NCBI RefSeq assembly: GCF_017876675.1
Contig: NZ_JAGIOI010000001.1
Location: 930,001 to 994,000, forward strand
Direction of reading: 5' to 3'
Origin: Arthrobacter stackebrandtii
Lineage (GTDB): Bacteria > Actinomycetota > Actinomycetes > Actinomycetales > Micrococcaceae
DNA: 64,000 nucleotides
Part shown: piece after piece, positions 1-64,000 of the stretch
How the letters are laid out: each line of letters starts with the position of its first letter
Position numbering within the stretch: the stretch's first letter is position 1
Program-made: the position numbers and the translations under genes
The notes under the pieces: generated by a model
Seen by the model: the letters and a program-made list of their open reading frames with translations, nothing else
The model's database searches: none
Told to the model about the DNA's origin: nothing

Positions 1-195
1 GTGGAATCTGAGGTGGCTCATGGACAGCCTTTCGACGGCGGGCGGTTGGTTTCCATTATTGCCGGGGTCGGTGGGACCTGGCTGCCAGGCGTGAACGGGC
101 CGCGGCGCGATGCAGCCAGCCAACGGGTGGGCACGGCCACCATCCTGTGGACGCCGGAGCGCCCGGCAACGGTGGAGATCCCGGTCATTCCCTAG
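1..195 (+). CDS. 3' end of an unidentified protein (partial)
   Basis: The reading frame is open from the first base of the window to a TAG at 193-195, so this may be the C-terminal 64 residues of a gene that begins to the left. The first codon happens to be GTG, but that is not evidence of a start. The composition is protein-like (Gly, Val and Pro rich, ending in TVEIPVIP) with no motif I recognise. Its stop overlaps the last bases of the convergent MMPL transporter gene. It could equally be a chance open frame opposite a GC-rich gene end. Confidence 0.3.
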   Translation: MESEVAHGQPFDGGRLVSIIAGVGGTWLPGVNGPRRDAASQRVGTATILWTPERPATVEIPVIP

Positions 196-2486
196 GCCGT
201 TGTCCCGCCCGGCGCCGCGGCGTCCCGGTCCTCCCGCGGCAGGCTGCCGCTCTCCCCCGCGGCCGCCGTGCCGGCAACATCCCCCATTTCGCCGTCGTCA
301 GATCCCCCTGTCCGCGACAGCCGCGACGGCCACCAGATCGTCCGGCCCAGGTCGTACGCCAGCGCCGGCACCAGCAGCGAGCGCACCACAAACGTATCCA
401 GCAGCACCCCGAACGCCACGATAAACGCGATCTGCACCAGGAACAGGATCGGAATCACGGCCAGCGCCGAGAACGTGGCGGCGAGCACCAGCCCGGCGGA
501 GGTGATGACCCCGCCGGTGATGACCAGGCCGCGGATGACGCCCGGGCGCGTGCCGTGCTGCAGCGATTCCTCCCGCACGCGGGTCATGAGGAAGATGTTG
601 TAGTCAATGCCCAGCGCCACCAGGAAGATGAAGCCATAGAGCGGCACGGCCGGGTCGGCGCCGGGGAACTTGAACACGTGGTTGAACATGAACGCCGCCA
701 CGCCCAGTGCGGTCCCGAACGAGAGCACGGTGGTCAGCACCAGCAGCACCGGGGCTAGCACCGAGCGCAGCAGCAACATCAAAATCGCCAGGATGACCGC
801 CAGGACGGTGGGGATGATGAGGTTGCGGTCGTGGATGGAGGCGTCATTGGTGTCGATGGCGGTGGCGGTGACCCCACCCACCAGTGCCTCCGGCAGGCTT
901 GCCCTGATCCCACGGACGACGTCGGCCGCGGCCCCTGAGTCTGCCGCCTCCTCGAGCGTTCCCTCCAGCATGATGTTCCCGTCCGCCACTGTGGGCAGGG
1001 GCACCGGGGTGCCGGGCGGGCCTGCGGGTAAAATCCCTTCGGCGGTGACGGGGGCCGAACCGCTGGCGGAATCGGCGCTCCTGACGGAGACCGAGTTGAT
1101 GCCCGGCTGGGCCAGGAGCGCATCGGCTGCGCTTTGCAGCTCGGCCTCGGGGACAACCACCAGGACGGGGCTGCCGCTGCCGCCGGGGAAGTGCTCGCCG
1201 AGCACTGCTTGCCCGTCGCGGGCCTCCGAGGCACCCAAGACCAGCTCGGACTGCGGGACGCCGCTGGCGTTCAGGGACGTGGCACCGAAAGCCCCCACCA
1301 GCAGGATGCCCGTCGTCACCAGCCAGATGGTGCGGGGCCGGCGCTTGATGGCGCCGGCCAGCCTGCCCCAGATTCCGGTGGTGTGCAGGCCGTGCTCCGC
1401 GGCGACGACATCGGGTTCATAGGCGGGGAGCCGAGGCCAGAAGGCATTGCGGCCGAAGGCGAAAAGCAGGGCGGGCAGCAGGGTCAGGGCCGAGAGCATT
1501 GCGAAAACAATGCCGATGGAGGCCACCGGCCCCAGGGAACTGTTCGACTTCAGGTCGCTGAGGAGCAGGCACAGGAGTCCGGCAATGACGGTGCCACCGG
1601 AGGCTGCGATGGGCTCCACCGACTTGCGCACCGCCTGCCTGCTGGCCGTCCACTTGTCAGTGGTCACGCGCAACTCCTCCCGGAAGCGGGAGACATAGAG
1701 GAGGGAGTAGTCCGTGGCGGCGCCGATGACCAGGATGAACAGGATGCCCTGGGTTTGTCCGTTGAGCATGAGCACGCCGGCCTTCGCCAGCCACCACACG
1801 CTCAGCAGCGCCACACAGAGGGCAAAGAGGCTGGTGGCCAGGACCGCCACGGGCAGCAGCAGGGAGCGGTAGACCAGGACCAGAATGACAAAAACCGCCA
1901 GCAGGGCCACCGCCAGGAGAATGCCGTCAATGCCGGCGAAACCGTTGACCAGGTCGGCGGTAAATCCGGCAGGGCCGGTAACGTATGCCGATGCGCCGTC
2001 GGGCATGGAATTGCGCAGGGAGGTGCTGATGGCCTCGACGGCCTCGGTCAGGTCAGCGCTGGATTCAATCGGCACAAACGCCTGCACCGCGCGTCCGTCC
2101 TCGGAAGGGATGGCCGGGGAGATTCCGGCAGTGACACCGGGGATCTCCGCCAGATCGGCGATTCCCTGGCTGACGGCCTCAAGCTCGGCGCCGGTCAGCG
2201 GGTCCGGCGCGGCAACCACCACGACTGCCCGAATGTCATCCGATTCACGGAAGTCGCTGAGCATCCTTTGCACTTGGGTGGCGTCGGCCGATTCAGGAAG
2301 GTACGTGGTCTGGTCATTGGAGGACACCTCGCTGACCTTGCCAAAGTACGGGCCGCCAATGGCGCCGCCGACGAGCCAGACAATGATGACCAGCGCCGGC
2401 AGCAGGATCCGCAACCACTTGGCAGGCTTATGAGGGGGCGCATCGGTCCCGCTTACGGTCTGGGTGGGCTGCCGCGTCTTGGTCAT
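192..2486 (-). CDS. MMPL/RND-family membrane transporter
   Basis: A 764-residue inner-membrane exporter of the MMPL group (RND superfamily), which in actinobacteria move lipids, siderophores or toxic compounds out with proton energy. The protein has one TM segment near residue 30, a long extracytoplasmic domain, a first TM bundle from about residue 180 (GILLAVALLAVFVILVLVY), and a repeat of the same layout in the second half, as expected for 12 TM helices. I chose the ATG at 2486 because GGAGATG lies just upstream; an upstream ATG 20 codons earlier adds residues unlike a leader. It is divergent from a MarR gene, the classic arrangement of a drug or lipid exporter with its repressor. The substrate is unknown. 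Confidence 0.88.
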   Translation of the reverse strand: MTKTRQPTQTVSGTDAPPHKPAKWLRILLPALVIIVWLVGGAIGGPYFGKVSEVSSNDQTTYLPESADATQVQRMLSDFRESDDIRAVVVVAAPDPLTGAELEAVSQGIADLAEIPGVTAGISPAIPSEDGRAVQAFVPIESSADLTEAVEAISTSLRNSMPDGASAYVTGPAGFTADLVNGFAGIDGILLAVALLAVFVILVLVYRSLLLPVAVLATSLFALCVALLSVWWLAKAGVLMLNGQTQGILFILVIGAATDYSLLYVSRFREELRVTTDKWTASRQAVRKSVEPIAASGGTVIAGLLCLLLSDLKSNSSLGPVASIGIVFAMLSALTLLPALLFAFGRNAFWPRLPAYEPDVVAAEHGLHTTGIWGRLAGAIKRRPRTIWLVTTGILLVGAFGATSLNASGVPQSELVLGASEARDGQAVLGEHFPGGSGSPVLVVVPEAELQSAADALLAQPGINSVSVRSADSASGSAPVTAEGILPAGPPGTPVPLPTVADGNIMLEGTLEEAADSGAAADVVRGIRASLPEALVGGVTATAIDTNDASIHDRNLIIPTVLAVILAILMLLLRSVLAPVLLVLTTVLSFGTALGVAAFMFNHVFKFPGADPAVPLYGFIFLVALGIDYNIFLMTRVREESLQHGTRPGVIRGLVITGGVITSAGLVLAATFSALAVIPILFLVQIAFIVAFGVLLDTFVVRSLLVPALAYDLGRTIWWPSRLSRTGGSDDGEMGDVAGTAAAGESGSLPREDRDAAAPGGTTA

Positions 2487-2518
2487 GTGCTCATCTCCGG
2501 TACAGACTGAAATTTCCT

Positions 2519-2531
2519 CTAGCTTAGCTAG
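2519..2531. promoter_or_regulatory. palindrome, candidate MarR operator
   Basis: CTAGCTTAGCTAG has perfect 6-base arms around one central base and lies between the divergent MMPL and MarR genes, where a MarR dimer would control both. This is inferred from symmetry and position only. Confidence 0.4.
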
Positions 2532-2593
2532 CAAATAAATCGGCACGCAAGATTCATCGCTGCATATATTCGCCGGTCGGTAGAATTATTCTC

Positions 2594-3207
2594 ATGGCAA
2601 GTACCGAGGCAACCCCCACACCGTTGCCGGGCAGTCTCTACGACGTGGATGCCGTGGACCCGCAAAGCCAGCTGGTGGACCGGTCCGCCATGTCCAAATC
2701 GGACATTGCGCACATCGGGGAGCTCATGGCGGCGCTTGGCAGGCTGCGCACCGCTGAGCAACAGCTCTCCGACGCATCGCTGAAGTACATGAAGCTGAAC
2801 CAAACTGACATGCGGGCACTGCACTACCTGATCGTCGCAGCCAACACCGGCGCCGTTGCCACCCCCGGCGCCATTGCCGGCCACCTCAAAATTTCGACGG
2901 CGTCCACCACCAAGCTGCTGGACCGGCTGGAGAAGGCGGGCCACATCACCCGCTCCCCCACCCCAGCGACCGCCGCGCCCTGGCCATTTCCATCACACCC
3001 GAAACCCGCCAGGCAGCCATGGACACCGTGGGGCGCCAGCACGCCAAACGATTCCATGCGGCCGGACGGCTCACCACGGAGGAACGCGATGTGGTCATCC
3101 GGTTCCTTGACGACATGGCCAGGGAAATATCACTCACGGATGAAGCTTGGGCTCAACGTGATGCCCCGGCTGAATTGCCCGCCAATACCGATGGTCCCTT
3201 GTCCTAG
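2594..3207 (+). pseudogene. MarR-family regulator with a frameshift
   Basis: The first ~120 residues (2594 to about 2955) are a MarR-type winged helix: HIGELMAALGRLRTAEQQL, then IAGHLKISTASTTKLLDRLE as the recognition helix region, then the start of the wing at GHITRSPTP. Directly after that the frame turns to nonsense. The frame one base over encodes the expected continuation: wing SDRRALAISIT, then METVGRQ-like helices and a stop at 3207. One extra C in the run of five C at 2955-2959 would restore a 204-residue protein of ordinary MarR size. Either the gene is a young pseudogene or the base call is wrong. It is divergent from the MMPL exporter, its probable target. Confidence 0.85.
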
Positions 3208-3259
3208 CGGGGCGTGACAGGCAAATCTGCGGCGCGCGGCAATTCTTATTGAGCCGGGG

Positions 3260-4300
3260 TCAGGCAAACACGCCGGGGCAGCCGCACGACTGCCGGACAC
3301 GGAGCGTTGTGGGAAAGATCCGCTGCTGCGGCTCCCCCTTGCGGCGCGCCTTCAGGATGCCCTCAACCGCGGCTTCGGCCATCTCCCGCACTGGCTGTTC
3401 CACGGTGGTCAGCGCCGGCCACGTGTATTCGGATTCGGCGGAGCCATCGAAGGACGCCAAGGCGATGTCGCCCGGAACGGCGACCCCCGCTTCGTGGAGG
3501 GCGCGGAGAATGCCGACAGCCTGCATGTCGGAGCTGGCGAAGATGGCCGTTGGCCGGGTCGCCGCGGCCAGGAGCCGCTTTCCAGCTTCATAGCCGCCTG
3601 ACCGGGTGAAGGAACTGCGCGCGATGGGCCCTTCCGCAAGCCCGGCCTCCTCAAGTGCCCGGAGCCAGCCCAGTTCACGGTCATCAACGTCGTTGCCAAC
3701 GTTGGTACCCATGACCAGGCCAATACTCGTGTGCCCGTGCCCAATGAGGTGCTGCACGGCAGCCTGCGCACCGGCCGCGAGATCCACACCGACACCGTTG
3801 ACCCCTGCAATTTTGTGGTCCTGGTTGAGCAGCACCCAGGGGATGTTGGCCTTTTCAAGGTCTTCAAGGTCCGGATCGAACAGGACGCTGGCCAGGAGCA
3901 CGCCGTCCACCTGGCGGGCCGCCAGGTTCCGTACGCTGCGGCGTTCCTTGGCGAGGTTCCCGTCGGAGTTGGTCAGCACCAGGGCATAGCCCCGCTCGGC
4001 CGCCGCGTCCTCCACTGCATGTGCAAGGAGGGAGAAGAAAGGGTTGCTGTTGTCCGGGATGACCAGTCCGATGGTCTCGCTGGAGCCAAGCTTCAGTGCG
4101 CGCGCGGCCGCATTGGGGCGGTAGCCGAGGACGCGGATCGCATCCTGAACCTTCGCTTCGGTGGCTGGTGCCACCTTCTTTGGCCCGCCATTGACCACGT
4201 AGCTGACGACGGCGGTGCTGACACCGGCGTACCTGGCAACGTCGTTGCGAGTCGTCGGGCCGCGGGGCGTATGGGTCGCCGGAGTGGTCATGCTGTCCAT
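3260..4300 (-). CDS. LacI-family transcriptional regulator (alpha-galactoside locus)
   Basis: A 346-residue LacI/GalR repressor. The N-terminal HTH is TTRNDVARYAGVSTAVVSYVVN (residues ~16-37) with the hinge YRPNAAARAL, followed by a periplasmic-binding-protein-like sugar sensor domain (IGLVIPDNSNPFFS onward, FASSDMQAVGILRAL, LASFDGS). The start at 4300 has GGAG about 12 bases upstream; a second ATG three codons in is also possible. It is divergent from an ABC importer, alpha-galactosidase and GH16 gene, so it most likely controls those genes in response to an alpha-galactoside. The inducer cannot be read from sequence. Confidence 0.9.
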   Translation of the reverse strand: MDSMTTPATHTPRGPTTRNDVARYAGVSTAVVSYVVNGGPKKVAPATEAKVQDAIRVLGYRPNAAARALKLGSSETIGLVIPDNSNPFFSLLAHAVEDAAAERGYALVLTNSDGNLAKERRSVRNLAARQVDGVLLASVLFDPDLEDLEKANIPWVLLNQDHKIAGVNGVGVDLAAGAQAAVQHLIGHGHTSIGLVMGTNVGNDVDDRELGWLRALEEAGLAEGPIARSSFTRSGGYEAGKRLLAAATRPTAIFASSDMQAVGILRALHEAGVAVPGDIALASFDGSAESEYTWPALTTVEQPVREMAEAAVEGILKARRKGEPQQRIFPTTLRVRQSCGCPGVFA

Positions 4301-4442
4301 GCTAGCCGGGCTCTCCTTTCACCTCAGTGAAGAGCAGCCGGGAAGGCCACCTTCAACAGTCCCATCCTGCCATCACAATCTACTCGAGTCAATTTGTCGA
4401 AAACTGTACCAATCACTGGATTCAAAGGAATTAATTAAGCTG

Positions 4443-4471
4443 TTGCCACACCTTTTCTACTCGTGTAACTT
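4443..4471 (+). promoter_or_regulatory. candidate promoter of the alpha-galactoside operon
   Basis: TTGCCA (4443-4448), a 17-base spacer, and TAACTT (4466-4471) fit a sigma-70-like promoter, 45 bases ahead of the first permease start. It is a sequence match only. Confidence 0.35.
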
Positions 4472-4515
4472 GATCATCGTTGTCTTCCACATCACAGTCC
4501 AGGAAAGGGGCGACG

Positions 4516-5457
4516 ATGACCACCCTTGCCAAACACGTACGAGCCGAGCGGCCACAAACGGGCCCGCCGAGCCCCCGCGGCGGCTACCGCCGGCTGGGCG
4601 ACCTCAAGATCGCCCTCTTCTTCATCGCTCCGGCCATGATCGGCTTCATCTTCTTCTACGTCGTGCCCACCGTCCGGGGAATCTACCTGAGCTTCACCGA
4701 GTACAGCATCCTGGGCGACCCGGAATGGATCGGCACCAGGAACTATGAACGCATCGCCAAGGATCCGCTGTTCTGGAACGCCTTGGGCGTCACCTCCGAA
4801 TACGTGGTGATCAACATCGTCCTCCAGACGGCGCTGGCCCTGGGCCTGGCCATCCTCATGCACCGGGTGGCAAAGTCCACGCTCGTCCGGGGAGCGCTCC
4901 TGATGCCCTACCTGATGGCCAACGTCATCGCGGCCCTGCTGTGGTTCTGGATGCTTGACTACCAGATCGGCATCGTCAACCAGATCATCGAATGGATGGG
5001 GCTGCCCCGCGTGGCCTTCTTCGGCAACGAACAGTGGGCCATCCCCACCCAGGCACTGATCAACACCTGGCGCCACATGGGCTACACGGCACTGCTGATC
5101 TTCGCCGGTTTGCAAGCCATCCCGAACAGCGTCTACGAGGCCGCCAGCATTGACGGTTCCAAGGCCGTCAGCACGTTCATGCGGATCACCCTGCCGCTGC
5201 TGCGCCCCGTGCTGGTGCTGGTCCTGGTGGTGACGGTGATCGGATCCCTCCAGGTCTTCGACACTGTCGCGGTCACTACCGCCGGCGGGCCCGTCAACGC
5301 CACCCGTGTGCTGCAGTTCTACATCTACCAGCGGGCCTTCACCGAACAGGACTTCGGCTATGGGTCAGCCATGGCCGTCATCCTCTTCCTCATCCTCGCC
5401 ATCGTGGCATTCATCCAAATCAAATTCCTCCGCGGCAACCAGTCGGACCTGGACTAA
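4516..5457 (+). CDS. sugar ABC transporter permease, MalF type
   Basis: A 313-residue inner-membrane permease of the CUT1 carbohydrate ABC family. Six TM segments are visible, starting with IALFFIAPAMIGFIFFYVV, and the cytoplasmic EAA loop that docks the ATPase is YEAASIDGSKAVSTFMRITLP. I start it at the ATG at 4516 because GGAAAGGGG lies just before it; the in-frame TTG at 4480 has no such site. The partner permease follows 9 bases after the stop. No ATPase gene is nearby, as is usual for CUT1 systems that share an MsmK/MsiK-type ATPase. Confidence 0.92.
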   Translation: MTTLAKHVRAERPQTGPPSPRGGYRRLGDLKIALFFIAPAMIGFIFFYVVPTVRGIYLSFTEYSILGDPEWIGTRNYERIAKDPLFWNALGVTSEYVVINIVLQTALALGLAILMHRVAKSTLVRGALLMPYLMANVIAALLWFWMLDYQIGIVNQIIEWMGLPRVAFFGNEQWAIPTQALINTWRHMGYTALLIFAGLQAIPNSVYEAASIDGSKAVSTFMRITLPLLRPVLVLVLVVTVIGSLQVFDTVAVTTAGGPVNATRVLQFYIYQRAFTEQDFGYGSAMAVILFLILAIVAFIQIKFLRGNQSDLD

Positions 5458-5466
5458 GGACACCCC

Positions 5467-6381
5467 ATGAGCACTCTTGCCTCCCCCAAGTCCGGCTCCC
5501 GCCGTCGTGCCTTCAACTGGCGCCGCGGCATTGCCTTGGCACTGCTTGCCCTGGCTGTCGCCGTGAGCATCCTGCCCTTCTACTGGGTCCTGCGCACGGC
5601 GCTGTCCACGAACGGCTCCCTCGCCGCGAACTCAGCCAACCTGCTGCCGGCCGACTTCAACCTGGGCGCGTTCAAGCGGGTGTTTGGCCTCCAGAGCCCC
5701 GCCGAAGCCATCGCGGAAGGCGGCTCCGGGGCCTCGATCAACTTCTGGCAATACCTGTGGAACTCGCTGGTCTTTTCCACAATCACCACCGCCTGCGCCG
5801 TATTCTGCAGCTCGATGGCGGCCTACGCCTTCTCCCGGCTGCGGTGGAAAGGCCGCGACGCGGTCTTCTCCCTGTTCCTGGCCACCATGCTCGTCCCGCC
5901 GATCTTTACCGCCCTGCCCAACTTCCTGCTCATCAAGAACCTGGGCTTGCTGAACTCCATGCTCGGACTCGTGCTGCCCTACCTGTTCATGACCCCGTTC
6001 GCGATCTTCTTCATGCGCCAGTTCTTTTTGAACATGTCCCGGGAAGTTGAAGAAGCGGCCATGCTCGACGGCGCCAAACACTGGCGGATCTTCTTCCAGA
6101 TCGTCATGCCCAATGCCGCCGCCCCGATCGCCACCCTCGCACTGCTGACCTTCATGGGGCAGTGGAACGAGTACTTCTGGCCGCTGCTCGTGGGCACCAC
6201 CGAGGAATCCCGGGTGCTCACCGTGGGGCTGGGGGTATTCAAATCCCAGTCCCCGCAAGGCGCGCCTGACTGGTCCGGGCTGATGGCCGCCACCCTGGTC
6301 TCCGCCACGCCCGTGCTGATTCTCTTCGCCATCTTCGGCAAGCGGATCGTCAACTCCATCGGCTTCAACGGCACCAAATAG
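5467..6381 (+). CDS. sugar ABC transporter permease, MalG type
   Basis: A 304-residue second permease of the CUT1 importer. After a basic N-terminus, the first TM segment is IALALLALAVAVSILPFYWVL; the EAA loop is VEEAAMLDGAKHWRIFFQIVMP in the second half. It lies 9 bases after the MalF-type gene and 77 bases before the binding lipoprotein, so all three are one transcription unit. Specificity comes from the lipoprotein; an alpha-galactoside is inferred from the GH36 gene downstream. Confidence 0.92.
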   Translation: MSTLASPKSGSRRRAFNWRRGIALALLALAVAVSILPFYWVLRTALSTNGSLAANSANLLPADFNLGAFKRVFGLQSPAEAIAEGGSGASINFWQYLWNSLVFSTITTACAVFCSSMAAYAFSRLRWKGRDAVFSLFLATMLVPPIFTALPNFLLIKNLGLLNSMLGLVLPYLFMTPFAIFFMRQFFLNMSREVEEAAMLDGAKHWRIFFQIVMPNAAAPIATLALLTFMGQWNEYFWPLLVGTTEESRVLTVGLGVFKSQSPQGAPDWSGLMAATLVSATPVLILFAIFGKRIVNSIGFNGTK

Positions 6382-6458
6382 TTTTCTCCACCGCCCAGCC
6401 GCGGAACCGGCAGAAGCCCGGCCCGCATCCATTTTCCGCATTGAAAGGACCAACCATC

Positions 6459-7799
6459 ATGAACAAGAAGGCATTCACCGCCGTCGCCGCCGCCGCTCTC
6501 GCCCTGTCGGCCTGCTCGGGAGGAAGCGCCGGAGGCAATTCAGCCACAGGCGAGCTCGACTACTGGCTCTGGGACGCCAACCAGCTGCCCGCCTACCAGC
6601 AGTGCGCCGCGGACTTCACCAAGGCCAACCCGGACATTACCGTCAAGATCACCCAGACCGGCTGGGATGACTACTGGTCCAGGATCAACAACGGCATGGC
6701 CTCCGGCACCGCACCGGATGTCTTCACCGATCATCTGTCCAAGTACCCGGACTTCCTCAAGACCAATCAGCTGCTGGCCCTTGACGACGCCGTCACCAAG
6801 GACTCGGTGGACCTGACGCAGTACAACGAAGGCCTCGCCGACCTCTGGGTGGGCCCGGACGGCAAACGCTACGGCCTGCCCAAGGACTGGGACACTGTTG
6901 CGCTGTTCTACAACAAGAAGATGGCCGCCGATGCCGGCATCACCGCGGAACAGATGGGCTCCCTGGACTGGAACCCACAGGATGGCGGAAGTTACGAGAA
7001 GATCATCGCCCGGCTCACCGTGGACAAGAACGGCAAGCGCGGGGACGAGGCAGGCTTCGACAAGAACAATGTTGCCGTCTACGGCCTGGGCCTGAAGGGC
7101 TCCGACGCCGACAGCGCCGGCCAGACCCAGTGGAGCTATCTGTCCGCCACCACCGGCTGGACCGCCACGGACAAAAACCCGTGGGGAACCCACTTCAACT
7201 ACGACGATCCGAACCTCCAGGCCACCATCGACTGGTGGGCCTCGCTCGTCGCGAAGGGCTACATGCCCAAGCTCGAGACCACCGTGGGCGCCGACGTTGC
7301 CGACAACTTCGGTGCAGGGAAGGCTGCCATCAACAGCCACGGTTCCTGGATGATCGGCCAGTACACCGGCTACGAGGGCATCGACCTCGGCATCGCCCCC
7401 ACGCCCCAGGGCCCCGACGGCGAGCGCGCCTCCATGTTCAACGGCCTGGCCGATTCCATTTGGGCCGGAACCAAGAAGAAGGACGCCGCCATCAAGTGGG
7501 TCGAGTACCTCGCCTCCACCGACTGCCAGGACGTCGTGGCCTCCAAGGCAATCGTGTTCCCGGCCATCACCACCTCCTCCGACAAGGCAGCTGAAGCCTT
7601 CAAGGCCAAGAACGTGGACGTGAGCGCCTTTACCCAGCAGGTGAAGGACAAGACCACCTTCACGGGCCCGATCACGGACAACGCCGCCAAGATTGCTGGC
7701 ATCATGACCCCGGCCATGGACGCGGTGCTTTCCGGCAAGTCCCCGGCCAGTTCGCTGACGGACGCCAATGAGCAGGTCAACGCCCTCTTCACGGAGTAG
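6459..7799 (+). CDS. extracellular sugar-binding lipoprotein of ABC importer
   Basis: A 446-residue solute-binding protein (SBP family 1). The signal peptide KKAFTAVAAAALALSACSGG carries a lipobox LSAC, so it is anchored outside the membrane. The body has the usual family features: LDYWLWDANQLPAYQQCAADF, GTAPDVFTDH, YGLPKDWDTVALFYNKK and aromatic-rich loops. The ATG at 6459 is preferred over the TTG at 6441, and GAAAGGACC precedes it. It probably captures melibiose, raffinose or a galactan-derived oligosaccharide for the two permeases upstream. Confidence 0.92.
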   Translation: MNKKAFTAVAAAALALSACSGGSAGGNSATGELDYWLWDANQLPAYQQCAADFTKANPDITVKITQTGWDDYWSRINNGMASGTAPDVFTDHLSKYPDFLKTNQLLALDDAVTKDSVDLTQYNEGLADLWVGPDGKRYGLPKDWDTVALFYNKKMAADAGITAEQMGSLDWNPQDGGSYEKIIARLTVDKNGKRGDEAGFDKNNVAVYGLGLKGSDADSAGQTQWSYLSATTGWTATDKNPWGTHFNYDDPNLQATIDWWASLVAKGYMPKLETTVGADVADNFGAGKAAINSHGSWMIGQYTGYEGIDLGIAPTPQGPDGERASMFNGLADSIWAGTKKKDAAIKWVEYLASTDCQDVVASKAIVFPAITTSSDKAAEAFKAKNVDVSAFTQQVKDKTTFTGPITDNAAKIAGIMTPAMDAVLSGKSPASSLTDANEQVNALFTE

Positions 7800-7804
7800 G
7801 CCTG

Positions 7805-7820
7805 GTTCCCCGCGGGGAAC
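7805..7820. terminator. short perfect palindrome after binding-protein gene
   Basis: GTTCCCCGCGGGGAAC is a perfect 16-base palindrome six bases after the stop of the binding-protein gene. There is no T run. It may be an mRNA-stabilising or partial-termination hairpin that keeps binding protein in excess over downstream products. Confidence 0.45.
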
Positions 7821-7913
7821 AACTGACAGGTCCGGGTGCTGTGCGCCCCTCGGCAGCGGCGCCCGGACCGCCCCTTTTCCCACGAACCACCTTTTTCTGA
7901 AAGCGAGCGCCAC

Positions 7914-10130
7914 ATGCGCCCCCTCCACCTACGTTCCGCCGGCAGCAGCCTGGTGATAAGTTTCAGCAGCGGAGAGGCCGAGGTCATCCATTGGGGCTCA
8001 GATCTGGGCAGCACCCTCCCGGACCTGGCCATCCTCAGCGAGGCGATCCCGAACTCCACCATCGACGCCACAGTCCCGGCCGGGATCCTTCCCCAAGGCT
8101 CTTCGGCATGGCGGGGCCGCCCGGGCCTTCGCGGCCACCGGATCTCCGACGGCGTGCCCGGCCTCGACTTCTCCCTCCGCCTGCGGGTGGTGGGCGCCAC
8201 CGCGGACGGCACCACGGCCGCCATCACGCAGTCCGATCCAGAGGCTGGGATCACCGTGGCCTCGCACCTCACCCTGCACGCGGGCGGACTCCTGGAGCTG
8301 CGGCACACGGCCACCAATGACGGCGCCACGCCGTTCCAGCTCGACGAACTGGCAACCATGCTCCCGGTGGCGCCGGACGCCGTCGAAATTCTTGACCTGA
8401 CCGGGCGCTGGTGCCGGGAACGCCACCCGCAGCGCCGCACCATCCAGCAGGGCACCTGGGTCCGCACCGGCCGGCACGGGCGCACCGGGCACGATTCCTC
8501 ACTGCTTCTCGCTGCGGGGACGCCCGGCTTCGGCAACCGGCACGGCAAGGTCTGGGCCACACACCTGGCCTGGAGCGGCAACCACGAACAGTTCGTGGAC
8601 AACGTGGCGGACGGCCGCACCATGATTGGCGGTTCCGAGCTTCTGGGCCCGGCCGAGGTGGTCCTGGCGCCCGGCGCCAGCTACACCACACCTTCCCTGT
8701 TCGCTGCCTACTCGGACCGCGGCCTGGACGGCATCAGCGAGGCCTTCTACAGCTGGTTCCGCGCCCGGCCGCACCACGTGCTGCCGGCCGCCGAGTCCGG
8801 CGGGCCCGCTGCAGGAAAGCCGCGCCCGGTGGTGCTCAACACCTGGGAGGCCGTGTATTTCGACCACAAGCTGGACACCCTGGTGGAGCTGGCCGAGTCT
8901 GCCGCGGAGCTCGGCGTCGAGCGTTTTGTGCTCGACGACGGATGGTTCCGCGGGCGCCGCGACGACTCCGCCGGGCTGGGCGACTGGTATGTGGACGAGA
9001 CGCTGTGGCCGGAGGGCCTCACCCCGCTGATCGACGCCGTGACGTCGCGTGGCCTGGAGTTTGGGCTGTGGGTGGAGCCGGAAATGGTCAACCTCGACTC
9101 GGACATCGCACGCGCCCACCCAGACTGGATCGTGCGGCCGTCAGCGGCGTCGCCCAAGGACGGCGGGCGGCTGGCGCTCGAGTGGCGCAATCAGCACATC
9201 CTGGACCTGGTCAACCCGGAAGCCTGGCAGTACATCTTTGACCGCATCGACGCCCTGCTGCGTGAAAACAACATCAGCTACCTGAAGTGGGACCAGAACC
9301 GGGACCTGCTGGAGCACGGCCACCAGGGCCGGCCCTCGGTCCACCAGCAGACCTTGGCCGCCTACAGGCTGTTCGACGAACTCAAAAAGGCCCACCCCGG
9401 CGTCGAGATTGAGAGCTGCTCCTCCGGCGGGGCACGCGTGGACCTGGGGATCCTGGAGCGCACCGACCGCATCTGGGCCTCGGACTGCAACGACGCCCTG
9501 GAACGGCAGACCATCCAGCGCTGGACCGGGATGGTGGTTCCACCGGAGCTGGTGGGCGGGCACGTCGGCCCCACCACCTCGCACACCACGGCCCGCACCC
9601 ACGACCTGTCCTTCCGCGCCATCACGGCCCTGTTCGGGCACTTCGGCATGGAGTGGGACGTCAGGGAAATCGCCGGTGCCGAGCGCGAGGAGCTCAAGCG
9701 CTTTATCGGCCTCTACAAGGAGCACCGCGGCCTGATCCACTCCGGACGGATGGTCCGCGCGGACCTCGCCGACCCCTCCCTGATGCTGCACGGTGTGGTT
9801 GCTGCGGGGGCCGGCGCCACGGGAACAGCCGGCCCTGCAAGCGGCACGACGGCGGCGCTGTTCGCCTTGGTCAGCACGGGAACCTCATTCGCCGAGCAGC
9901 CCGGCCGCATCACCATCCCGGGGCTGGATCCGGACCGCAGCTACCGGGTGGAGGCCGTCTTCCCCGCACCCGGGGACGCGGACTACGCCCGCACGTTCGT
10001 TCACACCAGTCCCCCGGCCTGGCTGGATGGCGGAGCCGAAGCCAACGGGCGCTTCCTGGCCGAGGTGGGCCTGCCAATGCCCGTGCTCAACCCGGAACAC
10101 GCCGTCGTCCTGAGATTTACGGCGCTCTAG
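7914..10130 (+). CDS. alpha-galactosidase, GH36
   Basis: A 738-residue cytoplasmic alpha-galactosidase (no signal peptide) that removes terminal alpha-galactose from melibiose, raffinose and similar sugars. The layout is the GH36 one: N-terminal beta-sandwich to about residue 300, then a (beta/alpha)8 barrel with FVLDDGWFRGRRDD (339-351), GLWVEPEMV (384-392), the nucleophile Asp460 in YLKWDQNRD and the acid/base Asp524 in WASDCND, then a C-terminal beta domain. CSSGGARVDLGIL (502-514) is the family substrate loop. The start at 7914 (MRPLHLRS) has GAAAGCGAG upstream; a GTG-like start further up would overlap the hairpin. It is the last intracellular step of the operon. Confidence 0.94.
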   Translation: MRPLHLRSAGSSLVISFSSGEAEVIHWGSDLGSTLPDLAILSEAIPNSTIDATVPAGILPQGSSAWRGRPGLRGHRISDGVPGLDFSLRLRVVGATADGTTAAITQSDPEAGITVASHLTLHAGGLLELRHTATNDGATPFQLDELATMLPVAPDAVEILDLTGRWCRERHPQRRTIQQGTWVRTGRHGRTGHDSSLLLAAGTPGFGNRHGKVWATHLAWSGNHEQFVDNVADGRTMIGGSELLGPAEVVLAPGASYTTPSLFAAYSDRGLDGISEAFYSWFRARPHHVLPAAESGGPAAGKPRPVVLNTWEAVYFDHKLDTLVELAESAAELGVERFVLDDGWFRGRRDDSAGLGDWYVDETLWPEGLTPLIDAVTSRGLEFGLWVEPEMVNLDSDIARAHPDWIVRPSAASPKDGGRLALEWRNQHILDLVNPEAWQYIFDRIDALLRENNISYLKWDQNRDLLEHGHQGRPSVHQQTLAAYRLFDELKKAHPGVEIESCSSGGARVDLGILERTDRIWASDCNDALERQTIQRWTGMVVPPELVGGHVGPTTSHTTARTHDLSFRAITALFGHFGMEWDVREIAGAEREELKRFIGLYKEHRGLIHSGRMVRADLADPSLMLHGVVAAGAGATGTAGPASGTTAALFALVSTGTSFAEQPGRITIPGLDPDRSYRVEAVFPAPGDADYARTFVHTSPPAWLDGGAEANGRFLAEVGLPMPVLNPEHAVVLRFTAL

Positions 10131-10344
10131 GATCCGCATGTCGAATCCTGCACAATCAGCAGCCTCCCGATGCCGGGGGCCGCCGGAAGCCCGGCCCACT
10201 GGATTCGGAAGGGGGCCGAATGTTTTCTCAACCCAACTTAGCAATGGGACCCAAGCTGTTGATGGAATTTGCCGCTCAAGGACTTTGAGGGCGTTGCCGT
10301 CGACAGCGGGTCCGGATCATCCCATGAATCTGGAGGAAAGCACT

Positions 10345-11589
10345 ATGGAACAACGCAGTTTTGGTCGCCGAACCCTATTTGCCGGCGCGGCAGCACTCGG
10401 TCTTTTCGCACCACTGTTGGCGAACAGCCCCAAGGCAATGGCCGCCGGATCGACCTGGTCTCCGGACCATGGCTGGAGCTTCATACCGTCGCTGAGCGAC
10501 GACTTCACGGCTCCCGCAAGCAGCGATCGCTGGAACCGGGGCCTCTGGTACCCCAAGTCGGGCGCCGGAACCTTCACAGACGGCAACGTTGCCTTCGAAG
10601 ACGGGCTGCTTAAATTGCATGCCACCGTGGGAGAGGACGGCGGACCCACATACAGGTTCGGCGCCGTTGAGTCCTACTTCGACCTGCCGGGCGTCTGCAG
10701 TTACGTTGAGGTGCGGGCCAAGGTGCTCGACCGCCGGGCCAACGTCCTGTCCGCAATTTGGCAGCAGTCGTCCAACTACGACCACGTTGACGAATTGCTC
10801 AAGGGGGCCGACCCGCACCCGGAGGTCGATGTGGAGGAAACCTTCTCCTTTGACTCGATGGTGATGGCCAACCACACCTGGGGTGCGGATGGACATGTTG
10901 CCTTCGGCGGCAACTATTTCCCAACGGGCCAGGCTGACCTTAGCCAGGAATTTCACACATATGGCATCGAGCGGCGCGATGGGCGTCTGCGCTTCTACTT
11001 CGACCGGAAGCTCGCGTGGGATCTCGCCGCGCCGCATCCGTCCCTGGTGCGGATGTCGCGGCACCAGGTGCTCAGCCTGGAAGGCCACTTGGGCCAGCCG
11101 AACCCGGAGTTCCTGCCGGCCAGCTATGACATCGACTACGTTCACAGCTACTACTACACGGGTGCGCACAGGGCCCCATCGCAGCACTGCCAGCTGGTCA
11201 ACGCGGCCAGCGGTCTGGCACTGACCATCGACGGCGCAAGCGGCATGCGACTGCGCAAGCCAAACGGCCGTCCCGGCCAGGCGTGGCTCGTCCAGGAAAC
11301 CGACGACTTCACCTACACAATCGAGCACCCCAAGAGCCAGACCATGCTCGTGCTGGAGAACGGCAACGGGCAGGTCGGGGTTCCTGTGGTGGTCGAGCCA
11401 GCGAAATCCACCGGCCCCGATGACGGCAGCAGTCGCCGCCGATGGCACGTCCTGCCAGCTGGGGAAGACAGCTTCCACATTCTGTCCAAGTTCAGCGGGC
11501 TGGCTATGGACGCAGGTGACGGCGCGTTGCTCCAGCAGGAGCAAAACGCCGGCGACTCCCAGCGGTGGCTGCTGCAGCCCATTCGCTGA
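10345..11589 (+). CDS. secreted GH16 family glycoside hydrolase with ricin-type lectin domain
   Basis: A 414-residue exported protein. The N-terminus RSFGRRTLFAG followed by a hydrophobic stretch and AMAAGS is a Tat signal. The GH16 domain (residues ~36-325) shows the catalytic strand HPEVDVEETF, with Glu160, Asp162 and Glu164 or Glu165 as nucleophile, helper and acid/base. Flanking features (FGAVESYFDLPG, VRAKV, FHTYGIERR, FYFDRKLAWD) match the endo-acting agarase, carrageenase and porphyranase side of GH16 better than typical laminarinases. The C-terminal ~80 residues form a ricin B-like beta-trefoil lectin (QAWLVQE, RRRWHVLP, QRWLLQP). GGAGG precedes the ATG. Next to an alpha-galactoside importer it suggests attack on a galactan outside the cell; the real polymer is unknown. 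Confidence 0.82.
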   Translation: MEQRSFGRRTLFAGAAALGLFAPLLANSPKAMAAGSTWSPDHGWSFIPSLSDDFTAPASSDRWNRGLWYPKSGAGTFTDGNVAFEDGLLKLHATVGEDGGPTYRFGAVESYFDLPGVCSYVEVRAKVLDRRANVLSAIWQQSSNYDHVDELLKGADPHPEVDVEETFSFDSMVMANHTWGADGHVAFGGNYFPTGQADLSQEFHTYGIERRDGRLRFYFDRKLAWDLAAPHPSLVRMSRHQVLSLEGHLGQPNPEFLPASYDIDYVHSYYYTGAHRAPSQHCQLVNAASGLALTIDGASGMRLRKPNGRPGQAWLVQETDDFTYTIEHPKSQTMLVLENGNGQVGVPVVVEPAKSTGPDDGSSRRRWHVLPAGEDSFHILSKFSGLAMDAGDGALLQQEQNAGDSQRWLLQPIR

Positions 11590-11592
11590 CGC

Positions 11593-11628
11593 CGAAGGCT
11601 GGACGTCCGGTGGGACGTCCAGCCTTCG
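11593..11628 (+). terminator. Rho-independent-type hairpin
   Basis: A perfect 16-bp stem (11593-11608 with 11613-11628) around a GGTG loop begins three bases after the GH16 stop. A short CTGTTT follows. It ends the alpha-galactoside transcription unit. Confidence 0.8.
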
Positions 11629-11869
11629 CTGTTTCAGTCCGAAATGCCCGGAAGTGGGGAGGGCGGATCAGTGACGCGACGACATGGGCTGCGTCTTGGT
11701 TAATGGATGTTCCCGTAGCCCATGCGATACAGACATGGTTGCCATTTTGCCATTGGCGTACCTTAAATCCAGTGGCTTCCAAGGACCAGCGCAGGAACGG
11801 TCGTCCAACCCTGCACATCCACTATTCACGTCTCGCGGAGAAACTTCTCATGCGATGCCCCTGTTCTTG

Positions 11870-12105
11870 GATTCGAACCGACGACCCCCGCTTGCTGATC
11901 GAGCGGCAAAATATGCCTGCCAAAAGACCCTTTTGACTAGTTCTTGACTGGTGTGCTTGCAACAATGCAAGATACTAAAATGTGGTCGTTGCGCCATCAA
12001 AAGTATGAGTTTTGTATGACGTGGTGAGAACTCCTGCCCGACTGACGCACGCCCTCAGCCACGTCAATCAGGCGTCAATACTTCGCTTTTCATTTTACTC
12101 TTGAT
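11870..12105 (+). repeat. dispersed repeat, copy 1 of 4
   Basis: This is the most diverged copy of a repeat also seen at 22718-23100, 29257-29620 and 53208-53570. The shared core is ATGAGTTTTGTATGACG at 12005-12021, preceded by TTTTGAC, GCTTGCAACAA and GATACTAAA in the same order, and followed by a CATTTTACTCTTGATC segment. No gene is seen in it. It lies downstream of the GH16 terminator and of the fructokinase stop. Confidence 0.65.
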
Positions 12106-12343
12106 CTATCACTGTCGGCTGACATGTCACCAACTTCAAAATACGACTAGGGCAATCGCCAATGGGTTACCCGCGCACTGGTCCTGGATGGTTGCGGCCT
12201 TGGAGCAGATCTTTTGACCACGTACGACGACGCTATTGAAACGGCGACACCATTCCCGGGGTCATTCACCAAAACGAATCCAGGCATCCGGGAACTCTCG
12301 AATTCGGAGCGAAACAACAAGGTGGACATGCGAGTTGCCGGAA
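12106..12343. other. intergenic, nothing recognised
   Basis: This stretch lies beyond the end of the fructan operon, which is read from the right. No reading frame with family features and no clear hairpin was seen. Confidence 0.5.
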
Positions 12344-13294
12344 CTACGAACGATAAGTCTCCTCGAAAAGTTCTGCTCGTGTCGGCGGGTCTGCTCCAGG
12401 TCGCGAGACAGTGATTGCTGCGGATCTGGCGCAATCAGCAATGAGTTCGGAAATCTCTGTGCTTCCCATCGAGGAAATTGCCTGGCTCACGCGGCTGCCG
12501 AACGCTCCCTTGGCGATCAATGCATCGATAAGGGTGCCCATGAAGGTGTCGCCGGCGCCTACTGTGTCGACGACGATTGTGGGTACGGCGGGTACTCGGA
12601 TTGTGGCGCTGCGGGACATTGCCAGCGCTCCGTTGGCTCCCGAAGTGATTACGACGAGCTCGGGCCCTGACGCGAGCCACCGGTGCGCAACCAATTCCAT
12701 ATCTTCGCCCGGATATAGCCAAGCGATGTCTTCGTCGCTGGCTTTCACAACGTCGACCTTGTTCACGAGCGACAGCACTCGTTGCCGGGTTTCGTCGGGG
12801 TTCTCCACCAGACTCGGGCGAATGTTCGGGTCGAAGGTGATCAAGGCCTTGTCGCGGCAGTTGTCCACCAAAACTGTCACTGCATCGGCGCCTGGCTGAA
12901 GGGTTGCCGCAATTGAACCGACGTGGAGCATGTCAATCGCACAAACCTCCTCAACGGCCAGGCTCCAGTCGATGTCGAACTCATAGTCAGCCGCACCGTC
13001 GGCATCGAGGTTCGCAGTTGCGGTTGACGTGCGTGCAGTCCGTTGCGCATGAACTGTGACACCGGAAGCCTGCAGCCAGGCCGTGGCATCGAGGCCCCGT
13101 TGGTCCTCGCCCAAGCTGGTCAGCAGTTGCGGACGTCTGCCGAGCCGGCCAAGGGTCAGGGCCACGTTGGCACAGCTGCCCCCTGGTCTCTCCTCGATGG
13201 TGCCATCATGCTGGTGCAAGATGTCGGTGAGTGTCTCGCCGACGACGAGAACTCTGGGTTCACCGATTTTGTCTTGCTGCTGGTATCTGGCCAC
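12344..13294 (-). CDS. PfkB-family sugar kinase, probable fructokinase
   Basis: A 316-residue cytoplasmic ribokinase/PfkB kinase. The first signature GGSCANVALTLGRLG and the second DTVGAGDTFMGTL, with the catalytic Asp in the GAGD loop, are intact. I start it at the GTG at 13294 (VARYQQQDKIGEPRVLVVGE) because GAAAGGG lies upstream and the residues encoded further upstream are the out-of-frame end of the neighbouring gene. As the last gene of the fructan operon, it most likely phosphorylates fructose released by the GH32 enzymes. Other PfkB substrates cannot be excluded. Confidence 0.87.
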   Translation of the reverse strand: MARYQQQDKIGEPRVLVVGETLTDILHQHDGTIEERPGGSCANVALTLGRLGRRPQLLTSLGEDQRGLDATAWLQASGVTVHAQRTARTSTATANLDADGAADYEFDIDWSLAVEEVCAIDMLHVGSIAATLQPGADAVTVLVDNCRDKALITFDPNIRPSLVENPDETRQRVLSLVNKVDVVKASDEDIAWLYPGEDMELVAHRWLASGPELVVITSGANGALAMSRSATIRVPAVPTIVVDTVGAGDTFMGTLIDALIAKGAFGSRVSQAISSMGSTEISELIADCARSAAITVSRPGADPPTRAELFEETYRS

Positions 13295-13328
13295 TTTTAG
13301 GCCCTTTCGTGACGGATTGCGTGGAAGG

Positions 13329-13362
13329 CACCATCCCCGGACTGATTCATCCGGGGATGGTG
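13329..13362 (-). terminator. hairpin between levan fructotransferase-like gene and fructokinase
   Basis: CACCATCCCCGGA (13329-13341) and its exact complement (13350-13362) enclose an 8-base loop in the 77-base gap. No T run follows on the minus strand, so it may be a leaky terminator or an RNA-processing site that sets kinase level below enzyme level. Confidence 0.5.
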
Positions 13363-13371
13363 TCTGGTATC

Positions 13372-14931
13372 TCAGTTGCTCGCGTCGAGTTCCCGGATGG
13401 TGATGCCGCTGAACGTCGCGGTCCCGCCGTCGGAGTAGAACGATATCCCGGTGTCGCCATCTGCAAAGTGAACTTGCTGGGAGAGCACTGTGTGCCCGGC
13501 GTTGACGAACACTTCGACGCTTTGGGTGTCCACGAAGATTCTCAGATGCATTGAGCGGGCGTTCGCATCGATCGGAGCACATGCCCGGGAGTACGGTGCG
13601 AGTTTGTATCCGTTGACGTCTGAGGGGGCCCGGTCAACATAGATCTCGTTGCCGTATTTTCCAATGTTGGTGTGGCGGGTGCCGTCGGCAGACCTCCCCA
13701 CCGAGACGCCAACATTGGTGGCGGTGTCCCAGCTGATGTCCAGTTCAAGCTCATATGCCCGTCCGGTGTACGGCAGGACAAAGCTTCCGTTGACGTTTTG
13801 TCCAGGAATCGGTGTTGTTGCCCCTGCGTAGTTGGCCAGGGATGCCACCGGGCTGCTCAGCAAGCTGTACGCTCCGCCGGGTTGGCGTTCCAGGCGAAGC
13901 TCTCGTGTGATGGAATTCTGGCCGTTGTATCCGTCACTGGCGTCCGTGGGTACGTCGCGAGCTGCGTACTTCCAGTTGTTCATCCACGCGATGGCCAAGC
14001 GCCGTGTCTCAGGCGCGTCCTTCGATGGCCAGGTGACGGCAGCATACCAGTCCCAGCCCCAGTCCAGCCACTGCGGGGTGAGGTCCTGGGCTGTGAACTG
14101 CTCCCCGTCCCACGTTCCCATCCAGTAGGCGTAGGTCATGGGCAACCCAATGCTGTAGGCGTCCATGCTGGCTCCGAGGATCCAGTGGCGGGTACCGTCG
14201 CCAGCGGTCATTTCGAACAGGTCGGGGCATTCAATGCCGCCAAGTGCGTGGTTGGGGTAGTCGAAGTTGAGCTTGAGGGTCCAATCGTGCAAGTTGCTTG
14301 AGGTGTAGAAGCTTGCATAGCGTGCCCGCCCAATGACGCACACCCATTCATCGCGTGCGCCGTCCCAGTGAATCTTGGGGTCCCGAAACCACTCCGCGTT
14401 TTCGATCTCCGCCGGAGTTGTTGCCGTTCGCCCGTCGGTGTTGACAATCACGGGGTTGGGCAGGGCCGCGAAGGTAAATCCGCCGTCGGTGGACCAGTAG
14501 AGGTATTGCTCCTGGTACTTGCGGATACCGTCAGTTGGTTTCGTGGCCAGGGCGATGACTGCACCGGCCCCGTAGTCGGCAGTGTTGGCGGTGTCGACCA
14601 CTGCGCACCCGGACCAAACCGGGAAGTCCGGTTCCAGCGGCATGACGGTGCCGTGGTGGGTGAAGGACACACCGTCGAGGGTGGTGGCATGGTCCCAACC
14701 TCCTGGGCCGTTGTTCTGGCCAGAATGCAGGTAATAAAGTTGGTAGGCGCCATTGGTGGTGACTGGTCGTTGCGGGTCACAGAGCCAGCCTGAGGGTGGT
14801 GTCATGTGGTACTTGGCCCGGAGGGAGGTTTCTGCCCGAGCGGCAGTGGGCAGGCCTGCGCTCATCAACAGTGCGAGGGCACCGGTTCCTGCGCCTTGCA
14901 AGACAGTTCGGCGGGAGATTTCGGGGATCAT
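13372..14931 (-). CDS. Tat-secreted GH32 enzyme, probable levan fructotransferase
   Basis: A 519-residue exported enzyme. The Tat signal is EISRRTVLQGAG with cleavage near ARAE. The GH32 five-blade propeller has nucleophile Asp52 in GWLCDPQRP (in place of the usual NDPNG), the RDP triad at 183-185 (WFRDPKIHW) and acid/base Glu234 in GGIECPDLF; a beta-sandwich domain follows from about residue 360. The WLCDPQRP sequence, the secretion signal and the length match my recollection of Arthrobacter levan fructotransferase, which cuts levan to difructose anhydride IV rather than fructose. A plain exo- or endo-levanase is the alternative. GAAAGGAAG precedes the ATG. It sits in an operon with importer genes for a small fructan product. 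Confidence 0.85.
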   Translation of the reverse strand: MIPEISRRTVLQGAGTGALALLMSAGLPTAARAETSLRAKYHMTPPSGWLCDPQRPVTTNGAYQLYYLHSGQNNGPGGWDHATTLDGVSFTHHGTVMPLEPDFPVWSGCAVVDTANTADYGAGAVIALATKPTDGIRKYQEQYLYWSTDGGFTFAALPNPVIVNTDGRTATTPAEIENAEWFRDPKIHWDGARDEWVCVIGRARYASFYTSSNLHDWTLKLNFDYPNHALGGIECPDLFEMTAGDGTRHWILGASMDAYSIGLPMTYAYWMGTWDGEQFTAQDLTPQWLDWGWDWYAAVTWPSKDAPETRRLAIAWMNNWKYAARDVPTDASDGYNGQNSITRELRLERQPGGAYSLLSSPVASLANYAGATTPIPGQNVNGSFVLPYTGRAYELELDISWDTATNVGVSVGRSADGTRHTNIGKYGNEIYVDRAPSDVNGYKLAPYSRACAPIDANARSMHLRIFVDTQSVEVFVNAGHTVLSQQVHFADGDTGISFYSDGGTATFSGITIRELDASN

Positions 14932-15014
14932 AGTTGCTTCCTTTCAAAATCTGGCGGGCGCGTGGGAGTGCCCGCCAGGGTCATTTTGGCAGTTGCAGTA
15001 CAGGTGCATGTGGA

Positions 15015-16484
15015 TCAGAGAAGGGCTGTGGCCCGCACAGGCTGGGCGGAGGGTACCGGTGCCTGCGTTTCGGGCACGTCACAACTTCGCGACGAAATTC
15101 TGCCGGGCTGGCTGCTCTCAAGGCGAGCAGTTACTGGGCCCGTTCCGAGGACAACTAGGTTGGATGCGCTTATTTCGCCGTCATTGACGAAGAGTTCAAG
15201 CAGCGGCCCGTCAAGGCTTAACAGGAGTTGTGCTGGCCCTGAGGAGTCGAGGGCAACGGTGCAGGTGGCTGGGAAGTGGGGATGCACAGCGGCCACGGCG
15301 TCGCCCTGTCGGGTGATGCTCAAGATGCCAGTTTCGGGAGAGTGTTCAATGACGACTTTGGCTTCGGCTTCGCCGTTAAGGGTGACTCGAAATGTTCCGG
15401 TTGTGCTTGGATCCCAACGAAGCTCCATAAACGAATGGCCACTCAGGACTGCCTCAAAGGGTTGCGCAAGGAGCCACTCAGCTGCTGGAGCGGCGGATAA
15501 GAACCATTCCTGGACGAATTGTGGCGGTTGTTGGATGAGACGCGGTGAGCCGGCACTGGTGCGCAGTGACAACCGCCGGGGCAACGACATTGCTCCCCGC
15601 CACGGAGCCGTGGGGATGGCACCGGCATAGCTCCAGTTACTCATCCACCCGAGCATGATCTTTTCTCCGGCAGGAGCGTTATCAAAGGTCACTCCTGCAT
15701 AGAAGTCCCGCCCATGGTCAAGCCTGGTCAGTTCGTTTGAGTCTGCGGTGAATGTTCTCCCATCGAAGTCCCCAATCACATAGCTCATTGAGGACCCCTT
15801 CGGATCGGGGTTGTCGCCGACGGGGTTGGTGCTGATCAGTAACACCCAGCGGATGTTGCCAGTGTCTCCGTCCACGGGAAGAGGGATGAGATCCGGGCAT
15901 TCCCAGACAACTCCGTCCGCTCCGAGCGGACCAAACGTACTCTCGTGTTCCCACGTGCGCAGGTCAGTCGATGAGTAGAAGAGCACCTGTCTGTCGTCTG
16001 CCTCAACGGTGAGCATGATCCAGTGATTATTCCCTTCCCCATCTGCACATTGGATCACTTTGGGGTCACGAAATGCGCTGGTCCCGCGGTCCAAGACAGG
16101 GTTTTCCGGGTCCAGCTCCCAAGTGAAACCGCCGTCAACGCTCGTAGCCCTGGATTGTGCTTGGTGCTCGTCTTCGTAGGCACTCGTGTAATAGGCAGTA
16201 AGGAGGGGCCCGCCGTCGGATTGGCTGGCCACGATGGAGCCCGAAAAAATCTGTTCCCTATCTCGATAGGGCAGCGCTACGGAGTGCTCGGTCCAATGCT
16301 GCAAATCTGCGCTGGTGGCGTGGCCCCAGCTCATGTTCCCCCAGTCAGATCCCTCGGGGTTGTACTGGTAGTAGAGATGCCAGAGACCGCGGTCGTAGAC
16401 AAGCCCGTTGGGGTCATTCATCCAGTTGCGTTGCGGCGTGAAATGGAATAATGGCCTCGGCATCAGGCCGTCTGAGTGGTTCAT
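15015..16484 (-). CDS. cytoplasmic GH32 beta-fructosidase
   Basis: A 489-residue canonical GH32 enzyme without signal peptide: nucleophile Asp24 in WMNDPNGLVY, FSGSIV at 80-85, Arg139-Asp140 in FRDPKV, acid/base Glu195 in WECPDLI, then the C-terminal beta-sandwich from about residue 330. It would hydrolyse beta-fructosides such as levanbiose, inulobiose or sucrose inside the cell and give fructose to the kinase downstream. The ATG at 16484 has AAGGA seven bases upstream, overlapping the stop of the LacI gene, so it is clearly in the same operon. Exact linkage preference cannot be read from sequence. Confidence 0.9.
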   Translation of the reverse strand: MNHSDGLMPRPLFHFTPQRNWMNDPNGLVYDRGLWHLYYQYNPEGSDWGNMSWGHATSADLQHWTEHSVALPYRDREQIFSGSIVASQSDGGPLLTAYYTSAYEDEHQAQSRATSVDGGFTWELDPENPVLDRGTSAFRDPKVIQCADGEGNNHWIMLTVEADDRQVLFYSSTDLRTWEHESTFGPLGADGVVWECPDLIPLPVDGDTGNIRWVLLISTNPVGDNPDPKGSSMSYVIGDFDGRTFTADSNELTRLDHGRDFYAGVTFDNAPAGEKIMLGWMSNWSYAGAIPTAPWRGAMSLPRRLSLRTSAGSPRLIQQPPQFVQEWFLSAAPAAEWLLAQPFEAVLSGHSFMELRWDPSTTGTFRVTLNGEAEAKVVIEHSPETGILSITRQGDAVAAVHPHFPATCTVALDSSGPAQLLLSLDGPLLELFVNDGEISASNLVVLGTGPVTARLESSQPGRISSRSCDVPETQAPVPSAQPVRATALL

Positions 16485-16494
16485 TGATGTGTCC

Positions 16495-17514
16495 TTAGAT
16501 AGAGTGCCGCAGAATCGGCGGACAGGCGATGAGCGTGGGCACGGCGCCAGAGGAACTTTCGAGGCCAAGGAGCATCCTGACCCCTGCCGCACCCAGCTCG
16601 TAGTGGGGAAGGGCAACTGTCGATAACGGCGGGCGAAGATGGGCCGCAATGACATCCTGGTTGTCAAAACCCATGACAGCCATGTCTTCCGGGATCCGCA
16701 GTCCTTTTTCACGCAGTCCGTCGTAGAGACCCATGGCCACCCGGTCATTGTGGCAGAACACCGCGCTCGCGCCGGATGCGATGATATCCGTGGTGGAGAC
16801 GAAACCGCCTTCTTGCTCTGGGGTCGCGAGAAAAACCAGCGATTCGTCGAAGTCAATGCCGGCGGCATCCAGTGCGGCCCGATACCCAGCTAGTCGTCCT
16901 GATTGGGCTGGTGACGGTGTGGTTGTGTTGATGAAAGCGATCCGGCGATGGCCGGCGGCTAGCAGTCCCTCTGTCGCGCTTCGGCCGCCTTGTTCCTCGT
17001 CTGGGACGACGGAGGCAAGCCCGCTTCCAGATGCAAAGCAATCCACGAGAACCGCATCCGTTTGTTGAAGCATGGGCGGAACAGTAATCTCGCGGTGATA
17101 CCAGGTCGAATACAGGATTCCCTGCACCTGGTGTTCAAGCATCATGGCAATTGCTTCGTCTTCGGCAGCTTGATTGCCATCCGTATTGGCAACGAGCAAC
17201 ACATAACCGTTCTTCCAGGCCTCATCCTGTGCACCGTGAATAATCTGGCCGGCAAAGGGAGTTGTTGCAATTGCATCTGCGACGAGTCCAATGAACCGAG
17301 ACGTGCCTTGTGAGAGGGTTTTTGCCAGCATATTTGGTCGATACGCAAGCTCGGCGACAGCGTTGTGCACCCTCTGCCGCGCTTCGTCTCCGATTCGGGC
17401 ACCGGGCTTGTCATTGATCACGTTCGACACTGTTGCCACGGATACCCCGGCAGCTTTTGCCACATCACGCATCGTCACCACATGGGTGCCCCTGCCAGGC
17501 TCTAGAGTGCTCAT
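16495..17514 (-). CDS. LacI-family transcriptional regulator of the fructan operon
   Basis: A 339-residue LacI/GalR regulator with HTH VTMRDVAKAAGVSVATVSNVIN (13-34), hinge YRPNMLAKTLSQ and a sugar-sensing domain ending FHND- and MGFDNQDVIAAHLRPPLSTV-type motifs. Its ATG overlaps the TGA of the upstream permease gene (ATGA at 17511-17514), so it is made together with the importer. The likely targets are the two palindromic sites at 22284-22301 and 22327-22344 in front of the operon, which would make it autoregulatory. Confidence 0.92.
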   Translation of the reverse strand: MSTLEPGRGTHVVTMRDVAKAAGVSVATVSNVINDKPGARIGDEARQRVHNAVAELAYRPNMLAKTLSQGTSRFIGLVADAIATTPFAGQIIHGAQDEAWKNGYVLLVANTDGNQAAEDEAIAMMLEHQVQGILYSTWYHREITVPPMLQQTDAVLVDCFASGSGLASVVPDEEQGGRSATEGLLAAGHRRIAFINTTTPSPAQSGRLAGYRAALDAAGIDFDESLVFLATPEQEGGFVSTTDIIASGASAVFCHNDRVAMGLYDGLREKGLRIPEDMAVMGFDNQDVIAAHLRPPLSTVALPHYELGAAGVRMLLGLESSSGAVPTLIACPPILRHSI

Positions 17515-18419
17515 CCCTTGGTTCCTCCACTCTCGAGGCCACTGATCATGGCCTTATTTAACACGAGGAATACCAGCAGCAACGGCGTCACTGTCACGCA
17601 GACGGCAGCAAACGTCGCCGTCCAATCCGTGTTTCCCATCGCGCCAATGTAATTTTGCAAGCCTAGTGGGATTGTCTTGAGCCCATCGGAGAGCACAAAG
17701 GTGTTGGCAAAAATAAAGTCGTTCCAGATGAAGATGCTGTTCACCAGAACCACGGTAATGATGGTGTTTACCGACAGGGGGAAGGTAATCTTGGAGAAAA
17801 TTCTGAACGGACCGGCCCCGTCCAACGAGGCTGCCTCATACATTTCCCGTGGAATGTATTCGTAAAAAGAGCTGAACAGGTATACGGCCATGGGCAATGC
17901 GAAAGCGGCCAGCGGGATAATCATGGACATGTGCGTATCCAAGAGGCCAATTTTGGAGTAGTCGATGAACAACGGAACCAAGGCGATCTGCACCGGAACA
18001 ATGATTCCCAGCAAGAACAGCGCACGCACCACACCGCTAAAGCGGAAGCCGAGGACCTGCAGTGCAAAGGCTGCCATCATCCCGGCCACAACAATCAGCA
18101 GACTCGAACCGAGGGTCACGATGAGGCTGTTGAGGATGTTCAGCCCTAGGTTTCCCGCGGAGAAGGCCCTCGAGTAGTTTTCCAGTGTGAACTGTGTGGG
18201 AATAGCGAAGGGGTTTCCGGCGGCAAAGTCAGTGGCTGTGCGAAAGCTGGTCAGGACGAGCCAGAGCATGGGATAGACCTGCACGACGACAACCACCACC
18301 ACTGTTGCGCTCAGGAGCCAACGCTGGACTCGAAGCCGCGTGGGCTTCTTCCTCCGTGCCGGTTCGCGTGGTGTCGCAGGAGCTGTTTTGGTGGGCGGGG
18401 TGAGAACTGAGGCGCTCAT
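17511..18419 (-). CDS. sugar ABC transporter permease, MalG type (fructan operon)
   Basis: A 302-residue CUT1 permease with six TM segments (first LLSATVVVVVVVQVYPMLWL) and the EAA loop MYEAASLDGAGPFRIFSKITFP. The ATG at 18419 overlaps the TGA of the preceding permease gene as ATGA, and its own stop overlaps the LacI start the same way. An in-frame start 18 codons further up would lie inside the neighbour and is less likely. Confidence 0.92.
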   Translation of the reverse strand: MSASVLTPPTKTAPATPREPARRKKPTRLRVQRWLLSATVVVVVVVQVYPMLWLVLTSFRTATDFAAGNPFAIPTQFTLENYSRAFSAGNLGLNILNSLIVTLGSSLLIVVAGMMAAFALQVLGFRFSGVVRALFLLGIIVPVQIALVPLFIDYSKIGLLDTHMSMIIPLAAFALPMAVYLFSSFYEYIPREMYEAASLDGAGPFRIFSKITFPLSVNTIITVVLVNSIFIWNDFIFANTFVLSDGLKTIPLGLQNYIGAMGNTDWTATFAAVCVTVTPLLLVFLVLNKAMISGLESGGTKG

Positions 18420-19390
18420 GATTTGTCCCTTCGGCGAAGGAGTAGGAAGATCAGGCCCACGGCAACCAGGCACTCAACGACGATGAAGACGGAGATTGCG
18501 CTGGCGTAGCCGTAGTCGGTGTGGACGAATGCTGTCTTGTACATGTACGTGGTCAGCAGTTCTGAGGACTGCCCGGGCCCGCCATTGGTGAGCAGGTAGG
18601 GAATGTCGAAGCCGCGCAGGGCGAACGTGGTTGCCATGATGGTGGTGGTGATCCAGACCGGGCGGATGTGGGGGAAGCGGATGCGCCAGAATACTTGCCA
18701 CCAGGAGGCTCCATCCAGGCGAGCCGCCTCTTCCAATTCCTTAGGTACGGAGAGCAGTGCCGCGTAGATGATCAGCATGTAGAGGCCCGTGAAACGCCAG
18801 CCTTCTGGAATGGAAACAGCTGCCAGTACCGTGTTTACGTTGGAGAGCCATGCGGTTTGCAGTTGCTCCAACCCTACCCAGGCCAGGACTTGGTTGAACA
18901 AGCCAACCGGCTCCAGCGAGTAGATCCGTTGGAAGAGCAAAGCGATGGCGACGGTGGAGATTACAGCAGGAAGCAGGTAGAGGGTTTTCACCAGTTCGCG
19001 TGCGCGGGTGATTCCCGTCAGGAGCCCTGCAACGGCGAGCGCGCCGCCAAGTTGGAGCACCAGGCAGATGGCCAGGTAGCCCAGGGCGTTGCCGAATGCG
19101 GTCCAGAAGACGTCGTCGCGGGTGAACATCTTGGCGTAGTTATCCAGACCAATGAACTTCATGGCCGTGATGCCGTCCCAGCGGAAGAAGCTCAGGAACA
19201 GTGATTGAACAATGGGGAAGAGGACGGCCAGACCGTAGAGGAGCAGCGGCGGGACCAGGAATACTGCCACTGAGAGTCCGGACCGGCCAGGAAGCATGGT
19301 CCCGTAATCTGACTTTCTTTTCTTGGCGGGTTTGCCCCGCCCGGCCCGGGGGGCGAGCTGTGCTCCGGGGCTTTGCGTTGTACTAGCCAT
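18416..19390 (-). CDS. sugar ABC transporter permease, MalF type (fructan operon)
   Basis: A 324-residue CUT1 permease. After a basic N-terminus (RAGRGKPAKKRKSDYG), TM1 is LSVAVFLVPPLLLYGLAVLF; the EAA loop is LEEAARLDGASWWQVFWRIRFP. I start it at the ATG at 19390 (MASTTQSPG), with GGAG seven bases before it inside the end of the binding-protein gene, so the two genes overlap by 8 bases and are translationally coupled. Partner of the MalG-type permease that follows. Confidence 0.92.
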   Translation of the reverse strand: MASTTQSPGAQLAPRAGRGKPAKKRKSDYGTMLPGRSGLSVAVFLVPPLLLYGLAVLFPIVQSLFLSFFRWDGITAMKFIGLDNYAKMFTRDDVFWTAFGNALGYLAICLVLQLGGALAVAGLLTGITRARELVKTLYLLPAVISTVAIALLFQRIYSLEPVGLFNQVLAWVGLEQLQTAWLSNVNTVLAAVSIPEGWRFTGLYMLIIYAALLSVPKELEEAARLDGASWWQVFWRIRFPHIRPVWITTTIMATTFALRGFDIPYLLTNGGPGQSSELLTTYMYKTAFVHTDYGYASAISVFIVVECLVAVGLIFLLLRRRDKS

Positions 19391-20720
19391 TGTTGTTCTC
19401 CGCGAGGCTTGCGTCCATGGTCTTGATGAATTCATCGGGCTTGATGTTGCCCTGAACAAGCAGGGTCAGTTCCTGCTGCAGACGGGTGTTGGTGGCGGGG
19501 TCCAGCTGCGTGTCCCAGGGCATGGCGATGGCGTCGCCTACTTCGTCTGCTGCCTTGACTGCGCGCTCATATAAGGGGGTTGCGTTATCAGGAATGGTGG
19601 TCTGGACGTTGTTTGTCGGCGAAAGCGCACCGGTGGCTGCATAGACTTCGGGGTATTTTGCGAGGGCGAAAGCCAGGAAGTCGCGTACCAGCGGATCGTA
19701 GGTTTTGGCGTTGACTGCCATGCCAATGCCCGACGGCGTGACGTATTCGTTGGTTTTGGTCACGGCTCCGTCAATGGTGGGCAGGGTGAAGTAGTCCACT
19801 GAGTCACGGACAGCCGGATTGAGGTTATCAGTGGCCAAGTTGCCCAGTTCCCAGGTGCCGATGTTATACACGGCGGCCTTGCCTGAGGTGAACAGTGCCT
19901 GGGCGTCTGCATAGCCGGTTGAGGAGAAGCCTTCCTGGAAGCAGCCGGACTGTCCCAGCTTGTACAACCATTCAGCTGCTGCCTTGCCGGCGGGGTCCCC
20001 AAAGGATGCCTTGCCGTTCTTCAGGTTCTGCACGTACTCGGGTCCTGCCATGCGGAAGGGGTAGTAAGCCATGTAGCGTTCCAGCGGCCACTGGTCCTGT
20101 CCGTCCAAGGCGATGGGCGTGATGCCCTTATCGCGCAGGGAGGTGCACATCTGGGGGAAGTCATCGAGAGTCTTGGGAACCTCAACTCCGGCGCTCTTCA
20201 AAAGCGAGGAGTTGTACCAGAAGGTCTCCAACTGGAACTCGAACGGCACCATGTACAAGGAGCCATCGTCGAAACGCTGGTAGTTCAGTGCTGCGGGCCG
20301 GTATTCATCAGTGAGGTTCAAATCCTTGAGCAGTTCTTCCACATTGACCATGCGCCCCTGTGTGGCAAGCTTCTGCGCAAACGGGGTGGCATCCGTGTCG
20401 AAGAGTTCTGGCAACTTGTTAGCTGCTGCCAGTGTCTCGTACTTCTGGATGTAGGAAGGACGGTCAGGGGTGGTGATGAGGTTGAGCTTGAAGCCGGGGT
20501 GATCAGCCGTGTATTCCTTGGCAATTTGTTCCATGGCCTTGATGACGCCGCCATCGGCCGGGCGGGACAGCAGCCAGGAAATCTCGCGGGGAACAACATC
20601 CCCTGCCGGGTTGATGTCAACAGCCTCGGCGGGACCGGTGGATCCTGAACAGCTGGTCAGGGCCAGTGCTGCTGCAACGACGGCGGTGAACAGTGCGCTC
20701 TTGTGCTTGGTGATGTGCAT
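19383..20720 (-). CDS. fructo-oligosaccharide or difructose anhydride-binding lipoprotein
   Basis: A 445-residue SBP family 1 lipoprotein with signal ITKHKSALFTAVVAAALALTSCSGS and lipobox LTSC. The mature part shows typical traits (ISWLLSRPADGGVIKAMEQIAKEY, GRMVNVEELLKDL, MVPFEFQLETFWYNSSLL, AVYNIGTWELGNL). The ATG at 20720 has GGAG eight bases upstream; the ATG five codons earlier has none. Its place between an unusual GH32 and two permeases argues for uptake of a small fructan product, possibly difructose anhydride. Confidence 0.9.
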   Translation of the reverse strand: MHITKHKSALFTAVVAAALALTSCSGSTGPAEAVDINPAGDVVPREISWLLSRPADGGVIKAMEQIAKEYTADHPGFKLNLITTPDRPSYIQKYETLAAANKLPELFDTDATPFAQKLATQGRMVNVEELLKDLNLTDEYRPAALNYQRFDDGSLYMVPFEFQLETFWYNSSLLKSAGVEVPKTLDDFPQMCTSLRDKGITPIALDGQDQWPLERYMAYYPFRMAGPEYVQNLKNGKASFGDPAGKAAAEWLYKLGQSGCFQEGFSSTGYADAQALFTSGKAAVYNIGTWELGNLATDNLNPAVRDSVDYFTLPTIDGAVTKTNEYVTPSGIGMAVNAKTYDPLVRDFLAFALAKYPEVYAATGALSPTNNVQTTIPDNATPLYERAVKAADEVGDAIAMPWDTQLDPATNTRLQQELTLLVQGNIKPDEFIKTMDASLAENNNG

Positions 20721-20795
20721 TGAGAGAATCTCCATTGATTGTTCTGCGGATAGTGGTACTTATGGCTGGGTAACGGTGGGTGCGGAAGAGATGAG

Positions 20796-22265
20796 TTAGG
20801 AAATGGTGGCGAGGAGTCCGACGTCGGCGGTGTCCCCTATGGGTTCTCCACGTGTGGTGAGCGAGAACTCGGTGACTGTAGTGGTTCCTTCCCCGACGAA
20901 CACACCCAACAGGCCTGCCTGGTGGTCATAGATGCGGGTGCTGAGTACGGTCGTGTTATCAACGGTGGCGATGCAAATATCACCATCAACGATGACTTCC
21001 AGCTCGTGCTCTCCCGGCTCAAGAGACACTGCCCGTTCCAGTTCGACGGCATAGGGCACGTCCCCTGAAATCTGCCACTGTTCTGTGCCTGTGGAGGTGC
21101 GGGGCCAGCGGTCAAAGACCAAACGTCCGCGCTGCGGCTCCAATCGCAGCGTGTAGCCGGTGTCCCCGTCCTTGCTGGCGCGCAGCACCACGCCGCATTC
21201 GCGGGTATCTTTGGTGATGTCGAACCGGGCTACGGCCCGGAAGGTGGAACCAGGGTCCTCGGGAAGGAGGGCATCGGCGTAGCCATCGGAGGCGTTGAGA
21301 AGTGTTCCGGCGAGGTCTTCAGGCAGCGGGTTGGTGAAGGTTTCGCGGAATTCTTCCGTGGGATGGAAGGCGAGTGTGCCATCCTGGCGCTGTTCGGCCT
21401 CGAGCACGGACATGGTGCCCGCCCACTGCCAGGCTCCGGCGTCGTTAGAATTTTCTCGGGACGCTATCCAGCCAAAGAAGAAGCGGCGATTATCGCGAGC
21501 TGCAGACTTTGCCGCGTAGAAAGCTCGGCCGTCGAGTGAGTCATATTCCGGGACAATCCAGGGACCGGAGAGGCTGCGTGCCATACGGTACCTGGTGGTG
21601 AATGAATCACTGAATTCCGAGTACACCATGTACCACCACTGGCCCCATTTGAAGACTTCGGGGCATTCATGAGCGATGTAGCGTCGTGGGTTCCAAAACG
21701 GCGGGGCGGCTTCCCACATGGAGAGATCCCGCGAGGTGCACTGGGCAATGACGCCGCGCCGACGTTCCGGGCCGTGACCGTGGCGAGCGGTGATCAGCAT
21801 GCGCCACAGCTTGGCGTCCTCGTCCCAGAAGACGAAAGGGTCACGCCAATCCCCGGTTTCGTAGCCCTCAGTGGCCCCGAAGGTGTCTGCTTCGTGGCGC
21901 TGCCAGGATTCCATGCCGTCATGGCTGGTGGCGTGCATAACCAGTTGCAGGGCTCGGCCGTCAACGCCTGTATTGGCAGGATTCTGACCGGTGTAGAAGA
22001 GGTGATGGACTCCTTTGGGATCCAGCACGATGCTGCCGGTGTAAATATTGAAGTCCGGTGCTCCCGGCCCCCCCGAGGCAACTTCCTCCCCAGTTTCTTG
22101 GAATTGCACGAGGTCCTTCGTCACTACACGGTGCCAGGGCATCCCCTCTTTGGGGGTCTTCCTGGACTCGTACAAGTAGAAGAGATGGAACTCTCCGTCC
22201 TGTTCCCACGGGATGATGTCACCCACCCATGCGTGGTCCGGCTGGTACAAGCCTCGATGATTCAT
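20796..22265 (-). CDS. atypical GH32 hydrolase, candidate difructose anhydride or fructobiose hydrolase
   Basis: A 489-residue cytoplasmic protein that aligns in layout with GH32: Asp16 in HAWVGDIIPW at the nucleophile position, YTGSIVLDP (75-83) as the FSGS-like strand, Arg141-Asp142 in GDWRDPFVFW and Glu200 in HECPEVFKW as acid/base, then a beta-sandwich domain from about residue 310. The nucleophile loop lacks the Asn-Asp-Pro-Asn-Gly of ordinary invertases, so substrate placement should differ. It is the first gene of the operon, with GAGG six bases ahead of the ATG, followed by an importer. GH43 or another clan-J-like family is a possible reassignment. Confidence 0.78.
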   Translation of the reverse strand: MNHRGLYQPDHAWVGDIIPWEQDGEFHLFYLYESRKTPKEGMPWHRVVTKDLVQFQETGEEVASGGPGAPDFNIYTGSIVLDPKGVHHLFYTGQNPANTGVDGRALQLVMHATSHDGMESWQRHEADTFGATEGYETGDWRDPFVFWDEDAKLWRMLITARHGHGPERRRGVIAQCTSRDLSMWEAAPPFWNPRRYIAHECPEVFKWGQWWYMVYSEFSDSFTTRYRMARSLSGPWIVPEYDSLDGRAFYAAKSAARDNRRFFFGWIASRENSNDAGAWQWAGTMSVLEAEQRQDGTLAFHPTEEFRETFTNPLPEDLAGTLLNASDGYADALLPEDPGSTFRAVARFDITKDTRECGVVLRASKDGDTGYTLRLEPQRGRLVFDRWPRTSTGTEQWQISGDVPYAVELERAVSLEPGEHELEVIVDGDICIATVDNTTVLSTRIYDHQAGLLGVFVGEGTTTVTEFSLTTRGEPIGDTADVGLLATIS

Positions 22266-22283
22266 TAGTTACCTCAAGATGTT

Positions 22284-22344
22284 TGGTTAAGCGGTTATTC
22301 AAGACCATAATCGGACTTGCAAGTCATGGTCAAGCGGTTAACCA
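22284..22344 (-). promoter_or_regulatory. paired LacI-type operators of the fructan operon
   Basis: Two 18-base near-palindromes, TGGTTAAGCGGTTATTCA (22284-22301) and TGGTCAAGCGGTTAACCA (22327-22344), share the core AAGCGGTTA around a central CG, the usual LacI-family pattern. They are 43 bases apart (about four helical turns) and flank the predicted promoter. Confidence 0.7.
22304..22333 (-). promoter_or_regulatory. candidate promoter of the fructan operon
   Basis: Read on the minus strand, TTGACC (22333-22328), 18 bases, and TATGGT (22309-22304) fit a sigma-70-like promoter. One operator covers the -35 box and the other lies just after the -10 box, a standard repression layout. Confidence 0.5.
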
Positions 22345-22630
22345 AATATTTCTCGAAAATGTTATTACCTGTCTTATGTCTCCCGGACGACTCGGACGGC
22401 CGCACTGGGTCAGGGTGGATCCACAACGGAAACCGCTCAGGGAGGGTACATGGAAGGCCACGACACAGCGGAAGTCTTGGCTAGCAGGCACAAAGGCGCT
22501 CATGAGAAGCAGTAGTGCACGAAGCAGTGTTCCTATTGACGCAAAGGCCACGACTGGGTCACGAGCGACCAGTACCAACGACAATCTTCAGGCCCACCCT
22601 GCCCGAGACGAATTGAACGAGCCGCACCGA

Positions 22631-22652
22631 GCTGGCGCCCTTCGGCGCCAGC
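22631..22652. terminator. GC-rich hairpin in intergenic region
   Basis: GCTGGCGCC and GGCGCCAGC form a perfect 9-bp stem with a CTTC tetraloop-like turn. No gene ends beside it on either strand; it is just upstream of repeat copy 2 and may belong to the element. Confidence 0.45.
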
Positions 22653-22717
22653 AAGGATGCATTTACCCAAGCCGAGGCAGCATTCGATGGGCGGGCCTCA
22701 CTCATGGGACATTCGAA

Positions 22718-23100
22718 CCGAAACAGCCTGCGCTGAACGATCCAAGCTAGGACCGAAGGTAAATACCAACGAAAACTGTCCCCGCAGGTCAGAGCTTTTT
22801 CAGCGCTATAAACCCATCGTCAATTATCAACGCTTATGAACCCCGCTGTCCCGTCAGGGGTCCAGTTCACACCGCCAATGGGTTTTTTGACCTGTTTCTG
22901 CATAGTGAGCTTGCAACAACAAGTGATACTAAACGCTCTCCCCTTTGCACTGATTGGGATGAGTTTTGTATGACGTGGTGGGAACTCCCGCCCTACGGCT
23001 TCGCGGCCTCAAGCATCGCCAATCAGCCATCACTTCCGCCCTCACCAGAACAGCGAAGCCGCAACTTCAACCCACCCTAAACTCACACCATTATTTTACC
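22718..23100 (+). repeat. dispersed repeat, copy 2 of 4
   Basis: The copy shares with copy 3 the blocks CGAACCGAAACAGC, GTAAATACCAAC and CCCCGCTGTCCCGTCAGG, then TTTTGACCTGTTTCT, AAGTGATACTAAA, CTTTGCACTGATT and the core ATGAGTTTTGTATGACG at 22959-22975, ending in a GCATCGCCAATCAGCC block. The part TTCACACCGCCAATGGG resembles the repeated terminal motif of IS21-family elements, but no transposase is present. It may be a miniature or decayed element. Confidence 0.75.
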
Positions 23101-23396
23101 GGTAATGGCAGCATACGGCCGAGTATCAGCTGGGCTGACAACCAACCACTAGCACTTTGGCATTGCGAACGCCCATTCCGCTGCCCGTCGCTCGGGCCGC
23201 AGGCGTGTGGATGCCCACCGAACCAAAGGGTATCCAGGATGCTATGGCAGGAAACATCCGCATGCCCGATTCCGCATCACTACCCCAAAACAAGACGGCA
23301 CCATCTGATCAACAACCATTTCAGGCATGGGACAAGGCCCTAATACCACCTGACGAACGTTACTCAATTGCGTAACGATTGAGTAACGTCATTTGC
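23101..23396. other. intergenic, no gene seen
   Basis: No frame with recognisable features was found between repeat copy 2 and the operator region of the next LacI gene. A GTTACTCAATTGCGTAACG / GATTGAGTAACG stretch at 23360-23388 contains short mirrored GTTAC...GTAAC motifs that may be part of regulation. Confidence 0.4.
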
Positions 23397-23462
23397 GTCA
23401 ACTCGTTTGACGAGATCAAGGTTACATCAATCGTTTGCAGTCAAGAGTCAAACGTTTACATA
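23397..23462 (+). promoter_or_regulatory. operator cluster and candidate promoter before LacI gene
   Basis: Three sites share a CGTTTG/CGTTTA core: around 23397-23414 (GTCAACTCGTTTGACGAG), around 23425-23440, and GTCAAACGTTTACA at 23447-23460, whose centre AAACGTTT is a perfect palindrome. TTGCAG (23435-23440) with TACATA (23457-23462), 16 bases apart, could be the promoter, with the last operator covering the -10 box. This pattern suggests autoregulation by the LacI gene that follows. Confidence 0.5.
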
Positions 23463-23485
23463 GACCTTGAAGGAGCGTGCACGTC

Positions 23486-24523
23486 ATGTCACTTGTGACA
23501 CTGAAAGACATTGCCATCGAAGTTGGTGTGTCAATCTCCGCAGTGTCACTCGTTCTGAACGGCCGCGGTGAAGGCCGAGTTAATGCAAAGGTCGCTGCCC
23601 GGATCCAGACTGTTGCCGATGATCTTGGCTACGTCCCAAACCTCCTTGCCCGTGGTCTCAAGACTAAACACTCGCTAACCATTGGATTGTTGGCAGACGG
23701 GGTGGCATCAACCTCCTTTGCTGGTTCTATGGTTACAGGCGCCCAGACAGCTGCGGCCGAGTTCGGCTATCTTCTAATGCTTATAGACACGGTGGGCATG
23801 ACCGGGCTGGAAACTCCGGCGGTCAAGGCACTCCTACAGAGGAATATCGAAGGGCTCATCGTGGCTCCCGATTACCACAGTCATGTAAAGCTGCCACGGG
23901 TACCACGATCGATGCCGATTGTTGTACTCGACGGACGGCCCGCTCAGGGAGAGGCCGACGCTGATTGGGTTGTGCCGGATGAGGTAGGAGGCGCTGCTAC
24001 CGCAACACGTCGCCTCCTTCAGGCCGGACACCGTCGTATTGCCATGTGCAACTTGGATGATGAGCGTTACATCGCGTCATCACTTCGCAGGCAGGGCTAC
24101 GAGGAGGCGATCCGTGATGCTGGGCTCGTACCCGATCCGTCACTGCACGTGACTTGTGCGGAGCTTAGTGCCGAGGCCGCGCGTGCCATGGCGCTGGAGC
24201 TCCTTCAAAGGGCAGATCGACCCACAGCTGTTTTTTGCTTTTCGGACAGATTGGCTTTTGGGGTGTATCAGGCCGCAGCCCAAATAGGGCTCAGCATCCC
24301 CGAGGACCTGTCCATCGTCGGCTTTGACAACCATCCCTTCGTGGCTGAAAGTCTCCTACCGGGTCTTACAACCATCCAACTGCCACACTATGCCATGGGC
24401 GATTGGGCGGCCCGTTGCCTAATCCGACGCAGCCAACACAGCCAAGAATCCATTCAGCCTGTTTCGTACCTTGCTGCCTGCCCACTCGTGGAACGCGGTT
24501 CAGTCGCACCACCAGCTGCCTGA
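23486..24523 (+). CDS. LacI-family transcriptional regulator (GH172 locus)
   Basis: A 345-residue LacI/GalR regulator with HTH VTLKDIAIEVGVSISAVSLVLN (4-25), hinge YVPNLLARGLKT and sensor domain (IGLLADGVASTSFAGSM, VFCFSDRLAFGVYQAA, IVGFDNHPFVAE). The ATG at 23486 with GGAG ten bases upstream is chosen over a GTG that sits too close to that site. Its sequence is related in style to the fructan-operon LacI (SFAG, LPHYA/ELG features), which fits a ligand of similar type. It heads an operon-like set of ABC importer and GH172 genes. Confidence 0.92.
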   Translation: MSLVTLKDIAIEVGVSISAVSLVLNGRGEGRVNAKVAARIQTVADDLGYVPNLLARGLKTKHSLTIGLLADGVASTSFAGSMVTGAQTAAAEFGYLLMLIDTVGMTGLETPAVKALLQRNIEGLIVAPDYHSHVKLPRVPRSMPIVVLDGRPAQGEADADWVVPDEVGGAATATRRLLQAGHRRIAMCNLDDERYIASSLRRQGYEEAIRDAGLVPDPSLHVTCAELSAEAARAMALELLQRADRPTAVFCFSDRLAFGVYQAAAQIGLSIPEDLSIVGFDNHPFVAESLLPGLTTIQLPHYAMGDWAARCLIRRSQHSQESIQPVSYLAACPLVERGSVAPPAA

Positions 24524-24632
24524 CAAAACATCTCCATTCACAAACCCCTAACTCTTTCATAGCGAGCGCTATGAACCTTCGCCGAGCCCATAAACGGGAC
24601 TGCCGGCAACTACCCAGAGAGGACCTCGCATC

Positions 24633-25931
24633 ATGCGATCCATTTCCCGCCGTCAGGCCCTTGGAGGCCTTGGCGCACTCAGCCTCACAGCACTGACACT
24701 TACCGCTTGCAAAGCAGCGGGAGGTGGCAGCGACAAATTCACCATCCTGCAATATGAAGATCCCACCACTCCGCAGGGCCAGGGCTGGCAAAAGGCAGTC
24801 GAATTGTTCAAGGCCAAGCATCCAGACGTCACAGTCGACGTCCAGCAAACAAGCTTCGATGCTTTCAGGCAAAATGCCAAGATTCTCCTGAGCGGCAACA
24901 CTGTCCCGGACGTAGTTGAGTTCAATAAGGGAAACGCCGATGGCGGGCAGCTTGCCTCTCAGGGACTGCTGGAGCCCCTCAATGATGCCGTGACCAAGTT
25001 CGGCTGGGATAAGAAGGTCAGCGGTTCGATGGCTGCCTTCGCGAAATATGACGAGGAAGGCAAAGCCGGCTCCGGTGACTGGTACGGAATTCCCAACGTC
25101 GGGGAATACGTCTACTTCTACTACAACAAGACCAAGTTCGCCAAGGCTGGCATTTCTGAGATTCCCACCGATCTCGCCTCCTTTGAGGACGCGATGGATA
25201 AGTTGCAAGCTGTCGGAGAGTTGCCCATTTCCAGTTCCGCCAGCACAAGCCAGGGATTCAACCAAATGTGGATCTGGTACTCCCTGGTATCGGCGGAAGC
25301 AAGCCGCAAGGATATCGACGATTTCATGTTTATTCGGGACCAGGTCAACTTCAATTCAGGCGCTTGGAAGGACGGAACCGAGCGTTTTCAGCAATGGATA
25401 GATAAGGGCTATATCGGCAGCCAGCTCGGCGGATTGTCCTTCGAACAGGCCACTGTCAACTTCTTGTCTGAAAAGGCGGCCATGCTCCCTTGGAATAACG
25501 GCATGTTCGCCCGTATCCGCGAAGACGCCTCTTTCGACTGGGGATTCTTCATCATGCCAGGCGCCCAACTTTCCATGGGATCATCCGGTCATCTTTGGGG
25601 AGTTCCCGCAAAATCGAAGAACAAAGATCTCGCCTACGACTGGATCGAGACCACGCTAAGTCCAGAAGTCCAGAACCTGATAGGTCAGAAAGGCGGACTA
25701 CCACTAGCTGGGGACACCGAAACCATTTCCGATCCACTCACAAAAGAGTTGACCGAAAGGTTCGACGAAGTCGTCAAGGCTGACACTCTGTCCTTCTACC
25801 CCGACTACCCCGTGCCAGGATTCTTGGACTTCATTCAAAACCATATGCAGGCGATGTCGAACAAGAACGAATCGGCCGACGAGTACTTGGACGCACTCCA
25901 AGAGTTCTACGACAAAGGCACCAAGGACTAG
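24633..25931 (+). CDS. sugar-binding lipoprotein of ABC importer (GH172 locus)
   Basis: A 432-residue SBP family 1 protein. The N-terminus MRSISRRQALGGLGALSLTALTLTACKAA combines a Tat-like twin arginine with lipobox LTAC. Typical binding-protein traits follow (FTILQYEDPTTPQGQGWQKAVELF, NTVPDVVEFNKGN, YGIPNVGEYVYFYYNKTKF, AAMLPWNNGMF). GAGAGGACC precedes the ATG. It feeds the two permeases downstream; the ligand is inferred to be a difructose anhydride or related furanoside because of the GH172 gene at the operon end. Confidence 0.9.
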   Translation: MRSISRRQALGGLGALSLTALTLTACKAAGGGSDKFTILQYEDPTTPQGQGWQKAVELFKAKHPDVTVDVQQTSFDAFRQNAKILLSGNTVPDVVEFNKGNADGGQLASQGLLEPLNDAVTKFGWDKKVSGSMAAFAKYDEEGKAGSGDWYGIPNVGEYVYFYYNKTKFAKAGISEIPTDLASFEDAMDKLQAVGELPISSSASTSQGFNQMWIWYSLVSAEASRKDIDDFMFIRDQVNFNSGAWKDGTERFQQWIDKGYIGSQLGGLSFEQATVNFLSEKAAMLPWNNGMFARIREDASFDWGFFIMPGAQLSMGSSGHLWGVPAKSKNKDLAYDWIETTLSPEVQNLIGQKGGLPLAGDTETISDPLTKELTERFDEVVKADTLSFYPDYPVPGFLDFIQNHMQAMSNKNESADEYLDALQEFYDKGTKD

Positions 25932-25941
25932 CACCGCCAGC

Positions 25942-25972
25942 GTCGGGGTGGAACTCCCCTCCTTGCCCCGAC
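25942..25972 (+). terminator. hairpin after binding-protein gene
   Basis: GTCGGGG (25942-25948) pairs with CCCCGAC (25966-25972). It lies between the binding-protein and permease genes without a T run, as often seen where binding protein is made in excess. Confidence 0.45.
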
Positions 25973-26028
25973 TACCCACTCAATCTGGACACTCTAACGA
26001 ACTAACGAACTAACGATTGGATTCTGCC

Positions 26029-26934
26029 GTGAGCAAAGGACTGGCGCCAACATTGCGCCGACCGAGCGGCTACTGGCTATACCTGTTGCCGATCTTCATC
26101 GGCTTCCTGGCCGTGGTCGCCGTCCCATTCGGGACCAACATCTATTTCTCGTTCTTCCGGTGGAAGGGCGGGGCAGCGCCCATGCATTGGAATGGCCTCA
26201 ACAACTACTCCACGCTGCTTGCCGATACCGAATTTTGGAACTCTCTGCGTAATTCGATCTTCATGGTCATCGCCATCGTCATCATTCCCACCGTGATCGG
26301 CCTCCTGCTGGCGGCACTATTGACAGACACTATCGGCCGGCGCTTTGGGCCACGGATAGCCAGCTTCTTGAGGGCGACCTACTACCTCCCACAAATCCTT
26401 CCCATAGCAGTCGCAGGCTTCATGTGGAGCTGGATTCTAGACCCTGCGAATGGCGCCATCAACACTCTCCTGCACTCACTTGGCATGGATGGCCCAGACT
26501 GGCTGGGAAATCCCGATCTGGCCATCTACTCAGTCATGCTAATGCTCATCTGGCTGCAAATCGGGTACCCCCTAGTAATTTTCATGGCGGCACTTTCGAG
26601 AGTGGATCCAGAACTCTACGAGGCAGCGGCCCTGGACGGTGCGGGTAAGTGGCGACAATTCGTCGCCATCTCCATGCCAACCATCCGACCGGAAACGTTC
26701 ATTGTGGTGCTGACAGCCACCGTGGCAGCCCTGAAAGTCTTTGCACCGATCCTGATACTCACCGGCGGAGGACCAGAAGGATCCACCGTAGTGCCGTCGT
26801 TCTATGCCTACCGCAACTTTTTTGAACTCTCACAAGTAGGCTACGGCTCCGCAATTTCCACCGTAATGGCCCTAGTTATCTTCGCCATAGCAGCGCTCAT
26901 GCTGTGGTGGCAACGTAGGCAGGAAATAAGATGA
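26029..26934 (+). CDS. sugar ABC transporter permease, MalF type (GH172 locus)
   Basis: A 301-residue CUT1 permease with TM1 YWLYLLPIFIGFLAVVAVPF and EAA loop LYEAAALDGAGKWRQFVAISMP. The start is uncertain: GTG at 26029 (VSKGLAPTLRR) fits the usual N-terminal length, a TTG 12 bases upstream is also possible, and neither has a strong ribosome site. A short tandem of AACGAACT lies just upstream (25995-26014). It overlaps the next gene by an ATGA. Confidence 0.9.
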   Translation: MSKGLAPTLRRPSGYWLYLLPIFIGFLAVVAVPFGTNIYFSFFRWKGGAAPMHWNGLNNYSTLLADTEFWNSLRNSIFMVIAIVIIPTVIGLLLAALLTDTIGRRFGPRIASFLRATYYLPQILPIAVAGFMWSWILDPANGAINTLLHSLGMDGPDWLGNPDLAIYSVMLMLIWLQIGYPLVIFMAALSRVDPELYEAAALDGAGKWRQFVAISMPTIRPETFIVVLTATVAALKVFAPILILTGGGPEGSTVVPSFYAYRNFFELSQVGYGSAISTVMALVIFAIAALMLWWQRRQEIR

Positions 26935-27812
26935 TTACCACCAAATTCGTCAATGGTGTTCGAACCAAGCACAAAGGCCGCCACCCCAAACATCGGACAG
27001 TTAATGAATGGCTACTTCTAGCCGTCGCTGTACTCTGCGGCATAGCTGTTTTTGCACCCTTCGGGCTAATTATTCTCAATGCCTTCAAGTCCTCCAAAGA
27101 TTATTCAAGCAACGGACCGCTAAGTTGGCCCACATCAATTTCGTTTGATGCCTTCGTGGACTATCTGGGGCGGGTCGACTTTCCCCAAGCGCTCTGGAAC
27201 TCCCTGCTGATTTCCACACTTGTGGCAGTCATCGCTGTCACTCTTTCGCTAATGAGTGCTTACCCGCTAGGAGTCGGGCGAGTGAAATCAAGCGGAATGG
27301 TCCTGGCCGTCCTGCTGGTTGCCACCATGCTTCCTCACGAATCCTTGATCTACCCGCTCTTCTACGGCGCACAGGCCACAGGAACTTTCAACACCGTGTG
27401 GAGCGTCATCATAGTATTCTCCGTCCTGCAAGCAGCCTACGGAACCTACCTGCTGTCCAGCGTCATGGGAGCCATCCCCAAAGAACTAATCGAAGCGGCA
27501 CAACTTGACGGCGCCGGCCGATGGCAAATCCTATGGAAAGTGCTGGTTCCAATCCTAAAACCAAGCCTCTCCGTACTTGTGGTGTTCTTCTTCATCTGGA
27601 CCTGGAACGAATTCTACATACCCGTAGTACTGCTATCCGACCAATCCTCCCAAACAATACCCATCGCCCTCGCCACCCTCCGCGGACAACACAACATCGA
27701 CATCACAGTACTCAACGCAGGCTCCCTCCTGTCATTAGTACCCACCCTTGTCTTTTTCCTCCTCTTCCAACGAACCCTGGTGCGCGGCGTCGCAGCAGGG
27801 GCAGTCAAATAG
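26931..27812 (+). CDS. sugar ABC transporter permease, MalG type (GH172 locus)
   Basis: A 293-residue CUT1 permease. TM1 is EWLLLAVAVLCGIAVFAPFG and the EAA loop LIEAAQLDGAGRWQILWKVLVP. Its ATG overlaps the TGA of the preceding permease (26931-26934), and the GH172 gene starts 41 bases after its stop. No ATPase gene is present in the locus. Confidence 0.92.
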   Translation: MITTKFVNGVRTKHKGRHPKHRTVNEWLLLAVAVLCGIAVFAPFGLIILNAFKSSKDYSSNGPLSWPTSISFDAFVDYLGRVDFPQALWNSLLISTLVAVIAVTLSLMSAYPLGVGRVKSSGMVLAVLLVATMLPHESLIYPLFYGAQATGTFNTVWSVIIVFSVLQAAYGTYLLSSVMGAIPKELIEAAQLDGAGRWQILWKVLVPILKPSLSVLVVFFFIWTWNEFYIPVVLLSDQSSQTIPIALATLRGQHNIDITVLNAGSLLSLVPTLVFFLLFQRTLVRGVAAGAVK

Positions 27813-27853
27813 CTTTCACGACCAATTCCCCATCAACGAAAGGCAACATCATC

Positions 27854-28945
27854 ATGACCATCTCATGGGCCATCCAGCCCCCAGGCGTCAGCAGCCGATC
27901 CATCAACGCTGAAAACTTCACTGGAGAGTCAGGCCAGGGCGCCAAAGCTTCCTCCAAGCTGGGCCCAGGACGAAAAGGCTCCGCATGGGTCAACATCCCA
28001 CCAGGTGAAACAGCAATCCTGGCCGACATTAAAGGGACAGGAGTCATCCGGCACATTTGGATGACAGTAACGGACAAGACAGACCACGGACCTTTCGTGC
28101 TTCGCGACCTTGTACTTCGCATGTACTGGGACGGTTCAGAAACTCCCAGCGTCGAAGTCCCTCTGGGCGACTTCTTCTGCAACGGATTTGCGCAACGAGC
28201 TCTTGTCACCTCCGAACCCATCGTCGTAGCACCCACAGGCGGAATGAACAGCTTCATTCCGATGCCATTCCGAGATGGCGCCCGCATCACCGTCGAGAAC
28301 CAGCACGGAGGAGAACTGACACATTTCTTCTACCAGATCGACTACACACTGGGCGACGACGTAGCCGACGCGATGTATTTCCACGCCCAGTGGCGCCGCT
28401 CTAACGGAAACCTCCCACTCGGAGAAGATCATGTAATTCTGGACGGTGTAGAAGGCAAGGGCACCTACCTAGGTACCTACGTAGGCATCGCCTCTCTACA
28501 GCGCTATTGGTGGGGGGAAGGAGAGGTCAAATTCTATGTAGATGACGACACAGAAAACCCCACGCTTTGTAGCACTGGGCTTGAGGACTACGCAGGAGGC
28601 GCCTGGGCTTTCCAAGACGAACTACGCAGCGACCCCGAACCCAAAGTCCTCACATTCAACGCACCTTATTTCGGCTACCCATTCCACGAGACAGTCGATC
28701 GAACCAAGGGCGCGCCCTTCCACCCCGGGATGCCCCCCATGCATGGCGTCTACCGTTGGCACATCCCCGATCCCATCTACTTCCAAGAGCGACTTCGGGT
28801 AACTGTTCAACAGATCGGAACCTGGGACCACGGAGGACTGTTCGAACGCAGCGACGACATCAGTAGCACCGCCTACTGGTACCAGGACAGCGTGAACCAG
28901 GATCTTCCTGAACTCCTTCCCGCCGAACAACGGTGGCCACGGTAG
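27854..28945 (+). CDS. GH172 (DUF2961) furanosidase, candidate difructose dianhydride hydrolase
   Basis: A 363-residue cytoplasmic protein that matches the DUF2961 family along its length: RSINAENFTGE (15-25), GTGVIRHIWMTV (61-72), VEVPLGDFFCNGF (100-112), YFHAQWRR (175-182), VEGKGTYLGTYVG (199-211), GEGEVKFYVDDD (221-232) and STGLEDYAGGAW (240-251). DUF2961 was renamed GH172 after members were shown to act as difructose dianhydride I synthase/hydrolase and as arabinofuranosidases. The acids at Glu222 or Glu224 and Glu244 are the likely catalytic pair. GAAAGG precedes the ATG. With its own importer and near a levan fructotransferase-like gene, opening of an imported difructose anhydride is the best guess. 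Known members favour alpha-linked substrates, so another furanoside remains possible. Confidence 0.86.
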   Translation: MTISWAIQPPGVSSRSINAENFTGESGQGAKASSKLGPGRKGSAWVNIPPGETAILADIKGTGVIRHIWMTVTDKTDHGPFVLRDLVLRMYWDGSETPSVEVPLGDFFCNGFAQRALVTSEPIVVAPTGGMNSFIPMPFRDGARITVENQHGGELTHFFYQIDYTLGDDVADAMYFHAQWRRSNGNLPLGEDHVILDGVEGKGTYLGTYVGIASLQRYWWGEGEVKFYVDDDTENPTLCSTGLEDYAGGAWAFQDELRSDPEPKVLTFNAPYFGYPFHETVDRTKGAPFHPGMPPMHGVYRWHIPDPIYFQERLRVTVQQIGTWDHGGLFERSDDISSTAYWYQDSVNQDLPELLPAEQRWPR

Positions 28946-29150
28946 GTCTTGGCCTCCCCTACCTATACACAACCTGGCGCGGAACCCACGCCGGGCAAGG
29001 TCTCTCATACCTGCCGCTACTACCCATGAAGTTTGGGTTGCGGAGACTAATAGCGACCTCGAGCACCTAGGGAACACACGACCGGAAATCCAGCTATAAA
29101 AAGCAGAGGAGCCAGTCACCTAGGGCTCACATTCAACCTGTTATGGAGAA

Positions 29151-29183
29151 GCAGCCCTGGACTCTGGACGAGTCCAGGGCTGC
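29151..29183 (+). terminator. Rho-independent-type hairpin
   Basis: A perfect 14-bp stem (29151-29164 with 29170-29183) around TGGAC, followed by TTTGTGC. It lies about 200 bases after the GH172 stop and probably ends that transcription unit. Confidence 0.7.
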
Positions 29184-29256
29184 TTTGTGCAGTCAGTCAG
29201 AGGGCCAGACAGTCCTCTCGCCCAGCACTTCCAGGTACAGGCCTGGAGCTAGAGAC

Positions 29257-29620
29257 AATCGAACCGAAACAGCCCGCGTTGGAGGGCTGGAATTTCAACC
29301 GCATGTAAATACCAACCAAAACTATCACCACATGTTAGAGCATGTTGAGTACTCAAAACCTCTCATTAGCTTTCAATAGCTAAGAGCCCCGCTGTCCCGT
29401 CAGGGTCAATTTCACGCTACCATTGGGGCGTTTTGACCTGTTTCTACATGGCGTGATTGCAGCAACAATAAGTGATACTAAATACTCTCCACTTTGCACT
29501 GATTAGGATGAGTTTTGTATGACGTGGCGGGAACTCCCGGCCGATTGCTGCTCGGCCTCGGGCATTGTCAGTCAGCCACCAATGTTGCTCTTCTCATTCT
29601 ACTCTCGATACATCCTGAGC
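29257..29620 (+). repeat. dispersed repeat, copy 3 of 4
   Basis: It shares with copy 2 the CGAACCGAAACAGC, GTAAATACCAAC and CCCCGCTGTCCCGTCAGG blocks and the core GATTAGGATGAGTTTTG...ATGACG at 29501-29524. An inverted CGGGA-AC-TCCCG sits just after the core (29527-29538 region). It ends within an ATTCTACTCTCGATAC segment. Confidence 0.75.
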
Positions 29621-29895
29621 TGCCCGTTCTATTCTCACCGGGCTGATTTTCTTGTGGATCCGAGTGAACCCGATGATCTGGAGCATAATGCGGGCCATGC
29701 GCGAGTGAATGCCGCTTGCCCAAAATAGGCAATCGTGAAAACAGCGGCAATGCAGAGGAACAGTCCCCCAGCTGAATGCTGAAGGGTGGTTTGGGAAGCT
29801 ATCGAAGTCCCCTCCGGTCACGGAGGATTCAACCTCTTTCACGGCTAGTATGAATTCACGTGCGGCCGGGTGTTTTCACGAGGCGGCTCGCAGCT
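29621..29895. other. intergenic before the left IS copy
   Basis: No gene was recognised between repeat copy 3 and the insertion sequence. Two weakly open minus-strand frames show no family features. Confidence 0.4.
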
Positions 29896-32334
29896 GACCC
29901 CAGGACTCCGGTCATGGCGATTTAATACTTTTAGCATCATGCCTTGTTTTTGATGGCGTATTTGAGGATCAGGTTGGTGCCGGGGTAGCGGGTTTTGGTG
30001 TTGGTGAGGTGGTCGCAGAGTTCGGCGGCTGCCGCGGTTTTGGCTTTGGTCGGTAGCGGGTCCAGGGTGATTGTCAGGTGCCCGGGCTCGGCGGTGTCGA
30101 TGTCGCCGGTCTGGTTAAACATCTGGCGCATGAGGGCGTGGGCTTCCTGGTTCGCGCGTTTGTAGCCGGTGTTGGTGCGGATCTCCCTCGCGATCGTCAT
30201 CGCGGTGTTGTAGGCGGCCATCCGGATGCCGGTATGGATCAGCTTCGTCTCAGTATCCAGGACTTGTTGGCCCGGGTTCAGGTCCCCGAGGCGGAGCTTC
30301 GCCGGAATTCCCTGATGAACTTTTTCAGCAGCAATCAAGGCGTTTTCTGCTTCCCAGAGCGGTGCCATGGCCTGGTTGTGCATGTCATTGGTGACCGTGA
30401 CAGTCAGTTCCTTGGAGCCTTCCGCCGGGGTTTTCAACGCCATCAAGTTGATATCAGCGATCGCGGCGGCCTCGGCATGGGCGTTGCGGGCGGCAACAAC
30501 TTTTTGGTAGGCGCGGGCCTTCGCCGGTTCCGGCACCAAACGGTCCTCGTTGTCATCGGTGCTGGTGTAGGAGTCGTGTGAGTCGAGGGCGAAGTGCATG
30601 CGCGCATAGCGGAACTGGTTTTCCTGCCGCCACCGATTCCCCATCCGATACACGACCTCCCCAGCGCTCATGGTCCGGTCAGTGGTGAGGATGTGGATTT
30701 GCCGTGTGCCACCACCGGTGGTGCCCACGATCCGGCTGATCTGGCGGATACTGAAGACTTCACCGGTCTTCTTCGTGGTGTTCAGGGGCAGGTCAACGAG
30801 CGTGTCAGCGACCGACCAAGTCTTCTCTTCACCGTGCTCATCGGTGTAGGACACCTGGGCGAACAACTTTTCTTCGATGTCTTTGGTGGTGCCTTTGCGC
30901 CAGGTCAGCACATCAAAACCAGCACTATCCATGTGCTTGAACAAGGCGGGGGACCATCCTCCGCGATCGAAGCCGACCAACACGCGGCGGTCATCACCCA
31001 CCGCTGTGCGCAGTTCCGGCAACAGGTCGCGGAGTTCGGCGGCCAGGGACGCACCGGGTGCGGCCATGACGACGAAGACCGGCGAACCGTGCGCGTCGGT
31101 GACCCAGGTTTCCTCGGTCGCCGGGACCGGGAACTTCAACCTCGTGGAGTAGAGCTTCCCGATCTTTTTCGTGCCCTGGTAGGCGCGCACATGACCATCA
31201 ACATAGAGGATCGCTGACAGGTCCTCACCACCGGAACCGGTGCCGGCCAGATGGTGTTTGGCGAGGGCGGCGATCAGTTCCCCGGCTTTGCCCGTTTCGG
31301 CAAGTTGGCTGATCCGGCGGCGGATGGTTTTCACTTCAGGTGCCCGATCCAACCCCAACACCCGACCAAGCTCTTCTGGGTTGAAGCGTGTGGCGCCTTC
31401 GGCGCGGGCTTCCCCAGCCAATGCCCGCAGCACACTATCAATCAGGATCGTTTCGAGGCCGTAAAACCCATTCGGCAAGGACCCGTACACTTCCCTCGCA
31501 CAGCTGATCAGGCCGGTGGTTTCCAGGGCGGGGAAAGCCAGAAACAGTCCGGCATGGCGAACACGGGCGGCCGGGGAAAACACCGGGACCGCGCACTCAA
31601 GGAGCCCGGCAGCAGCACGCTCGGCAGTGCGTGGTGCCGGGGATGGAAAGAGCGGCAGCTCAGGCTGCGGTGCTGGTACTGGTGTTGATTTCAGAGTTTC
31701 AGACTCGGGGGCTGCTGCTTCTGTGGCAGCTTGTTCGGCAGCGATTTTCAGGGCACGGCGGACACTGAACTCCGAGACGCCAACCATGTTGCCGACGGCC
31801 TGCTGGGACAGGCCGGAGCTGCGCAGTTCCACGATCTGGGCGATGACAGTGTCGCTGAGTCTGGATGCCTTCTTCGGGCCCTTCTTTTCCGGCACCAACG
31901 CAGCAATGCCACCGACGGCCGCCCGCTGGACCCATTTCCACACCGCCACCGAGGAAACTCCGAAAGCGGCCGCGATCTGCGTCTGGGAGGCCGCACCCAA
32001 ACGCACCAATTTCACTGCCGCCCACCGACGTGCTGCAGCGTCTTCGGCATCCCACACGTCACACAGTTGCCCGCGAATATAGACTTCCCCGCCACGGTCG
32101 TTCTCCACCAGGGACACCGCCAAGCCCACCGACACGGCAACAGGATCCATCGTCACAGGCAGGGGAAGTTGAGCAGTCATAAAAACCATCATTTCACCCC
32201 TCGATAGACGACAAAACTCTAACTCTATTTTATCGTATCGTGGCCAAAATTAACAGCCCTTCAGCCACTCAAAACCCCTGAAAATCAACGAACTTCAAAT
32301 GCCTGCCCCCAACCATGACCGGAGCCCTGGACCC
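29896..32334 (-). mobile_element. insertion sequence, left copy
   Basis: The element is 2439 bp. Its inverted ends are 29896-29917 and 32313-32334; both carry CTCCGGTCATGG (or complement) next to a CCAGG/CCTGG and GACCC block and match at 20 of about 22 positions. The single gene inside is the transposase. The second copy at 55703-58137 has the same length within 4 bases and the same ends in opposite orientation. No target duplication could be recognised. Confidence 0.8.
29937..32192 (-). CDS. large DDE transposase (left IS copy)
   Basis: A 751-residue transposase. Two helix-turn-helix units lie at about residues 68-90 (QTQIAAAFGVSSVAVWKWVQ) and 127-150 (LSQQAVGNMVGVSEFSVRRA). After a Pro/Ala-rich linker comes the catalytic core, with Asp332 (LYVDGHVRAY), Asp409 (VGFDRGGWSP) and Glu524 (NRWRQENQFRYAR) as the probable DDE triad. 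It is about 84 percent identical by eye to the protein at 55848-58094. I could not place it in a named IS family. The start at 32192 (with GAGGGG upstream) could also be the next Met. Confidence 0.85.
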   Translation of the reverse strand: MMVFMTAQLPLPVTMDPVAVSVGLAVSLVENDRGGEVYIRGQLCDVWDAEDAAARRWAAVKLVRLGAASQTQIAAAFGVSSVAVWKWVQRAAVGGIAALVPEKKGPKKASRLSDTVIAQIVELRSSGLSQQAVGNMVGVSEFSVRRALKIAAEQAATEAAAPESETLKSTPVPAPQPELPLFPSPAPRTAERAAAGLLECAVPVFSPAARVRHAGLFLAFPALETTGLISCAREVYGSLPNGFYGLETILIDSVLRALAGEARAEGATRFNPEELGRVLGLDRAPEVKTIRRRISQLAETGKAGELIAALAKHHLAGTGSGGEDLSAILYVDGHVRAYQGTKKIGKLYSTRLKFPVPATEETWVTDAHGSPVFVVMAAPGASLAAELRDLLPELRTAVGDDRRVLVGFDRGGWSPALFKHMDSAGFDVLTWRKGTTKDIEEKLFAQVSYTDEHGEEKTWSVADTLVDLPLNTTKKTGEVFSIRQISRIVGTTGGGTRQIHILTTDRTMSAGEVVYRMGNRWRQENQFRYARMHFALDSHDSYTSTDDNEDRLVPEPAKARAYQKVVAARNAHAEAAAIADINLMALKTPAEGSKELTVTVTNDMHNQAMAPLWEAENALIAAEKVHQGIPAKLRLGDLNPGQQVLDTETKLIHTGIRMAAYNTAMTIAREIRTNTGYKRANQEAHALMRQMFNQTGDIDTAEPGHLTITLDPLPTKAKTAAAAELCDHLTNTKTRYPGTNLILKYAIKNKA

Positions 32335-33164
32335 GGGAAGCAATCTATTGACCGCTTTCCGCGAAATAGCCATGCCATGCTATCGGCAGCAGCAACCGAT
32401 TGGCGTCCGTGAGCAAAGTAATCCATTCCGGGCCATCACCACCCGGCAGTCAAGTACCCATCAGGTACCGCTGCACGCGTAAACTCGCGTCAACCAGCAG
32501 GCAAATTCATTCGAAAGTCATCCACGAACCCAGCCAATCAAGTGCCCATCTGGCAGGAATCGTATTCATTGGCCACGGCTGTCTAGAAGAGGTTTTCCGT
32601 AGCAGGCGTGAGGCGATCGGGTAGCGGTTACGGGGAGATCGGGTCAAACGCAGGAGCCCCGGTGTCTCGGATACAGCCGGGTCCTGTGTCAACCATGTGA
32701 CGAGGATAAACACCAACTACGCGGATGTAACTTCGTGGACTACCGGCACCAACTAGGGCTATCCGCCAGGGAAAATGCGCCCCGTTTCATGGCGTTCCTG
32801 TGGAAGTTCGCAATCATGATCCCGCGGCTCGCAAGGTGAAACATACTCTACCGACGTCACCCGTGGCGCACGCACCGACTGTCACCCGCCATCAAACTTG
32901 CGGGCCATTTAGCATCCAGCCGACCTTGGAGACGCCTTTGGATAGGCCCAAGAGCGGCTGTTTCACCGGCCCCATCCATTTGGCGGCGGCTGCGACCCGC
33001 AATTCACCCACGCGCAAAGGGCGGACTGCATGAAGGTAGCTAAACAAATAGGGCGTGATCCTCTAGGTCCCGCGGTCTTCAGCATGGCGCGGATCCCGAC
33101 GGCTAGAAATTAGACCCAGCGCAGGCCACACAAGGCCCGACTCGTCGATTGATTACAAAATAAG
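32335..33164. other. intergenic region with IS-end relic
   Basis: No gene was recognised. It holds a solo copy of the mobile-element end motif at 32585-32626 and otherwise only short frames without family features, before the promoter of the GntR gene. Confidence 0.5.
32585..32626 (+). repeat. solo copy of mobile-element end
   Basis: AGAAGAGGTTTTCCGTAGC followed by GATCGGGTAGCG matches the ends at 44317-44355, 45053-45093, 55590-55615 and 58133-58158. No inverted partner was found nearby, so this may be a leftover of an excised or decayed element. Confidence 0.6.
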
Positions 33165-33196
33165 TTGACCAGCCACCGCTTTGCGTGATATACAAT
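33165..33196 (+). promoter_or_regulatory. candidate promoter and operator of the GntR gene
   Basis: TTGACC (33165-33170), 18 bases, TATACA (33189-33194). The -10 box is inside TGATATACAAT (33186-33196), the complement of a TTGTATATCA that recurs as TTGTATATAA at 35038-35047 ahead of the catabolic operon. This suggests one regulator binding both. Confidence 0.5.
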
Positions 33197-33346
33197 CGAT
33201 AGTCCATGACTCAGAGAGTTCCGCGGACAGGCACCCCTCGACTAAGTACGAACAGTTAAGGCCACCCACTCGCACGGAGGCCTTTCGTTAGCCTGAAGGA
33301 AGCGACTTAATATGTTAAATAAGACCACCACCAACGGACGTATCAA

Positions 33347-34012
33347 ATGACTGGTCCTCAGTATCCTGCGGTAGGCATTCCCGACTTGGGAGACAGCCGA
33401 CCAACACTCAAAGACGAAGCGGGCTCCATAGTCCGTCGCGCACTTATGTCTGGGGCTATGCAGCCAGGTAAGATCTACTCCGCAAACGCCCTGGCTATCC
33501 AACTTGGAGTGTCAAACAGTCCAGTTCGCGAAGCAATGATGGCACTGAGCGAAAAAGGACTACTCGAAGTAGTCCGAAACCGGGGATTCCGTGTCGTAGA
33601 GATGAGCGCAGAAGACCAACGGGAGATTTACGGCCTTCGCCTATTGATCGAAGTCACCGCTGTCGGCCGCGTCGCCGAACAAGGCATCTCCGCGGACGAT
33701 GGTAAACAGTTGTCTGCCATGGCAAAGGCAACTCTAGCGGCCGCCAATCCAAATACCATGGATGACTACCTCGAACTTGACCACGAATTTCACCTATCCA
33801 TTGTGCGACTATTGGGCAGCCCCCGCTTGTCCAAGATCGTCGAGAACCTTCGGGATCAAAGCCGGGTTAGCGGCTCCTATCATCTTGCCGAGCGCGGACT
33901 AATCGCTATCAGCGCAGCAGAACATGCCCCCATCCTTTCCGGACTGATCGCCGGCGATCGAAAACTAGTTGAGTCACTCATGACCAAACACCTCAGCTAT
34001 TCATTGCCCTAA
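33347..34012 (+). CDS. GntR-family (FCD) transcriptional regulator
   Basis: A 221-residue regulator with an N-terminal winged HTH (AGSIVRRALMSGAMQPG..., IQLGVSNSPVREAMMALSEKGLLEVV, RGFRVVEMS) and a C-terminal FCD ligand-binding bundle (EIYGLRLLIEVTAVGRVA, DDYLELDHEFHLSIVRLLGS with metal or ligand His residues). It precedes, on the same strand but 1.1 kb away, the operon for pipecolate-like catabolism, and probably controls it. The ATG at 33347 has only a weak ribosome site and a leader of about 150 bases. Confidence 0.88.
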   Translation: MTGPQYPAVGIPDLGDSRPTLKDEAGSIVRRALMSGAMQPGKIYSANALAIQLGVSNSPVREAMMALSEKGLLEVVRNRGFRVVEMSAEDQREIYGLRLLIEVTAVGRVAEQGISADDGKQLSAMAKATLAAANPNTMDDYLELDHEFHLSIVRLLGSPRLSKIVENLRDQSRVSGSYHLAERGLIAISAAEHAPILSGLIAGDRKLVESLMTKHLSYSLP

Positions 34013-35006
34013 ACTGCACGGTCGTGGCTCTTGAGAAACGAACTAGCGCAGACATTTATGACTTTTCATCACAAGAATTTCGAATGTCCCCCTGCATCTA
34101 CGCATACTGCTGGAAATCACGAATAGGTTACCGGCACCCCGTCGATAGCCTCTGGCCGTAACGTTGGTACATTCATCTGGTATGTCACCCCGTGGGCGTC
34201 AACAACCGAGCGGCTCCAGGCACGGTTTCCGGCCTACCGCGCTCTCAGGCCCTTCGGTCAATCAGATGTGTCAGATGCAATATCCGAAGACACCACCGGC
34301 CTGACTATCGGAGCTCGTACCTCATAGTCGGGCGGGCCCGGGGAGCCGGGGAGCGCCGCGGTTTGAATTGAACACCCATCGGCACATGCCCGGCCACGGC
34401 CCTCCGAACAAGCACCGGAGCAGCAGGCTCAGCTCACCCAGTACAGCCATGGGATCAGCCCTCCAATGTCATTCAGATTCTTCAGATAGTCGCGCAGTGC
34501 TCCCCGCCGAGAATGGACCTGCGTCGCGCGCACCCATCAGGCTGGCGCCTGCCAAACGGTGAGCGTCAGCATAGGGTTCACAGTGCCCAATACCCTCGAT
34601 GGGGAAGCTAGGATCCGTTTCCCCCATGACAGCCCTTGATGCCACAGCCAGCAAGCAGCTGGTCCATAGGGCCAAGACTCTCGCCCCGAAACCTTCCTGG
34701 GTACTGAAACGCATCGAGTTCGCAATGGCCGTCTACGATACCGGCTCCTGGGACGCGCGAAGCCACCTCTCCGCGCGTCCATAAGCGATGACACGATGAA
34801 CCGAGCTTTGCTTTCAGTGATGGGCGAATACCAGGCAGAAAGGGCGACGGCGGGAGCGACCATTGAATCCACGCCACGAGCGCCCGCATGAACAAGCCGG
34901 TGAATGAATGAACTCCAACACCATGGACCCGCCGGGCCCGGCACAACATTGCGTCAGAGACTCCGCCCCACCAGGCCGTCGCACAGAAAGTCATTTGTCA
35001 ACTTAC
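34013..35006. other. intergenic, possible gene remnants
   Basis: About 1 kb with no intact gene. A plus-strand stretch at 34626-34784 (LDATASKQLVHRAKTLAPKP and onward) has protein-like composition but is short and unrecognised. The opposite frame is Arg/Trp rich and looks like a shadow. Confidence 0.4.
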
Positions 35007-35047
35007 TTGACGTAGCTCACATCCTGCCTCATGATGGTTGTATATAA
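35007..35047 (+). promoter_or_regulatory. candidate promoter and GntR operator of the catabolic operon
   Basis: TTGACG (35007-35012), a 17-base spacer and CATGAT (35030-35035) could be the promoter. TTGTATATAA (35038-35047) lies at the expected transcription start and matches the site in the GntR promoter, so repression by GntR is likely. Confidence 0.45.
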
Positions 35048-35114
35048 CCCGTTACCGATAGTTGCTACCCGCAGGGCGGTGGGTACGACATCCGCGCCTG
35101 AGACAGGATGATCA

Positions 35115-36305
35115 ATGTCAAATGTGGTCTCGCTACAGCTCCCCCCCGGAACCAAACAACCCTCACACGCGGATGTCGTCATCATCGGTGGAGGCATCAT
35201 GGGAACCAGCATCGCATTTCATCTTGCCGAAGCCGGTGTTCGCAACATAGTAATTGTTGACCGGTCCGAGCTCGGAGCAGGGTCATCCTCGAAGCCGCTC
35301 GGCGGCGTGAGAGCAACATTTTCAGACCCCGCCAACATAGTCTTGGGCCAACGTAGCCTCGCCGCGTTTGACACTTTCCAGCAACGCTTCGCTACGGACA
35401 TTGGTTTGCGCAAGGTCGGATACCTCTTCCTGTGCCGCAGTGAGTCAGAAATGCTGGACTGCGAGCGAAGCACCATCATCCAAAACGGTCTGGGCGGGGA
35501 CAGTCGAATGGTTTCCCCCGCTGAAGCAATAGGGATCAACCCCTTCTTGAGCCAGGACGCACTCATGGGCGCTTCCTACTCACCTAATGACGGATTTGCC
35601 GAGCCCGGGAAGGTCGTAAGGGCATACGCCGATGCGGCGGCCGCCCTTGGCGTGCGCATTCTTGAACACACGGAAGTCATGGATGTCGGCACGACCGGCG
35701 CAAGCATAAGTTCAGTGACCACTAATCGCGGCACTATTAGGACAGAAGCAGTAATTTGTTGCGCCGGCGCCTGGTCTCGCCGCATTGGTGCAATGGCTGA
35801 CGTCAGTCTCCCTGTAGTACCGTTGCGGCGCCAGATCGGCATCACCCGTCAAATGAGCACCCCCATGCCCACCGTGCCGTTCACGTTGGACCTGTCGACC
35901 ACCATGTACTTCCACAACTACCGCAACGGCATGCTGCTCGGCATCTCCAACACCAACCAGGAGCCTGGGTTTGACCGGGACTTCACACATGAATGGCTGC
36001 CCGAATTTACTGCTGCAGCCCGAGTGTGTGCGCCTGCACTGGCTGAACCGGATCTTGAAGGTGGATGGGCCGGGCTATATGAGAACACTCCCGATCACAA
36101 CGCACTCATCGGCACGTCTCAGTCCGTCGAAGGGTTCTACTACGCCACCGGATTCTCCGGCCATGGATTCCTGCAAGGACCTGCAGTTGGGGAACTTATT
36201 CGAGACCTCTATCTAGGCCGGGAATCCTTCATGGACCACACATCGTTTTCCGCAGAACGCTTCGAAACGGCCGAGCATCGCATTCAAGAAGTCCACATCA
36301 TTTAG
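35115..36305 (+). CDS. FAD-dependent oxidoreductase (DAO family), candidate L-pipecolate oxidase
   Basis: A 396-residue D-amino-acid-oxidase/sarcosine-oxidase-like flavoprotein. The dinucleotide fold is ADVVIIGGGIMGTSIAFHLAEAG (19-41), followed by GAGSSSKPLGGVRATF, and the C-terminal FAD motif is GFYYATGFSGHGFLQGPAVG. Members oxidise secondary or primary amines such as sarcosine, proline and pipecolate. It begins an operon with 2-oxoadipate and ALDH7 enzymes, which makes L-pipecolate to piperideine-6-carboxylate the best guess (the role of AmaA in Pseudomonas). CAGGATG precedes the ATG. Another cyclic or N-methyl amino acid cannot be excluded. Confidence 0.82.
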   Translation: MSNVVSLQLPPGTKQPSHADVVIIGGGIMGTSIAFHLAEAGVRNIVIVDRSELGAGSSSKPLGGVRATFSDPANIVLGQRSLAAFDTFQQRFATDIGLRKVGYLFLCRSESEMLDCERSTIIQNGLGGDSRMVSPAEAIGINPFLSQDALMGASYSPNDGFAEPGKVVRAYADAAAALGVRILEHTEVMDVGTTGASISSVTTNRGTIRTEAVICCAGAWSRRIGAMADVSLPVVPLRRQIGITRQMSTPMPTVPFTLDLSTTMYFHNYRNGMLLGISNTNQEPGFDRDFTHEWLPEFTAAARVCAPALAEPDLEGGWAGLYENTPDHNALIGTSQSVEGFYYATGFSGHGFLQGPAVGELIRDLYLGRESFMDHTSFSAERFETAEHRIQEVHII

Positions 36306-36368
36306 AGCGGGACCCGTGACACCCGGCAATCTAATATCATCAGCAAATTTATCGAAAGGAACCATGCA

Positions 36369-37769
36369 ATGACTGCCCTTGAAACGTGGGAGCTTCGAGC
36401 CGAGTTCGCTAGTCGGCTCTCCATCATGTACGGGCAGGAAGTGCCTGCCTACAACACGCTCGTCGATGTTTCCACGGAAGTGAATGAAGCCTATGTCGCC
36501 AAACATGGCGCCGAAGCTGAACGGTTGGGCAGCATTTCACGCGTCACGGCCGAGCGCCATGGTGCCATCCGCGTAGGATCACCGAAGGAAATGGCCCAGG
36601 TTGCTCGCATCTTTGCAGCTTTTGGCATGTACCCGGTGGGGTTCTATGACCTTCGCGACGCATCCTCAAGTTCAGTGCCTGTTATTTCGACGGCGTTCCG
36701 GCCCATTGACAAGGACGAGCTGGCAAGGAATCCGTTCCGCGTCTTCACGTCCATGCTTGCAGCGGAGGATCCGAGATTCTTTGACTCTGAGGTGCGCGCC
36801 GAGCTGGCCGAATTCATCGGGGCACGCAACCTGTTTGGAGAGGACCTGCTGACCCTGGCCGACAAGGCCACGGCCAGTGCCGGGCTTGACCCGGACGACG
36901 CGGAGAGACTGCTCGACCTTGCCACCGCCGCCTTTGAACTCTCGGGTGAGCCCGTGGACTACGAGTGGTACAAGAAGCTGGAAGCCATCTCGGCTGTGGC
37001 CTCCGACATCGGCGGCGTTTCCACAACACACATCAACCACCTCACGCCACGTGTCTTGGACATCGACGATCTCTACGAGCGCATGCAGGCCCGCGGAATT
37101 ACGATGATCGATGAAATCCAAGGGCCACCGAACTGGGGTGGACCGGACGTCCTCCTTCGCCAAACTTCCTTTCGGGCACTAGGCGAAAATCGAGTATTCC
37201 GGTACGCAGACGGTTCCACCGATGAAGGCGAACTGCGGGTGCGCTTCGGCGAAGTTGAGGCACGCGGCATTGCCCTGACAGTGGGCGGGCGCGACCTCTA
37301 TGACCGTATGGTGGCCGAGTCTGATGCCAGGCTCGCAGCAGCCCCCGAAGGCACGACCCGCGTCGAGGCAGCCGCCATGGTGTGGGCCGAGAACCTTCCG
37401 CTCACCGAGAAAGAGCTGGCCTTGCAGGGCCTGGCCTATTTCACCTACGGGCTCGATGAAGGGCAGCTGCGCCAAAAGGATTTGGCCAGCCCGGTCACCT
37501 TGGCCAGCCTGGTCGAAGCCGGTATTGCTGTGCCGGAACCAATCGTTTATGAAGACTTCCTCCCCCGCTCCGCTGCGGGAATCTTCCAGTCAAATTTGAC
37601 CGAGGAAGGCTCCAAGGACGAAGAGCAGATCGGAACCAACTACGACATCCACCAGATGTCAAAGATTGTCGGGACGACGGTCCATGACCCCAACGATCTT
37701 TACCAACGCCAACAGGAGGACTCCATTGCGGCCCTCGCTAGTCGCCTCAACGTCACCATCACCCAGTAG
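36369..37769 (+). CDS. hglS: 2-oxoadipate dioxygenase/decarboxylase, HglS/YdcJ (DUF1338) family
   Basis: A 466-residue Fe(II) enzyme of the DUF1338 family, which in Pseudomonas putida turns 2-oxoadipate plus oxygen into D-2-hydroxyglutarate and CO2 in lysine breakdown. The metal and substrate residues are visible: His64 and Arg68 in ERHGAIRVG (the family pattern His then Arg four residues on), His221/His224 in TTHINHLTPRVLDIDDLY, and Glu295/Glu297 in RFGEVEARGIAL. The length is normal. GAAAGGAACC precedes the ATG. It lies between the FAD oxidase and an ALDH7-type dehydrogenase, exactly the neighbours a lysine/pipecolate pathway would need. Confidence 0.9.
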   Translation: MTALETWELRAEFASRLSIMYGQEVPAYNTLVDVSTEVNEAYVAKHGAEAERLGSISRVTAERHGAIRVGSPKEMAQVARIFAAFGMYPVGFYDLRDASSSSVPVISTAFRPIDKDELARNPFRVFTSMLAAEDPRFFDSEVRAELAEFIGARNLFGEDLLTLADKATASAGLDPDDAERLLDLATAAFELSGEPVDYEWYKKLEAISAVASDIGGVSTTHINHLTPRVLDIDDLYERMQARGITMIDEIQGPPNWGGPDVLLRQTSFRALGENRVFRYADGSTDEGELRVRFGEVEARGIALTVGGRDLYDRMVAESDARLAAAPEGTTRVEAAAMVWAENLPLTEKELALQGLAYFTYGLDEGQLRQKDLASPVTLASLVEAGIAVPEPIVYEDFLPRSAAGIFQSNLTEEGSKDEEQIGTNYDIHQMSKIVGTTVHDPNDLYQRQQEDSIAALASRLNVTITQ

Positions 37770-37818
37770 CCCCATCCACAAACCATCAAGACCAACCAAC
37801 CAACCGTAGGAGATCACG

Positions 37819-39348
37819 ATGCCTGAAACTCTGACCCAGACGTCCGAAATTGCAACAATGGTTCGAACCTCACTCGAAGCCTGCGGCGTCAATATTGATG
37901 CTCTCGGCGGCCCCCACGAGGCTTCTTCACCCCTCACCGGCGAAGTGCTGATGAACCTTCCGGTCAACTCGGCCACGGACATCCACACCATGATCGGGCA
38001 GGCCCACGAGGCGTTCAAAACGTGGCGCGATGTTCCGGCTCCGGTTCGCGGCAATCTGGTCAAACGCTGGGGTGAGCTGCTGACCGAGCACAAGGAAGAC
38101 CTGGCCAATATCGTGACCGCAGAGGCGGGTAAGATACGGTCTGAGGCCCTGGGCGAAGTGCAGGAAATGATCGACATCTGCGATTTCGCCGTCGGTCTTT
38201 CCCGCCAACTCTATGGCAAGACTATGCCGTCGGAGCGTCCAGGCCACCGACTGATGGAGACGTGGCACCCGCTCGGTGTCGTTGGCGTCATCTCCGCCTT
38301 CAATTTCCCCGTTGCCGTCTACTCCTGGAATACGGCGGTGGCCCTTGTCTGCGGCGACACCATTGTGTGGAAGCCGTCCGGGATGACGCTGCTCAGCGCG
38401 CTGGCAGCTGATGCCCTGCTGGCCCGTGCTGCGAAAGATGTTGGTGCGCCGGAGAATCTGCACAAGCTCGTCATGGCCGACCGCGATGGCGGGCAACTGA
38501 TTGTCGATGACCCCCGGGTTGCCCTGCTCTCCGCCACCGGGTCAGTCCGGATGGGGCAGGAAGTCGCCCCCCGGGTGGCACAGCGTTTCGGCCGCGCGCT
38601 CCTTGAACTGGGCGGTAACAACGCGGCCATCGTCACGCCGTCGGCCGACCTGGATCTGGCTTTGCGCGGGATCGTATTCGCCGCTGTTGGAACCGCCGGG
38701 CAGCGCTGCACATCAATGCGTCGCCTGATTGTCCACGAGTCGATTGTCGACGAACTGACGGCCAAACTGGTCGGCGCCTATGCGACGCTTCGCATCGGCA
38801 CTCCCCTGGATGAGGAGAACCTGATCGGCCCGCTGATCAACAAGGCCAGCTTCGAGGGAATGCAGAACGCCATCAAGGCGGCCCAGGATCAAGGCGGCAC
38901 TGTCCTGTGCGGTGGCCGCCGTGTCAACGCTGACGCCGAGCCCGGCGCCTACTATGTTGAACCGGCAATCGTGCGCATGCCCGCACAGACTGCCGTCGTC
39001 AAGGACGAAACGTTTGCACCACTGCTCTATGTCATGACCTACACCGATTTTGACGACGCCGTTGCCCTGCAAAATGATGTTCCGCAGGGACTGTCGTCCG
39101 CTGTGTTCACTAACGACCACGCCGAGGCTGAACGCTTTATGTCTGCCAGTGGCTCGGACTGTGGCATTGCCAATGTCAACATCGGCACCTCGGGAGCTGA
39201 GATTGGTGGGGCCTTCGGTGGCGAAAAGGAAACCGGTGGTGGTCGTGAGTCAGGCACCGACTCATGGAAGACCTACATGCGCCAGGCAACCAACACCGTC
39301 AACTTCTCAGGCCAGCTCCCGTTGGCCCAGGGCGTGAAATTCCTCTAG
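37819..39348 (+). CDS. aldehyde dehydrogenase, ALDH7/AmaB type (2-aminoadipate semialdehyde dehydrogenase)
   Basis: A 509-residue NAD-dependent aldehyde dehydrogenase. Key residues are Asn162 in SAFNFPVAVY, Glu263 in LLELGGNNAAIV and catalytic Cys297 in GTAGQRCTSMRR. The C-terminal NIGTSGAEIGGAFGGEKETGGGRESGTDSWK and the ending QGVKFL (split here by motif) are typical of antiquitin/ALDH7, which oxidises 2-aminoadipate semialdehyde, the open form of piperideine-6-carboxylate, to 2-aminoadipate. GTAGGAGATC precedes the ATG. It follows the HglS gene by 49 bases. Confidence 0.9.
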   Translation: MPETLTQTSEIATMVRTSLEACGVNIDALGGPHEASSPLTGEVLMNLPVNSATDIHTMIGQAHEAFKTWRDVPAPVRGNLVKRWGELLTEHKEDLANIVTAEAGKIRSEALGEVQEMIDICDFAVGLSRQLYGKTMPSERPGHRLMETWHPLGVVGVISAFNFPVAVYSWNTAVALVCGDTIVWKPSGMTLLSALAADALLARAAKDVGAPENLHKLVMADRDGGQLIVDDPRVALLSATGSVRMGQEVAPRVAQRFGRALLELGGNNAAIVTPSADLDLALRGIVFAAVGTAGQRCTSMRRLIVHESIVDELTAKLVGAYATLRIGTPLDEENLIGPLINKASFEGMQNAIKAAQDQGGTVLCGGRRVNADAEPGAYYVEPAIVRMPAQTAVVKDETFAPLLYVMTYTDFDDAVALQNDVPQGLSSAVFTNDHAEAERFMSASGSDCGIANVNIGTSGAEIGGAFGGEKETGGGRESGTDSWKTYMRQATNTVNFSGQLPLAQGVKFL

Positions 39349-39358
39349 TATCCGCACG

Positions 39359-39393
39359 GTGTCGGTGCTGGCATATCCTGCCGGCACCGACAC
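39359..39393 (+). terminator. strong hairpin between ALDH and dehydrogenase genes
   Basis: A 15-bp stem with one G-T pair (39359-39373 with 39379-39393) around TATCC, no T run. It may attenuate transcription or shield the upstream mRNA end inside the operon. Confidence 0.55.
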
Positions 39394-39450
39394 GGACCAC
39401 CCCGTTACCTACCCAATTACTTTGCGGCAACACATAAGGAGTATCCAGCG

Positions 39451-40590
39451 ATGGCCAGTCTGTTCGACATGATGGATGAATGGGGACCGGAAAAAATCGT
39501 TTCGGTCAGCGATTCAAAAACTGGAATGAAGGGCGTACTTGTCATTGACAACACCGCCCGCGGCATGGGCAAGGGTGGTACTCGCATGCAGCCGGGAGTC
39601 ACTGTCGAGGAAATTTCTCGGTTGGCCCGTGTCATGACGTGGAAGTGGGCTGGTGTCGACCTTTTCTTCGGGGGCGCCAAGGCCGGCATCCGGGCCGATC
39701 CCCATTCCCCTCACAAGGAAGCAATGCTCCGTTCATTCGTGAGGGCCCTCAGCAACGAAGTACCTTCCGAATACGTTTTTGGTCTGGACATGGGGCTGAC
39801 CGAGAACGACGCAGCCATCATCATTGATGAGCTCGGTGACCGCGGCGCCGCTGTGGGTACACCCTATGACTTAGGTGGTGTGCCCTACGACCAGTTGGGC
39901 ATTACCGGCTTTGGGGTCGCTGAAGTAACCGATGAGGCAGCGGCTACCATCGGACTCCAAGGCCAGAGGGTCGCCATTCAGGGCTTCGGTGCCGTCGGCC
40001 ATGCCGCCGCCTCCCGGCTGCACGAGCTGGACTACAGTGTTGTGTCCATTTCCACGGCAGAAGGCGCCTTGCACGACCCGGACGGCCTGGACATTCCGAA
40101 ACTTTTAGCGATGCGTTCCAGGCTTGGCGACGGCTTCGTGAAGGAGTTCCCGGAACTGGCCATCCCGATAGGCACCGAGTTGTTCGTGGATGCCGAGATC
40201 GCCATTCCTGCTGCTCTCCAAGATGTCATCAACGAGGCGAACGTTGGCGGGATCTCCGCCAAGCTTGTCGTGGAAGGTGCCAACCTTCCCACTAATGGCG
40301 CCGCACAGCAGGCTCTTCGCTCCGCATCCGTCACCGTGGTACCGGACTTCGTTGCCAACGCCGGCGGCGTCGTTAGTGCAGCGTTTGCGATGGAGGCCAG
40401 GTATTCGCCCTTCCGTCCCGAAACGGAACAAATCTTTACAACCGTATCCACGAAGCTCCGAGCCAACACGGTCACCGTCCTGGCCGAGGCCGACAGACTG
40501 AACTCGACCACACATGAGGCAGCCCGGTCCTTGGCACAGAGCCGTGTGCGCCGGGCAATGGAGCTCCGCGGCAAGCCCCTTCAGCACTAA
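39451..40590 (+). CDS. glutamate/leucine dehydrogenase-family enzyme, candidate 2-aminoadipate dehydrogenase
   Basis: A 379-residue amino-acid dehydrogenase of the Glu/Leu/Phe/Val family. The catalytic lysine region is FFGGAKAGI (Lys77) and the catalytic Asp is Asp113 in FGLDMGLTENDA; the NAD(P) site is VAIQGFGAVGHAAASRL (168-184). In ordinary members it interconverts glutamate and 2-oxoglutarate. Here no aminotransferase is present although the pathway needs 2-aminoadipate to be deaminated to 2-oxoadipate, so this enzyme may do that. AAGGAG precedes the ATG. Plain glutamate dehydrogenase is the conservative alternative. Confidence 0.88.
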   Translation: MASLFDMMDEWGPEKIVSVSDSKTGMKGVLVIDNTARGMGKGGTRMQPGVTVEEISRLARVMTWKWAGVDLFFGGAKAGIRADPHSPHKEAMLRSFVRALSNEVPSEYVFGLDMGLTENDAAIIIDELGDRGAAVGTPYDLGGVPYDQLGITGFGVAEVTDEAAATIGLQGQRVAIQGFGAVGHAAASRLHELDYSVVSISTAEGALHDPDGLDIPKLLAMRSRLGDGFVKEFPELAIPIGTELFVDAEIAIPAALQDVINEANVGGISAKLVVEGANLPTNGAAQQALRSASVTVVPDFVANAGGVVSAAFAMEARYSPFRPETEQIFTTVSTKLRANTVTVLAEADRLNSTTHEAARSLAQSRVRRAMELRGKPLQH

Positions 40591-40630
40591 TCTCCGCCCC
40601 ACCTCTGCAGGAAAAAGGAAAGCACCGCGC

Positions 40631-43498
40631 ATGAATATCGATCAGGTTGTCCGCGAATTGACCGCGGCCGTTGCAGGCATCGTGGACAGCAGCACGCGTC
40701 GGCGCGCGGAGTATTCAACGGATGCCTCGAACTACCGAGTGGTACCCCAGGTGGTAGTCATGCCCAAAGACGAGGACGACGTCGTCGCGGCCGTCAAGAT
40801 TGCCCGAAAGCACAGCCTGGCAATCACCGGTCGGGGTGGCGGCACGTCCTGCGCCGGCAATGCTGTCGGCCCCGGCATGGTGCTGGACTTCAGCAGATTC
40901 ATGAACCGGATCATCAGCATTGATCCTGACAGCAAGACCGCGGTTGTCCAGCCCGGCGTTATTCTCAGTGACTTGCAGCAGGCTGCAGCTGTCCACGGGC
41001 TGCGTTTTGGCCCCGATCCTTCAACGTCGGCACGGTGCACCATCGGAGGCATGATTGGCAACAACGCATGTGGCCCCCACGGCCTCTCGTATGGGAGAAC
41101 AGCTGACAATGTGCGCAACTTGCGCTGGCTGACGGGCTCCGGCCAAGTTGTCAGTCTGGGGTCGGGGAAGGACGCCACGGCGCAGATTCCAGGACTGGAT
41201 GAATTCATCCTCTCGAATCTGGAGGTACTCCGGCTGGAGTTCGGTCGGTTCGGCCGGCAAATCTCCGGCTACAGCCTCGAACACCTTCTCCCTGAAAATG
41301 GTCGGAATGTTGCGTCTGCCCTGACGGGCACGGAAGGAACCTGCGGCATCATTCTCGAGGCAGAGGTTCGATTAGTGGAACAGGCACCTGCCCCTGCCCT
41401 CGCCGTACTTGGATACCCTGATATGCCTGCAGCTGCGGATGCGGTCCCGCATTTGCTCCCACATCATCCTCTGGCGCTCGAAGGACTCGATGCCAAGCTT
41501 GTGAATGTCATCCGCACTGCAAAAGGCGAACAATCCGTCCCGAACATGCCAGCCGGCAACGGGTGGCTCATGGTGGAAATTGGCGGTGCAACCTCCGAAG
41601 AAGCCGTCGTCGCAGCCGAAAAGATGGTTCTGGATGCGGGCGCACTTGACTCGCTGATCCTCCCGGCCGGACCCGAGGCGAAGCGATTGTGGCAAATTCG
41701 GGCCGACGGTGCCGGTTTGGCAGGCCGAACCGCGGCAGGAAACCAGGCATGGCCGGGTTGGGAAGACTCAGCCGTCCCGCCTGAACATTTGGGCGACTAT
41801 CTGCGGGATCTTGAAGCTCTGATGGCCAGCGAGGACGTCTCAGGATTGGCATATGGCCATTTTGGCGACGGCTGTGTTCACGTTCGGATTGATTTCCCGT
41901 TAGACGGTGACACCGTGGTGATGCGGCGTTTCCTGACAGCGGCCGCGGGACTCGTTTCCAAATACGGCGGATCGCTATCTGGGGAACACGGTGACGGACG
42001 AGCCCGAGGCGAACTATTAAAAACCATGTATTCGAACAAAGCACTGGAGGCAATGGCGGGATTCAAGGCACTCTTCGACCTGCAGGACATCTTCAATCCA
42101 GGTGTGGTCGTCAACCCGGAACCATTCGACGCAAACTTGCGCCGACCCCAGGCCAATAACCTGTTGGCTTCCGACGGCTTTGCCTTCGCGCACGACGGCG
42201 GCAACATCGCCAATGCGCTCCACCGTTGCGTTGGAGTGGGTAAATGTCGTGCGGACCTGCGCCAAGAGGGAGGATTCATGTGTCCGTCGTACCTGGCGAC
42301 CAAGGACGAAAAGGACTCTACCAGGGGTCGTGCACGTGTCCTGCAGGAAATGCTCAACGGCGGTAGCGTGGACATGTCATGGAATTCTCCCGAGGTTCAT
42401 GACGCTCTTGACCTGTGCCTCAGCTGCAAGGCCTGCGCCAACGATTGCCCCACTGGCATCGACATGGCCATGTACAAATCCGAAGCTCTGCACCAGACCT
42501 ACAAGGGAAGACTGCGCCCCATCAGCCACTACACCCTTGGGCGGTTGCCTACATGGCTGGGCATGATCGGACCATTTGGACCCTTGCTCAACAAGGTTGC
42601 CTCCATTGGGGTCCTTCGCCGTACGATGCTCCGTCTGGCGGGAGCGGATCCCCGTAGAAGCCTGCCCACGTTTCCCAAGGCCCCCTTCCATTCCCTCAAG
42701 GAAGCCGCTCTCCCGGCGGAGGACGATTCCCGCCTCTCGGCTACCACAGCGACTAACCCCACATCCAGCGACGCAGCCCCAAAGGTACCCCGAGTCCTGC
42801 TCTGGGTGGATTCATTCTCCGACGCACTGAGCCCAGAGGTCCCGATTGCCGCCCTCAAAGTCCTTAAGGCCGCGGGGTGCGACATTGAGTTAGCGGGTCC
42901 TGGCGCCTGTTGCGGATTGACCCTCATCTCCACCGGACAATTGACCGCAGCCAAGGCCTCCCTGCGTAAGACCCTTGACGTTTTGCATCCCCACGTTGTG
43001 GACGGAAGGACAATTATAGGTCTTGAACCATCCTGCACGGCCGTGTTGCGCTCGGATTTGCTGGAACTGTTACCCGACGATGAGCGTACCCGGGCAGTTT
43101 CTGGGGCAACCAAGACAGTGTCGGAGTTCCTGACGTCCATCAACTGGTATCCGCCAACCAGTGGCGAGCGAATCGTCGCGCAGCCTCACTGTCATCAACA
43201 CGCTGTCATGAGATATGGCAAGGATCTGGAATTGTTGGAATCCATGGGCTGCGATGTCGAAGCTTCCAATGGCTGCTGCGGTCTCGCTGGAAACTTCGGG
43301 ATGGAAAAGGGCCACTACGACGTTTCTGTTGCGATCGCAGAACAGGGGATCCTAGCCAAGATATCAAGCGAACCCGATCGTTCGATCGTTGCTGATGGAT
43401 TTTCCTGTCGAACGCAGGTGAGCGATCTGGCCGGTCTGGAGTCTCGACACATCGTCCAGGTCATCGCCCAAGCTCTCGACAACTCACGCGTTGACTGA
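40631..43498 (+). CDS. FAD-linked oxidase with FeS domain, probable D-2-hydroxyglutarate dehydrogenase (YdiJ type)
   Basis: A 955-residue fusion: FAD-binding PCMH domain (VMPKDEDDVVAAVKIARKH, GRGGGTSCAGNAVG), FAD-oxidase C domain with GHFGDGCVHVRIDF and SGEHGDGRARGEL, then a ferredoxin-like 2x[4Fe-4S] part (CVGVGKCRADL and CLSCKACANDCPTG) and two CCG modules (PGACCGLTL, SNGCCGLAGNFGMEKGHYD). This is the YdiJ/D2HGDH architecture, at the usual length of about 950-1000 residues. It would oxidise D-2-hydroxyglutarate from the HglS reaction to 2-oxoglutarate and pass electrons to quinone. The ATG at 40631 has AAAAGGAAAG upstream. Confidence 0.9.
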   Translation: MNIDQVVRELTAAVAGIVDSSTRRRAEYSTDASNYRVVPQVVVMPKDEDDVVAAVKIARKHSLAITGRGGGTSCAGNAVGPGMVLDFSRFMNRIISIDPDSKTAVVQPGVILSDLQQAAAVHGLRFGPDPSTSARCTIGGMIGNNACGPHGLSYGRTADNVRNLRWLTGSGQVVSLGSGKDATAQIPGLDEFILSNLEVLRLEFGRFGRQISGYSLEHLLPENGRNVASALTGTEGTCGIILEAEVRLVEQAPAPALAVLGYPDMPAAADAVPHLLPHHPLALEGLDAKLVNVIRTAKGEQSVPNMPAGNGWLMVEIGGATSEEAVVAAEKMVLDAGALDSLILPAGPEAKRLWQIRADGAGLAGRTAAGNQAWPGWEDSAVPPEHLGDYLRDLEALMASEDVSGLAYGHFGDGCVHVRIDFPLDGDTVVMRRFLTAAAGLVSKYGGSLSGEHGDGRARGELLKTMYSNKALEAMAGFKALFDLQDIFNPGVVVNPEPFDANLRRPQANNLLASDGFAFAHDGGNIANALHRCVGVGKCRADLRQEGGFMCPSYLATKDEKDSTRGRARVLQEMLNGGSVDMSWNSPEVHDALDLCLSCKACANDCPTGIDMAMYKSEALHQTYKGRLRPISHYTLGRLPTWLGMIGPFGPLLNKVASIGVLRRTMLRLAGADPRRSLPTFPKAPFHSLKEAALPAEDDSRLSATTATNPTSSDAAPKVPRVLLWVDSFSDALSPEVPIAALKVLKAAGCDIELAGPGACCGLTLISTGQLTAAKASLRKTLDVLHPHVVDGRTIIGLEPSCTAVLRSDLLELLPDDERTRAVSGATKTVSEFLTSINWYPPTSGERIVAQPHCHQHAVMRYGKDLELLESMGCDVEASNGCCGLAGNFGMEKGHYDVSVAIAEQGILAKISSEPDRSIVADGFSCRTQVSDLAGLESRHIVQVIAQALDNSRVD

Positions 43499-44316
43499 CT
43501 GAACACTTCGAAGGAATCAACCCTTGCCATTTCGAGTGGACAGGAGTCCAATTCAGGTTCCTACCGCAAGTCGTTTTCAAGGTCGAGTTTGCGCTCGCGT
43601 CTATTTTGGGTCCGTCGGCGTACTAATCGGCAGTGGTCTCGAATTCTGTTAGGAATGATAGGGCGATTAAATTGGCGTGGCAGAAATACGGTTTCGGGCT
43701 GCAGTGCATTGGGAAAACCCGCGTGCTGATCGGAGACAAGTTCGCTCGCACGGAGGCGCGGAACAACGGCGCCAGGCATGTCCACGGTCTACTGTCGGAT
43801 ATGGAGCACAAGACCTCTTAGCCCCTGTCCGAGGGGTGCCCGGCAGGGTACCCCAGATATGATGCAGCGGCTGCTCTCGACGACCGACTGCGGCCGGGCG
43901 CAATCCGCAACGCCCTGTTCGGCTACATGAAAAAGCACCCGGGCGCCCTGCAGGCACTCTTGGCAATTCAAGAAATCCGTCTCCTGAAAAGGGAACCCCG
44001 TCGGCTGGAATCGCCAGCCAAAATTTAAGCGCCACAATGCGGGCGAAAACTGCCTGATCGACTGTTCCTGCCTAGGCTTGCCGGCCCGGCGCATATTCCT
44101 GGATGGGGCACGCTGGCGAATACCGAAATGAATGACGCGGCGCGCCGCAAACGGGCGGAGGTTCCGGTGGATCGGGTGATGTCCACCAGGCCATCCTTGC
44201 TGCTGAAATGATTGGCCATGCTCTGGGTGCCGGAGTTGAGGCCGAATGGGAAACCGGGGTCACCGTCCAGCATGCCGGGCTGCACCGTTTGGAATCCCCG
44301 GAGGCATGTGTTTAGC
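43499..44316. other. intergenic, degraded coding fragments
   Basis: No intact gene. A plus-strand stretch at about 44172-44315 encodes GSGDVHQAILAAEMIGHALG and more before a TAG, and another at about 43850-44028 encodes NALFGYMKKHPGALQALLAI; both read like pieces of proteins cut by stops. I do not recognise either. Confidence 0.45.
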
Positions 44317-45093
44317 AGAAGCTTTCGGTAGCACGTGTGGGTCGATCGGGTAGCGGCTGTGGGACCCGGTAGCGCCGGGTCCCACAGCCGCTGCTTATGT
44401 TATTGGCGGTTGCGTCACCTCGCTCCCCGACGTGGGTGCGGCGGTCCGTGTTGGACCCGTTGCGCTGGATGTGTTCGCCGGCATTGGAGAAGACGGGGTG
44501 GAGGCGGATTCTCCAATGGCCTCGCCGCAGGGAATTGCGTCCATGAGATGTTCCTCCAAATACAGGTTTGTGGGTTGGCCATTCGGGGACCGGTAATTTA
44601 GCACAGTCGCGCCACTCAATTTCTGTCAGTGCCGGGGCGGCCAGACGAGTCGCCACTGGCCTGGCAGCCCAGGTGCAGCAGCCTGTCCACGGTTGCGTGG
44701 CAAGGATCTTGGGCATGAGAGCTCATCGAAGCAGGCCGGGTGTACTTTGGAGGATGTCGTGGGGGAGCAATTCGAGTAAGCAGCGTTCTGGACTCAGCCG
44801 AGCCCTTCGGCGGCGTCGGTTGCCACGGGCAGGAGCTCGAAGCCCATCGGTTATGACCCGATCAGTGTGCAGCTGGCCGGAGGGCGGCTTTCGTGACTGT
44901 CTGTAGACGTGGGCAACGGTTGGGGATCCGGAAGAGCTGACCAAGGGATTTGAGAAAGTAGGCCTACCTGGCGCGAAGCGGCCGAGGGCGACAAGCCATG
45001 AAAGCCGTCGTCATCCGGCGCGACCGAAAGCGCTACCCGGTCCCCACGCGCACGCTACCGGATCGACCCACACCTGCTATCCGAAGCCCTTCT
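44317..45093. mobile_element. non-autonomous element with inverted ends
   Basis: A 777-bp segment begins with AGAAGCTTTCGGTAGC...GATCGGGTAGCG (44317-44355) and ends with the inverted version (45053-45093); the ends agree at about 85 percent of positions. No transposase is inside. A fragment at about 44398-44595 (YVIGGCVTSLPDVGAAVRVG and onward) is protein-like but unrecognised. The same ends occur at 32585, 55590 and 58158, so it is a family of miniature or decayed elements. It separates the two catabolic operons. Confidence 0.65.
44352..44392. terminator. perfect 18-bp stem-loop inside the element
   Basis: AGCGGCTGTGGGACCCGG (44352-44369), loop TAGCG, and its exact complement (44375-44392). 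It directly adjoins the element end and reuses GTAGCG units, so it may be a transposase-binding or subterminal structure rather than a terminator, as no T run follows. Confidence 0.6.
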
Positions 45094-45138
45094 ATGCAAA
45101 CACCAGCCCAACAACCACCACGTCACCTCGACAACGAA

Positions 45139-45166
45139 AGCCCCGCCGGAAACATCCAGCGGGGCT
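45139..45166. terminator. Rho-independent terminator
   Basis: AGCCCCGC (45139-45146) pairs with GCGGGGCT (45159-45166), followed by TTTC on the plus strand. On the minus strand it lies about 200 bases after the end of the cyclodeaminase-like gene, so it may also end the fructosamine operon. Confidence 0.6.
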
Positions 45167-45374
45167 TTTCAACGCCACCCACACCGTCAAAAAACCTGAC
45201 GGCTAACACATTGGGCTGTACAGCCTCAGTCATATGTCACACCTACAGAAACGGCCAAGCCGGCTGTTACCACCGTTCTAAGGCGCCGCGCGACACCAAT
45301 AGAACAATACGATGCGCTGATTGGCAATGATACTTCTCTACGCCAGGGGCCATGATTAGTCACACAGAGGCATA

Positions 45375-46355
45375 TCAGAAGGGAACATCGACTCCATAAT
45401 TATTTTCGAGTGCCCCTTGATAGACGGCCCACGCCGCGGCTGCATCTTGGGACCCAAACCCGAGGCTATGAAAAACTATGATCTGCTCATCGTTTCGCCG
45501 CCCCTGCGCTGTCCCCGTCCAGATGTCGCCCACCGGAACTAACTGATCATGCGAGAGGACCCCTGCGTTCAAAGCCTCAACAACACATCCAGCATTGACA
45601 ACTGCCTTCGATACATCGTCCACGACAACCAGATTGGCTCGAGCAGTAGTGTTCAAGTCCAGTTCTCGCTTGTCCGCCTCATAAGAGCCAAGAGTCAGAA
45701 CCGTCGCTCCTTGTGCCAACCAAGTTCCATCGATTACCGGTGCCAAACTAAGTGTTGCGGTAGCCACGATTTGAGCGCCTTCGACGGCCTGCCGGCATGT
45801 TTCAGTCGCTTGGACATCTATGCCGGTCACCTCTTGTACTTCCAATGCGAGTCTTTCACGATTGGCCTTAGTGGGACTCCAGATCCGAATCTTCGTTATG
45901 TCCCGAATCTCCGAAACATGGAGTGCAAGCTCCCTCGCCTGCGCGCCAGAACCAATGATGGCAGCTTCAGTTGCATCCTTACGCGCAAGCAGGTCAGCAG
46001 CTGCCAATACACCGTGAGCCGTCCTCATCGTAGTAATTTCAGCACCATCCATGCAGGCTAGCGGGACACCGGTATCAGCGTCCAGCACGGTAACTAGGCC
46101 TTGAACAGTTGCAATTCCGGCTGATGAATTACTTGGGATTTGTACACCAAACTTGCACGTAATTCCTGTTGCACCTCGAGTCAACCCAGTATGGACGAAC
46201 ACAAATGAATCTGATGTTGTTCCGGGGTGTTGGAGACTACCACCGACAAAATCATCATGGCGAAGCGCAATAAATGCATCCCGCTGGGCCGCGAGCGATC
46301 GCCTAATCGATAGAGACTTCCGAATCTCTGTCGCACTCAGAACTTTAAGCCCCAT
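45375..46355 (-). CDS. ornithine cyclodeaminase / mu-crystallin family enzyme, candidate lysine cyclodeaminase
   Basis: A 326-residue OCD-family enzyme. The catalytic/substrate region FVFVHTGLTRGATGITCKFG, the DAEITTMRTAHG-like helix (here MDGAEITTMRTAHGVLAAA) and the NAD(P) fold AAIIGSGAQARELALHVSEI are intact, as is the motif VVDDVSKAV with the active-site Asp. Family members make proline from ornithine, pipecolate from lysine, or reduce ketimines. Last gene of the fructosamine operon, 35 bases after the ATPase. If lysine is its substrate it would supply the neighbouring pipecolate operon. GGAG lies nine bases ahead of the ATG. Confidence 0.84.
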   Translation of the reverse strand: MGLKVLSATEIRKSLSIRRSLAAQRDAFIALRHDDFVGGSLQHPGTTSDSFVFVHTGLTRGATGITCKFGVQIPSNSSAGIATVQGLVTVLDADTGVPLACMDGAEITTMRTAHGVLAAADLLARKDATEAAIIGSGAQARELALHVSEIRDITKIRIWSPTKANRERLALEVQEVTGIDVQATETCRQAVEGAQIVATATLSLAPVIDGTWLAQGATVLTLGSYEADKRELDLNTTARANLVVVDDVSKAVVNAGCVVEALNAGVLSHDQLVPVGDIWTGTAQGRRNDEQIIVFHSLGFGSQDAAAAWAVYQGALENNYGVDVPF

Positions 46356-46390
46356 GTCACACTCTCCTAATTTATCAAAACAATGATCAA

Positions 46391-47161
46391 TTAAACCCTT
46401 GAAAGAAACGACTTCGTCCGCTCATGCTGCGGGTTACCTATTACACTTTCCGGGGCACCTTCCTCGACGATATATCCACCGTCCATAAAAACAACATGAT
46501 TGGCCACATCCCTGGCAAACGCCATTTCATGAGTGACTACAGCCATTGTCATGCCGTCCTGAGCCAGCGACTTCATCACCCAGAGAACCTCACCGACGAG
46601 CTCCGGATCGAGAGCAGAGGTTGGTTCATCAAAAAGCATTACCTTTGGCTTCATCGCCAGAGACCTCGCAATGGCTATTCTCTGCTGTTGCCCACCAGAG
46701 AGTTGATGCGGGTAGAACCGTGCCTTTTCCACGAGCCCGACTCGGTCTAGCAATTCCATGCCGGCCTTCCGTGAGTCCTCATACTTCTCCTTCTTAACCG
46801 TCAGCGGCGCCTGCATGATGTTCTCGAGAGCCGTAAGATGCGGAAACAGATGAAACCCTTGGAACACCATTCCCATGGCTTGACGTTGGGCTGCAAGCTC
46901 TTTGGGGTGCATTTCATAGAGCTTATTTTTTTCCCATTTCATCCCAACGGGGCAGCCATCCAGGTATACAACTCCCGAATCAGGTGTTTCCAATCTATTC
47001 AGGCACCTAAGAAGAGTACTTTTTCCTGAACCGGACGCCCCAATAATACACGTTACGTCCCCGCGTCTAATAGTCAGGCTGATGTCTTTTAGGACGTGGT
47101 TAGATCCAAAACTTTTAGAAACACCATCGACGACCAGTAAAGGTTGTGTAGAAGTAATCAC
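46391..47161 (-). CDS. amino-acid ABC transporter ATP-binding protein
   Basis: A 256-residue ATPase of the polar-amino-acid (GlnQ/HisP) group. Walker A is [11 protein letters not shown], the Q-loop [13 protein letters not shown], the signature [16 protein letters not shown], Walker [15 protein letters not shown] and the switch His [14 protein letters not shown]. Its ATG overlaps the permease stop (ATGA, 47158-47161), so the two are coupled. Confidence 0.94.
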
Positions 47162-48096
47162 AACGAGCGTTCCTTTCCAACGGAAAATCTAAAGGCATCG
47201 CGCCAAGTTCGACCCGCCCCCTTGATTGCGGCGTCGTTTCGCCTTTTGAGTCGCTTTTCGACCACATGCAGAGCAAATGTGAGTATTGTAGCTAAGGCAA
47301 GATACCAAAGCGTCGCTACGATCAAGAGTGGGACAGTTTGGTATGTACGTGCGTAAATCATCTGTGCCGAATAGAGCAAATCTGGAAGAGCCAGAACGCT
47401 GACTAGGGAAGTGAATTTAAGCATAGAAATGGTGTCGTTACCTATCGGTGGTATGACTATCCGGATGGCCTGGGGCAACACAATTTTTCTCAATGTCTGG
47501 CCTCGCGTCATTCCAAGGGAGGCAGCCGCTTCGGTCTGTCCCCCACTGACCGCTTGGATTCCAGCGCGAATCATTTCAGCCGCATACGCGCTCTCCGTCA
47601 AAGCGAGACCAAGAATAGCCGCACTAAACGGTGTGATAACCGTATTTGTATCCCACGACATCAAATCTGCGCCAAACGGAATTCCCAGTTTGAGTTCCGG
47701 AAATATGAGTGCAAGATTGTACCAGAGCACAAGCTGCACTAGCGGAGGCACGCCGCGGAAGAACCAGATCCAGCCCAAGCTTACCCACTGAAATACTGGG
47801 TTATCTGATAGCCGCATAACGGCCACAATGACCCCGATAAAAAGCCCAATAACCATGGCAATCACTGTCAAGAGTATTGTACGGCCCAGGCCAGAAAGGA
47901 TTTCCGGTGCAAACAGATACTGAAATACTACGGGCCATTGTAAGTTCTCATTGGTTACCAACACTCGCGCGAATGCGAGAACAAGAAGTGCAATGATCGC
48001 GCCACCGATCCACCATGATGGATGACGCCGCTTGATGGCTTTTTGGTCGACATGCACTTTCGGGTTGGGACTACTTGTTCGCTCAATGATAGTCAT
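47158..48096 (-). CDS. amino-acid ABC transporter permease
   Basis: A 312-residue permease of the HisM/GlnP group. TM1 is [20 protein letters not shown], the EAA loop [32 protein letters not shown] and [16 protein letters not shown] is the family end motif. The ATG at 48096 has AAAAGGAG upstream. Only one permease gene is present, so it should act as a homodimer. Confidence 0.93.
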
Positions 48097-48177
48097 AGCC
48101 TGCTCCTTTTGGGCCGAGTTGTTAAAGATTATGTGGCGCCGCCAGATCTGTCTCGGAGGCGCCACACTTCTCTGTTT

Positions 48178-49098
48178 TTAGGGATTTGGGTTGTTCTCAG
48201 TGACAAGAACAGCCTTCTCAAGCAAACCCTGAGTACCTACGCCCCATTTGTCGAGAACTTCTTTATACCTTCCATTATCGATGAGCACTTGGATTGCTGA
48301 ACGAATTGATTCACCCAGCGGATTTCCTTTAGTAACACCGATCCCGTTGTACACGGGATTCGAGAGTAGATCAGAGACGTACGTCGTCCCTGTTTGTTTG
48401 GCGCTGTAGAGAAGCTTTGCAGAGCCGGCGGCCACGATTTCGACACGCTTGGAGGAAACTGCAAGTTCGGCATCGTTCTGAGTCGTAAACTGCTTCAGGT
48501 CGATTGGGTTGGCTGAGCAATTCTTCTTGCTCTCTTCAAGGAGATACTGGTAGTCCCAGGCGCCGGTGAGGACAGCTACCGAGTGTCCACACAGATCAGC
48601 TGTACTGTCCACCTTGATCGGAGCTGAGGCCAAGGACCCGTACGCAGTTCCTTCTTTGCGCTGCGGGATGAAATCAAGCGATTTGAGTCGATCGGGTGTA
48701 ACCCCAAAGGATGCAAAACCTGCATCGTACCGTTTGGTGGCTAGCCCCGGAATGACGGATTCAAAAGTCGTTCCCTCGATGCTGTAATCGACACCTAGGA
48801 CCCCGAAAATTGCAGCTGCCATGTCGATGCTCCACCCCTTGAGCTGACCATCCTCCATGAACTCATCCGGTGGCCAGTCATTGAATGCACCCACCTTGAT
48901 TTTCTTGCCTTTATAGGCAGCGGGTAGGGCATCGTGCAGGGCTTGGTCAAAATCTTGCGATTTGGCTGCCGGTGACTCGCTCGTGTTCGTCGCTGCATTT
49001 GTACCGCCGCATGCACTCAGCATCAATGCTGAGCTTGCCAAAATAGCACAGATGGAGACTACCCGTGATCCGCGCGCATGGCTGGATGTTCTGAACAT
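48178..49098 (-). CDS. amino-acid-type ABC binding lipoprotein
   Basis: A 306-residue SBP family 3 protein with signal and lipobox LSAC (AILASSALMLSACGG). The mature domain begins KIKVGAFNDWPPDEF and has DMAAAIFGVLGV and ATKRYDAGFASFGVTPDRLKSLDF. The ATG at 49098 is preferred over an upstream TTG because CGGAAT lies eight bases ahead. Its place between a deglycase and permease suggests it binds an amino-acid-sugar conjugate (an Amadori compound) rather than a free amino acid. Confidence 0.9.
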   Translation of the reverse strand: MFRTSSHARGSRVVSICAILASSALMLSACGGTNAATNTSESPAAKSQDFDQALHDALPAAYKGKKIKVGAFNDWPPDEFMEDGQLKGWSIDMAAAIFGVLGVDYSIEGTTFESVIPGLATKRYDAGFASFGVTPDRLKSLDFIPQRKEGTAYGSLASAPIKVDSTADLCGHSVAVLTGAWDYQYLLEESKKNCSANPIDLKQFTTQNDAELAVSSKRVEIVAAGSAKLLYSAKQTGTTYVSDLLSNPVYNGIGVTKGNPLGESIRSAIQVLIDNGRYKEVLDKWGVGTQGLLEKAVLVTENNPNP

Positions 49099-49138
49099 GA
49101 TGTATTCCGATCTAATCAATTATTGGACCATCGAAAAT

Positions 49139-50191
49139 TTAGTAATCAACCTGCCACATATAGCGACGACCGTCGAGTTCGTAGCCTGTGGCCGCCGAGA
49201 GATAGGCGGCAATTCGTGTTGTGAGTGCGTGATAGACAATTGGACTGACAAAGGCCCGCATCTCGGAATCTACCCCCGAAAATGTAAAGCTCTTGGAGTC
49301 GACATACTGAACTTCACCCGCATACGTTTCAAGGAATCTCTTGACACGCTCCCCCATCGGACGCGTGCCGTCTTCACCTAAGAAGACAATGATCTTAGAG
49401 CGCTTATCCACGACCTCAAACGGACCCTGGAAAAATTCATTTGAATTCACTGTTGATGCGTGCATCCACTGCATTTCCTGCATAAAGCACATGGTGAAGG
49501 TCAATGCAGCACCATACAGTGGTCCAGAAGCAAGCACATAGGTCATGGGCGCCTCTTTGATTGTCTGGGCAATCAATTCTGCTTGTGGCTCGAATTCCTT
49601 GAGTGATTCTAAAATCACGTTCGGCGAGTCAACAAGGACCTGCTCTCGAGACGATGTATCGACCCCGTCCAGTCGAAGGATGGCCAATCCAGCGAACTGC
49701 AACATCAACTGCGATGCAGCCAGGCCGCCCAATTGAGAACGCAGGCCATCTTCCTCAGGCTCTGGCACAAAAACGGTGTCAAATTGCGAACCGAGTGGCG
49801 AGTCTGGCTTGAGCGTGAAAGCAAGAACTGTGGCACCTTGCTCGGCAGCCCAAGCTGCTGCCCTCACCGTTTCCGCAGTGTTTCCAGTGCCTGACAGCGC
49901 AATTACAAGGCTGTCCGGGCCAACGGATATCGGTTTACGGTAGTAGAATTCGTCGGAATTGATCCGAGTCGTGGGAATGCTTGACTCGGTATCGAGAATG
50001 AACTGCAGGGGAACCAGCCCTACATATGAACCACCTGACCCCACCAAAAAAATTCTCTTAGGAAGGCCGGCCAGACTGGAAATCTCTTCGTCGATTTTAT
50101 TGCGAACGCTCAAGGCCTTCTGCAGCGATGGCATCAGATCCTCGGGGATAAGGGAAGCCTCGCGGATACCTACGTATGTGCCATTTGTCAT
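49139..50191 (-). CDS. frlB: SIS-domain sugar isomerase, fructoselysine-6-phosphate deglycase (FrlB-like)
   Basis: A 350-residue double-SIS protein. The two phosphosugar sites are RIFLVGSGGSYVGLVPLQF and LVIALSGTGNTAETVRAAAWA; a second SIS unit follows (MTYVLASGPLYGAALTF, NEFFQGPFEVV, IVFLGEDGTRPMGERV). FrlB/GfrF enzymes split fructosamine 6-phosphate to the free amine and glucose 6-phosphate. Pairing with a PfkB kinase and importer supports that role. GAGAGGAAA precedes the ATG at 50191. The exact amine (lysine or another) cannot be read from sequence. Confidence 0.8.
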   Translation of the reverse strand: MTNGTYVGIREASLIPEDLMPSLQKALSVRNKIDEEISSLAGLPKRIFLVGSGGSYVGLVPLQFILDTESSIPTTRINSDEFYYRKPISVGPDSLVIALSGTGNTAETVRAAAWAAEQGATVLAFTLKPDSPLGSQFDTVFVPEPEEDGLRSQLGGLAASQLMLQFAGLAILRLDGVDTSSREQVLVDSPNVILESLKEFEPQAELIAQTIKEAPMTYVLASGPLYGAALTFTMCFMQEMQWMHASTVNSNEFFQGPFEVVDKRSKIIVFLGEDGTRPMGERVKRFLETYAGEVQYVDSKSFTFSGVDSEMRAFVSPIVYHALTTRIAAYLSAATGYELDGRRYMWQVDY

Positions 50192-50251
50192 GGAATTTCC
50201 TCTCGAATAATACAATTATCGTGTTTACTATTGCTGTCTGGTTGAATACTT

Positions 50252-51073
50252 CTATGTCACTCTTTGGTGAAGAATACTTGGGGCACCATGCCCCACTCCA
50301 CCAAAGTGTGTGCAAGTTTCTGCCGCCCTACGTGCAGCCTCCTGCAAGAAATCCTGGGGTTGCGTGCCGGCAACCAGCCCAGACAAGACGGTGGCCACGA
50401 AAGTGTCGCCCGCACCCAAGGTGTCCAGTGTTTCGACAGGAACAGGAGCAACCGAGAAGGATTCTTTTGCTGAGCGTAGGATGGCTCCGTTACTACCGCG
50501 GGTGACGAGAACCCATTGGGAACCGCTAGTCAACGCTAGGTCAACAAGTTCTTCCACCTCTGAATCATCGAGATTTCCTCCCGAAAAACTGGCCAGAAAA
50601 CAGTATTTCCCAATTTCTCGGATAAATTTCTCATCCGAAATCGTGGAGAAATCATAAGATACGAGAGTTTGTTCAGCCAAGGCTCCAATAAATTCGTCAG
50701 TCCCACTTTGCTGGGCGGAATGAACGATTGTATGTCTCGCGGCGAAAGCGATATCACCTTCCGAGAGTTGGAACCTTGAAACTCCCACGTTTGAATCGAG
50801 AAACACTCGATCCCCATCCTGGTGTCCAATAATACAATATGCGGATGGGCCATCTATTATACGACCACGTTCAAAGCTGACGTTCTCTTCTTGCAAAGTG
50901 GCCCGAATCAGATCGCCTCGAGCATCTGTCCCAACGGCACCAAGATATGAAACCGTCATTCCTGTTCGAGCCGCCTGGATGGCGACATTCAAACAATTGC
51001 CACCAGGAAACTCGAGTCCCAGATCTGGATAGCAGTCAACCAGGTTGTCACCCACTGTTAGGAGTGTTTGCAT
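50252..51073 (-). CDS. frlD: PfkB-family kinase, fructoselysine 6-kinase (FrlD-like)
   Basis: A 273-residue ribokinase-type kinase, the usual short FrlD size. The first signature is GGNCLNVAIQAARTG and the second LDTLGAGDTFVATVL. It would phosphorylate an imported fructosamine at C6 before the deglycase acts. It is the first gene of a six-gene minus-strand operon; GAAGG precedes the ATG. FrlD rather than another PfkB kinase is inferred from its neighbour. Confidence 0.82.
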   Translation of the reverse strand: MQTLLTVGDNLVDCYPDLGLEFPGGNCLNVAIQAARTGMTVSYLGAVGTDARGDLIRATLQEENVSFERGRIIDGPSAYCIIGHQDGDRVFLDSNVGVSRFQLSEGDIAFAARHTIVHSAQQSGTDEFIGALAEQTLVSYDFSTISDEKFIREIGKYCFLASFSGGNLDDSEVEELVDLALTSGSQWVLVTRGSNGAILRSAKESFSVAPVPVETLDTLGAGDTFVATVLSGLVAGTQPQDFLQEAARRAAETCTHFGGVGHGAPSILHQRVT

Positions 51074-51147
51074 TCAAAAGACCTTCCCATCAGTTACATA
51101 TTTACAACGCTTGCAGAGCAAATCCGCATCCATGATGTTTATGTGGT

Positions 51148-51159
51148 GGACATATGTCC
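51148..51159. promoter_or_regulatory. palindromic candidate operator
   Basis: GGACATATGTCC is a perfect 12-base palindrome (14 with mismatched flanks) about 75 bases ahead of the FrlD-like start. It is a candidate regulator site; which regulator is unknown. Confidence 0.45.
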
Positions 51160-51288
51160 GCATTTGCCGCAGACGTATTCCACTCGTTGGCAACGGAGCC
51201 AATTTGATTTATTTAGCAATTTACTTGCCATTGACACAATCATGCCCGCGTGTGACTCGGGACACAAGCGAGAGTTCTTGCCTGGTTC

Positions 51289-51307
51289 CGTTTAGCAAAG
51301 CTAAACG
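51289..51307. promoter_or_regulatory. inverted repeat, operator or terminator
   Basis: CGTTTAGC-AAA-GCTAAACG has perfect 8-base arms. It lies past the LysR stop and far upstream of the fructosamine operon, so it could be either a terminator stem without T run or an operator. Confidence 0.4.
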
Positions 51308-51452
51308 ATTCTGAGTGATAGTTGGTCCATGCTGCGTCATGGCCCAGCACGGCAGGCGAGCCTGGTCCGACTCGTCAGTCTTCTGCTCTCGTCATGTGGC
51401 GGCTTGTATCCGGGAGAAAATAGTCGCCATTTCCTGCTTCACCAAGGCATCA

Positions 51453-52364
51453 CTATGGAATGCCAAGCCCACGAACAGTCTCAGCAATCACCTCAGCCGT
51501 CCTGAGCGGAGCTGATCGATCATAGTTATCTTGCAGCCGCTCGATCAGGACGATCTGACGTTGAACTGGCGTATCGAGGCTACAGACCCTTAGGCTACGA
51601 GACCCCGCGAACTCAAGCATCATTGGTGTAACCAGACACACCCCTAGCCCTGCAGCCACTAGCGACAGGGAAGCAGCCGTGTCATTAATTTCAAAGGCAG
51701 CCCGTGGTTCGAAGCCTGCCTGGCGGCATACGGTCCGTACGGCCACACCGAAGTGAGTGTTGGCAGGTGGAAGGATCCAGTCTGAATGTGCCAAATCAGT
51801 CAAGGCCACGCAGTCAGGCATCTCGGAAGTCAATGAAACGGCCAGCCCAAAGTCCTCGGCAAGGAGAGCACGAAGTTTCGTCCCTTCCTCCCTTGGGATG
51901 GGCGCTGCCGAATAGTCAAGACCGAGTGCAAGATCCACGTCAGAGAGACGAACCCGTCGCCCAACTTCATCAACGGCAAATTCACGCGCTTGGAGAATGA
52001 TCAGGGGATATTGGATACGGAGTTTCTCAGCTACGGGCGGCAGCAAGCTACCTACCGCAGTTGCAAAAACGCCCAGTGACACAGTTCCTGCGGCGGCCTG
52101 CACCGCGTTTCGCACAGCCTGACGAGAACTCGCTTGTGCCTTTAAGAGCTCGTCGGCGTGCATTGCAAGTACGCGCCCGGCATCGGTAAGCTCCACTATC
52201 CTCCCCACACGTTGAAGCAATGGAGTTCCCACAACCTTCTCAAGCGATGAAAGTTGTTGCGAAATTGCCCCAGTCGTGTAGCCTAGCGCCTCAGCGGCGG
52301 CGATCATGGTGCCTCGATTAGCGACCTCTTTTAGAGCCCGTAAGGAGGCCCAGCTCATATCCAT
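51453..52364 (-). CDS. LysR-family transcriptional regulator
   Basis: A 303-residue LysR regulator with N-terminal HTH (ASLRALKEVANRGTMIAAAEALGYTTGAISQQLSSLEKVV) and a C-terminal substrate-binding domain from about residue 90 (VSLGVFATAVGSLLPPVAEKL, VDLALGLDY, PCVALTDLAHSDWILPP-like, VAAGLGVCLVTP). It reads toward the fructosamine operon in the same direction, 380 bases upstream, and may regulate it. A second Met two codons in is an alternative start. Confidence 0.9.
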   Translation of the reverse strand: MDMSWASLRALKEVANRGTMIAAAEALGYTTGAISQQLSSLEKVVGTPLLQRVGRIVELTDAGRVLAMHADELLKAQASSRQAVRNAVQAAAGTVSLGVFATAVGSLLPPVAEKLRIQYPLIILQAREFAVDEVGRRVRLSDVDLALGLDYSAAPIPREEGTKLRALLAEDFGLAVSLTSEMPDCVALTDLAHSDWILPPANTHFGVAVRTVCRQAGFEPRAAFEINDTAASLSLVAAGLGVCLVTPMMLEFAGSRSLRVCSLDTPVQRQIVLIERLQDNYDRSAPLRTAEVIAETVRGLGIP

Positions 52365-52814
52365 ATCTGATCCTAACTCTCACCCCGAGGATTCCATGAG
52401 CGTGGCAAGGTATGGCTCTTTGGCTCCGTAACAGAGGTGATTAAACGCAATTCACTGGACATCATTGGCATGCAAACACAGCCAAGGCCTAGTGGCAGCA
52501 CCCGCTGACGTAACCCCCCAAGTGTTGCCGACTGAGATTTGCTCCATGGCACTCTCCGTGAATCTTCTGATGCTTTCCTCTTTGCCTAGACGAGTCAAGA
52601 CAGAAGCAGCACCCTCGGTTTGGTCGACTTTTGGGTGTTGCGCCATGCGTCGTCAGCTGGACTTTTGGCTTATCGAGCGCGTTCAGTGCACGCTTCATCA
52701 CGTCAAGTTCGATCGTGCCGGCGCTAACACCGAAAAGCTTGATCGCCGGGCGAGCTCCTGCCGTCCTCCCTTGGTCGCCTTAATAACGATTGCGCCAGGG
52801 GTCGGGAGGTCACC

Positions 52815-53136
52815 AAGCCGTATGAACCGCGACCTCGCCTCCGACATTGAGCTCGGTTTCTTCCTCGCCGACTACCGCAATTTCGCCGTCTCCAGCATCG
52901 CCGTGACACTTCAACGCAACGGTAAGATCAGCGAACGACCCACGAAGCGCTCCTACGACACCGCCATCATCACCTACGAGCTCATGACCCGCGGCCTGAA
53001 CAGCGACCGCAGCCGCCACATGACCCGCCTGCTCAACCACGCCCACCGCCACGTTCCCGGCAGCCAAGAAGACTTCCTCTACGTCCTCCTCACCCTCCTC
53101 GTCCCAGGTCCAAGGAAGTGGGACACTCCCCCATGA
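52815..53136 (+). pseudogene. fragment of MpaB-type oxygenase gene (left copy)
   Basis: From about 52815 the frame encodes NRDLASDIELGFFLADYRNF, then VTLQRNG, TKRSYDTAIITYELMTRGLN and VPGSQEDFLYVLLTLLVPG, the middle part of an MpaB/DUF2236 family oxygenase. The upstream 350 bases of the open frame are not related, and the gene stops where the family continues, so both ends are missing. A second decayed copy lies at 63380-64000, also on the plus strand. Confidence 0.75.
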
Positions 53137-53207
53137 AAATATCTCCGTCCTGGGCTTAGCTCTAGCCGCAAAGGACGGGCGAATCCCAGCAAACGCGGCG
53201 ACCGGAC

Positions 53208-53570
53208 ATTCCAACCGATATTGCTTCGTCGAATAAGCGGTCTAAATTCTCCGACCCAATACATCCAGGAAACTATCGCCGCAGGTCAGCGACATATTCG
53301 ACGCCGGACAGTCATCAAGAGTTTTCAACGTTTGTCACCCCGCTGTCCTGCCATGGGTCCATTTCAAGCTGCCAATAGGCCCTTTTGACCAGTTTCTGCA
53401 TGGCGTGATCGCAACAACTAGCGGTACTAAACACTCTCCACTTTGCACTGATTAGGATGAGTTTTGTATGACGCGGTCGGAACGCCTGCAGGACCGTCTA
53501 GAGACCTCAAGAATCGCCATTCAGCAACCAACTCAATGCGAGCTATTTTACTCTTGATTTCTCCCGAACG
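53208..53570 (+). repeat. dispersed repeat, copy 4 of 4
   Basis: It shares CCCCGCTGTCC, GGGTCCATTTCAAGCTGCC, CTTTTGACC, GGTACTAAACACTCTCC and the core GATTAGGATGAGTTTTG...TGACG at 53450-53473, then ATTTTACTCTTGATTTCTC as in copy 1. The GTCCATTTCAAGCTGCC part is the clearest likeness to IS21-family terminal repeats. Confidence 0.75.
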
Positions 53571-54549
53571 GCCTGTGCATGATCCCAGATCGGTCTTTGT
53601 GCAGATCGAACTCTTGCTGCATAGAGAGCAGTGTCATACCCTCAGAACAACAGGCTGGTTGGACAAAGGAGTAGGCGATGTGGATTATGAGATGGTCATT
53701 TTCGCATCGGGTATTCACTGACGACAGGATCCAGTCAGAACCGCTGGCGCAACGCTACAAGAATTCTCGGTTTACCGCCCATGTGTGCTGACTGCGCCAC
53801 AGCTCAATCCTTCAGATTCACGAATATCGGATCTCGCCACCGCTTGACCATGGCTACACGCATTAAGAGTGATCTTGTCAGGTCGGGCTCACAGCACCAG
53901 ACCTCGGGCCGGCTCAACTTGGGTGCCGCGTACGCCAATTTTGTGAACGCAGTAAAATCACCCGACGTCGTTGGCGGCGCAGTTTCTTATGCGGCAGCCC
54001 ACCTGTGGAACTGTTCCCCGACCATTGGCGAATTGCGGCTGCCCCAGATCCAGCGCCGAGTCAAGCGTGTGAAGCATGGATCTAATAAGTCGAGCAGAGA
54101 GCAGCCCTGTTGGATAATCATCGGGATGATTGATGACCACAACCAACCCGAGGATGACGCAGATGCTCGTGAGCCACGCGCGCGGGAAGGGCATTTGGCA
54201 TTTGGCGACGGCAACGGCAAAGTCGCGAAAGTGGAAAGGAGCCGTTGCAGATTCCTGAGCTTGGTGACTCATCCCGAAAGGACGAAGGATAACGGCCTTA
54301 CCAGTGTTCGGCTCGTTCGGGTCAACCAACCAACCCAGATGCGAGGTTCACTGGTCTGGGAGCAGTGTGCCACTAGCCACCGGTCTGGCAGATACCAGCT
54401 TCATTTTGCCCCTTGGGCGACAAATTCAGAGACGAATCAGGAACAATCCTGGGAGTTCCAACGCCGTACGAAGTCCTCGTTAGGGCACAGAAAGACGATG
54501 CCCCCACCCTCTTGATATTGCGCCTACATGCTTGAAAAAGGAACCTCCG
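53571..54549. other. intergenic, no gene supported
   Basis: About 1 kb between repeat copy 4 and the AT-rich membrane-protein gene. Open frames exist on both strands (for example a minus-strand stretch near 54010-54200 with a hydrophobic WLTSICVILGLVVVIN), but none has a start site, family motif or neighbour that supports it. Confidence 0.4.
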
Positions 54550-55542
54550 ATGGCAAGACCTCTTACCAGCAAAATCGTCCGCACGCTAACTTTAAGGGAC
54601 GCAAGGGAGTTAATCACTGCGCTAATTTGGACGCCGTTAGCCTTAACAGGAACAATAATAACAATTATTGCCTATTTTGGACTGCAAATACAGCCGCTAA
54701 TACTCTCCATAATTTTTGTTTCGTATGGAGTCAGCGCCATCCTTGGCCTGATTAGCCTCACCGTGATTTACAGACGGAGAATCGCTCGGCTATCGCAAGA
54801 GATAGCGGGAAAACAAGACGAGGCCACGAAGCTGGAGAAGAAATTACGCACTCAAATTGCAATTCATCAGAATCAAAAATCTCTTATCGAAACACAATTC
54901 GGAAAAATTATTCGCAACAATGTGGGGCCCCGACACTCCATCAGCTGGACAGAAAAGATAACCATCGGCAGCAACGGGGATACTGTAATTGATCGCATTA
55001 TGCGAATAAAAGCGATGAAGGGAGGGAATTCAGTATTCTACACGAATCTGTCCGGCAATGACACGTCAACTGAAAGTGACATTACCGTCGAGGCTTGGAG
55101 AGTCAGTCTAGACAGCGTTGGAGAGACCGCGGCAGATCTGATACACCTTTTCATCCCATCGAAGAAGCAAAGTGAAATTTTCGTTTTACTTGGGCGAGAA
55201 GTTGAGGAGGATGAAGAGTATATTATCCACATACGCTGGTACTGGAGAGGGTACAGCAGGTTACTTATGAGCGGCGCTCGAGAAGACTGGATAATAACTA
55301 TTGGAAATATTTGTGACCAATTTAGTATAATTATCGACGTACATAAGACTGATTACTTTACTAATAATCGCCTTTTCTTAGACAAGCCTTCTAATAGAAT
55401 TAATACCCAATTGGATTGGAATCGGACTGAGTCTGACGAAAAATATAGCATGGTAGCTCGAGTCTCTGGAATCAAAGCAGGAAGCGTTCTTGGTGCGCGC
55501 TTTAACCCCACAGTTGACCCCACGGTTCAACAATTAGATTAA
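54550..55542 (+). CDS. membrane protein with 2 TM, coiled coil and beta-rich domain, function unknown
   Basis: A 330-residue protein unlike its neighbours in base use: AT-rich, many AAT/ATA/AAA codons, a sign of transfer. Two TM helices lie near residues 22-46 (ITALIWTPLALTGTIITIIAYFGL) and 50-73 (LILSIIFVSYGVSAILGLIS), then a charged coiled coil (RRRIARLSQEIAGKQDEATK onward, about 75-120), then about 200 residues of probable beta strands (ITIGSNGDTVIDRIMRI, YIIHIRWYWRGYSRLL). AAGGAA lies seven bases before the ATG. I do not recognise the family. Two-TM plus beta-domain is a layout used by some nucleotide-gated defence effectors, but similarity was not established. Confidence 0.8.
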   Translation: MARPLTSKIVRTLTLRDARELITALIWTPLALTGTIITIIAYFGLQIQPLILSIIFVSYGVSAILGLISLTVIYRRRIARLSQEIAGKQDEATKLEKKLRTQIAIHQNQKSLIETQFGKIIRNNVGPRHSISWTEKITIGSNGDTVIDRIMRIKAMKGGNSVFYTNLSGNDTSTESDITVEAWRVSLDSVGETAADLIHLFIPSKKQSEIFVLLGREVEEDEEYIIHIRWYWRGYSRLLMSGAREDWIITIGNICDQFSIIIDVHKTDYFTNNRLFLDKPSNRINTQLDWNRTESDEKYSMVARVSGIKAGSVLGARFNPTVDPTVQQLD

Positions 55543-55589
55543 TCTCAATAACGATTGTTATTTATCTTCTCGATTGCATGTGTATAGAG

Positions 55590-55615
55590 GAGGCTTTCGG
55601 TAGCGGGTGTGGGTC
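55590..55615 (+). repeat. outer inverted repeat, left arm
   Basis: GAGGCTTTCGGTAGC and the next 11 bases match the complement of 58133-58158 at 24 of 26 positions. It is the same end motif as the element at 44317-45093. The right IS copy seems inserted inside this pair. Confidence 0.75.
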
Positions 55616-55702
55616 GATCCGGACATACAAACCCATGAGTCCCGGCGCCTCCGAAGAGATGAGATTAGATGTCTACGAATTCACGAGATTGCACACCGGA
55701 TC

Positions 55703-58137
55703 GACCCCAGGCCTCCGGACATGGTCAGTGCGCGGTTTTTGTAGTTTGTTGAATTGCCGCGGTTCTTACTGCGGCTGAGGCTGTTAATTTCACGCCTGTT
55801 GTGAGATAATAAAGGCGTGATGATTTCTTGTGTGGGTGGGTGAAACAATGGTTTCAATGACTACCCAAACCGCCCTTCCCGTACTTCCGGACCTTGGCGC
55901 TGTGCTCATGGGCGAGCGTGCGGCCCTGCTGGAAAACGCCTCTGGTGGCAAGGTCTTCATTAACGGGCAGCTGGCCTATGTGTGGGGTGCGGGCCAGGAC
56001 GGTCTGCGCCGGTTGGCGGCCTCTCAACTGGTCGATACCGGTGCCGCCCAGGTCAACGAGGTCGCCGCAGCTTTCGGCGTCAACACGGAGTCGTTGCGGC
56101 GCTGGCGCAAGTCCCTTGAAGGCACTGGCCTGATGGGCCTGGCACCGGTAAAGAAGGGACCCAAACGCCCTTCCCTACTCACGGAAGCCAAAGCAGCAGA
56201 AATTCGTGCTATTCGTGCCGGCGGTTTGAGCCTGCGGGCCACCGCTGAAGCGACGGGGGTTTCCACCGACACGGTCCGGCGCGCCATGGCCATGACCACC
56301 ACGGCAGAAACACCGACCACTGATGCTGCCCACGATTCTCTGGTACCCCTTGAAGCAGCGGGGCAGCGTGCACTGCCGCTCTTACCAGCCCCGGTGGCCC
56401 GCGATGCCGAGCGGGCCGCTGCCGGCCTGCTCGAGGCTGCAGCGCCTTTGTTTGCCCCGGCCGCCAACGTTCGCCACGCCGGCTTGTTCCTGGCCTTCCC
56501 CGCACTGGAATCCACCGGTCTGATCAGCTGTGCGAAAGAGGTGTACGGGGCGTTGCCGAATGGTTTCTATGGCCTGGAAACGATCCTGATCGATAGCGTG
56601 CTGCGAGCACTGGCCGGGGAATCTAGGGCTGAGGGCGCCACCCGCTTTGACCCGGGTGAGCTCGGGCGGGTGTTGGGGTTGGATCGGGCCCCGGAAGTAA
56701 AAACCATACGCCGCCGGATCAGCCAACTCGCCGAAACCGGCAAGGCCGGGGAACTGATTGCCGCCCTGGCCAAACACCATCTGACAGGCACCGGGCCTGG
56801 CGGTGAGGACCTGGCTGCGGTGCTTTATGTTGACGGGCACGTGCGCGCCTATCAAGGCACGAAAAAGATTGGGAAGATCTACTCCACGAGGCTCAAGTTC
56901 CCAGTCCCGGCGACCGAAGAAACCTGGGTCACCGACGCCCATGGTTCACCGATCTTCGTCGTCATGGCACAGCCCGGTGCGTCCCTGGCCGCCGAATTGC
57001 GCGAGCTGCTGCCGGAGCTGCGCACAGCCGTTGGGGATGACCGGCGCGTGTTGGTCGGCTTCGACCGCGGCGGCTGGTCACCGGCATTGTTCAAGCACAT
57101 GGACTCAGCCGGTTTTGATGTGTTGACCTGGCGCAAAGGCGTTACGGAGGACATCAGCGAAGATCTCTTCACAGAGGTCACGCACACCGACGACCACGGG
57201 CAGAGACGCAAATGGTCGGTCGCTGACACGCCCGTTGACCTGCCCCTGGCCACCACCAAAACCAGCGGTGAAGTCTTCACGATCCGGCAGATCAGCCGGA
57301 TCGTGGGCACCACCGGTGACGGGAGCAGGCAAATCCACATCCTCACCACCGACCGGACCATGAGTGCCGGGGAGGTTGTGTATCGCATGGGCAATAGGTG
57401 GAGGCAGGAAAATCAGTTCCGCTACGCCCGGATGCACTTCGAGCTTGACTCCCACGATTCCTACACCAGCACCGGTGACGATGAGGAGCGGATGGTGCCG
57501 AACCCTGCCAAGGCCAAGGCGTACCAAAAAGTCGTTGCCGCCCGGAATGCTCATGCCGAGGCCGCTGCGATCGCCGAGACGAACCTGATGGCGCTGAAAA
57601 CCCCGGCAGAAGGCTCCACGGAACTGGCTGTCACGGTCACCAGCGCCATGCACAACCAGGCCATGGCACCGCTCTGGGAAGCAGAAACGGCGCTGATCGC
57701 GGCCGAGAAGGCTCACAAAGCCATTCCGGCAAAACTCCGTCTCGGGGAGCTGAACCCGGGCCAGCAAGTCCTGGATACCGAGGTCAAGCTCATCCATACC
57801 GGCATCCGCATGGCCGCCTACAACACCGCGATGACCATCGCCCGCGAGATCCGCACCAACACCGGCTACCGGCGCGCCAGCCAGGAAGCCCACGCCCTCA
57901 TGCGTCAGATATTCAACCAGCCCGGCGACATCGACACCACCAAGCCCGGCGTCCTCACCATCACCCTGGACCCGCTGCCCACCAAGGCCAAAACAGCGGC
58001 CGCCGCCCAACTGTGCGAGCACCTAAACAGCGCTGAAACTCGCTACCCCGGCACCGAGCTCATCCTGCGCTACAAAATCAAGAACACCACCTAGCACCCC
58101 ACAGCAATTACCTCACCATGACCGGAGCCCTGGACCC
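55703..58137 (+). mobile_element. insertion sequence, right copy
   Basis: The element is 2435 bp. Its ends are 55703-55724 (GACCCCAGGCCTCCGGACATGG split as GACCCCAGG / CCTCCGG / ACATGG) and 58116-58137, inverted. Orientation is opposite to the copy at 29896-32334, so the two could act together as a composite transposon of about 28 kb. The IS appears nested in an older element with ends at 55590-55615 and 58133-58158. Confidence 0.8.
55848..58094 (+). CDS. large DDE transposase (right IS copy)
   Basis: A 748-residue transposase, about 84 percent identical by eye to the left copy and collinear with it. N-terminal HTH units (VNEVAAAFGVNTESLRRWRK and LSLRATAEATGVSTDTVRRA), then DDE motifs LYVDGHVRAY, VGFDRGGWSP and NRWRQENQFRYAR are all kept, so it looks functional. 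The divergence between copies means they did not arise by a very recent duplication. The ATG at 55848 is chosen; a GTG-like start 18 bases upstream is possible. Confidence 0.86.
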   Translation: MVSMTTQTALPVLPDLGAVLMGERAALLENASGGKVFINGQLAYVWGAGQDGLRRLAASQLVDTGAAQVNEVAAAFGVNTESLRRWRKSLEGTGLMGLAPVKKGPKRPSLLTEAKAAEIRAIRAGGLSLRATAEATGVSTDTVRRAMAMTTTAETPTTDAAHDSLVPLEAAGQRALPLLPAPVARDAERAAAGLLEAAAPLFAPAANVRHAGLFLAFPALESTGLISCAKEVYGALPNGFYGLETILIDSVLRALAGESRAEGATRFDPGELGRVLGLDRAPEVKTIRRRISQLAETGKAGELIAALAKHHLTGTGPGGEDLAAVLYVDGHVRAYQGTKKIGKIYSTRLKFPVPATEETWVTDAHGSPIFVVMAQPGASLAAELRELLPELRTAVGDDRRVLVGFDRGGWSPALFKHMDSAGFDVLTWRKGVTEDISEDLFTEVTHTDDHGQRRKWSVADTPVDLPLATTKTSGEVFTIRQISRIVGTTGDGSRQIHILTTDRTMSAGEVVYRMGNRWRQENQFRYARMHFELDSHDSYTSTGDDEERMVPNPAKAKAYQKVVAARNAHAEAAAIAETNLMALKTPAEGSTELAVTVTSAMHNQAMAPLWEAETALIAAEKAHKAIPAKLRLGELNPGQQVLDTEVKLIHTGIRMAAYNTAMTIAREIRTNTGYRRASQEAHALMRQIFNQPGDIDTTKPGVLTITLDPLPTKAKTAAAAQLCEHLNSAETRYPGTELILRYKIKNTT

Positions 58138-58158
58138 ACACCTGCTACCGAATGCCTC
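58133..58158 (-). repeat. outer inverted repeat, right arm
   Basis: GACCCACACCTGCTACCGAA and the next bases complement 55590-55615 at 24 of 26 positions; it overlaps the last five bases of the IS end. Confidence 0.75.
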
Positions 58159-58381
58159 GTCTAAACATTAAGCAGAAATTGCGAGAAATACCAAGACTGC
58201 GAGAATTCACCGTGTCCTGCTGGATGGTTCGTTCAGCGGTGAATGAAGCCTGCCAGCTCACGCTCCGGGACGTTGACTGTTGGGCTCCAGGATACTGGAC
58301 ACCAAACCTATGTGCGAATTACTGGCCTAGAACACAGGCAATGACCAATATGAATTTTGTTCACAGCTACTGATTGCTACC

Positions 58382-58933
58382 TCAGGGGGTAAAGCCAAGC
58401 CTGATTAGAGTCGCGCAAGCAACCAGTCCCAGCCCCGCCATTGAGGCAAGAATGAGTGATACCTTTACGAGCAAGTGCTTTTGCCAGGTGATTTTACTCA
58501 TGCGTACCAACTGGTTAGTCAGGATAGGCAGCATCTTTGCTTCTTGGATCTTGGCTGGCAGTTCATTAAGTGGCCAAAATTTCAAATGACCAAAATAGAT
58601 AAAATTGTCTTGCCACTCATTTTTGACATGTCGCATGCGAAGTCGCGGGATAACCACCCACATTGCGCATCCGGCAGCCATGATCAAAGCAACAGCAGCC
58701 CCGTAGTAGGTTAATTCCTGCCAAGGACCTTCGAGCCGATTGAACAATCGGTCCTTGCCCGAAAGGGTGACGACCATGGCGAAGCCAGCAGACTCTAGCG
58801 CAAAAGCAAATGAGGCCTTCGCATCTACTTTGCCGGTCCAGTCAACTATGGCCCCGTGGATACGCCACGCAGTGTCCAAGGCTTCCTTGTCGTCGCTAGC
58901 TGGCTTGCGCTCGGGCCGTTGACTCCACCGCAT
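58382..58933 (-). CDS. pycTM: Pycsar-type membrane effector (PycTM, DUF5706-like)
   Basis: A 183-residue membrane protein. An amphipathic N-terminus with GKVDAKASFAFALESAGFAM (a D-x-K-A helix typical of the family) is followed by TM segments near residues 42-58, 76-95 (YGAAVALIMAAGCAMWVVI) and 152-176 (LLVKVSLILASMAGLGLVAC), with FIYFGHLKFWP in the loop. This matches Pycsar TM effectors, which damage the membrane when bound by cCMP or cUMP. The ATG at 58933 shares its A with the TGA of the upstream cyclase gene (TGATG), and GGGGAG lies upstream, so synthesis is coupled to the cyclase. The nucleotide specificity cannot be read. Confidence 0.8.
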   Translation of the reverse strand: MRWSQRPERKPASDDKEALDTAWRIHGAIVDWTGKVDAKASFAFALESAGFAMVVTLSGKDRLFNRLEGPWQELTYYGAAVALIMAAGCAMWVVIPRLRMRHVKNEWQDNFIYFGHLKFWPLNELPAKIQEAKMLPILTNQLVRMSKITWQKHLLVKVSLILASMAGLGLVACATLIRLGFTP

Positions 58934-59631
58934 CAGACTCCCCACCTTGCATTGCTTCGGAAGAGCGTCGTGAGCCCACCCTCTTCATTCCGAACATCAG
59001 TACGTGTCCAGAAGGCCGTTCCCTCGAAAGAGGTCACCTCGTTGGACATCGATTCATAGACGGCTTTTGTGATGGTGAGCGAGTAGTCATCACGGATCTC
59101 ACTCAACTTAGCTGCTTGATTTGGCGCTTCGCCGATTGATATCAGGTCGTTGTTGTCCCTCACTCCGCCGCGAACAATCAGGGCCTCCCCAGTGTCGATT
59201 CCGATTCCATGTTTAATCGTGTAGTAATTCTCGAAGTCGGTCCAGCGTTCGGCCATCGCCGGCCTCAGGATTTCGACCACCGCCCAGTTGATGGCCAGGG
59301 CGGCGCGCACCGCCCTCGTCTCTTTGTCATGCCCGATGAATACGGCCATGACTCTGTCACCATCAAAGCTGCGTATCGCTCCTTGATATTCCCTAAATAC
59401 ACGAGAAGCCGTACTAATGTATGCCCGGATGACAGCAGCGGTGACTTCTTTGTACACAGTCTTGGCCAATTTTGATGACCCAGCAAGATCGGCATACACG
59501 TAGGTTGCATTGACCAAACGCCCGCCGTTCTTCAATACAATGTCGTCGGTTTTTGGCACAACAGTTCCGTTACTGATGTTCCAGTCGACGTAAAGGATGT
59601 CTTGAACCGATTGCTGAAGGGACGGATACAA
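58933..59631 (-). CDS. pycC: class III nucleotide cyclase, probable Pycsar cyclase (PycC) 1
   Basis: A 232-residue soluble cyclase domain. Metal-binding Asp48 (YVYADLAGSS) and Asp92 (SFDGDRVMAVF) and transition-state Asn171 (IGEAPNQAAKL) are in place. There is no receiver or membrane domain, as in PycC proteins of the Pycsar antiphage system, where phage infection triggers cyclic pyrimidine synthesis. Start is TTG at 59631 with AGGAG seven bases upstream. It is directly coupled to the TM effector. An ordinary adenylate cyclase role is less likely in this context. Confidence 0.85.
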   Translation of the reverse strand: MYPSLQQSVQDILYVDWNISNGTVVPKTDDIVLKNGGRLVNATYVYADLAGSSKLAKTVYKEVTAAVIRAYISTASRVFREYQGAIRSFDGDRVMAVFIGHDKETRAVRAALAINWAVVEILRPAMAERWTDFENYYTIKHGIGIDTGEALIVRGGVRDNNDLISIGEAPNQAAKLSEIRDDYSLTITKAVYESMSNEVTSFEGTAFWTRTDVRNEEGGLTTLFRSNARWGV

Positions 59632-59703
59632 GAAGGATCTCCTAAGTGCTTGAAGGGGGATGCGATGGGTCAGCCTCCTGCCCCACTGCCAGACAATCGT
59701 TGG

Positions 59704-60429
59704 TCATTTAAGCGGCCAAAAGTACGATGTTTTGTAGTATGAGTAGGTTTTCCCTCCCATGGCGTAACTGAACGGACCTCGCCACATATCGACACCTTTG
59801 CTCAGTTTGGCCGCATCATTCAGTTTGTTGTACGTGCCACTACCGATGAATGTCGAGAAATGATCTTGCCTGAGATCGCTCAATTTTGCCGCGAGGTTTG
59901 GAGCGGTCCCGACCGAAATCATGTCGTCGTTTCCTCTGAACCCTGCCCTGACAAGAAGTGATTTCCCGCTTGCTATTCCGCACGCGTGTCGAAGCTGCCA
60001 TCCGCTTTCTTTGATGGATCCGAACTGACTAGCGATGGCAGGCTGTACCAAGCTGTTCATCGCCCATTTGATTTGCAAAGCAGATTTTGCCGCTCGTGAG
60101 TACCGGTCGTTTCCTGCAAAGATCCCCATGACTCTATCGCCGTCGAAGCTACGGATATGTCCATTGTTAGCTCGGATTATTCGTGTACTCACTGACAGGT
60201 ACGCCTTCATGACTCTGGCGACAGTTTCGGCCGGGGATACAGCAACCAGACCAGAAGAGTCTGCCATGTCGGCGTAGAGATAGGTCGAGGGCAAGTACAC
60301 GCCCTCTGAGTAACCCATGTTGGACGGGTCAGGAACAGTTTCAAGTGCAAAATCGGTTCGCACAGTGGTGCTAAGCCGCGTATTGACCGTCTTGGCGATG
60401 TCGCCTTCAATGTCAGACCTAAGTGCCAA
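59704..60429 (-). CDS. class III nucleotide cyclase, probable Pycsar cyclase 2
   Basis: A 241-residue cyclase domain related to its downstream neighbour: Asp54 (YLYADMADSS), Asp98 (SFDGDRVMGIF), Asn178 (VGTAPNLAAKL) keep the full catalytic set. A TTG start at 60429 follows AGGAGG closely. It lies 72 bases ahead of cyclase 1 on the same strand, so the three genes are probably one operon. It may be a paralogue with another trigger or product. Two tandem cyclases with one effector is not the usual two-gene Pycsar layout. Confidence 0.83.
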   Translation of the reverse strand: MALRSDIEGDIAKTVNTRLSTTVRTDFALETVPDPSNMGYSEGVYLPSTYLYADMADSSGLVAVSPAETVARVMKAYLSVSTRIIRANNGHIRSFDGDRVMGIFAGNDRYSRAAKSALQIKWAMNSLVQPAIASQFGSIKESGWQLRHACGIASGKSLLVRAGFRGNDDMISVGTAPNLAAKLSDLRQDHFSTFIGSGTYNKLNDAAKLSKGVDMWRGPFSYAMGGKTYSYYKTSYFWPLK

Positions 60430-61286
60430 GTCCCCTCCTGTGCTACTTGAACGATGTAACCAAGCCTATCTGGGAGCACCGACATTCAGCTTGCTGTTCG
60501 GCCCATATGTCAGCCATGTGTTGGCGTCCAGTTCAAACTGTCCAATCCCGGCCATGTGGGCTGTCTACTTGCGGCCAACAGTGGCGGCCGCCGGCCGGCA
60601 CGGCCGGGTTCTGGTTCCCACCATTTTCTGGATCGTTTGGGGCTGGTGGAAAAGCGCAGGCAAGCGACGGCCCCGGGTAATCTCTCGTTGGGCATTCGAG
60701 AGTCGCCCCGATCTGAACGGCGGTGCTGATTGGAAGACTTCGCGAGCATCACGTCGTTTTAGCTGAACAGAGGCCAAGAGCATGACACTGCTGATCCGCA
60801 GTGCCAGAGTCAAGCAGAGACGATGCGAACTGTTCAGGGTTCCTGGACATGGACTGTGCGCCGGAAGACCCGCCCCTCCTCACCCGGCGGCACGGGCGTA
60901 GGCACAGCTGCCGTGCCACCGGCAGTCAAAACGTGCCGTGGGCCCCACTGCAGACGACGGGTAACACTCCCTCGGTATTGGCAAACCGTCGTGGACTCCC
61001 CACGGTGCAAATGCAGCCTGGTGAACGAGAAGGTGGCAAGGCCGGAGACCATCGTGGGTGCGTCGACGGTCATAGTTGAGGTGAGCTCCAGCTTGGCCCG
61101 GAATTTCCGTGCAGTTCCTGCCGATGGGTCTGACTGCCCGCGGGGGCATGAACTGGCCATGGCGGCCAAAATTACCGCGAGCCCACTGGAGGCCAGTGGG
61201 CAGTTTCAGTTGTCCGCCGACCTACACGGCTGAATGTCGGACCCAAAAGATAGTCTTGAACTAACTACGAGTGGGAGCAGGATCTC
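60430..61286. other. intergenic between divergent cyclase genes, no clear gene
   Basis: About 860 bases of GC-rich DNA. Open frames occur on both strands (60834-61169 minus, 60823-61233 plus), but neither has motifs or a convincing start. The promoters of both divergent cyclase transcripts should be here; no clear -35/-10 pair was found. Confidence 0.45.
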
Positions 61287-62258
61287 TTGGACCTTGACCA
61301 GTTATTGGACACCGTCAGCAAGCGTACAGCCGATAGATTCGAGAGTATGCCGAAGGTGGTGTACAAATCATCATTGGATTTGGCGAATTTACCCATCGAC
61401 GCGAAAACCTGGCACCGTCTCGATGACCTTGTTGCTGTCTTCTTCGACTTAAAATCTTCCACAAATTTGGAGAAAGGCCGCCGCCCGGCCAGTACCGCCA
61501 GCATCTATGACGCCGGGGTCGGTGGTGTGGTAAAGATATTGGAGGCCTTCAGCGCCGATTTTGTCGATATTCAAGGCGACGGTGGTTTCGGATTATTCTG
61601 GGGCGATACCCGATTCGAAAGAGCCATGTGCGCCGGTATCTCCATCCGAACTTTCAGCACCGACTTCACCCAGAAACTCGAGAAGAAATGGCCTGACGCC
61701 CCTTCAACCGGTTTCAAGGTTGGCATTGCCAGCGGCCCAATCCTCGTTAAACGCGTCGGCCTTCCCCGCCACCTTGATCTGCAGGAACCGGTCTGGGCAG
61801 GTCGCCCCGTTAACTATGCAGCCAAGGCCGCCCAGCAGACGGACCCTGACTATCTCTTGGTCACGGGAAGTGTTTGGGACCAGATCGAGAATAATGACTT
61901 TCTGGCGTTTTCATGTGGATGTTCCGGCGGTCAGCCTGACTCTGCTACTCCAGTCCTTCTCTGGGAAGAACGGATTTTGGATAAAATCCCCGACGACGAG
62001 CGGTTTGGCCAGGCACTGAAAAGCGGTTGGTGCCCGAGCCATGGGGACGAGTTTTGCAATGCCATACTTGCGGGCGAGACCAAACGTGAAGGATTGACCG
62101 AAGCAGCACTCCATGGTCGAAATCTCTTGGGTTCAGGATCAATGGAGAAGCTCGAGGCCACCAAACGCAGAAGGATGGATCGGATAGCACTTGACACCGA
62201 ATTCATGGCCGAGCGAGCCCGCCAATTGAGAGCACTAATCGACGAGCTGGGCCGCTAG
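61287..62258 (+). CDS. nucleotide cyclase of the PycC type, third copy
   Basis: A 323-residue protein with an N-terminal cyclase domain: Asp54 (AVFFDLKSST), Asp98 (DIQGDGGFGLF) and Asn176 (VWAGRPVNYAAKA). The insertion KRVGLPRHLDLQEPVWAGRPVN is of a kind found in Pycsar cyclases. The last ~110 residues (RILDKIPDDERFG onward, ending in a basic helix) have no family I know. The only start in the open frame is TTG at 61287 with AGGA close upstream. It is divergent from the other two cyclases and has no effector gene beside it unless the GIY-YIG-like protein plays that part. Confidence 0.8.
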   Translation: MDLDQLLDTVSKRTADRFESMPKVVYKSSLDLANLPIDAKTWHRLDDLVAVFFDLKSSTNLEKGRRPASTASIYDAGVGGVVKILEAFSADFVDIQGDGGFGLFWGDTRFERAMCAGISIRTFSTDFTQKLEKKWPDAPSTGFKVGIASGPILVKRVGLPRHLDLQEPVWAGRPVNYAAKAAQQTDPDYLLVTGSVWDQIENNDFLAFSCGCSGGQPDSATPVLLWEERILDKIPDDERFGQALKSGWCPSHGDEFCNAILAGETKREGLTEAALHGRNLLGSGSMEKLEATKRRRMDRIALDTEFMAERARQLRALIDELGR

Positions 62259-62430
62259 ATTTCTACTGCGATGTAATGAATCAACACTGATGGCACATGA
62301 ATCCAATCCGACTCCCACATCCAATCGCTTAAAGCACCGACTTCGGTGACGTGTAGATCCTTGGGTCCGAAAGATTCGACATTATGCGGTGACAACCCGG
62401 GGATACCTGAAATCGGAACCCACGGCTGGG

Positions 62431-63147
62431 TCACCGGTTCCACAAGGTAGCGCGGTGCTTCGCGATGAGTTCGCGCTCAAGTTTGTGGGCTTCGCCTCCG
62501 TTTTCTACGGTTTTCCATCGTATTTCCAGCCTCAAATGATCTATGGCCAGACGAGCCACGGTCTTGGCGCGCTGCGCTTGGCCGCGCAGCGCTTCGCCAA
62601 GCCTCTCTTGAATCCATCCAGAATCAGCCAGAGCTCTATCGAACGCATGTTCGCCGAGTCCCGACACCGCTCCTTTTCCACTTGCGTACACGGCCAGACG
62701 ACCGCGCAGCCCATTCCCCTGCCTGAGCCCCGCCATACCGACATACACGGGGGCAGCGTTCGGTTCCTTCGCTGGTCGCAGCATATAGACCCCTGGAAAG
62801 GGTGGAATATGGTCCATTGCATGAGAAAAGTCGAACCAATCAGACCAAACTCCGTGCACGACGGTGGCCTGTGGAGCTGCGCCCCGAAGCGTCAAAACGG
62901 CACTCTCTCGAGTGGGGGTCGGCCATTGATTCACGATGGGCTTTGGTAGTTGACCCCGTTTCTGCAATCCATTTTCTGCAGCTAGCTGCTCGACGTAGGT
63001 TCGCCGGAGAAACCAGTTTCCTCCTCGTTGAGGTGGAACTTGCCAGGTTCCCTCGGGTCGTTCTCTTCGAAGGCGGCGCCGAAGCGTCTGTAAGTTCATA
63101 TGAAGTAGCTCTGCAGCTTCCGCAGCAGTGAGCGCGTCGTCATCCAT
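62431..63147 (-). CDS. HTH plus GIY-YIG nuclease-like protein
   Basis: A 238-residue protein. The N-terminal ~60 residues are an excisionase-type HTH (ALTAAEAAELLHMNLQTLRR). From residue 115 the GIY-YIG fold is visible: PFPGVYMLRP (119-121 GVY), PVYVGMAG (134-137), Arg150 in GLRGRLAVY, and a Glu followed by an Asn near the C-terminus (LERELIAKHRATLWNR). Such domains occur in restriction and mobile-element nucleases. It is convergent with the third cyclase. The function may be defence or mobile DNA control; the start has a weak ribosome site. Confidence 0.65.
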   Translation of the reverse strand: MDDDALTAAEAAELLHMNLQTLRRRLRRERPEGTWQVPPQRGGNWFLRRTYVEQLAAENGLQKRGQLPKPIVNQWPTPTRESAVLTLRGAAPQATVVHGVWSDWFDFSHAMDHIPPFPGVYMLRPAKEPNAAPVYVGMAGLRQGNGLRGRLAVYASGKGAVSGLGEHAFDRALADSGWIQERLGEALRGQAQRAKTVARLAIDHLRLEIRWKTVENGGEAHKLERELIAKHRATLWNR

Positions 63148-63379
63148 ACCAACATTCTGACGAATTTGGCGCGCAATCTCGAATATGCGAATTCGACCGC
63201 CACCTCTGTTTCAGGTTCCTTGACCTTCTGCGGCTGCCAATTGTCATGAACGATCGCCATTGCTGGGCCCACGTTTTTCGGCTGGTCGCTGATCAATTCG
63301 AGGTCTACGATGGATTGAACCAGCGGCATCAGCGCCAGCAGGACAATGGAGTGATTGATGCCCAGACGGGAGGTCTCCT

Positions 63380-64000
63380 ATGCGCATCCATGCCAGCCTC
63401 GCCGAGTCAGCCCGCCGCCAAGCCACAGCCAGCCCCGAGGACTGGGAAGCCACCTACCGTCAGATGGTCCTCTACGACCTCGCCACGGACATCGAGCTCG
63501 GCTTCTTCCTCGCCTACTACCGCAACTTCGCCGTCCCCAGCATCGCCGCAACATTGCAGCGCAACGGCGAAATCATCGAACGCCCATGAAGCGCTCCTAC
63601 GACACCGCCGTCGTCACCTACGAGCTCATCACCAGCGGCCTGAACAGCGACCGCGGCCGCCACATGATCCGCCTGCGCAACCATGCCCACCGCCACGTCC
63701 CCGGTAGCCAAGACGACTTCCTCTACGTCCTCCTCACCCTTCTCGTCGCCCCATCCACTGGGCCCGTTCACACGTCTTGCGGGCGCCAACCCAGGCAGAG
63801 GAAACCGCAGCAACCCGTTTCTACCAGGAGCTCGGCGCCCGCATGAACATCGCCGGCATCACCGCAACATTCCAAGACACAGAGCACTTCTTCGACCGCT
63901 ACGAACACGACACCATCGCCCACTCCCCCGCCGGAGCCCAACTGATGTCCAGCACCCTCCAAGTTCTCATGTCCAGGCTCGCTGGCCCTGTCAGGCCGTT
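63380..64000 (+). pseudogene. MpaB-type oxygenase gene with two frameshifts (runs off the window)
   Basis: From the ATG at 63380 (GGAGG upstream) the frame encodes an MpaB/DUF2236 N-terminal part including ATDIELGFFLAYYRNF, then meets TGA at about 63587 because one base is missing compared with the copy at 52815-53136. The next frame continues the family (KRSYDTAVVTYELITSGL, VPGSQDDFLYVLLTLL) to about 63755, where another shift is needed to reach WARSHVLRAPTQAEETAATR and RMNIAGITATFQDTEHFFDR, which stays open to the window end. Two shifts argue for a true pseudogene. Confidence 0.8.

Follow-up and report, generated by a model that had tools for sequence, protein, structure and literature searches.

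In a 64,000-nucleotide stretch of the Arthrobacter stackebrandtii genome (the window), a minus-strand operon at 12344-22265 (operon 1) has the makings of a self-contained three-stage levan pathway, and the adjacent GH172 operon appears to be a distinct cassette of importer and hydrolase that acts on an alpha-linked furanoside. We give this reading a probability of roughly 0.7. Gene content, gene order and operator-like boxes place a secreted maker, an importer and a putative intracellular opener in one regulated unit; we infer the activity of the opener and the ligand of the importer. Operon 1 looks complete on its own. All frames of the two operons are intact over 16.6 kb (ORF reading and Pfam profile search), with Pfam family matches far beyond chance. 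A PfkB kinase, four permeases, two binding proteins and two LacI regulators were identified at the locus by ORFs together with profile search or similarity, and the gene inventory that the first-pass annotation had drawn up within 17 kb was borne out in frames and families. Two of its descriptions were corrected. The operons, called facing, are back to back (divergent) across ~1.2 kb. The importers, called two full ABC systems, have no ATPase gene in either operon; a profile search of the genome found its sole OB_MalK match ~72 kb away (G000:C1:1023895). Starts were improved for the kinase (GTG 13294), exo-GH32 (ATG 16484) and the operon 1 permeases (about 18419 and 19390, picked by eye from ribosome-binding sites). 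The features are as follows.

12344..13294, minus strand: PfkB-type sugar kinase with revised start, likely a fructokinase (PfkB E=3.5e-40)
13372..14931, minus strand: LftA, by strong homology a secreted, DFA IV-forming levan fructotransferase (in the LftA clade and 84% identical to 4FFF; SRR signal motif judged by eye)
15015..16484, minus strand: exo-GH32, cytoplasmic, putatively levanbiose to fructose (GH32N E=1e-86)
16495..17514, minus strand: LacI1, operon 1 regulator (LacI and Peripla_BP_3)
17511..18419, minus strand: PermB1, importer permease, start moved from 18473 (BPD_transp_1)
18416..19390, minus strand: PermA1, importer permease, start moved from 19459 (BPD_transp_1)
19383..20735, minus strand: SBP1, importer sugar-binding protein, putative ligand DFA IV (SBP_bac_1)
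20796..22265, minus strand: GH32L, cytoplasmic GH32 that heads operon 1, candidate opener of DFA IV (GH32N E=1e-30, fold, triad, co-occurrence)
22284..22298, minus strand: LacI1 operator-like box 2, ATAACCGCTTAACCA (box pattern search)
22327..22341, minus strand: LacI1 operator-like box 1, TTAACCGCTTGACCA (exact pattern, conserved class)
23447..23459, plus strand: GH172-operon operator-like box, GTCAAACGTTTAC (related palindromes at other loci)
23477..27812, plus strand: LacI2 (23477-24523), SBP2 (24633-25931), PermA2 (26017-26934) and PermB2 (26931-27812), separate operon
27854..28945, plus strand: GH172, separate operon (DUF2961 E=1e-86)

In the proposed pathway, exported LftA would convert levan to difructose anhydride (DFA) IV outside the cell, and SBP1, PermA1 and PermB1 would import it with an ATPase from elsewhere. 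In the cytoplasm, GH32L, a retaining enzyme of the endolevanase-like clade, would open the ring at one beta-2,6 bond, releasing levanbiose; exo-GH32 would split this to fructose, and the kinase would yield fructose 6-phosphate. At loci without exo-GH32, GH32L may cut twice or another genomic GH32 may help. LacI1 would repress operon 1 via the two putative boxes around the promoter, as their conservation suggests. The GH172 operon would act apart from this, on some alpha-linked furanoside, possibly another difructose anhydride. Homology and linkage favor the route suggested earlier, in which levan is turned into DFA IV outside, imported and opened inside.

LftA of Arthrobacter ureafaciens (EC 4.2.2.16, GH32; PDB 4FFF-4FFI) has been crystallised, and the 13372-14931 protein is 84% identical to it (4FFF) over 477 residues. 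It clusters with 4FFF in the GH32 tree, which took in 15 of the 20 genomes having only an endolevanase-like relative; LevB1 and 15 endolevanase-like rows form a different clade, so the secreted enzyme does not group with plain levanases, the outcome that the first-pass annotation had named as refuting its reading. Both motifs noted at first pass were found: the WLCDPQRP nucleophile loop and a twin-arginine-type N-terminal motif (SRRTVLQ, judged by eye), whose twin arginine is almost invariant across a 15-row LftA alignment. Strong homology thus identifies the secreted GH32 as a levan fructotransferase predicted to make DFA IV from levan.

The importer and regulator genes keep close company with GH32L. 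Across the best 80 of 237 GH32L relatives, SBP1 adjoins it at 78 loci and LacI1 at 75, the two and five exceptions, respectively, being contig ends. The exact operon 1 box pattern occurs at just two sites in the whole genome. Its class was found upstream of GH32L at 93 of 98 loci, a set of promoter regions that includes some strains apparently represented twice, through two collections (L068/L099, L073/L122, L075/L140, L076/L151) and was compared with shuffled controls preserving single-base composition only. Downstream, exo-GH32 has the exo-inulinase 8I12 as its best PDB relative (43%). The kinase had been called a fructokinase; it belongs to the PfkB family, and its top NCBIfam match is a fructokinase model, with a score far under the cut-off (122 vs 450 bits).

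In the GH172 operon, SBP2, PermA2 and PermB2 were named by similarity to relatives and position, not by Pfam. The gene set recurs at L082, L173, L174, L175 and L179, and with another LacI type at L177. A single match of the GTCAAACGTTTAC type is no rarer than chance in the window; its weight lies in related palindromes elsewhere. No such palindrome was found in the stretch read at L175, perhaps because the LacI2 start there is wrong. The GH172 protein itself forms part of its own clade. A 100/100 branch splits it from the 7V1V group (the tree tool warns of long branches), and it falls outside the 12-row clade containing 8IC8 (100/99). By clade it groups neither with the DFA I hydrolase alphaFFase1 nor with the exo-alpha-D-arabinofuranosidase 8IC8.

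That the GH172 operon serves D-arabinofuranosides and no fructose anhydride is a serious possibility, if somewhat short of even odds. The identity of the protein to 8IC8 (46%) exceeds that to 7V1V, the DFA I enzyme (34%), and the 100/100 branch points the same way, but its position outside the 8IC8 clade also counts against this substrate. So does gene context in the wider GH172 clade (20 loci: L082, L173-L189, L097 and L102), which is not an even draw since L097 and L102 were found via GH32L: GH32L-type or fructokinase-like genes lie near GH172 at five loci (L097, L102, L176, L180 and L186), L177 has an exo-GH32 relative ~8 kb away, and the remaining 14 show none.

The strongest candidate in operon 1 for opening DFA IV inside the cell is GH32L. 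Its GH32N and GH32C matches are both above cut-off, and no signal peptide is visible in it or in exo-GH32. Residues D16, D142 and E200 are invariant in an alignment of 18 sequences; among the best 80 of 237 relatives, RDP and ECP are present in all 80 and VGD in 79. Its fold is nearest to that of the Bacteroides thetaiotaomicron GH32 endolevanase BT1760 (PDB 6R3R, 6R3U; Z 41.8, 27% identity over 444 residues), with which it has the VGD nucleophile motif in common. The two belong to one large group in the GH32 tree, but BT1760 sits on a long branch. Beta-2,6 specificity is a feature of BT1760, the relative, and DFA IV is beta,beta-linked (beta-2,6). Unlike BT1760, GH32L is cytoplasmic, judging by its start, and two contact residues differ: by our own reading of the alignment, Gln239 and Arg244 correspond to F218 and a gap. 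Against GH32L as the opener, levanbiose is not cleaved by BT1760, which apparently depends on more than a single minus subsite; a ring of just two fructoses thus falls outside what BT1760 takes as substrate. As a second option, the first-pass annotation had suggested that the levan product may be opened by the atypical GH32 and not by GH172; homology and linkage argue for that version. Searches of an open-access library of papers turned up no gene for a DFA IV hydrolase.

Co-occurrence links GH32L to LftA. Among 295 genomes drawn evenly from one family, GH32L was present in 15/15 LftA-clade genomes, at the same locus in each of these 15, in one of the 20 having only an endolevanase-like relative, and in 2/260 of the rest; these genomes are related to each other, so Fisher values are too small. 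GH32L, SBP1, both permeases and LacI1 are kept at all 15 LftA-clade loci, across four placements of LftA. A Cellulosimicrobium locus (L090) whose gene order matches that of the window carries a gene with 94% identity to 4FFF.

It is unlikely, on this distribution, that GH32L and the importer instead take levanbiose or short levan oligosaccharides from LftA or other organisms, with DFA IV opened by exo-GH32 or another GH32, or left unused. GH32L tracks the LftA clade rather than the endolevanase-like genes, from which levan oligosaccharides would likewise result, and exo-GH32 is absent from the fetched stretch at 7/15 LftA-clade loci, which tells against it as the opener. The alternative draws on the resemblance of GH32L to an endolevanase that cuts levan oligomers. 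It also draws on the other GH32 genes (3 to 10 GH32 matches per LftA genome; four genes in this one), any of which might be the opener. Finally, no LftA reaching 70% identity is present in 28 of the 80 genomes that carry GH32L; 12 of the 28 have a 37-47% relative and 16 none, and some carry an endolevanase-like gene; the 80 are the best of 237 relatives, so these fractions describe close relatives. These 28 also suggest that possible scavengers are not rare, which weakens the earlier claim that the cyclic dimer is one few competitors can use.

The earlier proposal that the pathway is split over the two operons is not supported. The GH172 operon has a different box and its own LacI, and it recurs in other families with no levan genes nearby. 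Six other genomes have near-orthologous GH172 operons, five of them without GH32L at E<=1e-20; a counter-signal is G473, which has the operon and a 54% GH32L ~870 kb apart. The other 14 LftA-clade genomes all lack a GH172 of the clade found in the window. A single levan-to-anhydride pathway in which GH172 opens the anhydride is thus very improbable, although the operons are adjacent here, L097 and L102 have a GH172 of 56-59% identity next to a GH32L operon, within a second cassette, and GH172 at E<=1e-30 is enriched in LftA-clade genomes (3/15 vs 9/280; Fisher p 0.018, a value made too small by kinship; two of the three, G216 and G217, are alphaFFase1-type), because boxes, distribution and linkage speak against GH172 in the levan pathway and described GH172 activities are on alpha-furanosides, whereas DFA IV is beta,beta.

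The preferred reading, operon 1 as a levan pathway with GH32L as its opener, has a broader form to which we give an even chance. GH32L would be the DFA IV hydrolase gene, an endolevanase-like GH32 re-tooled for cytoplasmic ring opening, which would join GH91 and GH172 as a third type of enzyme that opens fructose anhydrides. Its presence would mark a widespread actinobacterial levan guild of producers (LftA and GH32L) and scavengers (GH32L without LftA). Its paralogue GH32L2, directly followed by GH172 in a peptide-type importer cassette in Microbacterium and Rathayibacter, would belong to a further, mixed alpha/beta anhydride pathway. For the opening of DFA IV, GH32L offers one named candidate gene, and a transporter and a regulator come with it. 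DFA IV made with levan fructotransferase is, as outlined in PMC6828762, commercially of interest, and it could build up in strains that lack GH32L or the importer. The split between producers and apparent scavengers makes the idea of a private sugar testable.

Compared with known systems, the LftA enzyme shows no notable difference from its A. ureafaciens counterpart; what is added here is the surrounding operon. The window's GH172 differs from its nearest solved relative, 8IC8, in clade and in context (an importer cassette). It shares a family, and aligned WWGEG and EDY motifs, with alphaFFase1, the DFA I synthase/hydrolase of Bifidobacterium dentium (7V1V), which we treat as one known system with the proposed Streptomyces davawensis DFA I pathway; closer alphaFFase1 relatives (L170-L172, 55-56%) sit with GH32 genes, and those at L171 and L172 also with a fructokinase-like gene. 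The DFA III pathway of Arthrobacter and Blautia, in the outline given by PMC8605356 and PMC11538131, has three stages: uptake by an ABC importer, opening by an intracellular GH91 DFA-IIIase, and a GH32 finish; its maker in Arthrobacter is a GH91 fructotransferase. Operon 1 would share ABC uptake of an anhydride, opening in the cell and the GH32 finish. It would differ in using levan, not inulin, and DFA IV, not DFA III, and in that maker and candidate opener are both GH32, with no GH91 in the operon (in the genome, GH91 was sought via the Beta_helix family, a model that may not detect it, with one weak match below cut-off). If the reading is correct, the strategy of making the ring outside and opening it inside extends to levan via a different enzyme family.

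Operon 1 looks like a levan-difructose anhydride IV (DFA IV) operon that is apparently complete in itself. The genome is a single contig of 4.43 Mb, in which the window occupies bases 930001-994000, and the frames of every gene reported in both operons are intact. The features are as follows, with the genes of operon 1 in order of transcription.

22327-22341 and 22284-22298, two operator-like boxes upstream of GH32L
20796-22265, minus strand, GH32L, the atypical cytoplasmic GH32 protein (first)
19383-20735, minus strand, SBP1, importer binding protein (second)
about 18416-19390, minus strand, PermA1, importer permease (third)
about 17511-18419, minus strand, PermB1, importer permease (fourth)
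16495-17514, minus strand, LacI1, regulator (fifth)
15015-16484, minus strand, exo-GH32 (sixth)
13372-14931, minus strand, LftA, the secreted GH32 (seventh)
12344-13294, minus strand, PfkB kinase (eighth and last)
23477-28945, plus strand, GH172 operon: LacI2, SBP2, PermA2, PermB2 and GH172, in that order

The intergenic gaps within the minus-strand set are short or negative, which is the pattern of one operon. The two operons had been described as facing; they are divergent, the plus-strand set beginning 1.2 kb away and running in the opposite direction. No ATPase gene was seen in either operon. The genome's sole OB_MalK match (G000:C1:1023895-1024038, on the window's own contig) lies in a 400-codon frame about 72 kb from the operons, which is probably a shared ATPase serving sugar importers. 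A distant OB_MalK gene and importers without their own ATPase fit a shared ATPase, presumably of the MsiK kind.

Elsewhere in the window, 3260-11589 holds a LacI regulator, importer genes and a GH36 α-galactosidase, followed by a ricin-type lectin-domain protein with a marginal GH16 match. Consecutive genes for a permease, a SIS-domain protein and a PfkB kinase (47158-51073, minus strand) are perhaps a fructosamine-type cassette. Genes for an FAD oxidoreductase, a 2-oxoadipate dioxygenase/decarboxylase, an aldehyde dehydrogenase, an amino-acid dehydrogenase and an FAD/iron-sulphur oxidase (35115-43498, plus strand) probably serve lysine-type catabolism. Two Transposase_29-type transposase genes are present (29937-32192, minus strand; 55830-58094, plus strand), the first starting about 1 kb beyond the GH172 gene.

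By sequence and phylogeny, the secreted GH32 is assigned as a levan fructotransferase. It shows 84% identity to the crystallised LftA of Arthrobacter ureafaciens (4FFF) across 477 residues, versus 39% to the endolevanase LevB1. In a 50-row GH32 tree it falls in a clade with 4FFF and orthologues (support 100/99), and LevB1 with 15 endolevanase-like rows forms the other clade (98/84). The first-pass assignment of this protein thus survived its refutation test, since the protein groups with 4FFF and not with levanases. One LftA-clade protein (L079:6041-8533, G216; 53% identity) has a much longer frame of about 830 codons.

GH32L is tied to LftA. Of 295 family genomes drawn evenly, 35 have an LftA match at E ≤ 1e-80. 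Fifteen of these have 54% identity or more, every one in the LftA clade; the remaining 20 have only a relative at 42-45%, and all 15 of those represented in the tree fall in the endolevanase-like clade. GH32L (E ≤ 1e-30) was found in 18 genomes: 15/15 of the LftA clade, 1/20 with the 42-45% relative only (G054) and 2/260 of the rest (G123 and G162). Fisher tests (15/15 versus 3/280, p = 1e-22; 15/15 versus 1/20, p = 5e-9) give values that are too small, the genomes being related; the key point is the contrast in GH32L between the LftA clade and the endolevanase-like secreted clade.

LftA and GH32L share one locus in all 15 LftA-clade genomes, and LftA takes one of four positions there. In eight genomes it follows the GH32L genes on their strand, in five it is divergent, in one it precedes them on their strand, and in one it lies upstream on the opposite strand, separated by a LacI gene. 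SBP1, PermA1, PermB1 and LacI1 are present at every one of these loci. The exo-GH32 is patchy: it lies inside the operon at three, five have an exo-GH32/kinase pair ∼1.5-2.6 kb beyond LftA on the opposite strand (36-44% identity to the window's exo-GH32), and for seven none was found in the stretch fetched. GH32L is therefore the sole non-LftA GH32 common to all 15 loci. These genomes carry more GH32 genes outside the locus, with 3 to 10 matches per genome in total, some being fragments of one gene; the window's genome has four GH32 genes.

A collection with one genome per species contained 237 GH32L relatives, and the best 80 were analysed. As labelled, their genera include Microbacterium, Plantibacter, Agromyces, Arthrobacter, Pseudarthrobacter, Paenarthrobacter, Cellulosimicrobium, Oerskovia, Sanguibacter, Nocardioides and Cryobacterium, among others, and one is labelled Planococcus. 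Among these 80 loci, SBP1 and PermA1 adjoin GH32L in 78 and PermB1 and LacI1 in 75, the exceptions being contig ends; an exo-GH32 relative of at least 40% identity is nearby in 36. LftA is near GH32L in 50, and a search of the other 30 whole genomes added two with LftA at ≥70% (52/80). In the Cellulosimicrobium locus L090, the gene order GH32L-SBP1-PermA1-PermB1-LacI1-exo-GH32-LftA matches that of the window, and its LftA is 94% identical to 4FFF. The chief argument against a strict DFA IV reading is the occurrence of GH32L without LftA at ≥70% in 28/80. Twelve of these genomes have a relative at 37-47%, the other 16 show no match at E ≤ 1e-60, and some of the 28 are drafts or metagenome bins. 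Such genomes may belong to DFA IV scavengers, or to users of other levan fragments.

By eye, a promoter-like TTGACC-18-TATGGT lies between the two operon 1 boxes. A box of this class occurs within 220 bp upstream of GH32L at 93/98 loci, versus about 0.3 expected from shuffles. A second box of the same pattern lies 40-50 bp further at 52/98, the pattern missing some, including the window's second. Loci with divergent LftA often have extra boxes in the shared intergenic region. In the window's genome only the two operon 1 boxes match the exact pattern. Six sites that differ from it at two positions are found in other parts of the genome, and the GH172 operon has none nearby.

No signal peptide is visible in GH32L, whose N terminus runs directly into the first blade. 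The best structural match to its predicted model (mean pLDDT 83) is the endolevanase BT1760 (Z 41.8, rmsd 2.5 over 444 residues, 27% identity), and subsequent matches, LftA included, score Z 34-35. D16, D142 and E200 are unchanged across 18 sequences; all 80 of the wider loci have RDP and ECP, and 79 have VGD (exception L114). BT1760, which bends levan into a pocket, is active on levantriose and inactive on levanbiose; it probably requires more than one minus subsite (PMC6560043), so its activity may not carry over simply to a two-fructose ring. The pocket of GH32L also appears to differ, because the BT1760 contacts Gln239 and Arg244 align (by eye) with F218, invariant in the 18-sequence alignment, and a gap. 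DFA IV is di-β-fructofuranose 2,6′:6,2′ (PMC8605356), and this β linkage makes a retaining GH32 of β-2,6 ancestry a chemically natural opener. GH32L is the likely opener. In the route we infer for operon 1, its imported ligand and inducer included, GH32L would make one cut in DFA IV to yield levanbiose, leaving the exo-GH32 and kinase to complete the route.

The GH172 operon is a system separate from operon 1. The first-pass annotation had joined both in one pathway; we found no support for this two-operon, GH172-dependent version, as distribution and upstream palindromes both differ. G289 has a GH172 at 84% identity and the entire operon, and lacks both LftA and GH32L. An order-level draw of 396 genomes gave 29 with GH172 at E ≤ 1e-85; among 20 stretches fetched, the LacI2-SBP2-PermA2-PermB2-GH172 set recurred in G680, G349, G353 and G629, and G473 has an equivalent with another LacI type. 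A GH172 role in the levan pathway was rejected on the different boxes and on an own operon that recurs in six genomes, five of them without GH32L. The exception is G473, whose GH32L sits about 870 kb from the GH172 operon on one contig. By eye, the region preceding LacI2 holds TCAA-CG-TTGA-type palindromes, unlike the operon 1 boxes, in the window and in L082, L173, L174 and L179; none was found in the stretch of L175 read.

In a 42-row tree with long branches flagged, a 100/100 branch separates the window's GH172 from the DFA I enzyme αFFase1 (7V1V), and the protein also falls outside the exo-α-D-arabinofuranosidase (8IC8) clade. GH32L-type or kinase genes lie near GH172 at 5/20 wider-clade loci (L097, L102, L176, L180, L186), so an α-fructofuranoside, hence another anhydride, stays a candidate substrate; D-arabinofuranosides are candidates as well.

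In L097:18451-21149 (Microbacterium) and L102:1207-3725 (Rathayibacter), a GH32L paralogue (GH32L2, 34-35% identity) directly precedes GH172. These cassettes have a peptide-type importer with its solute-binding protein upstream, adjoin the GH32L operon, and look like a further anhydride or α/β-fructoside pathway. In other Micrococcaceae, L169-L172 have GH172 genes beside importer permeases and GH32 genes; three of the GH172 proteins are 55-56% identical to αFFase1, and L169, L171 and L172 also have a fructokinase-like gene. These are probable DFA I-type loci.

In the open-access literature searched, we recognised no report of the gene for a DFA IV hydrolase or of an operon built around a levan fructotransferase. 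DFA IV degradation itself is not new: PMC6828762 cites work from 1999 on how intestinal microorganisms metabolise it. The account of three-stage pathways in PMC8605356 names none via DFA IV; such a pathway is described via DFA III (GH91), and one via DFA I (GH91 and GH172) is proposed (PMC8605356, PMC11538131).
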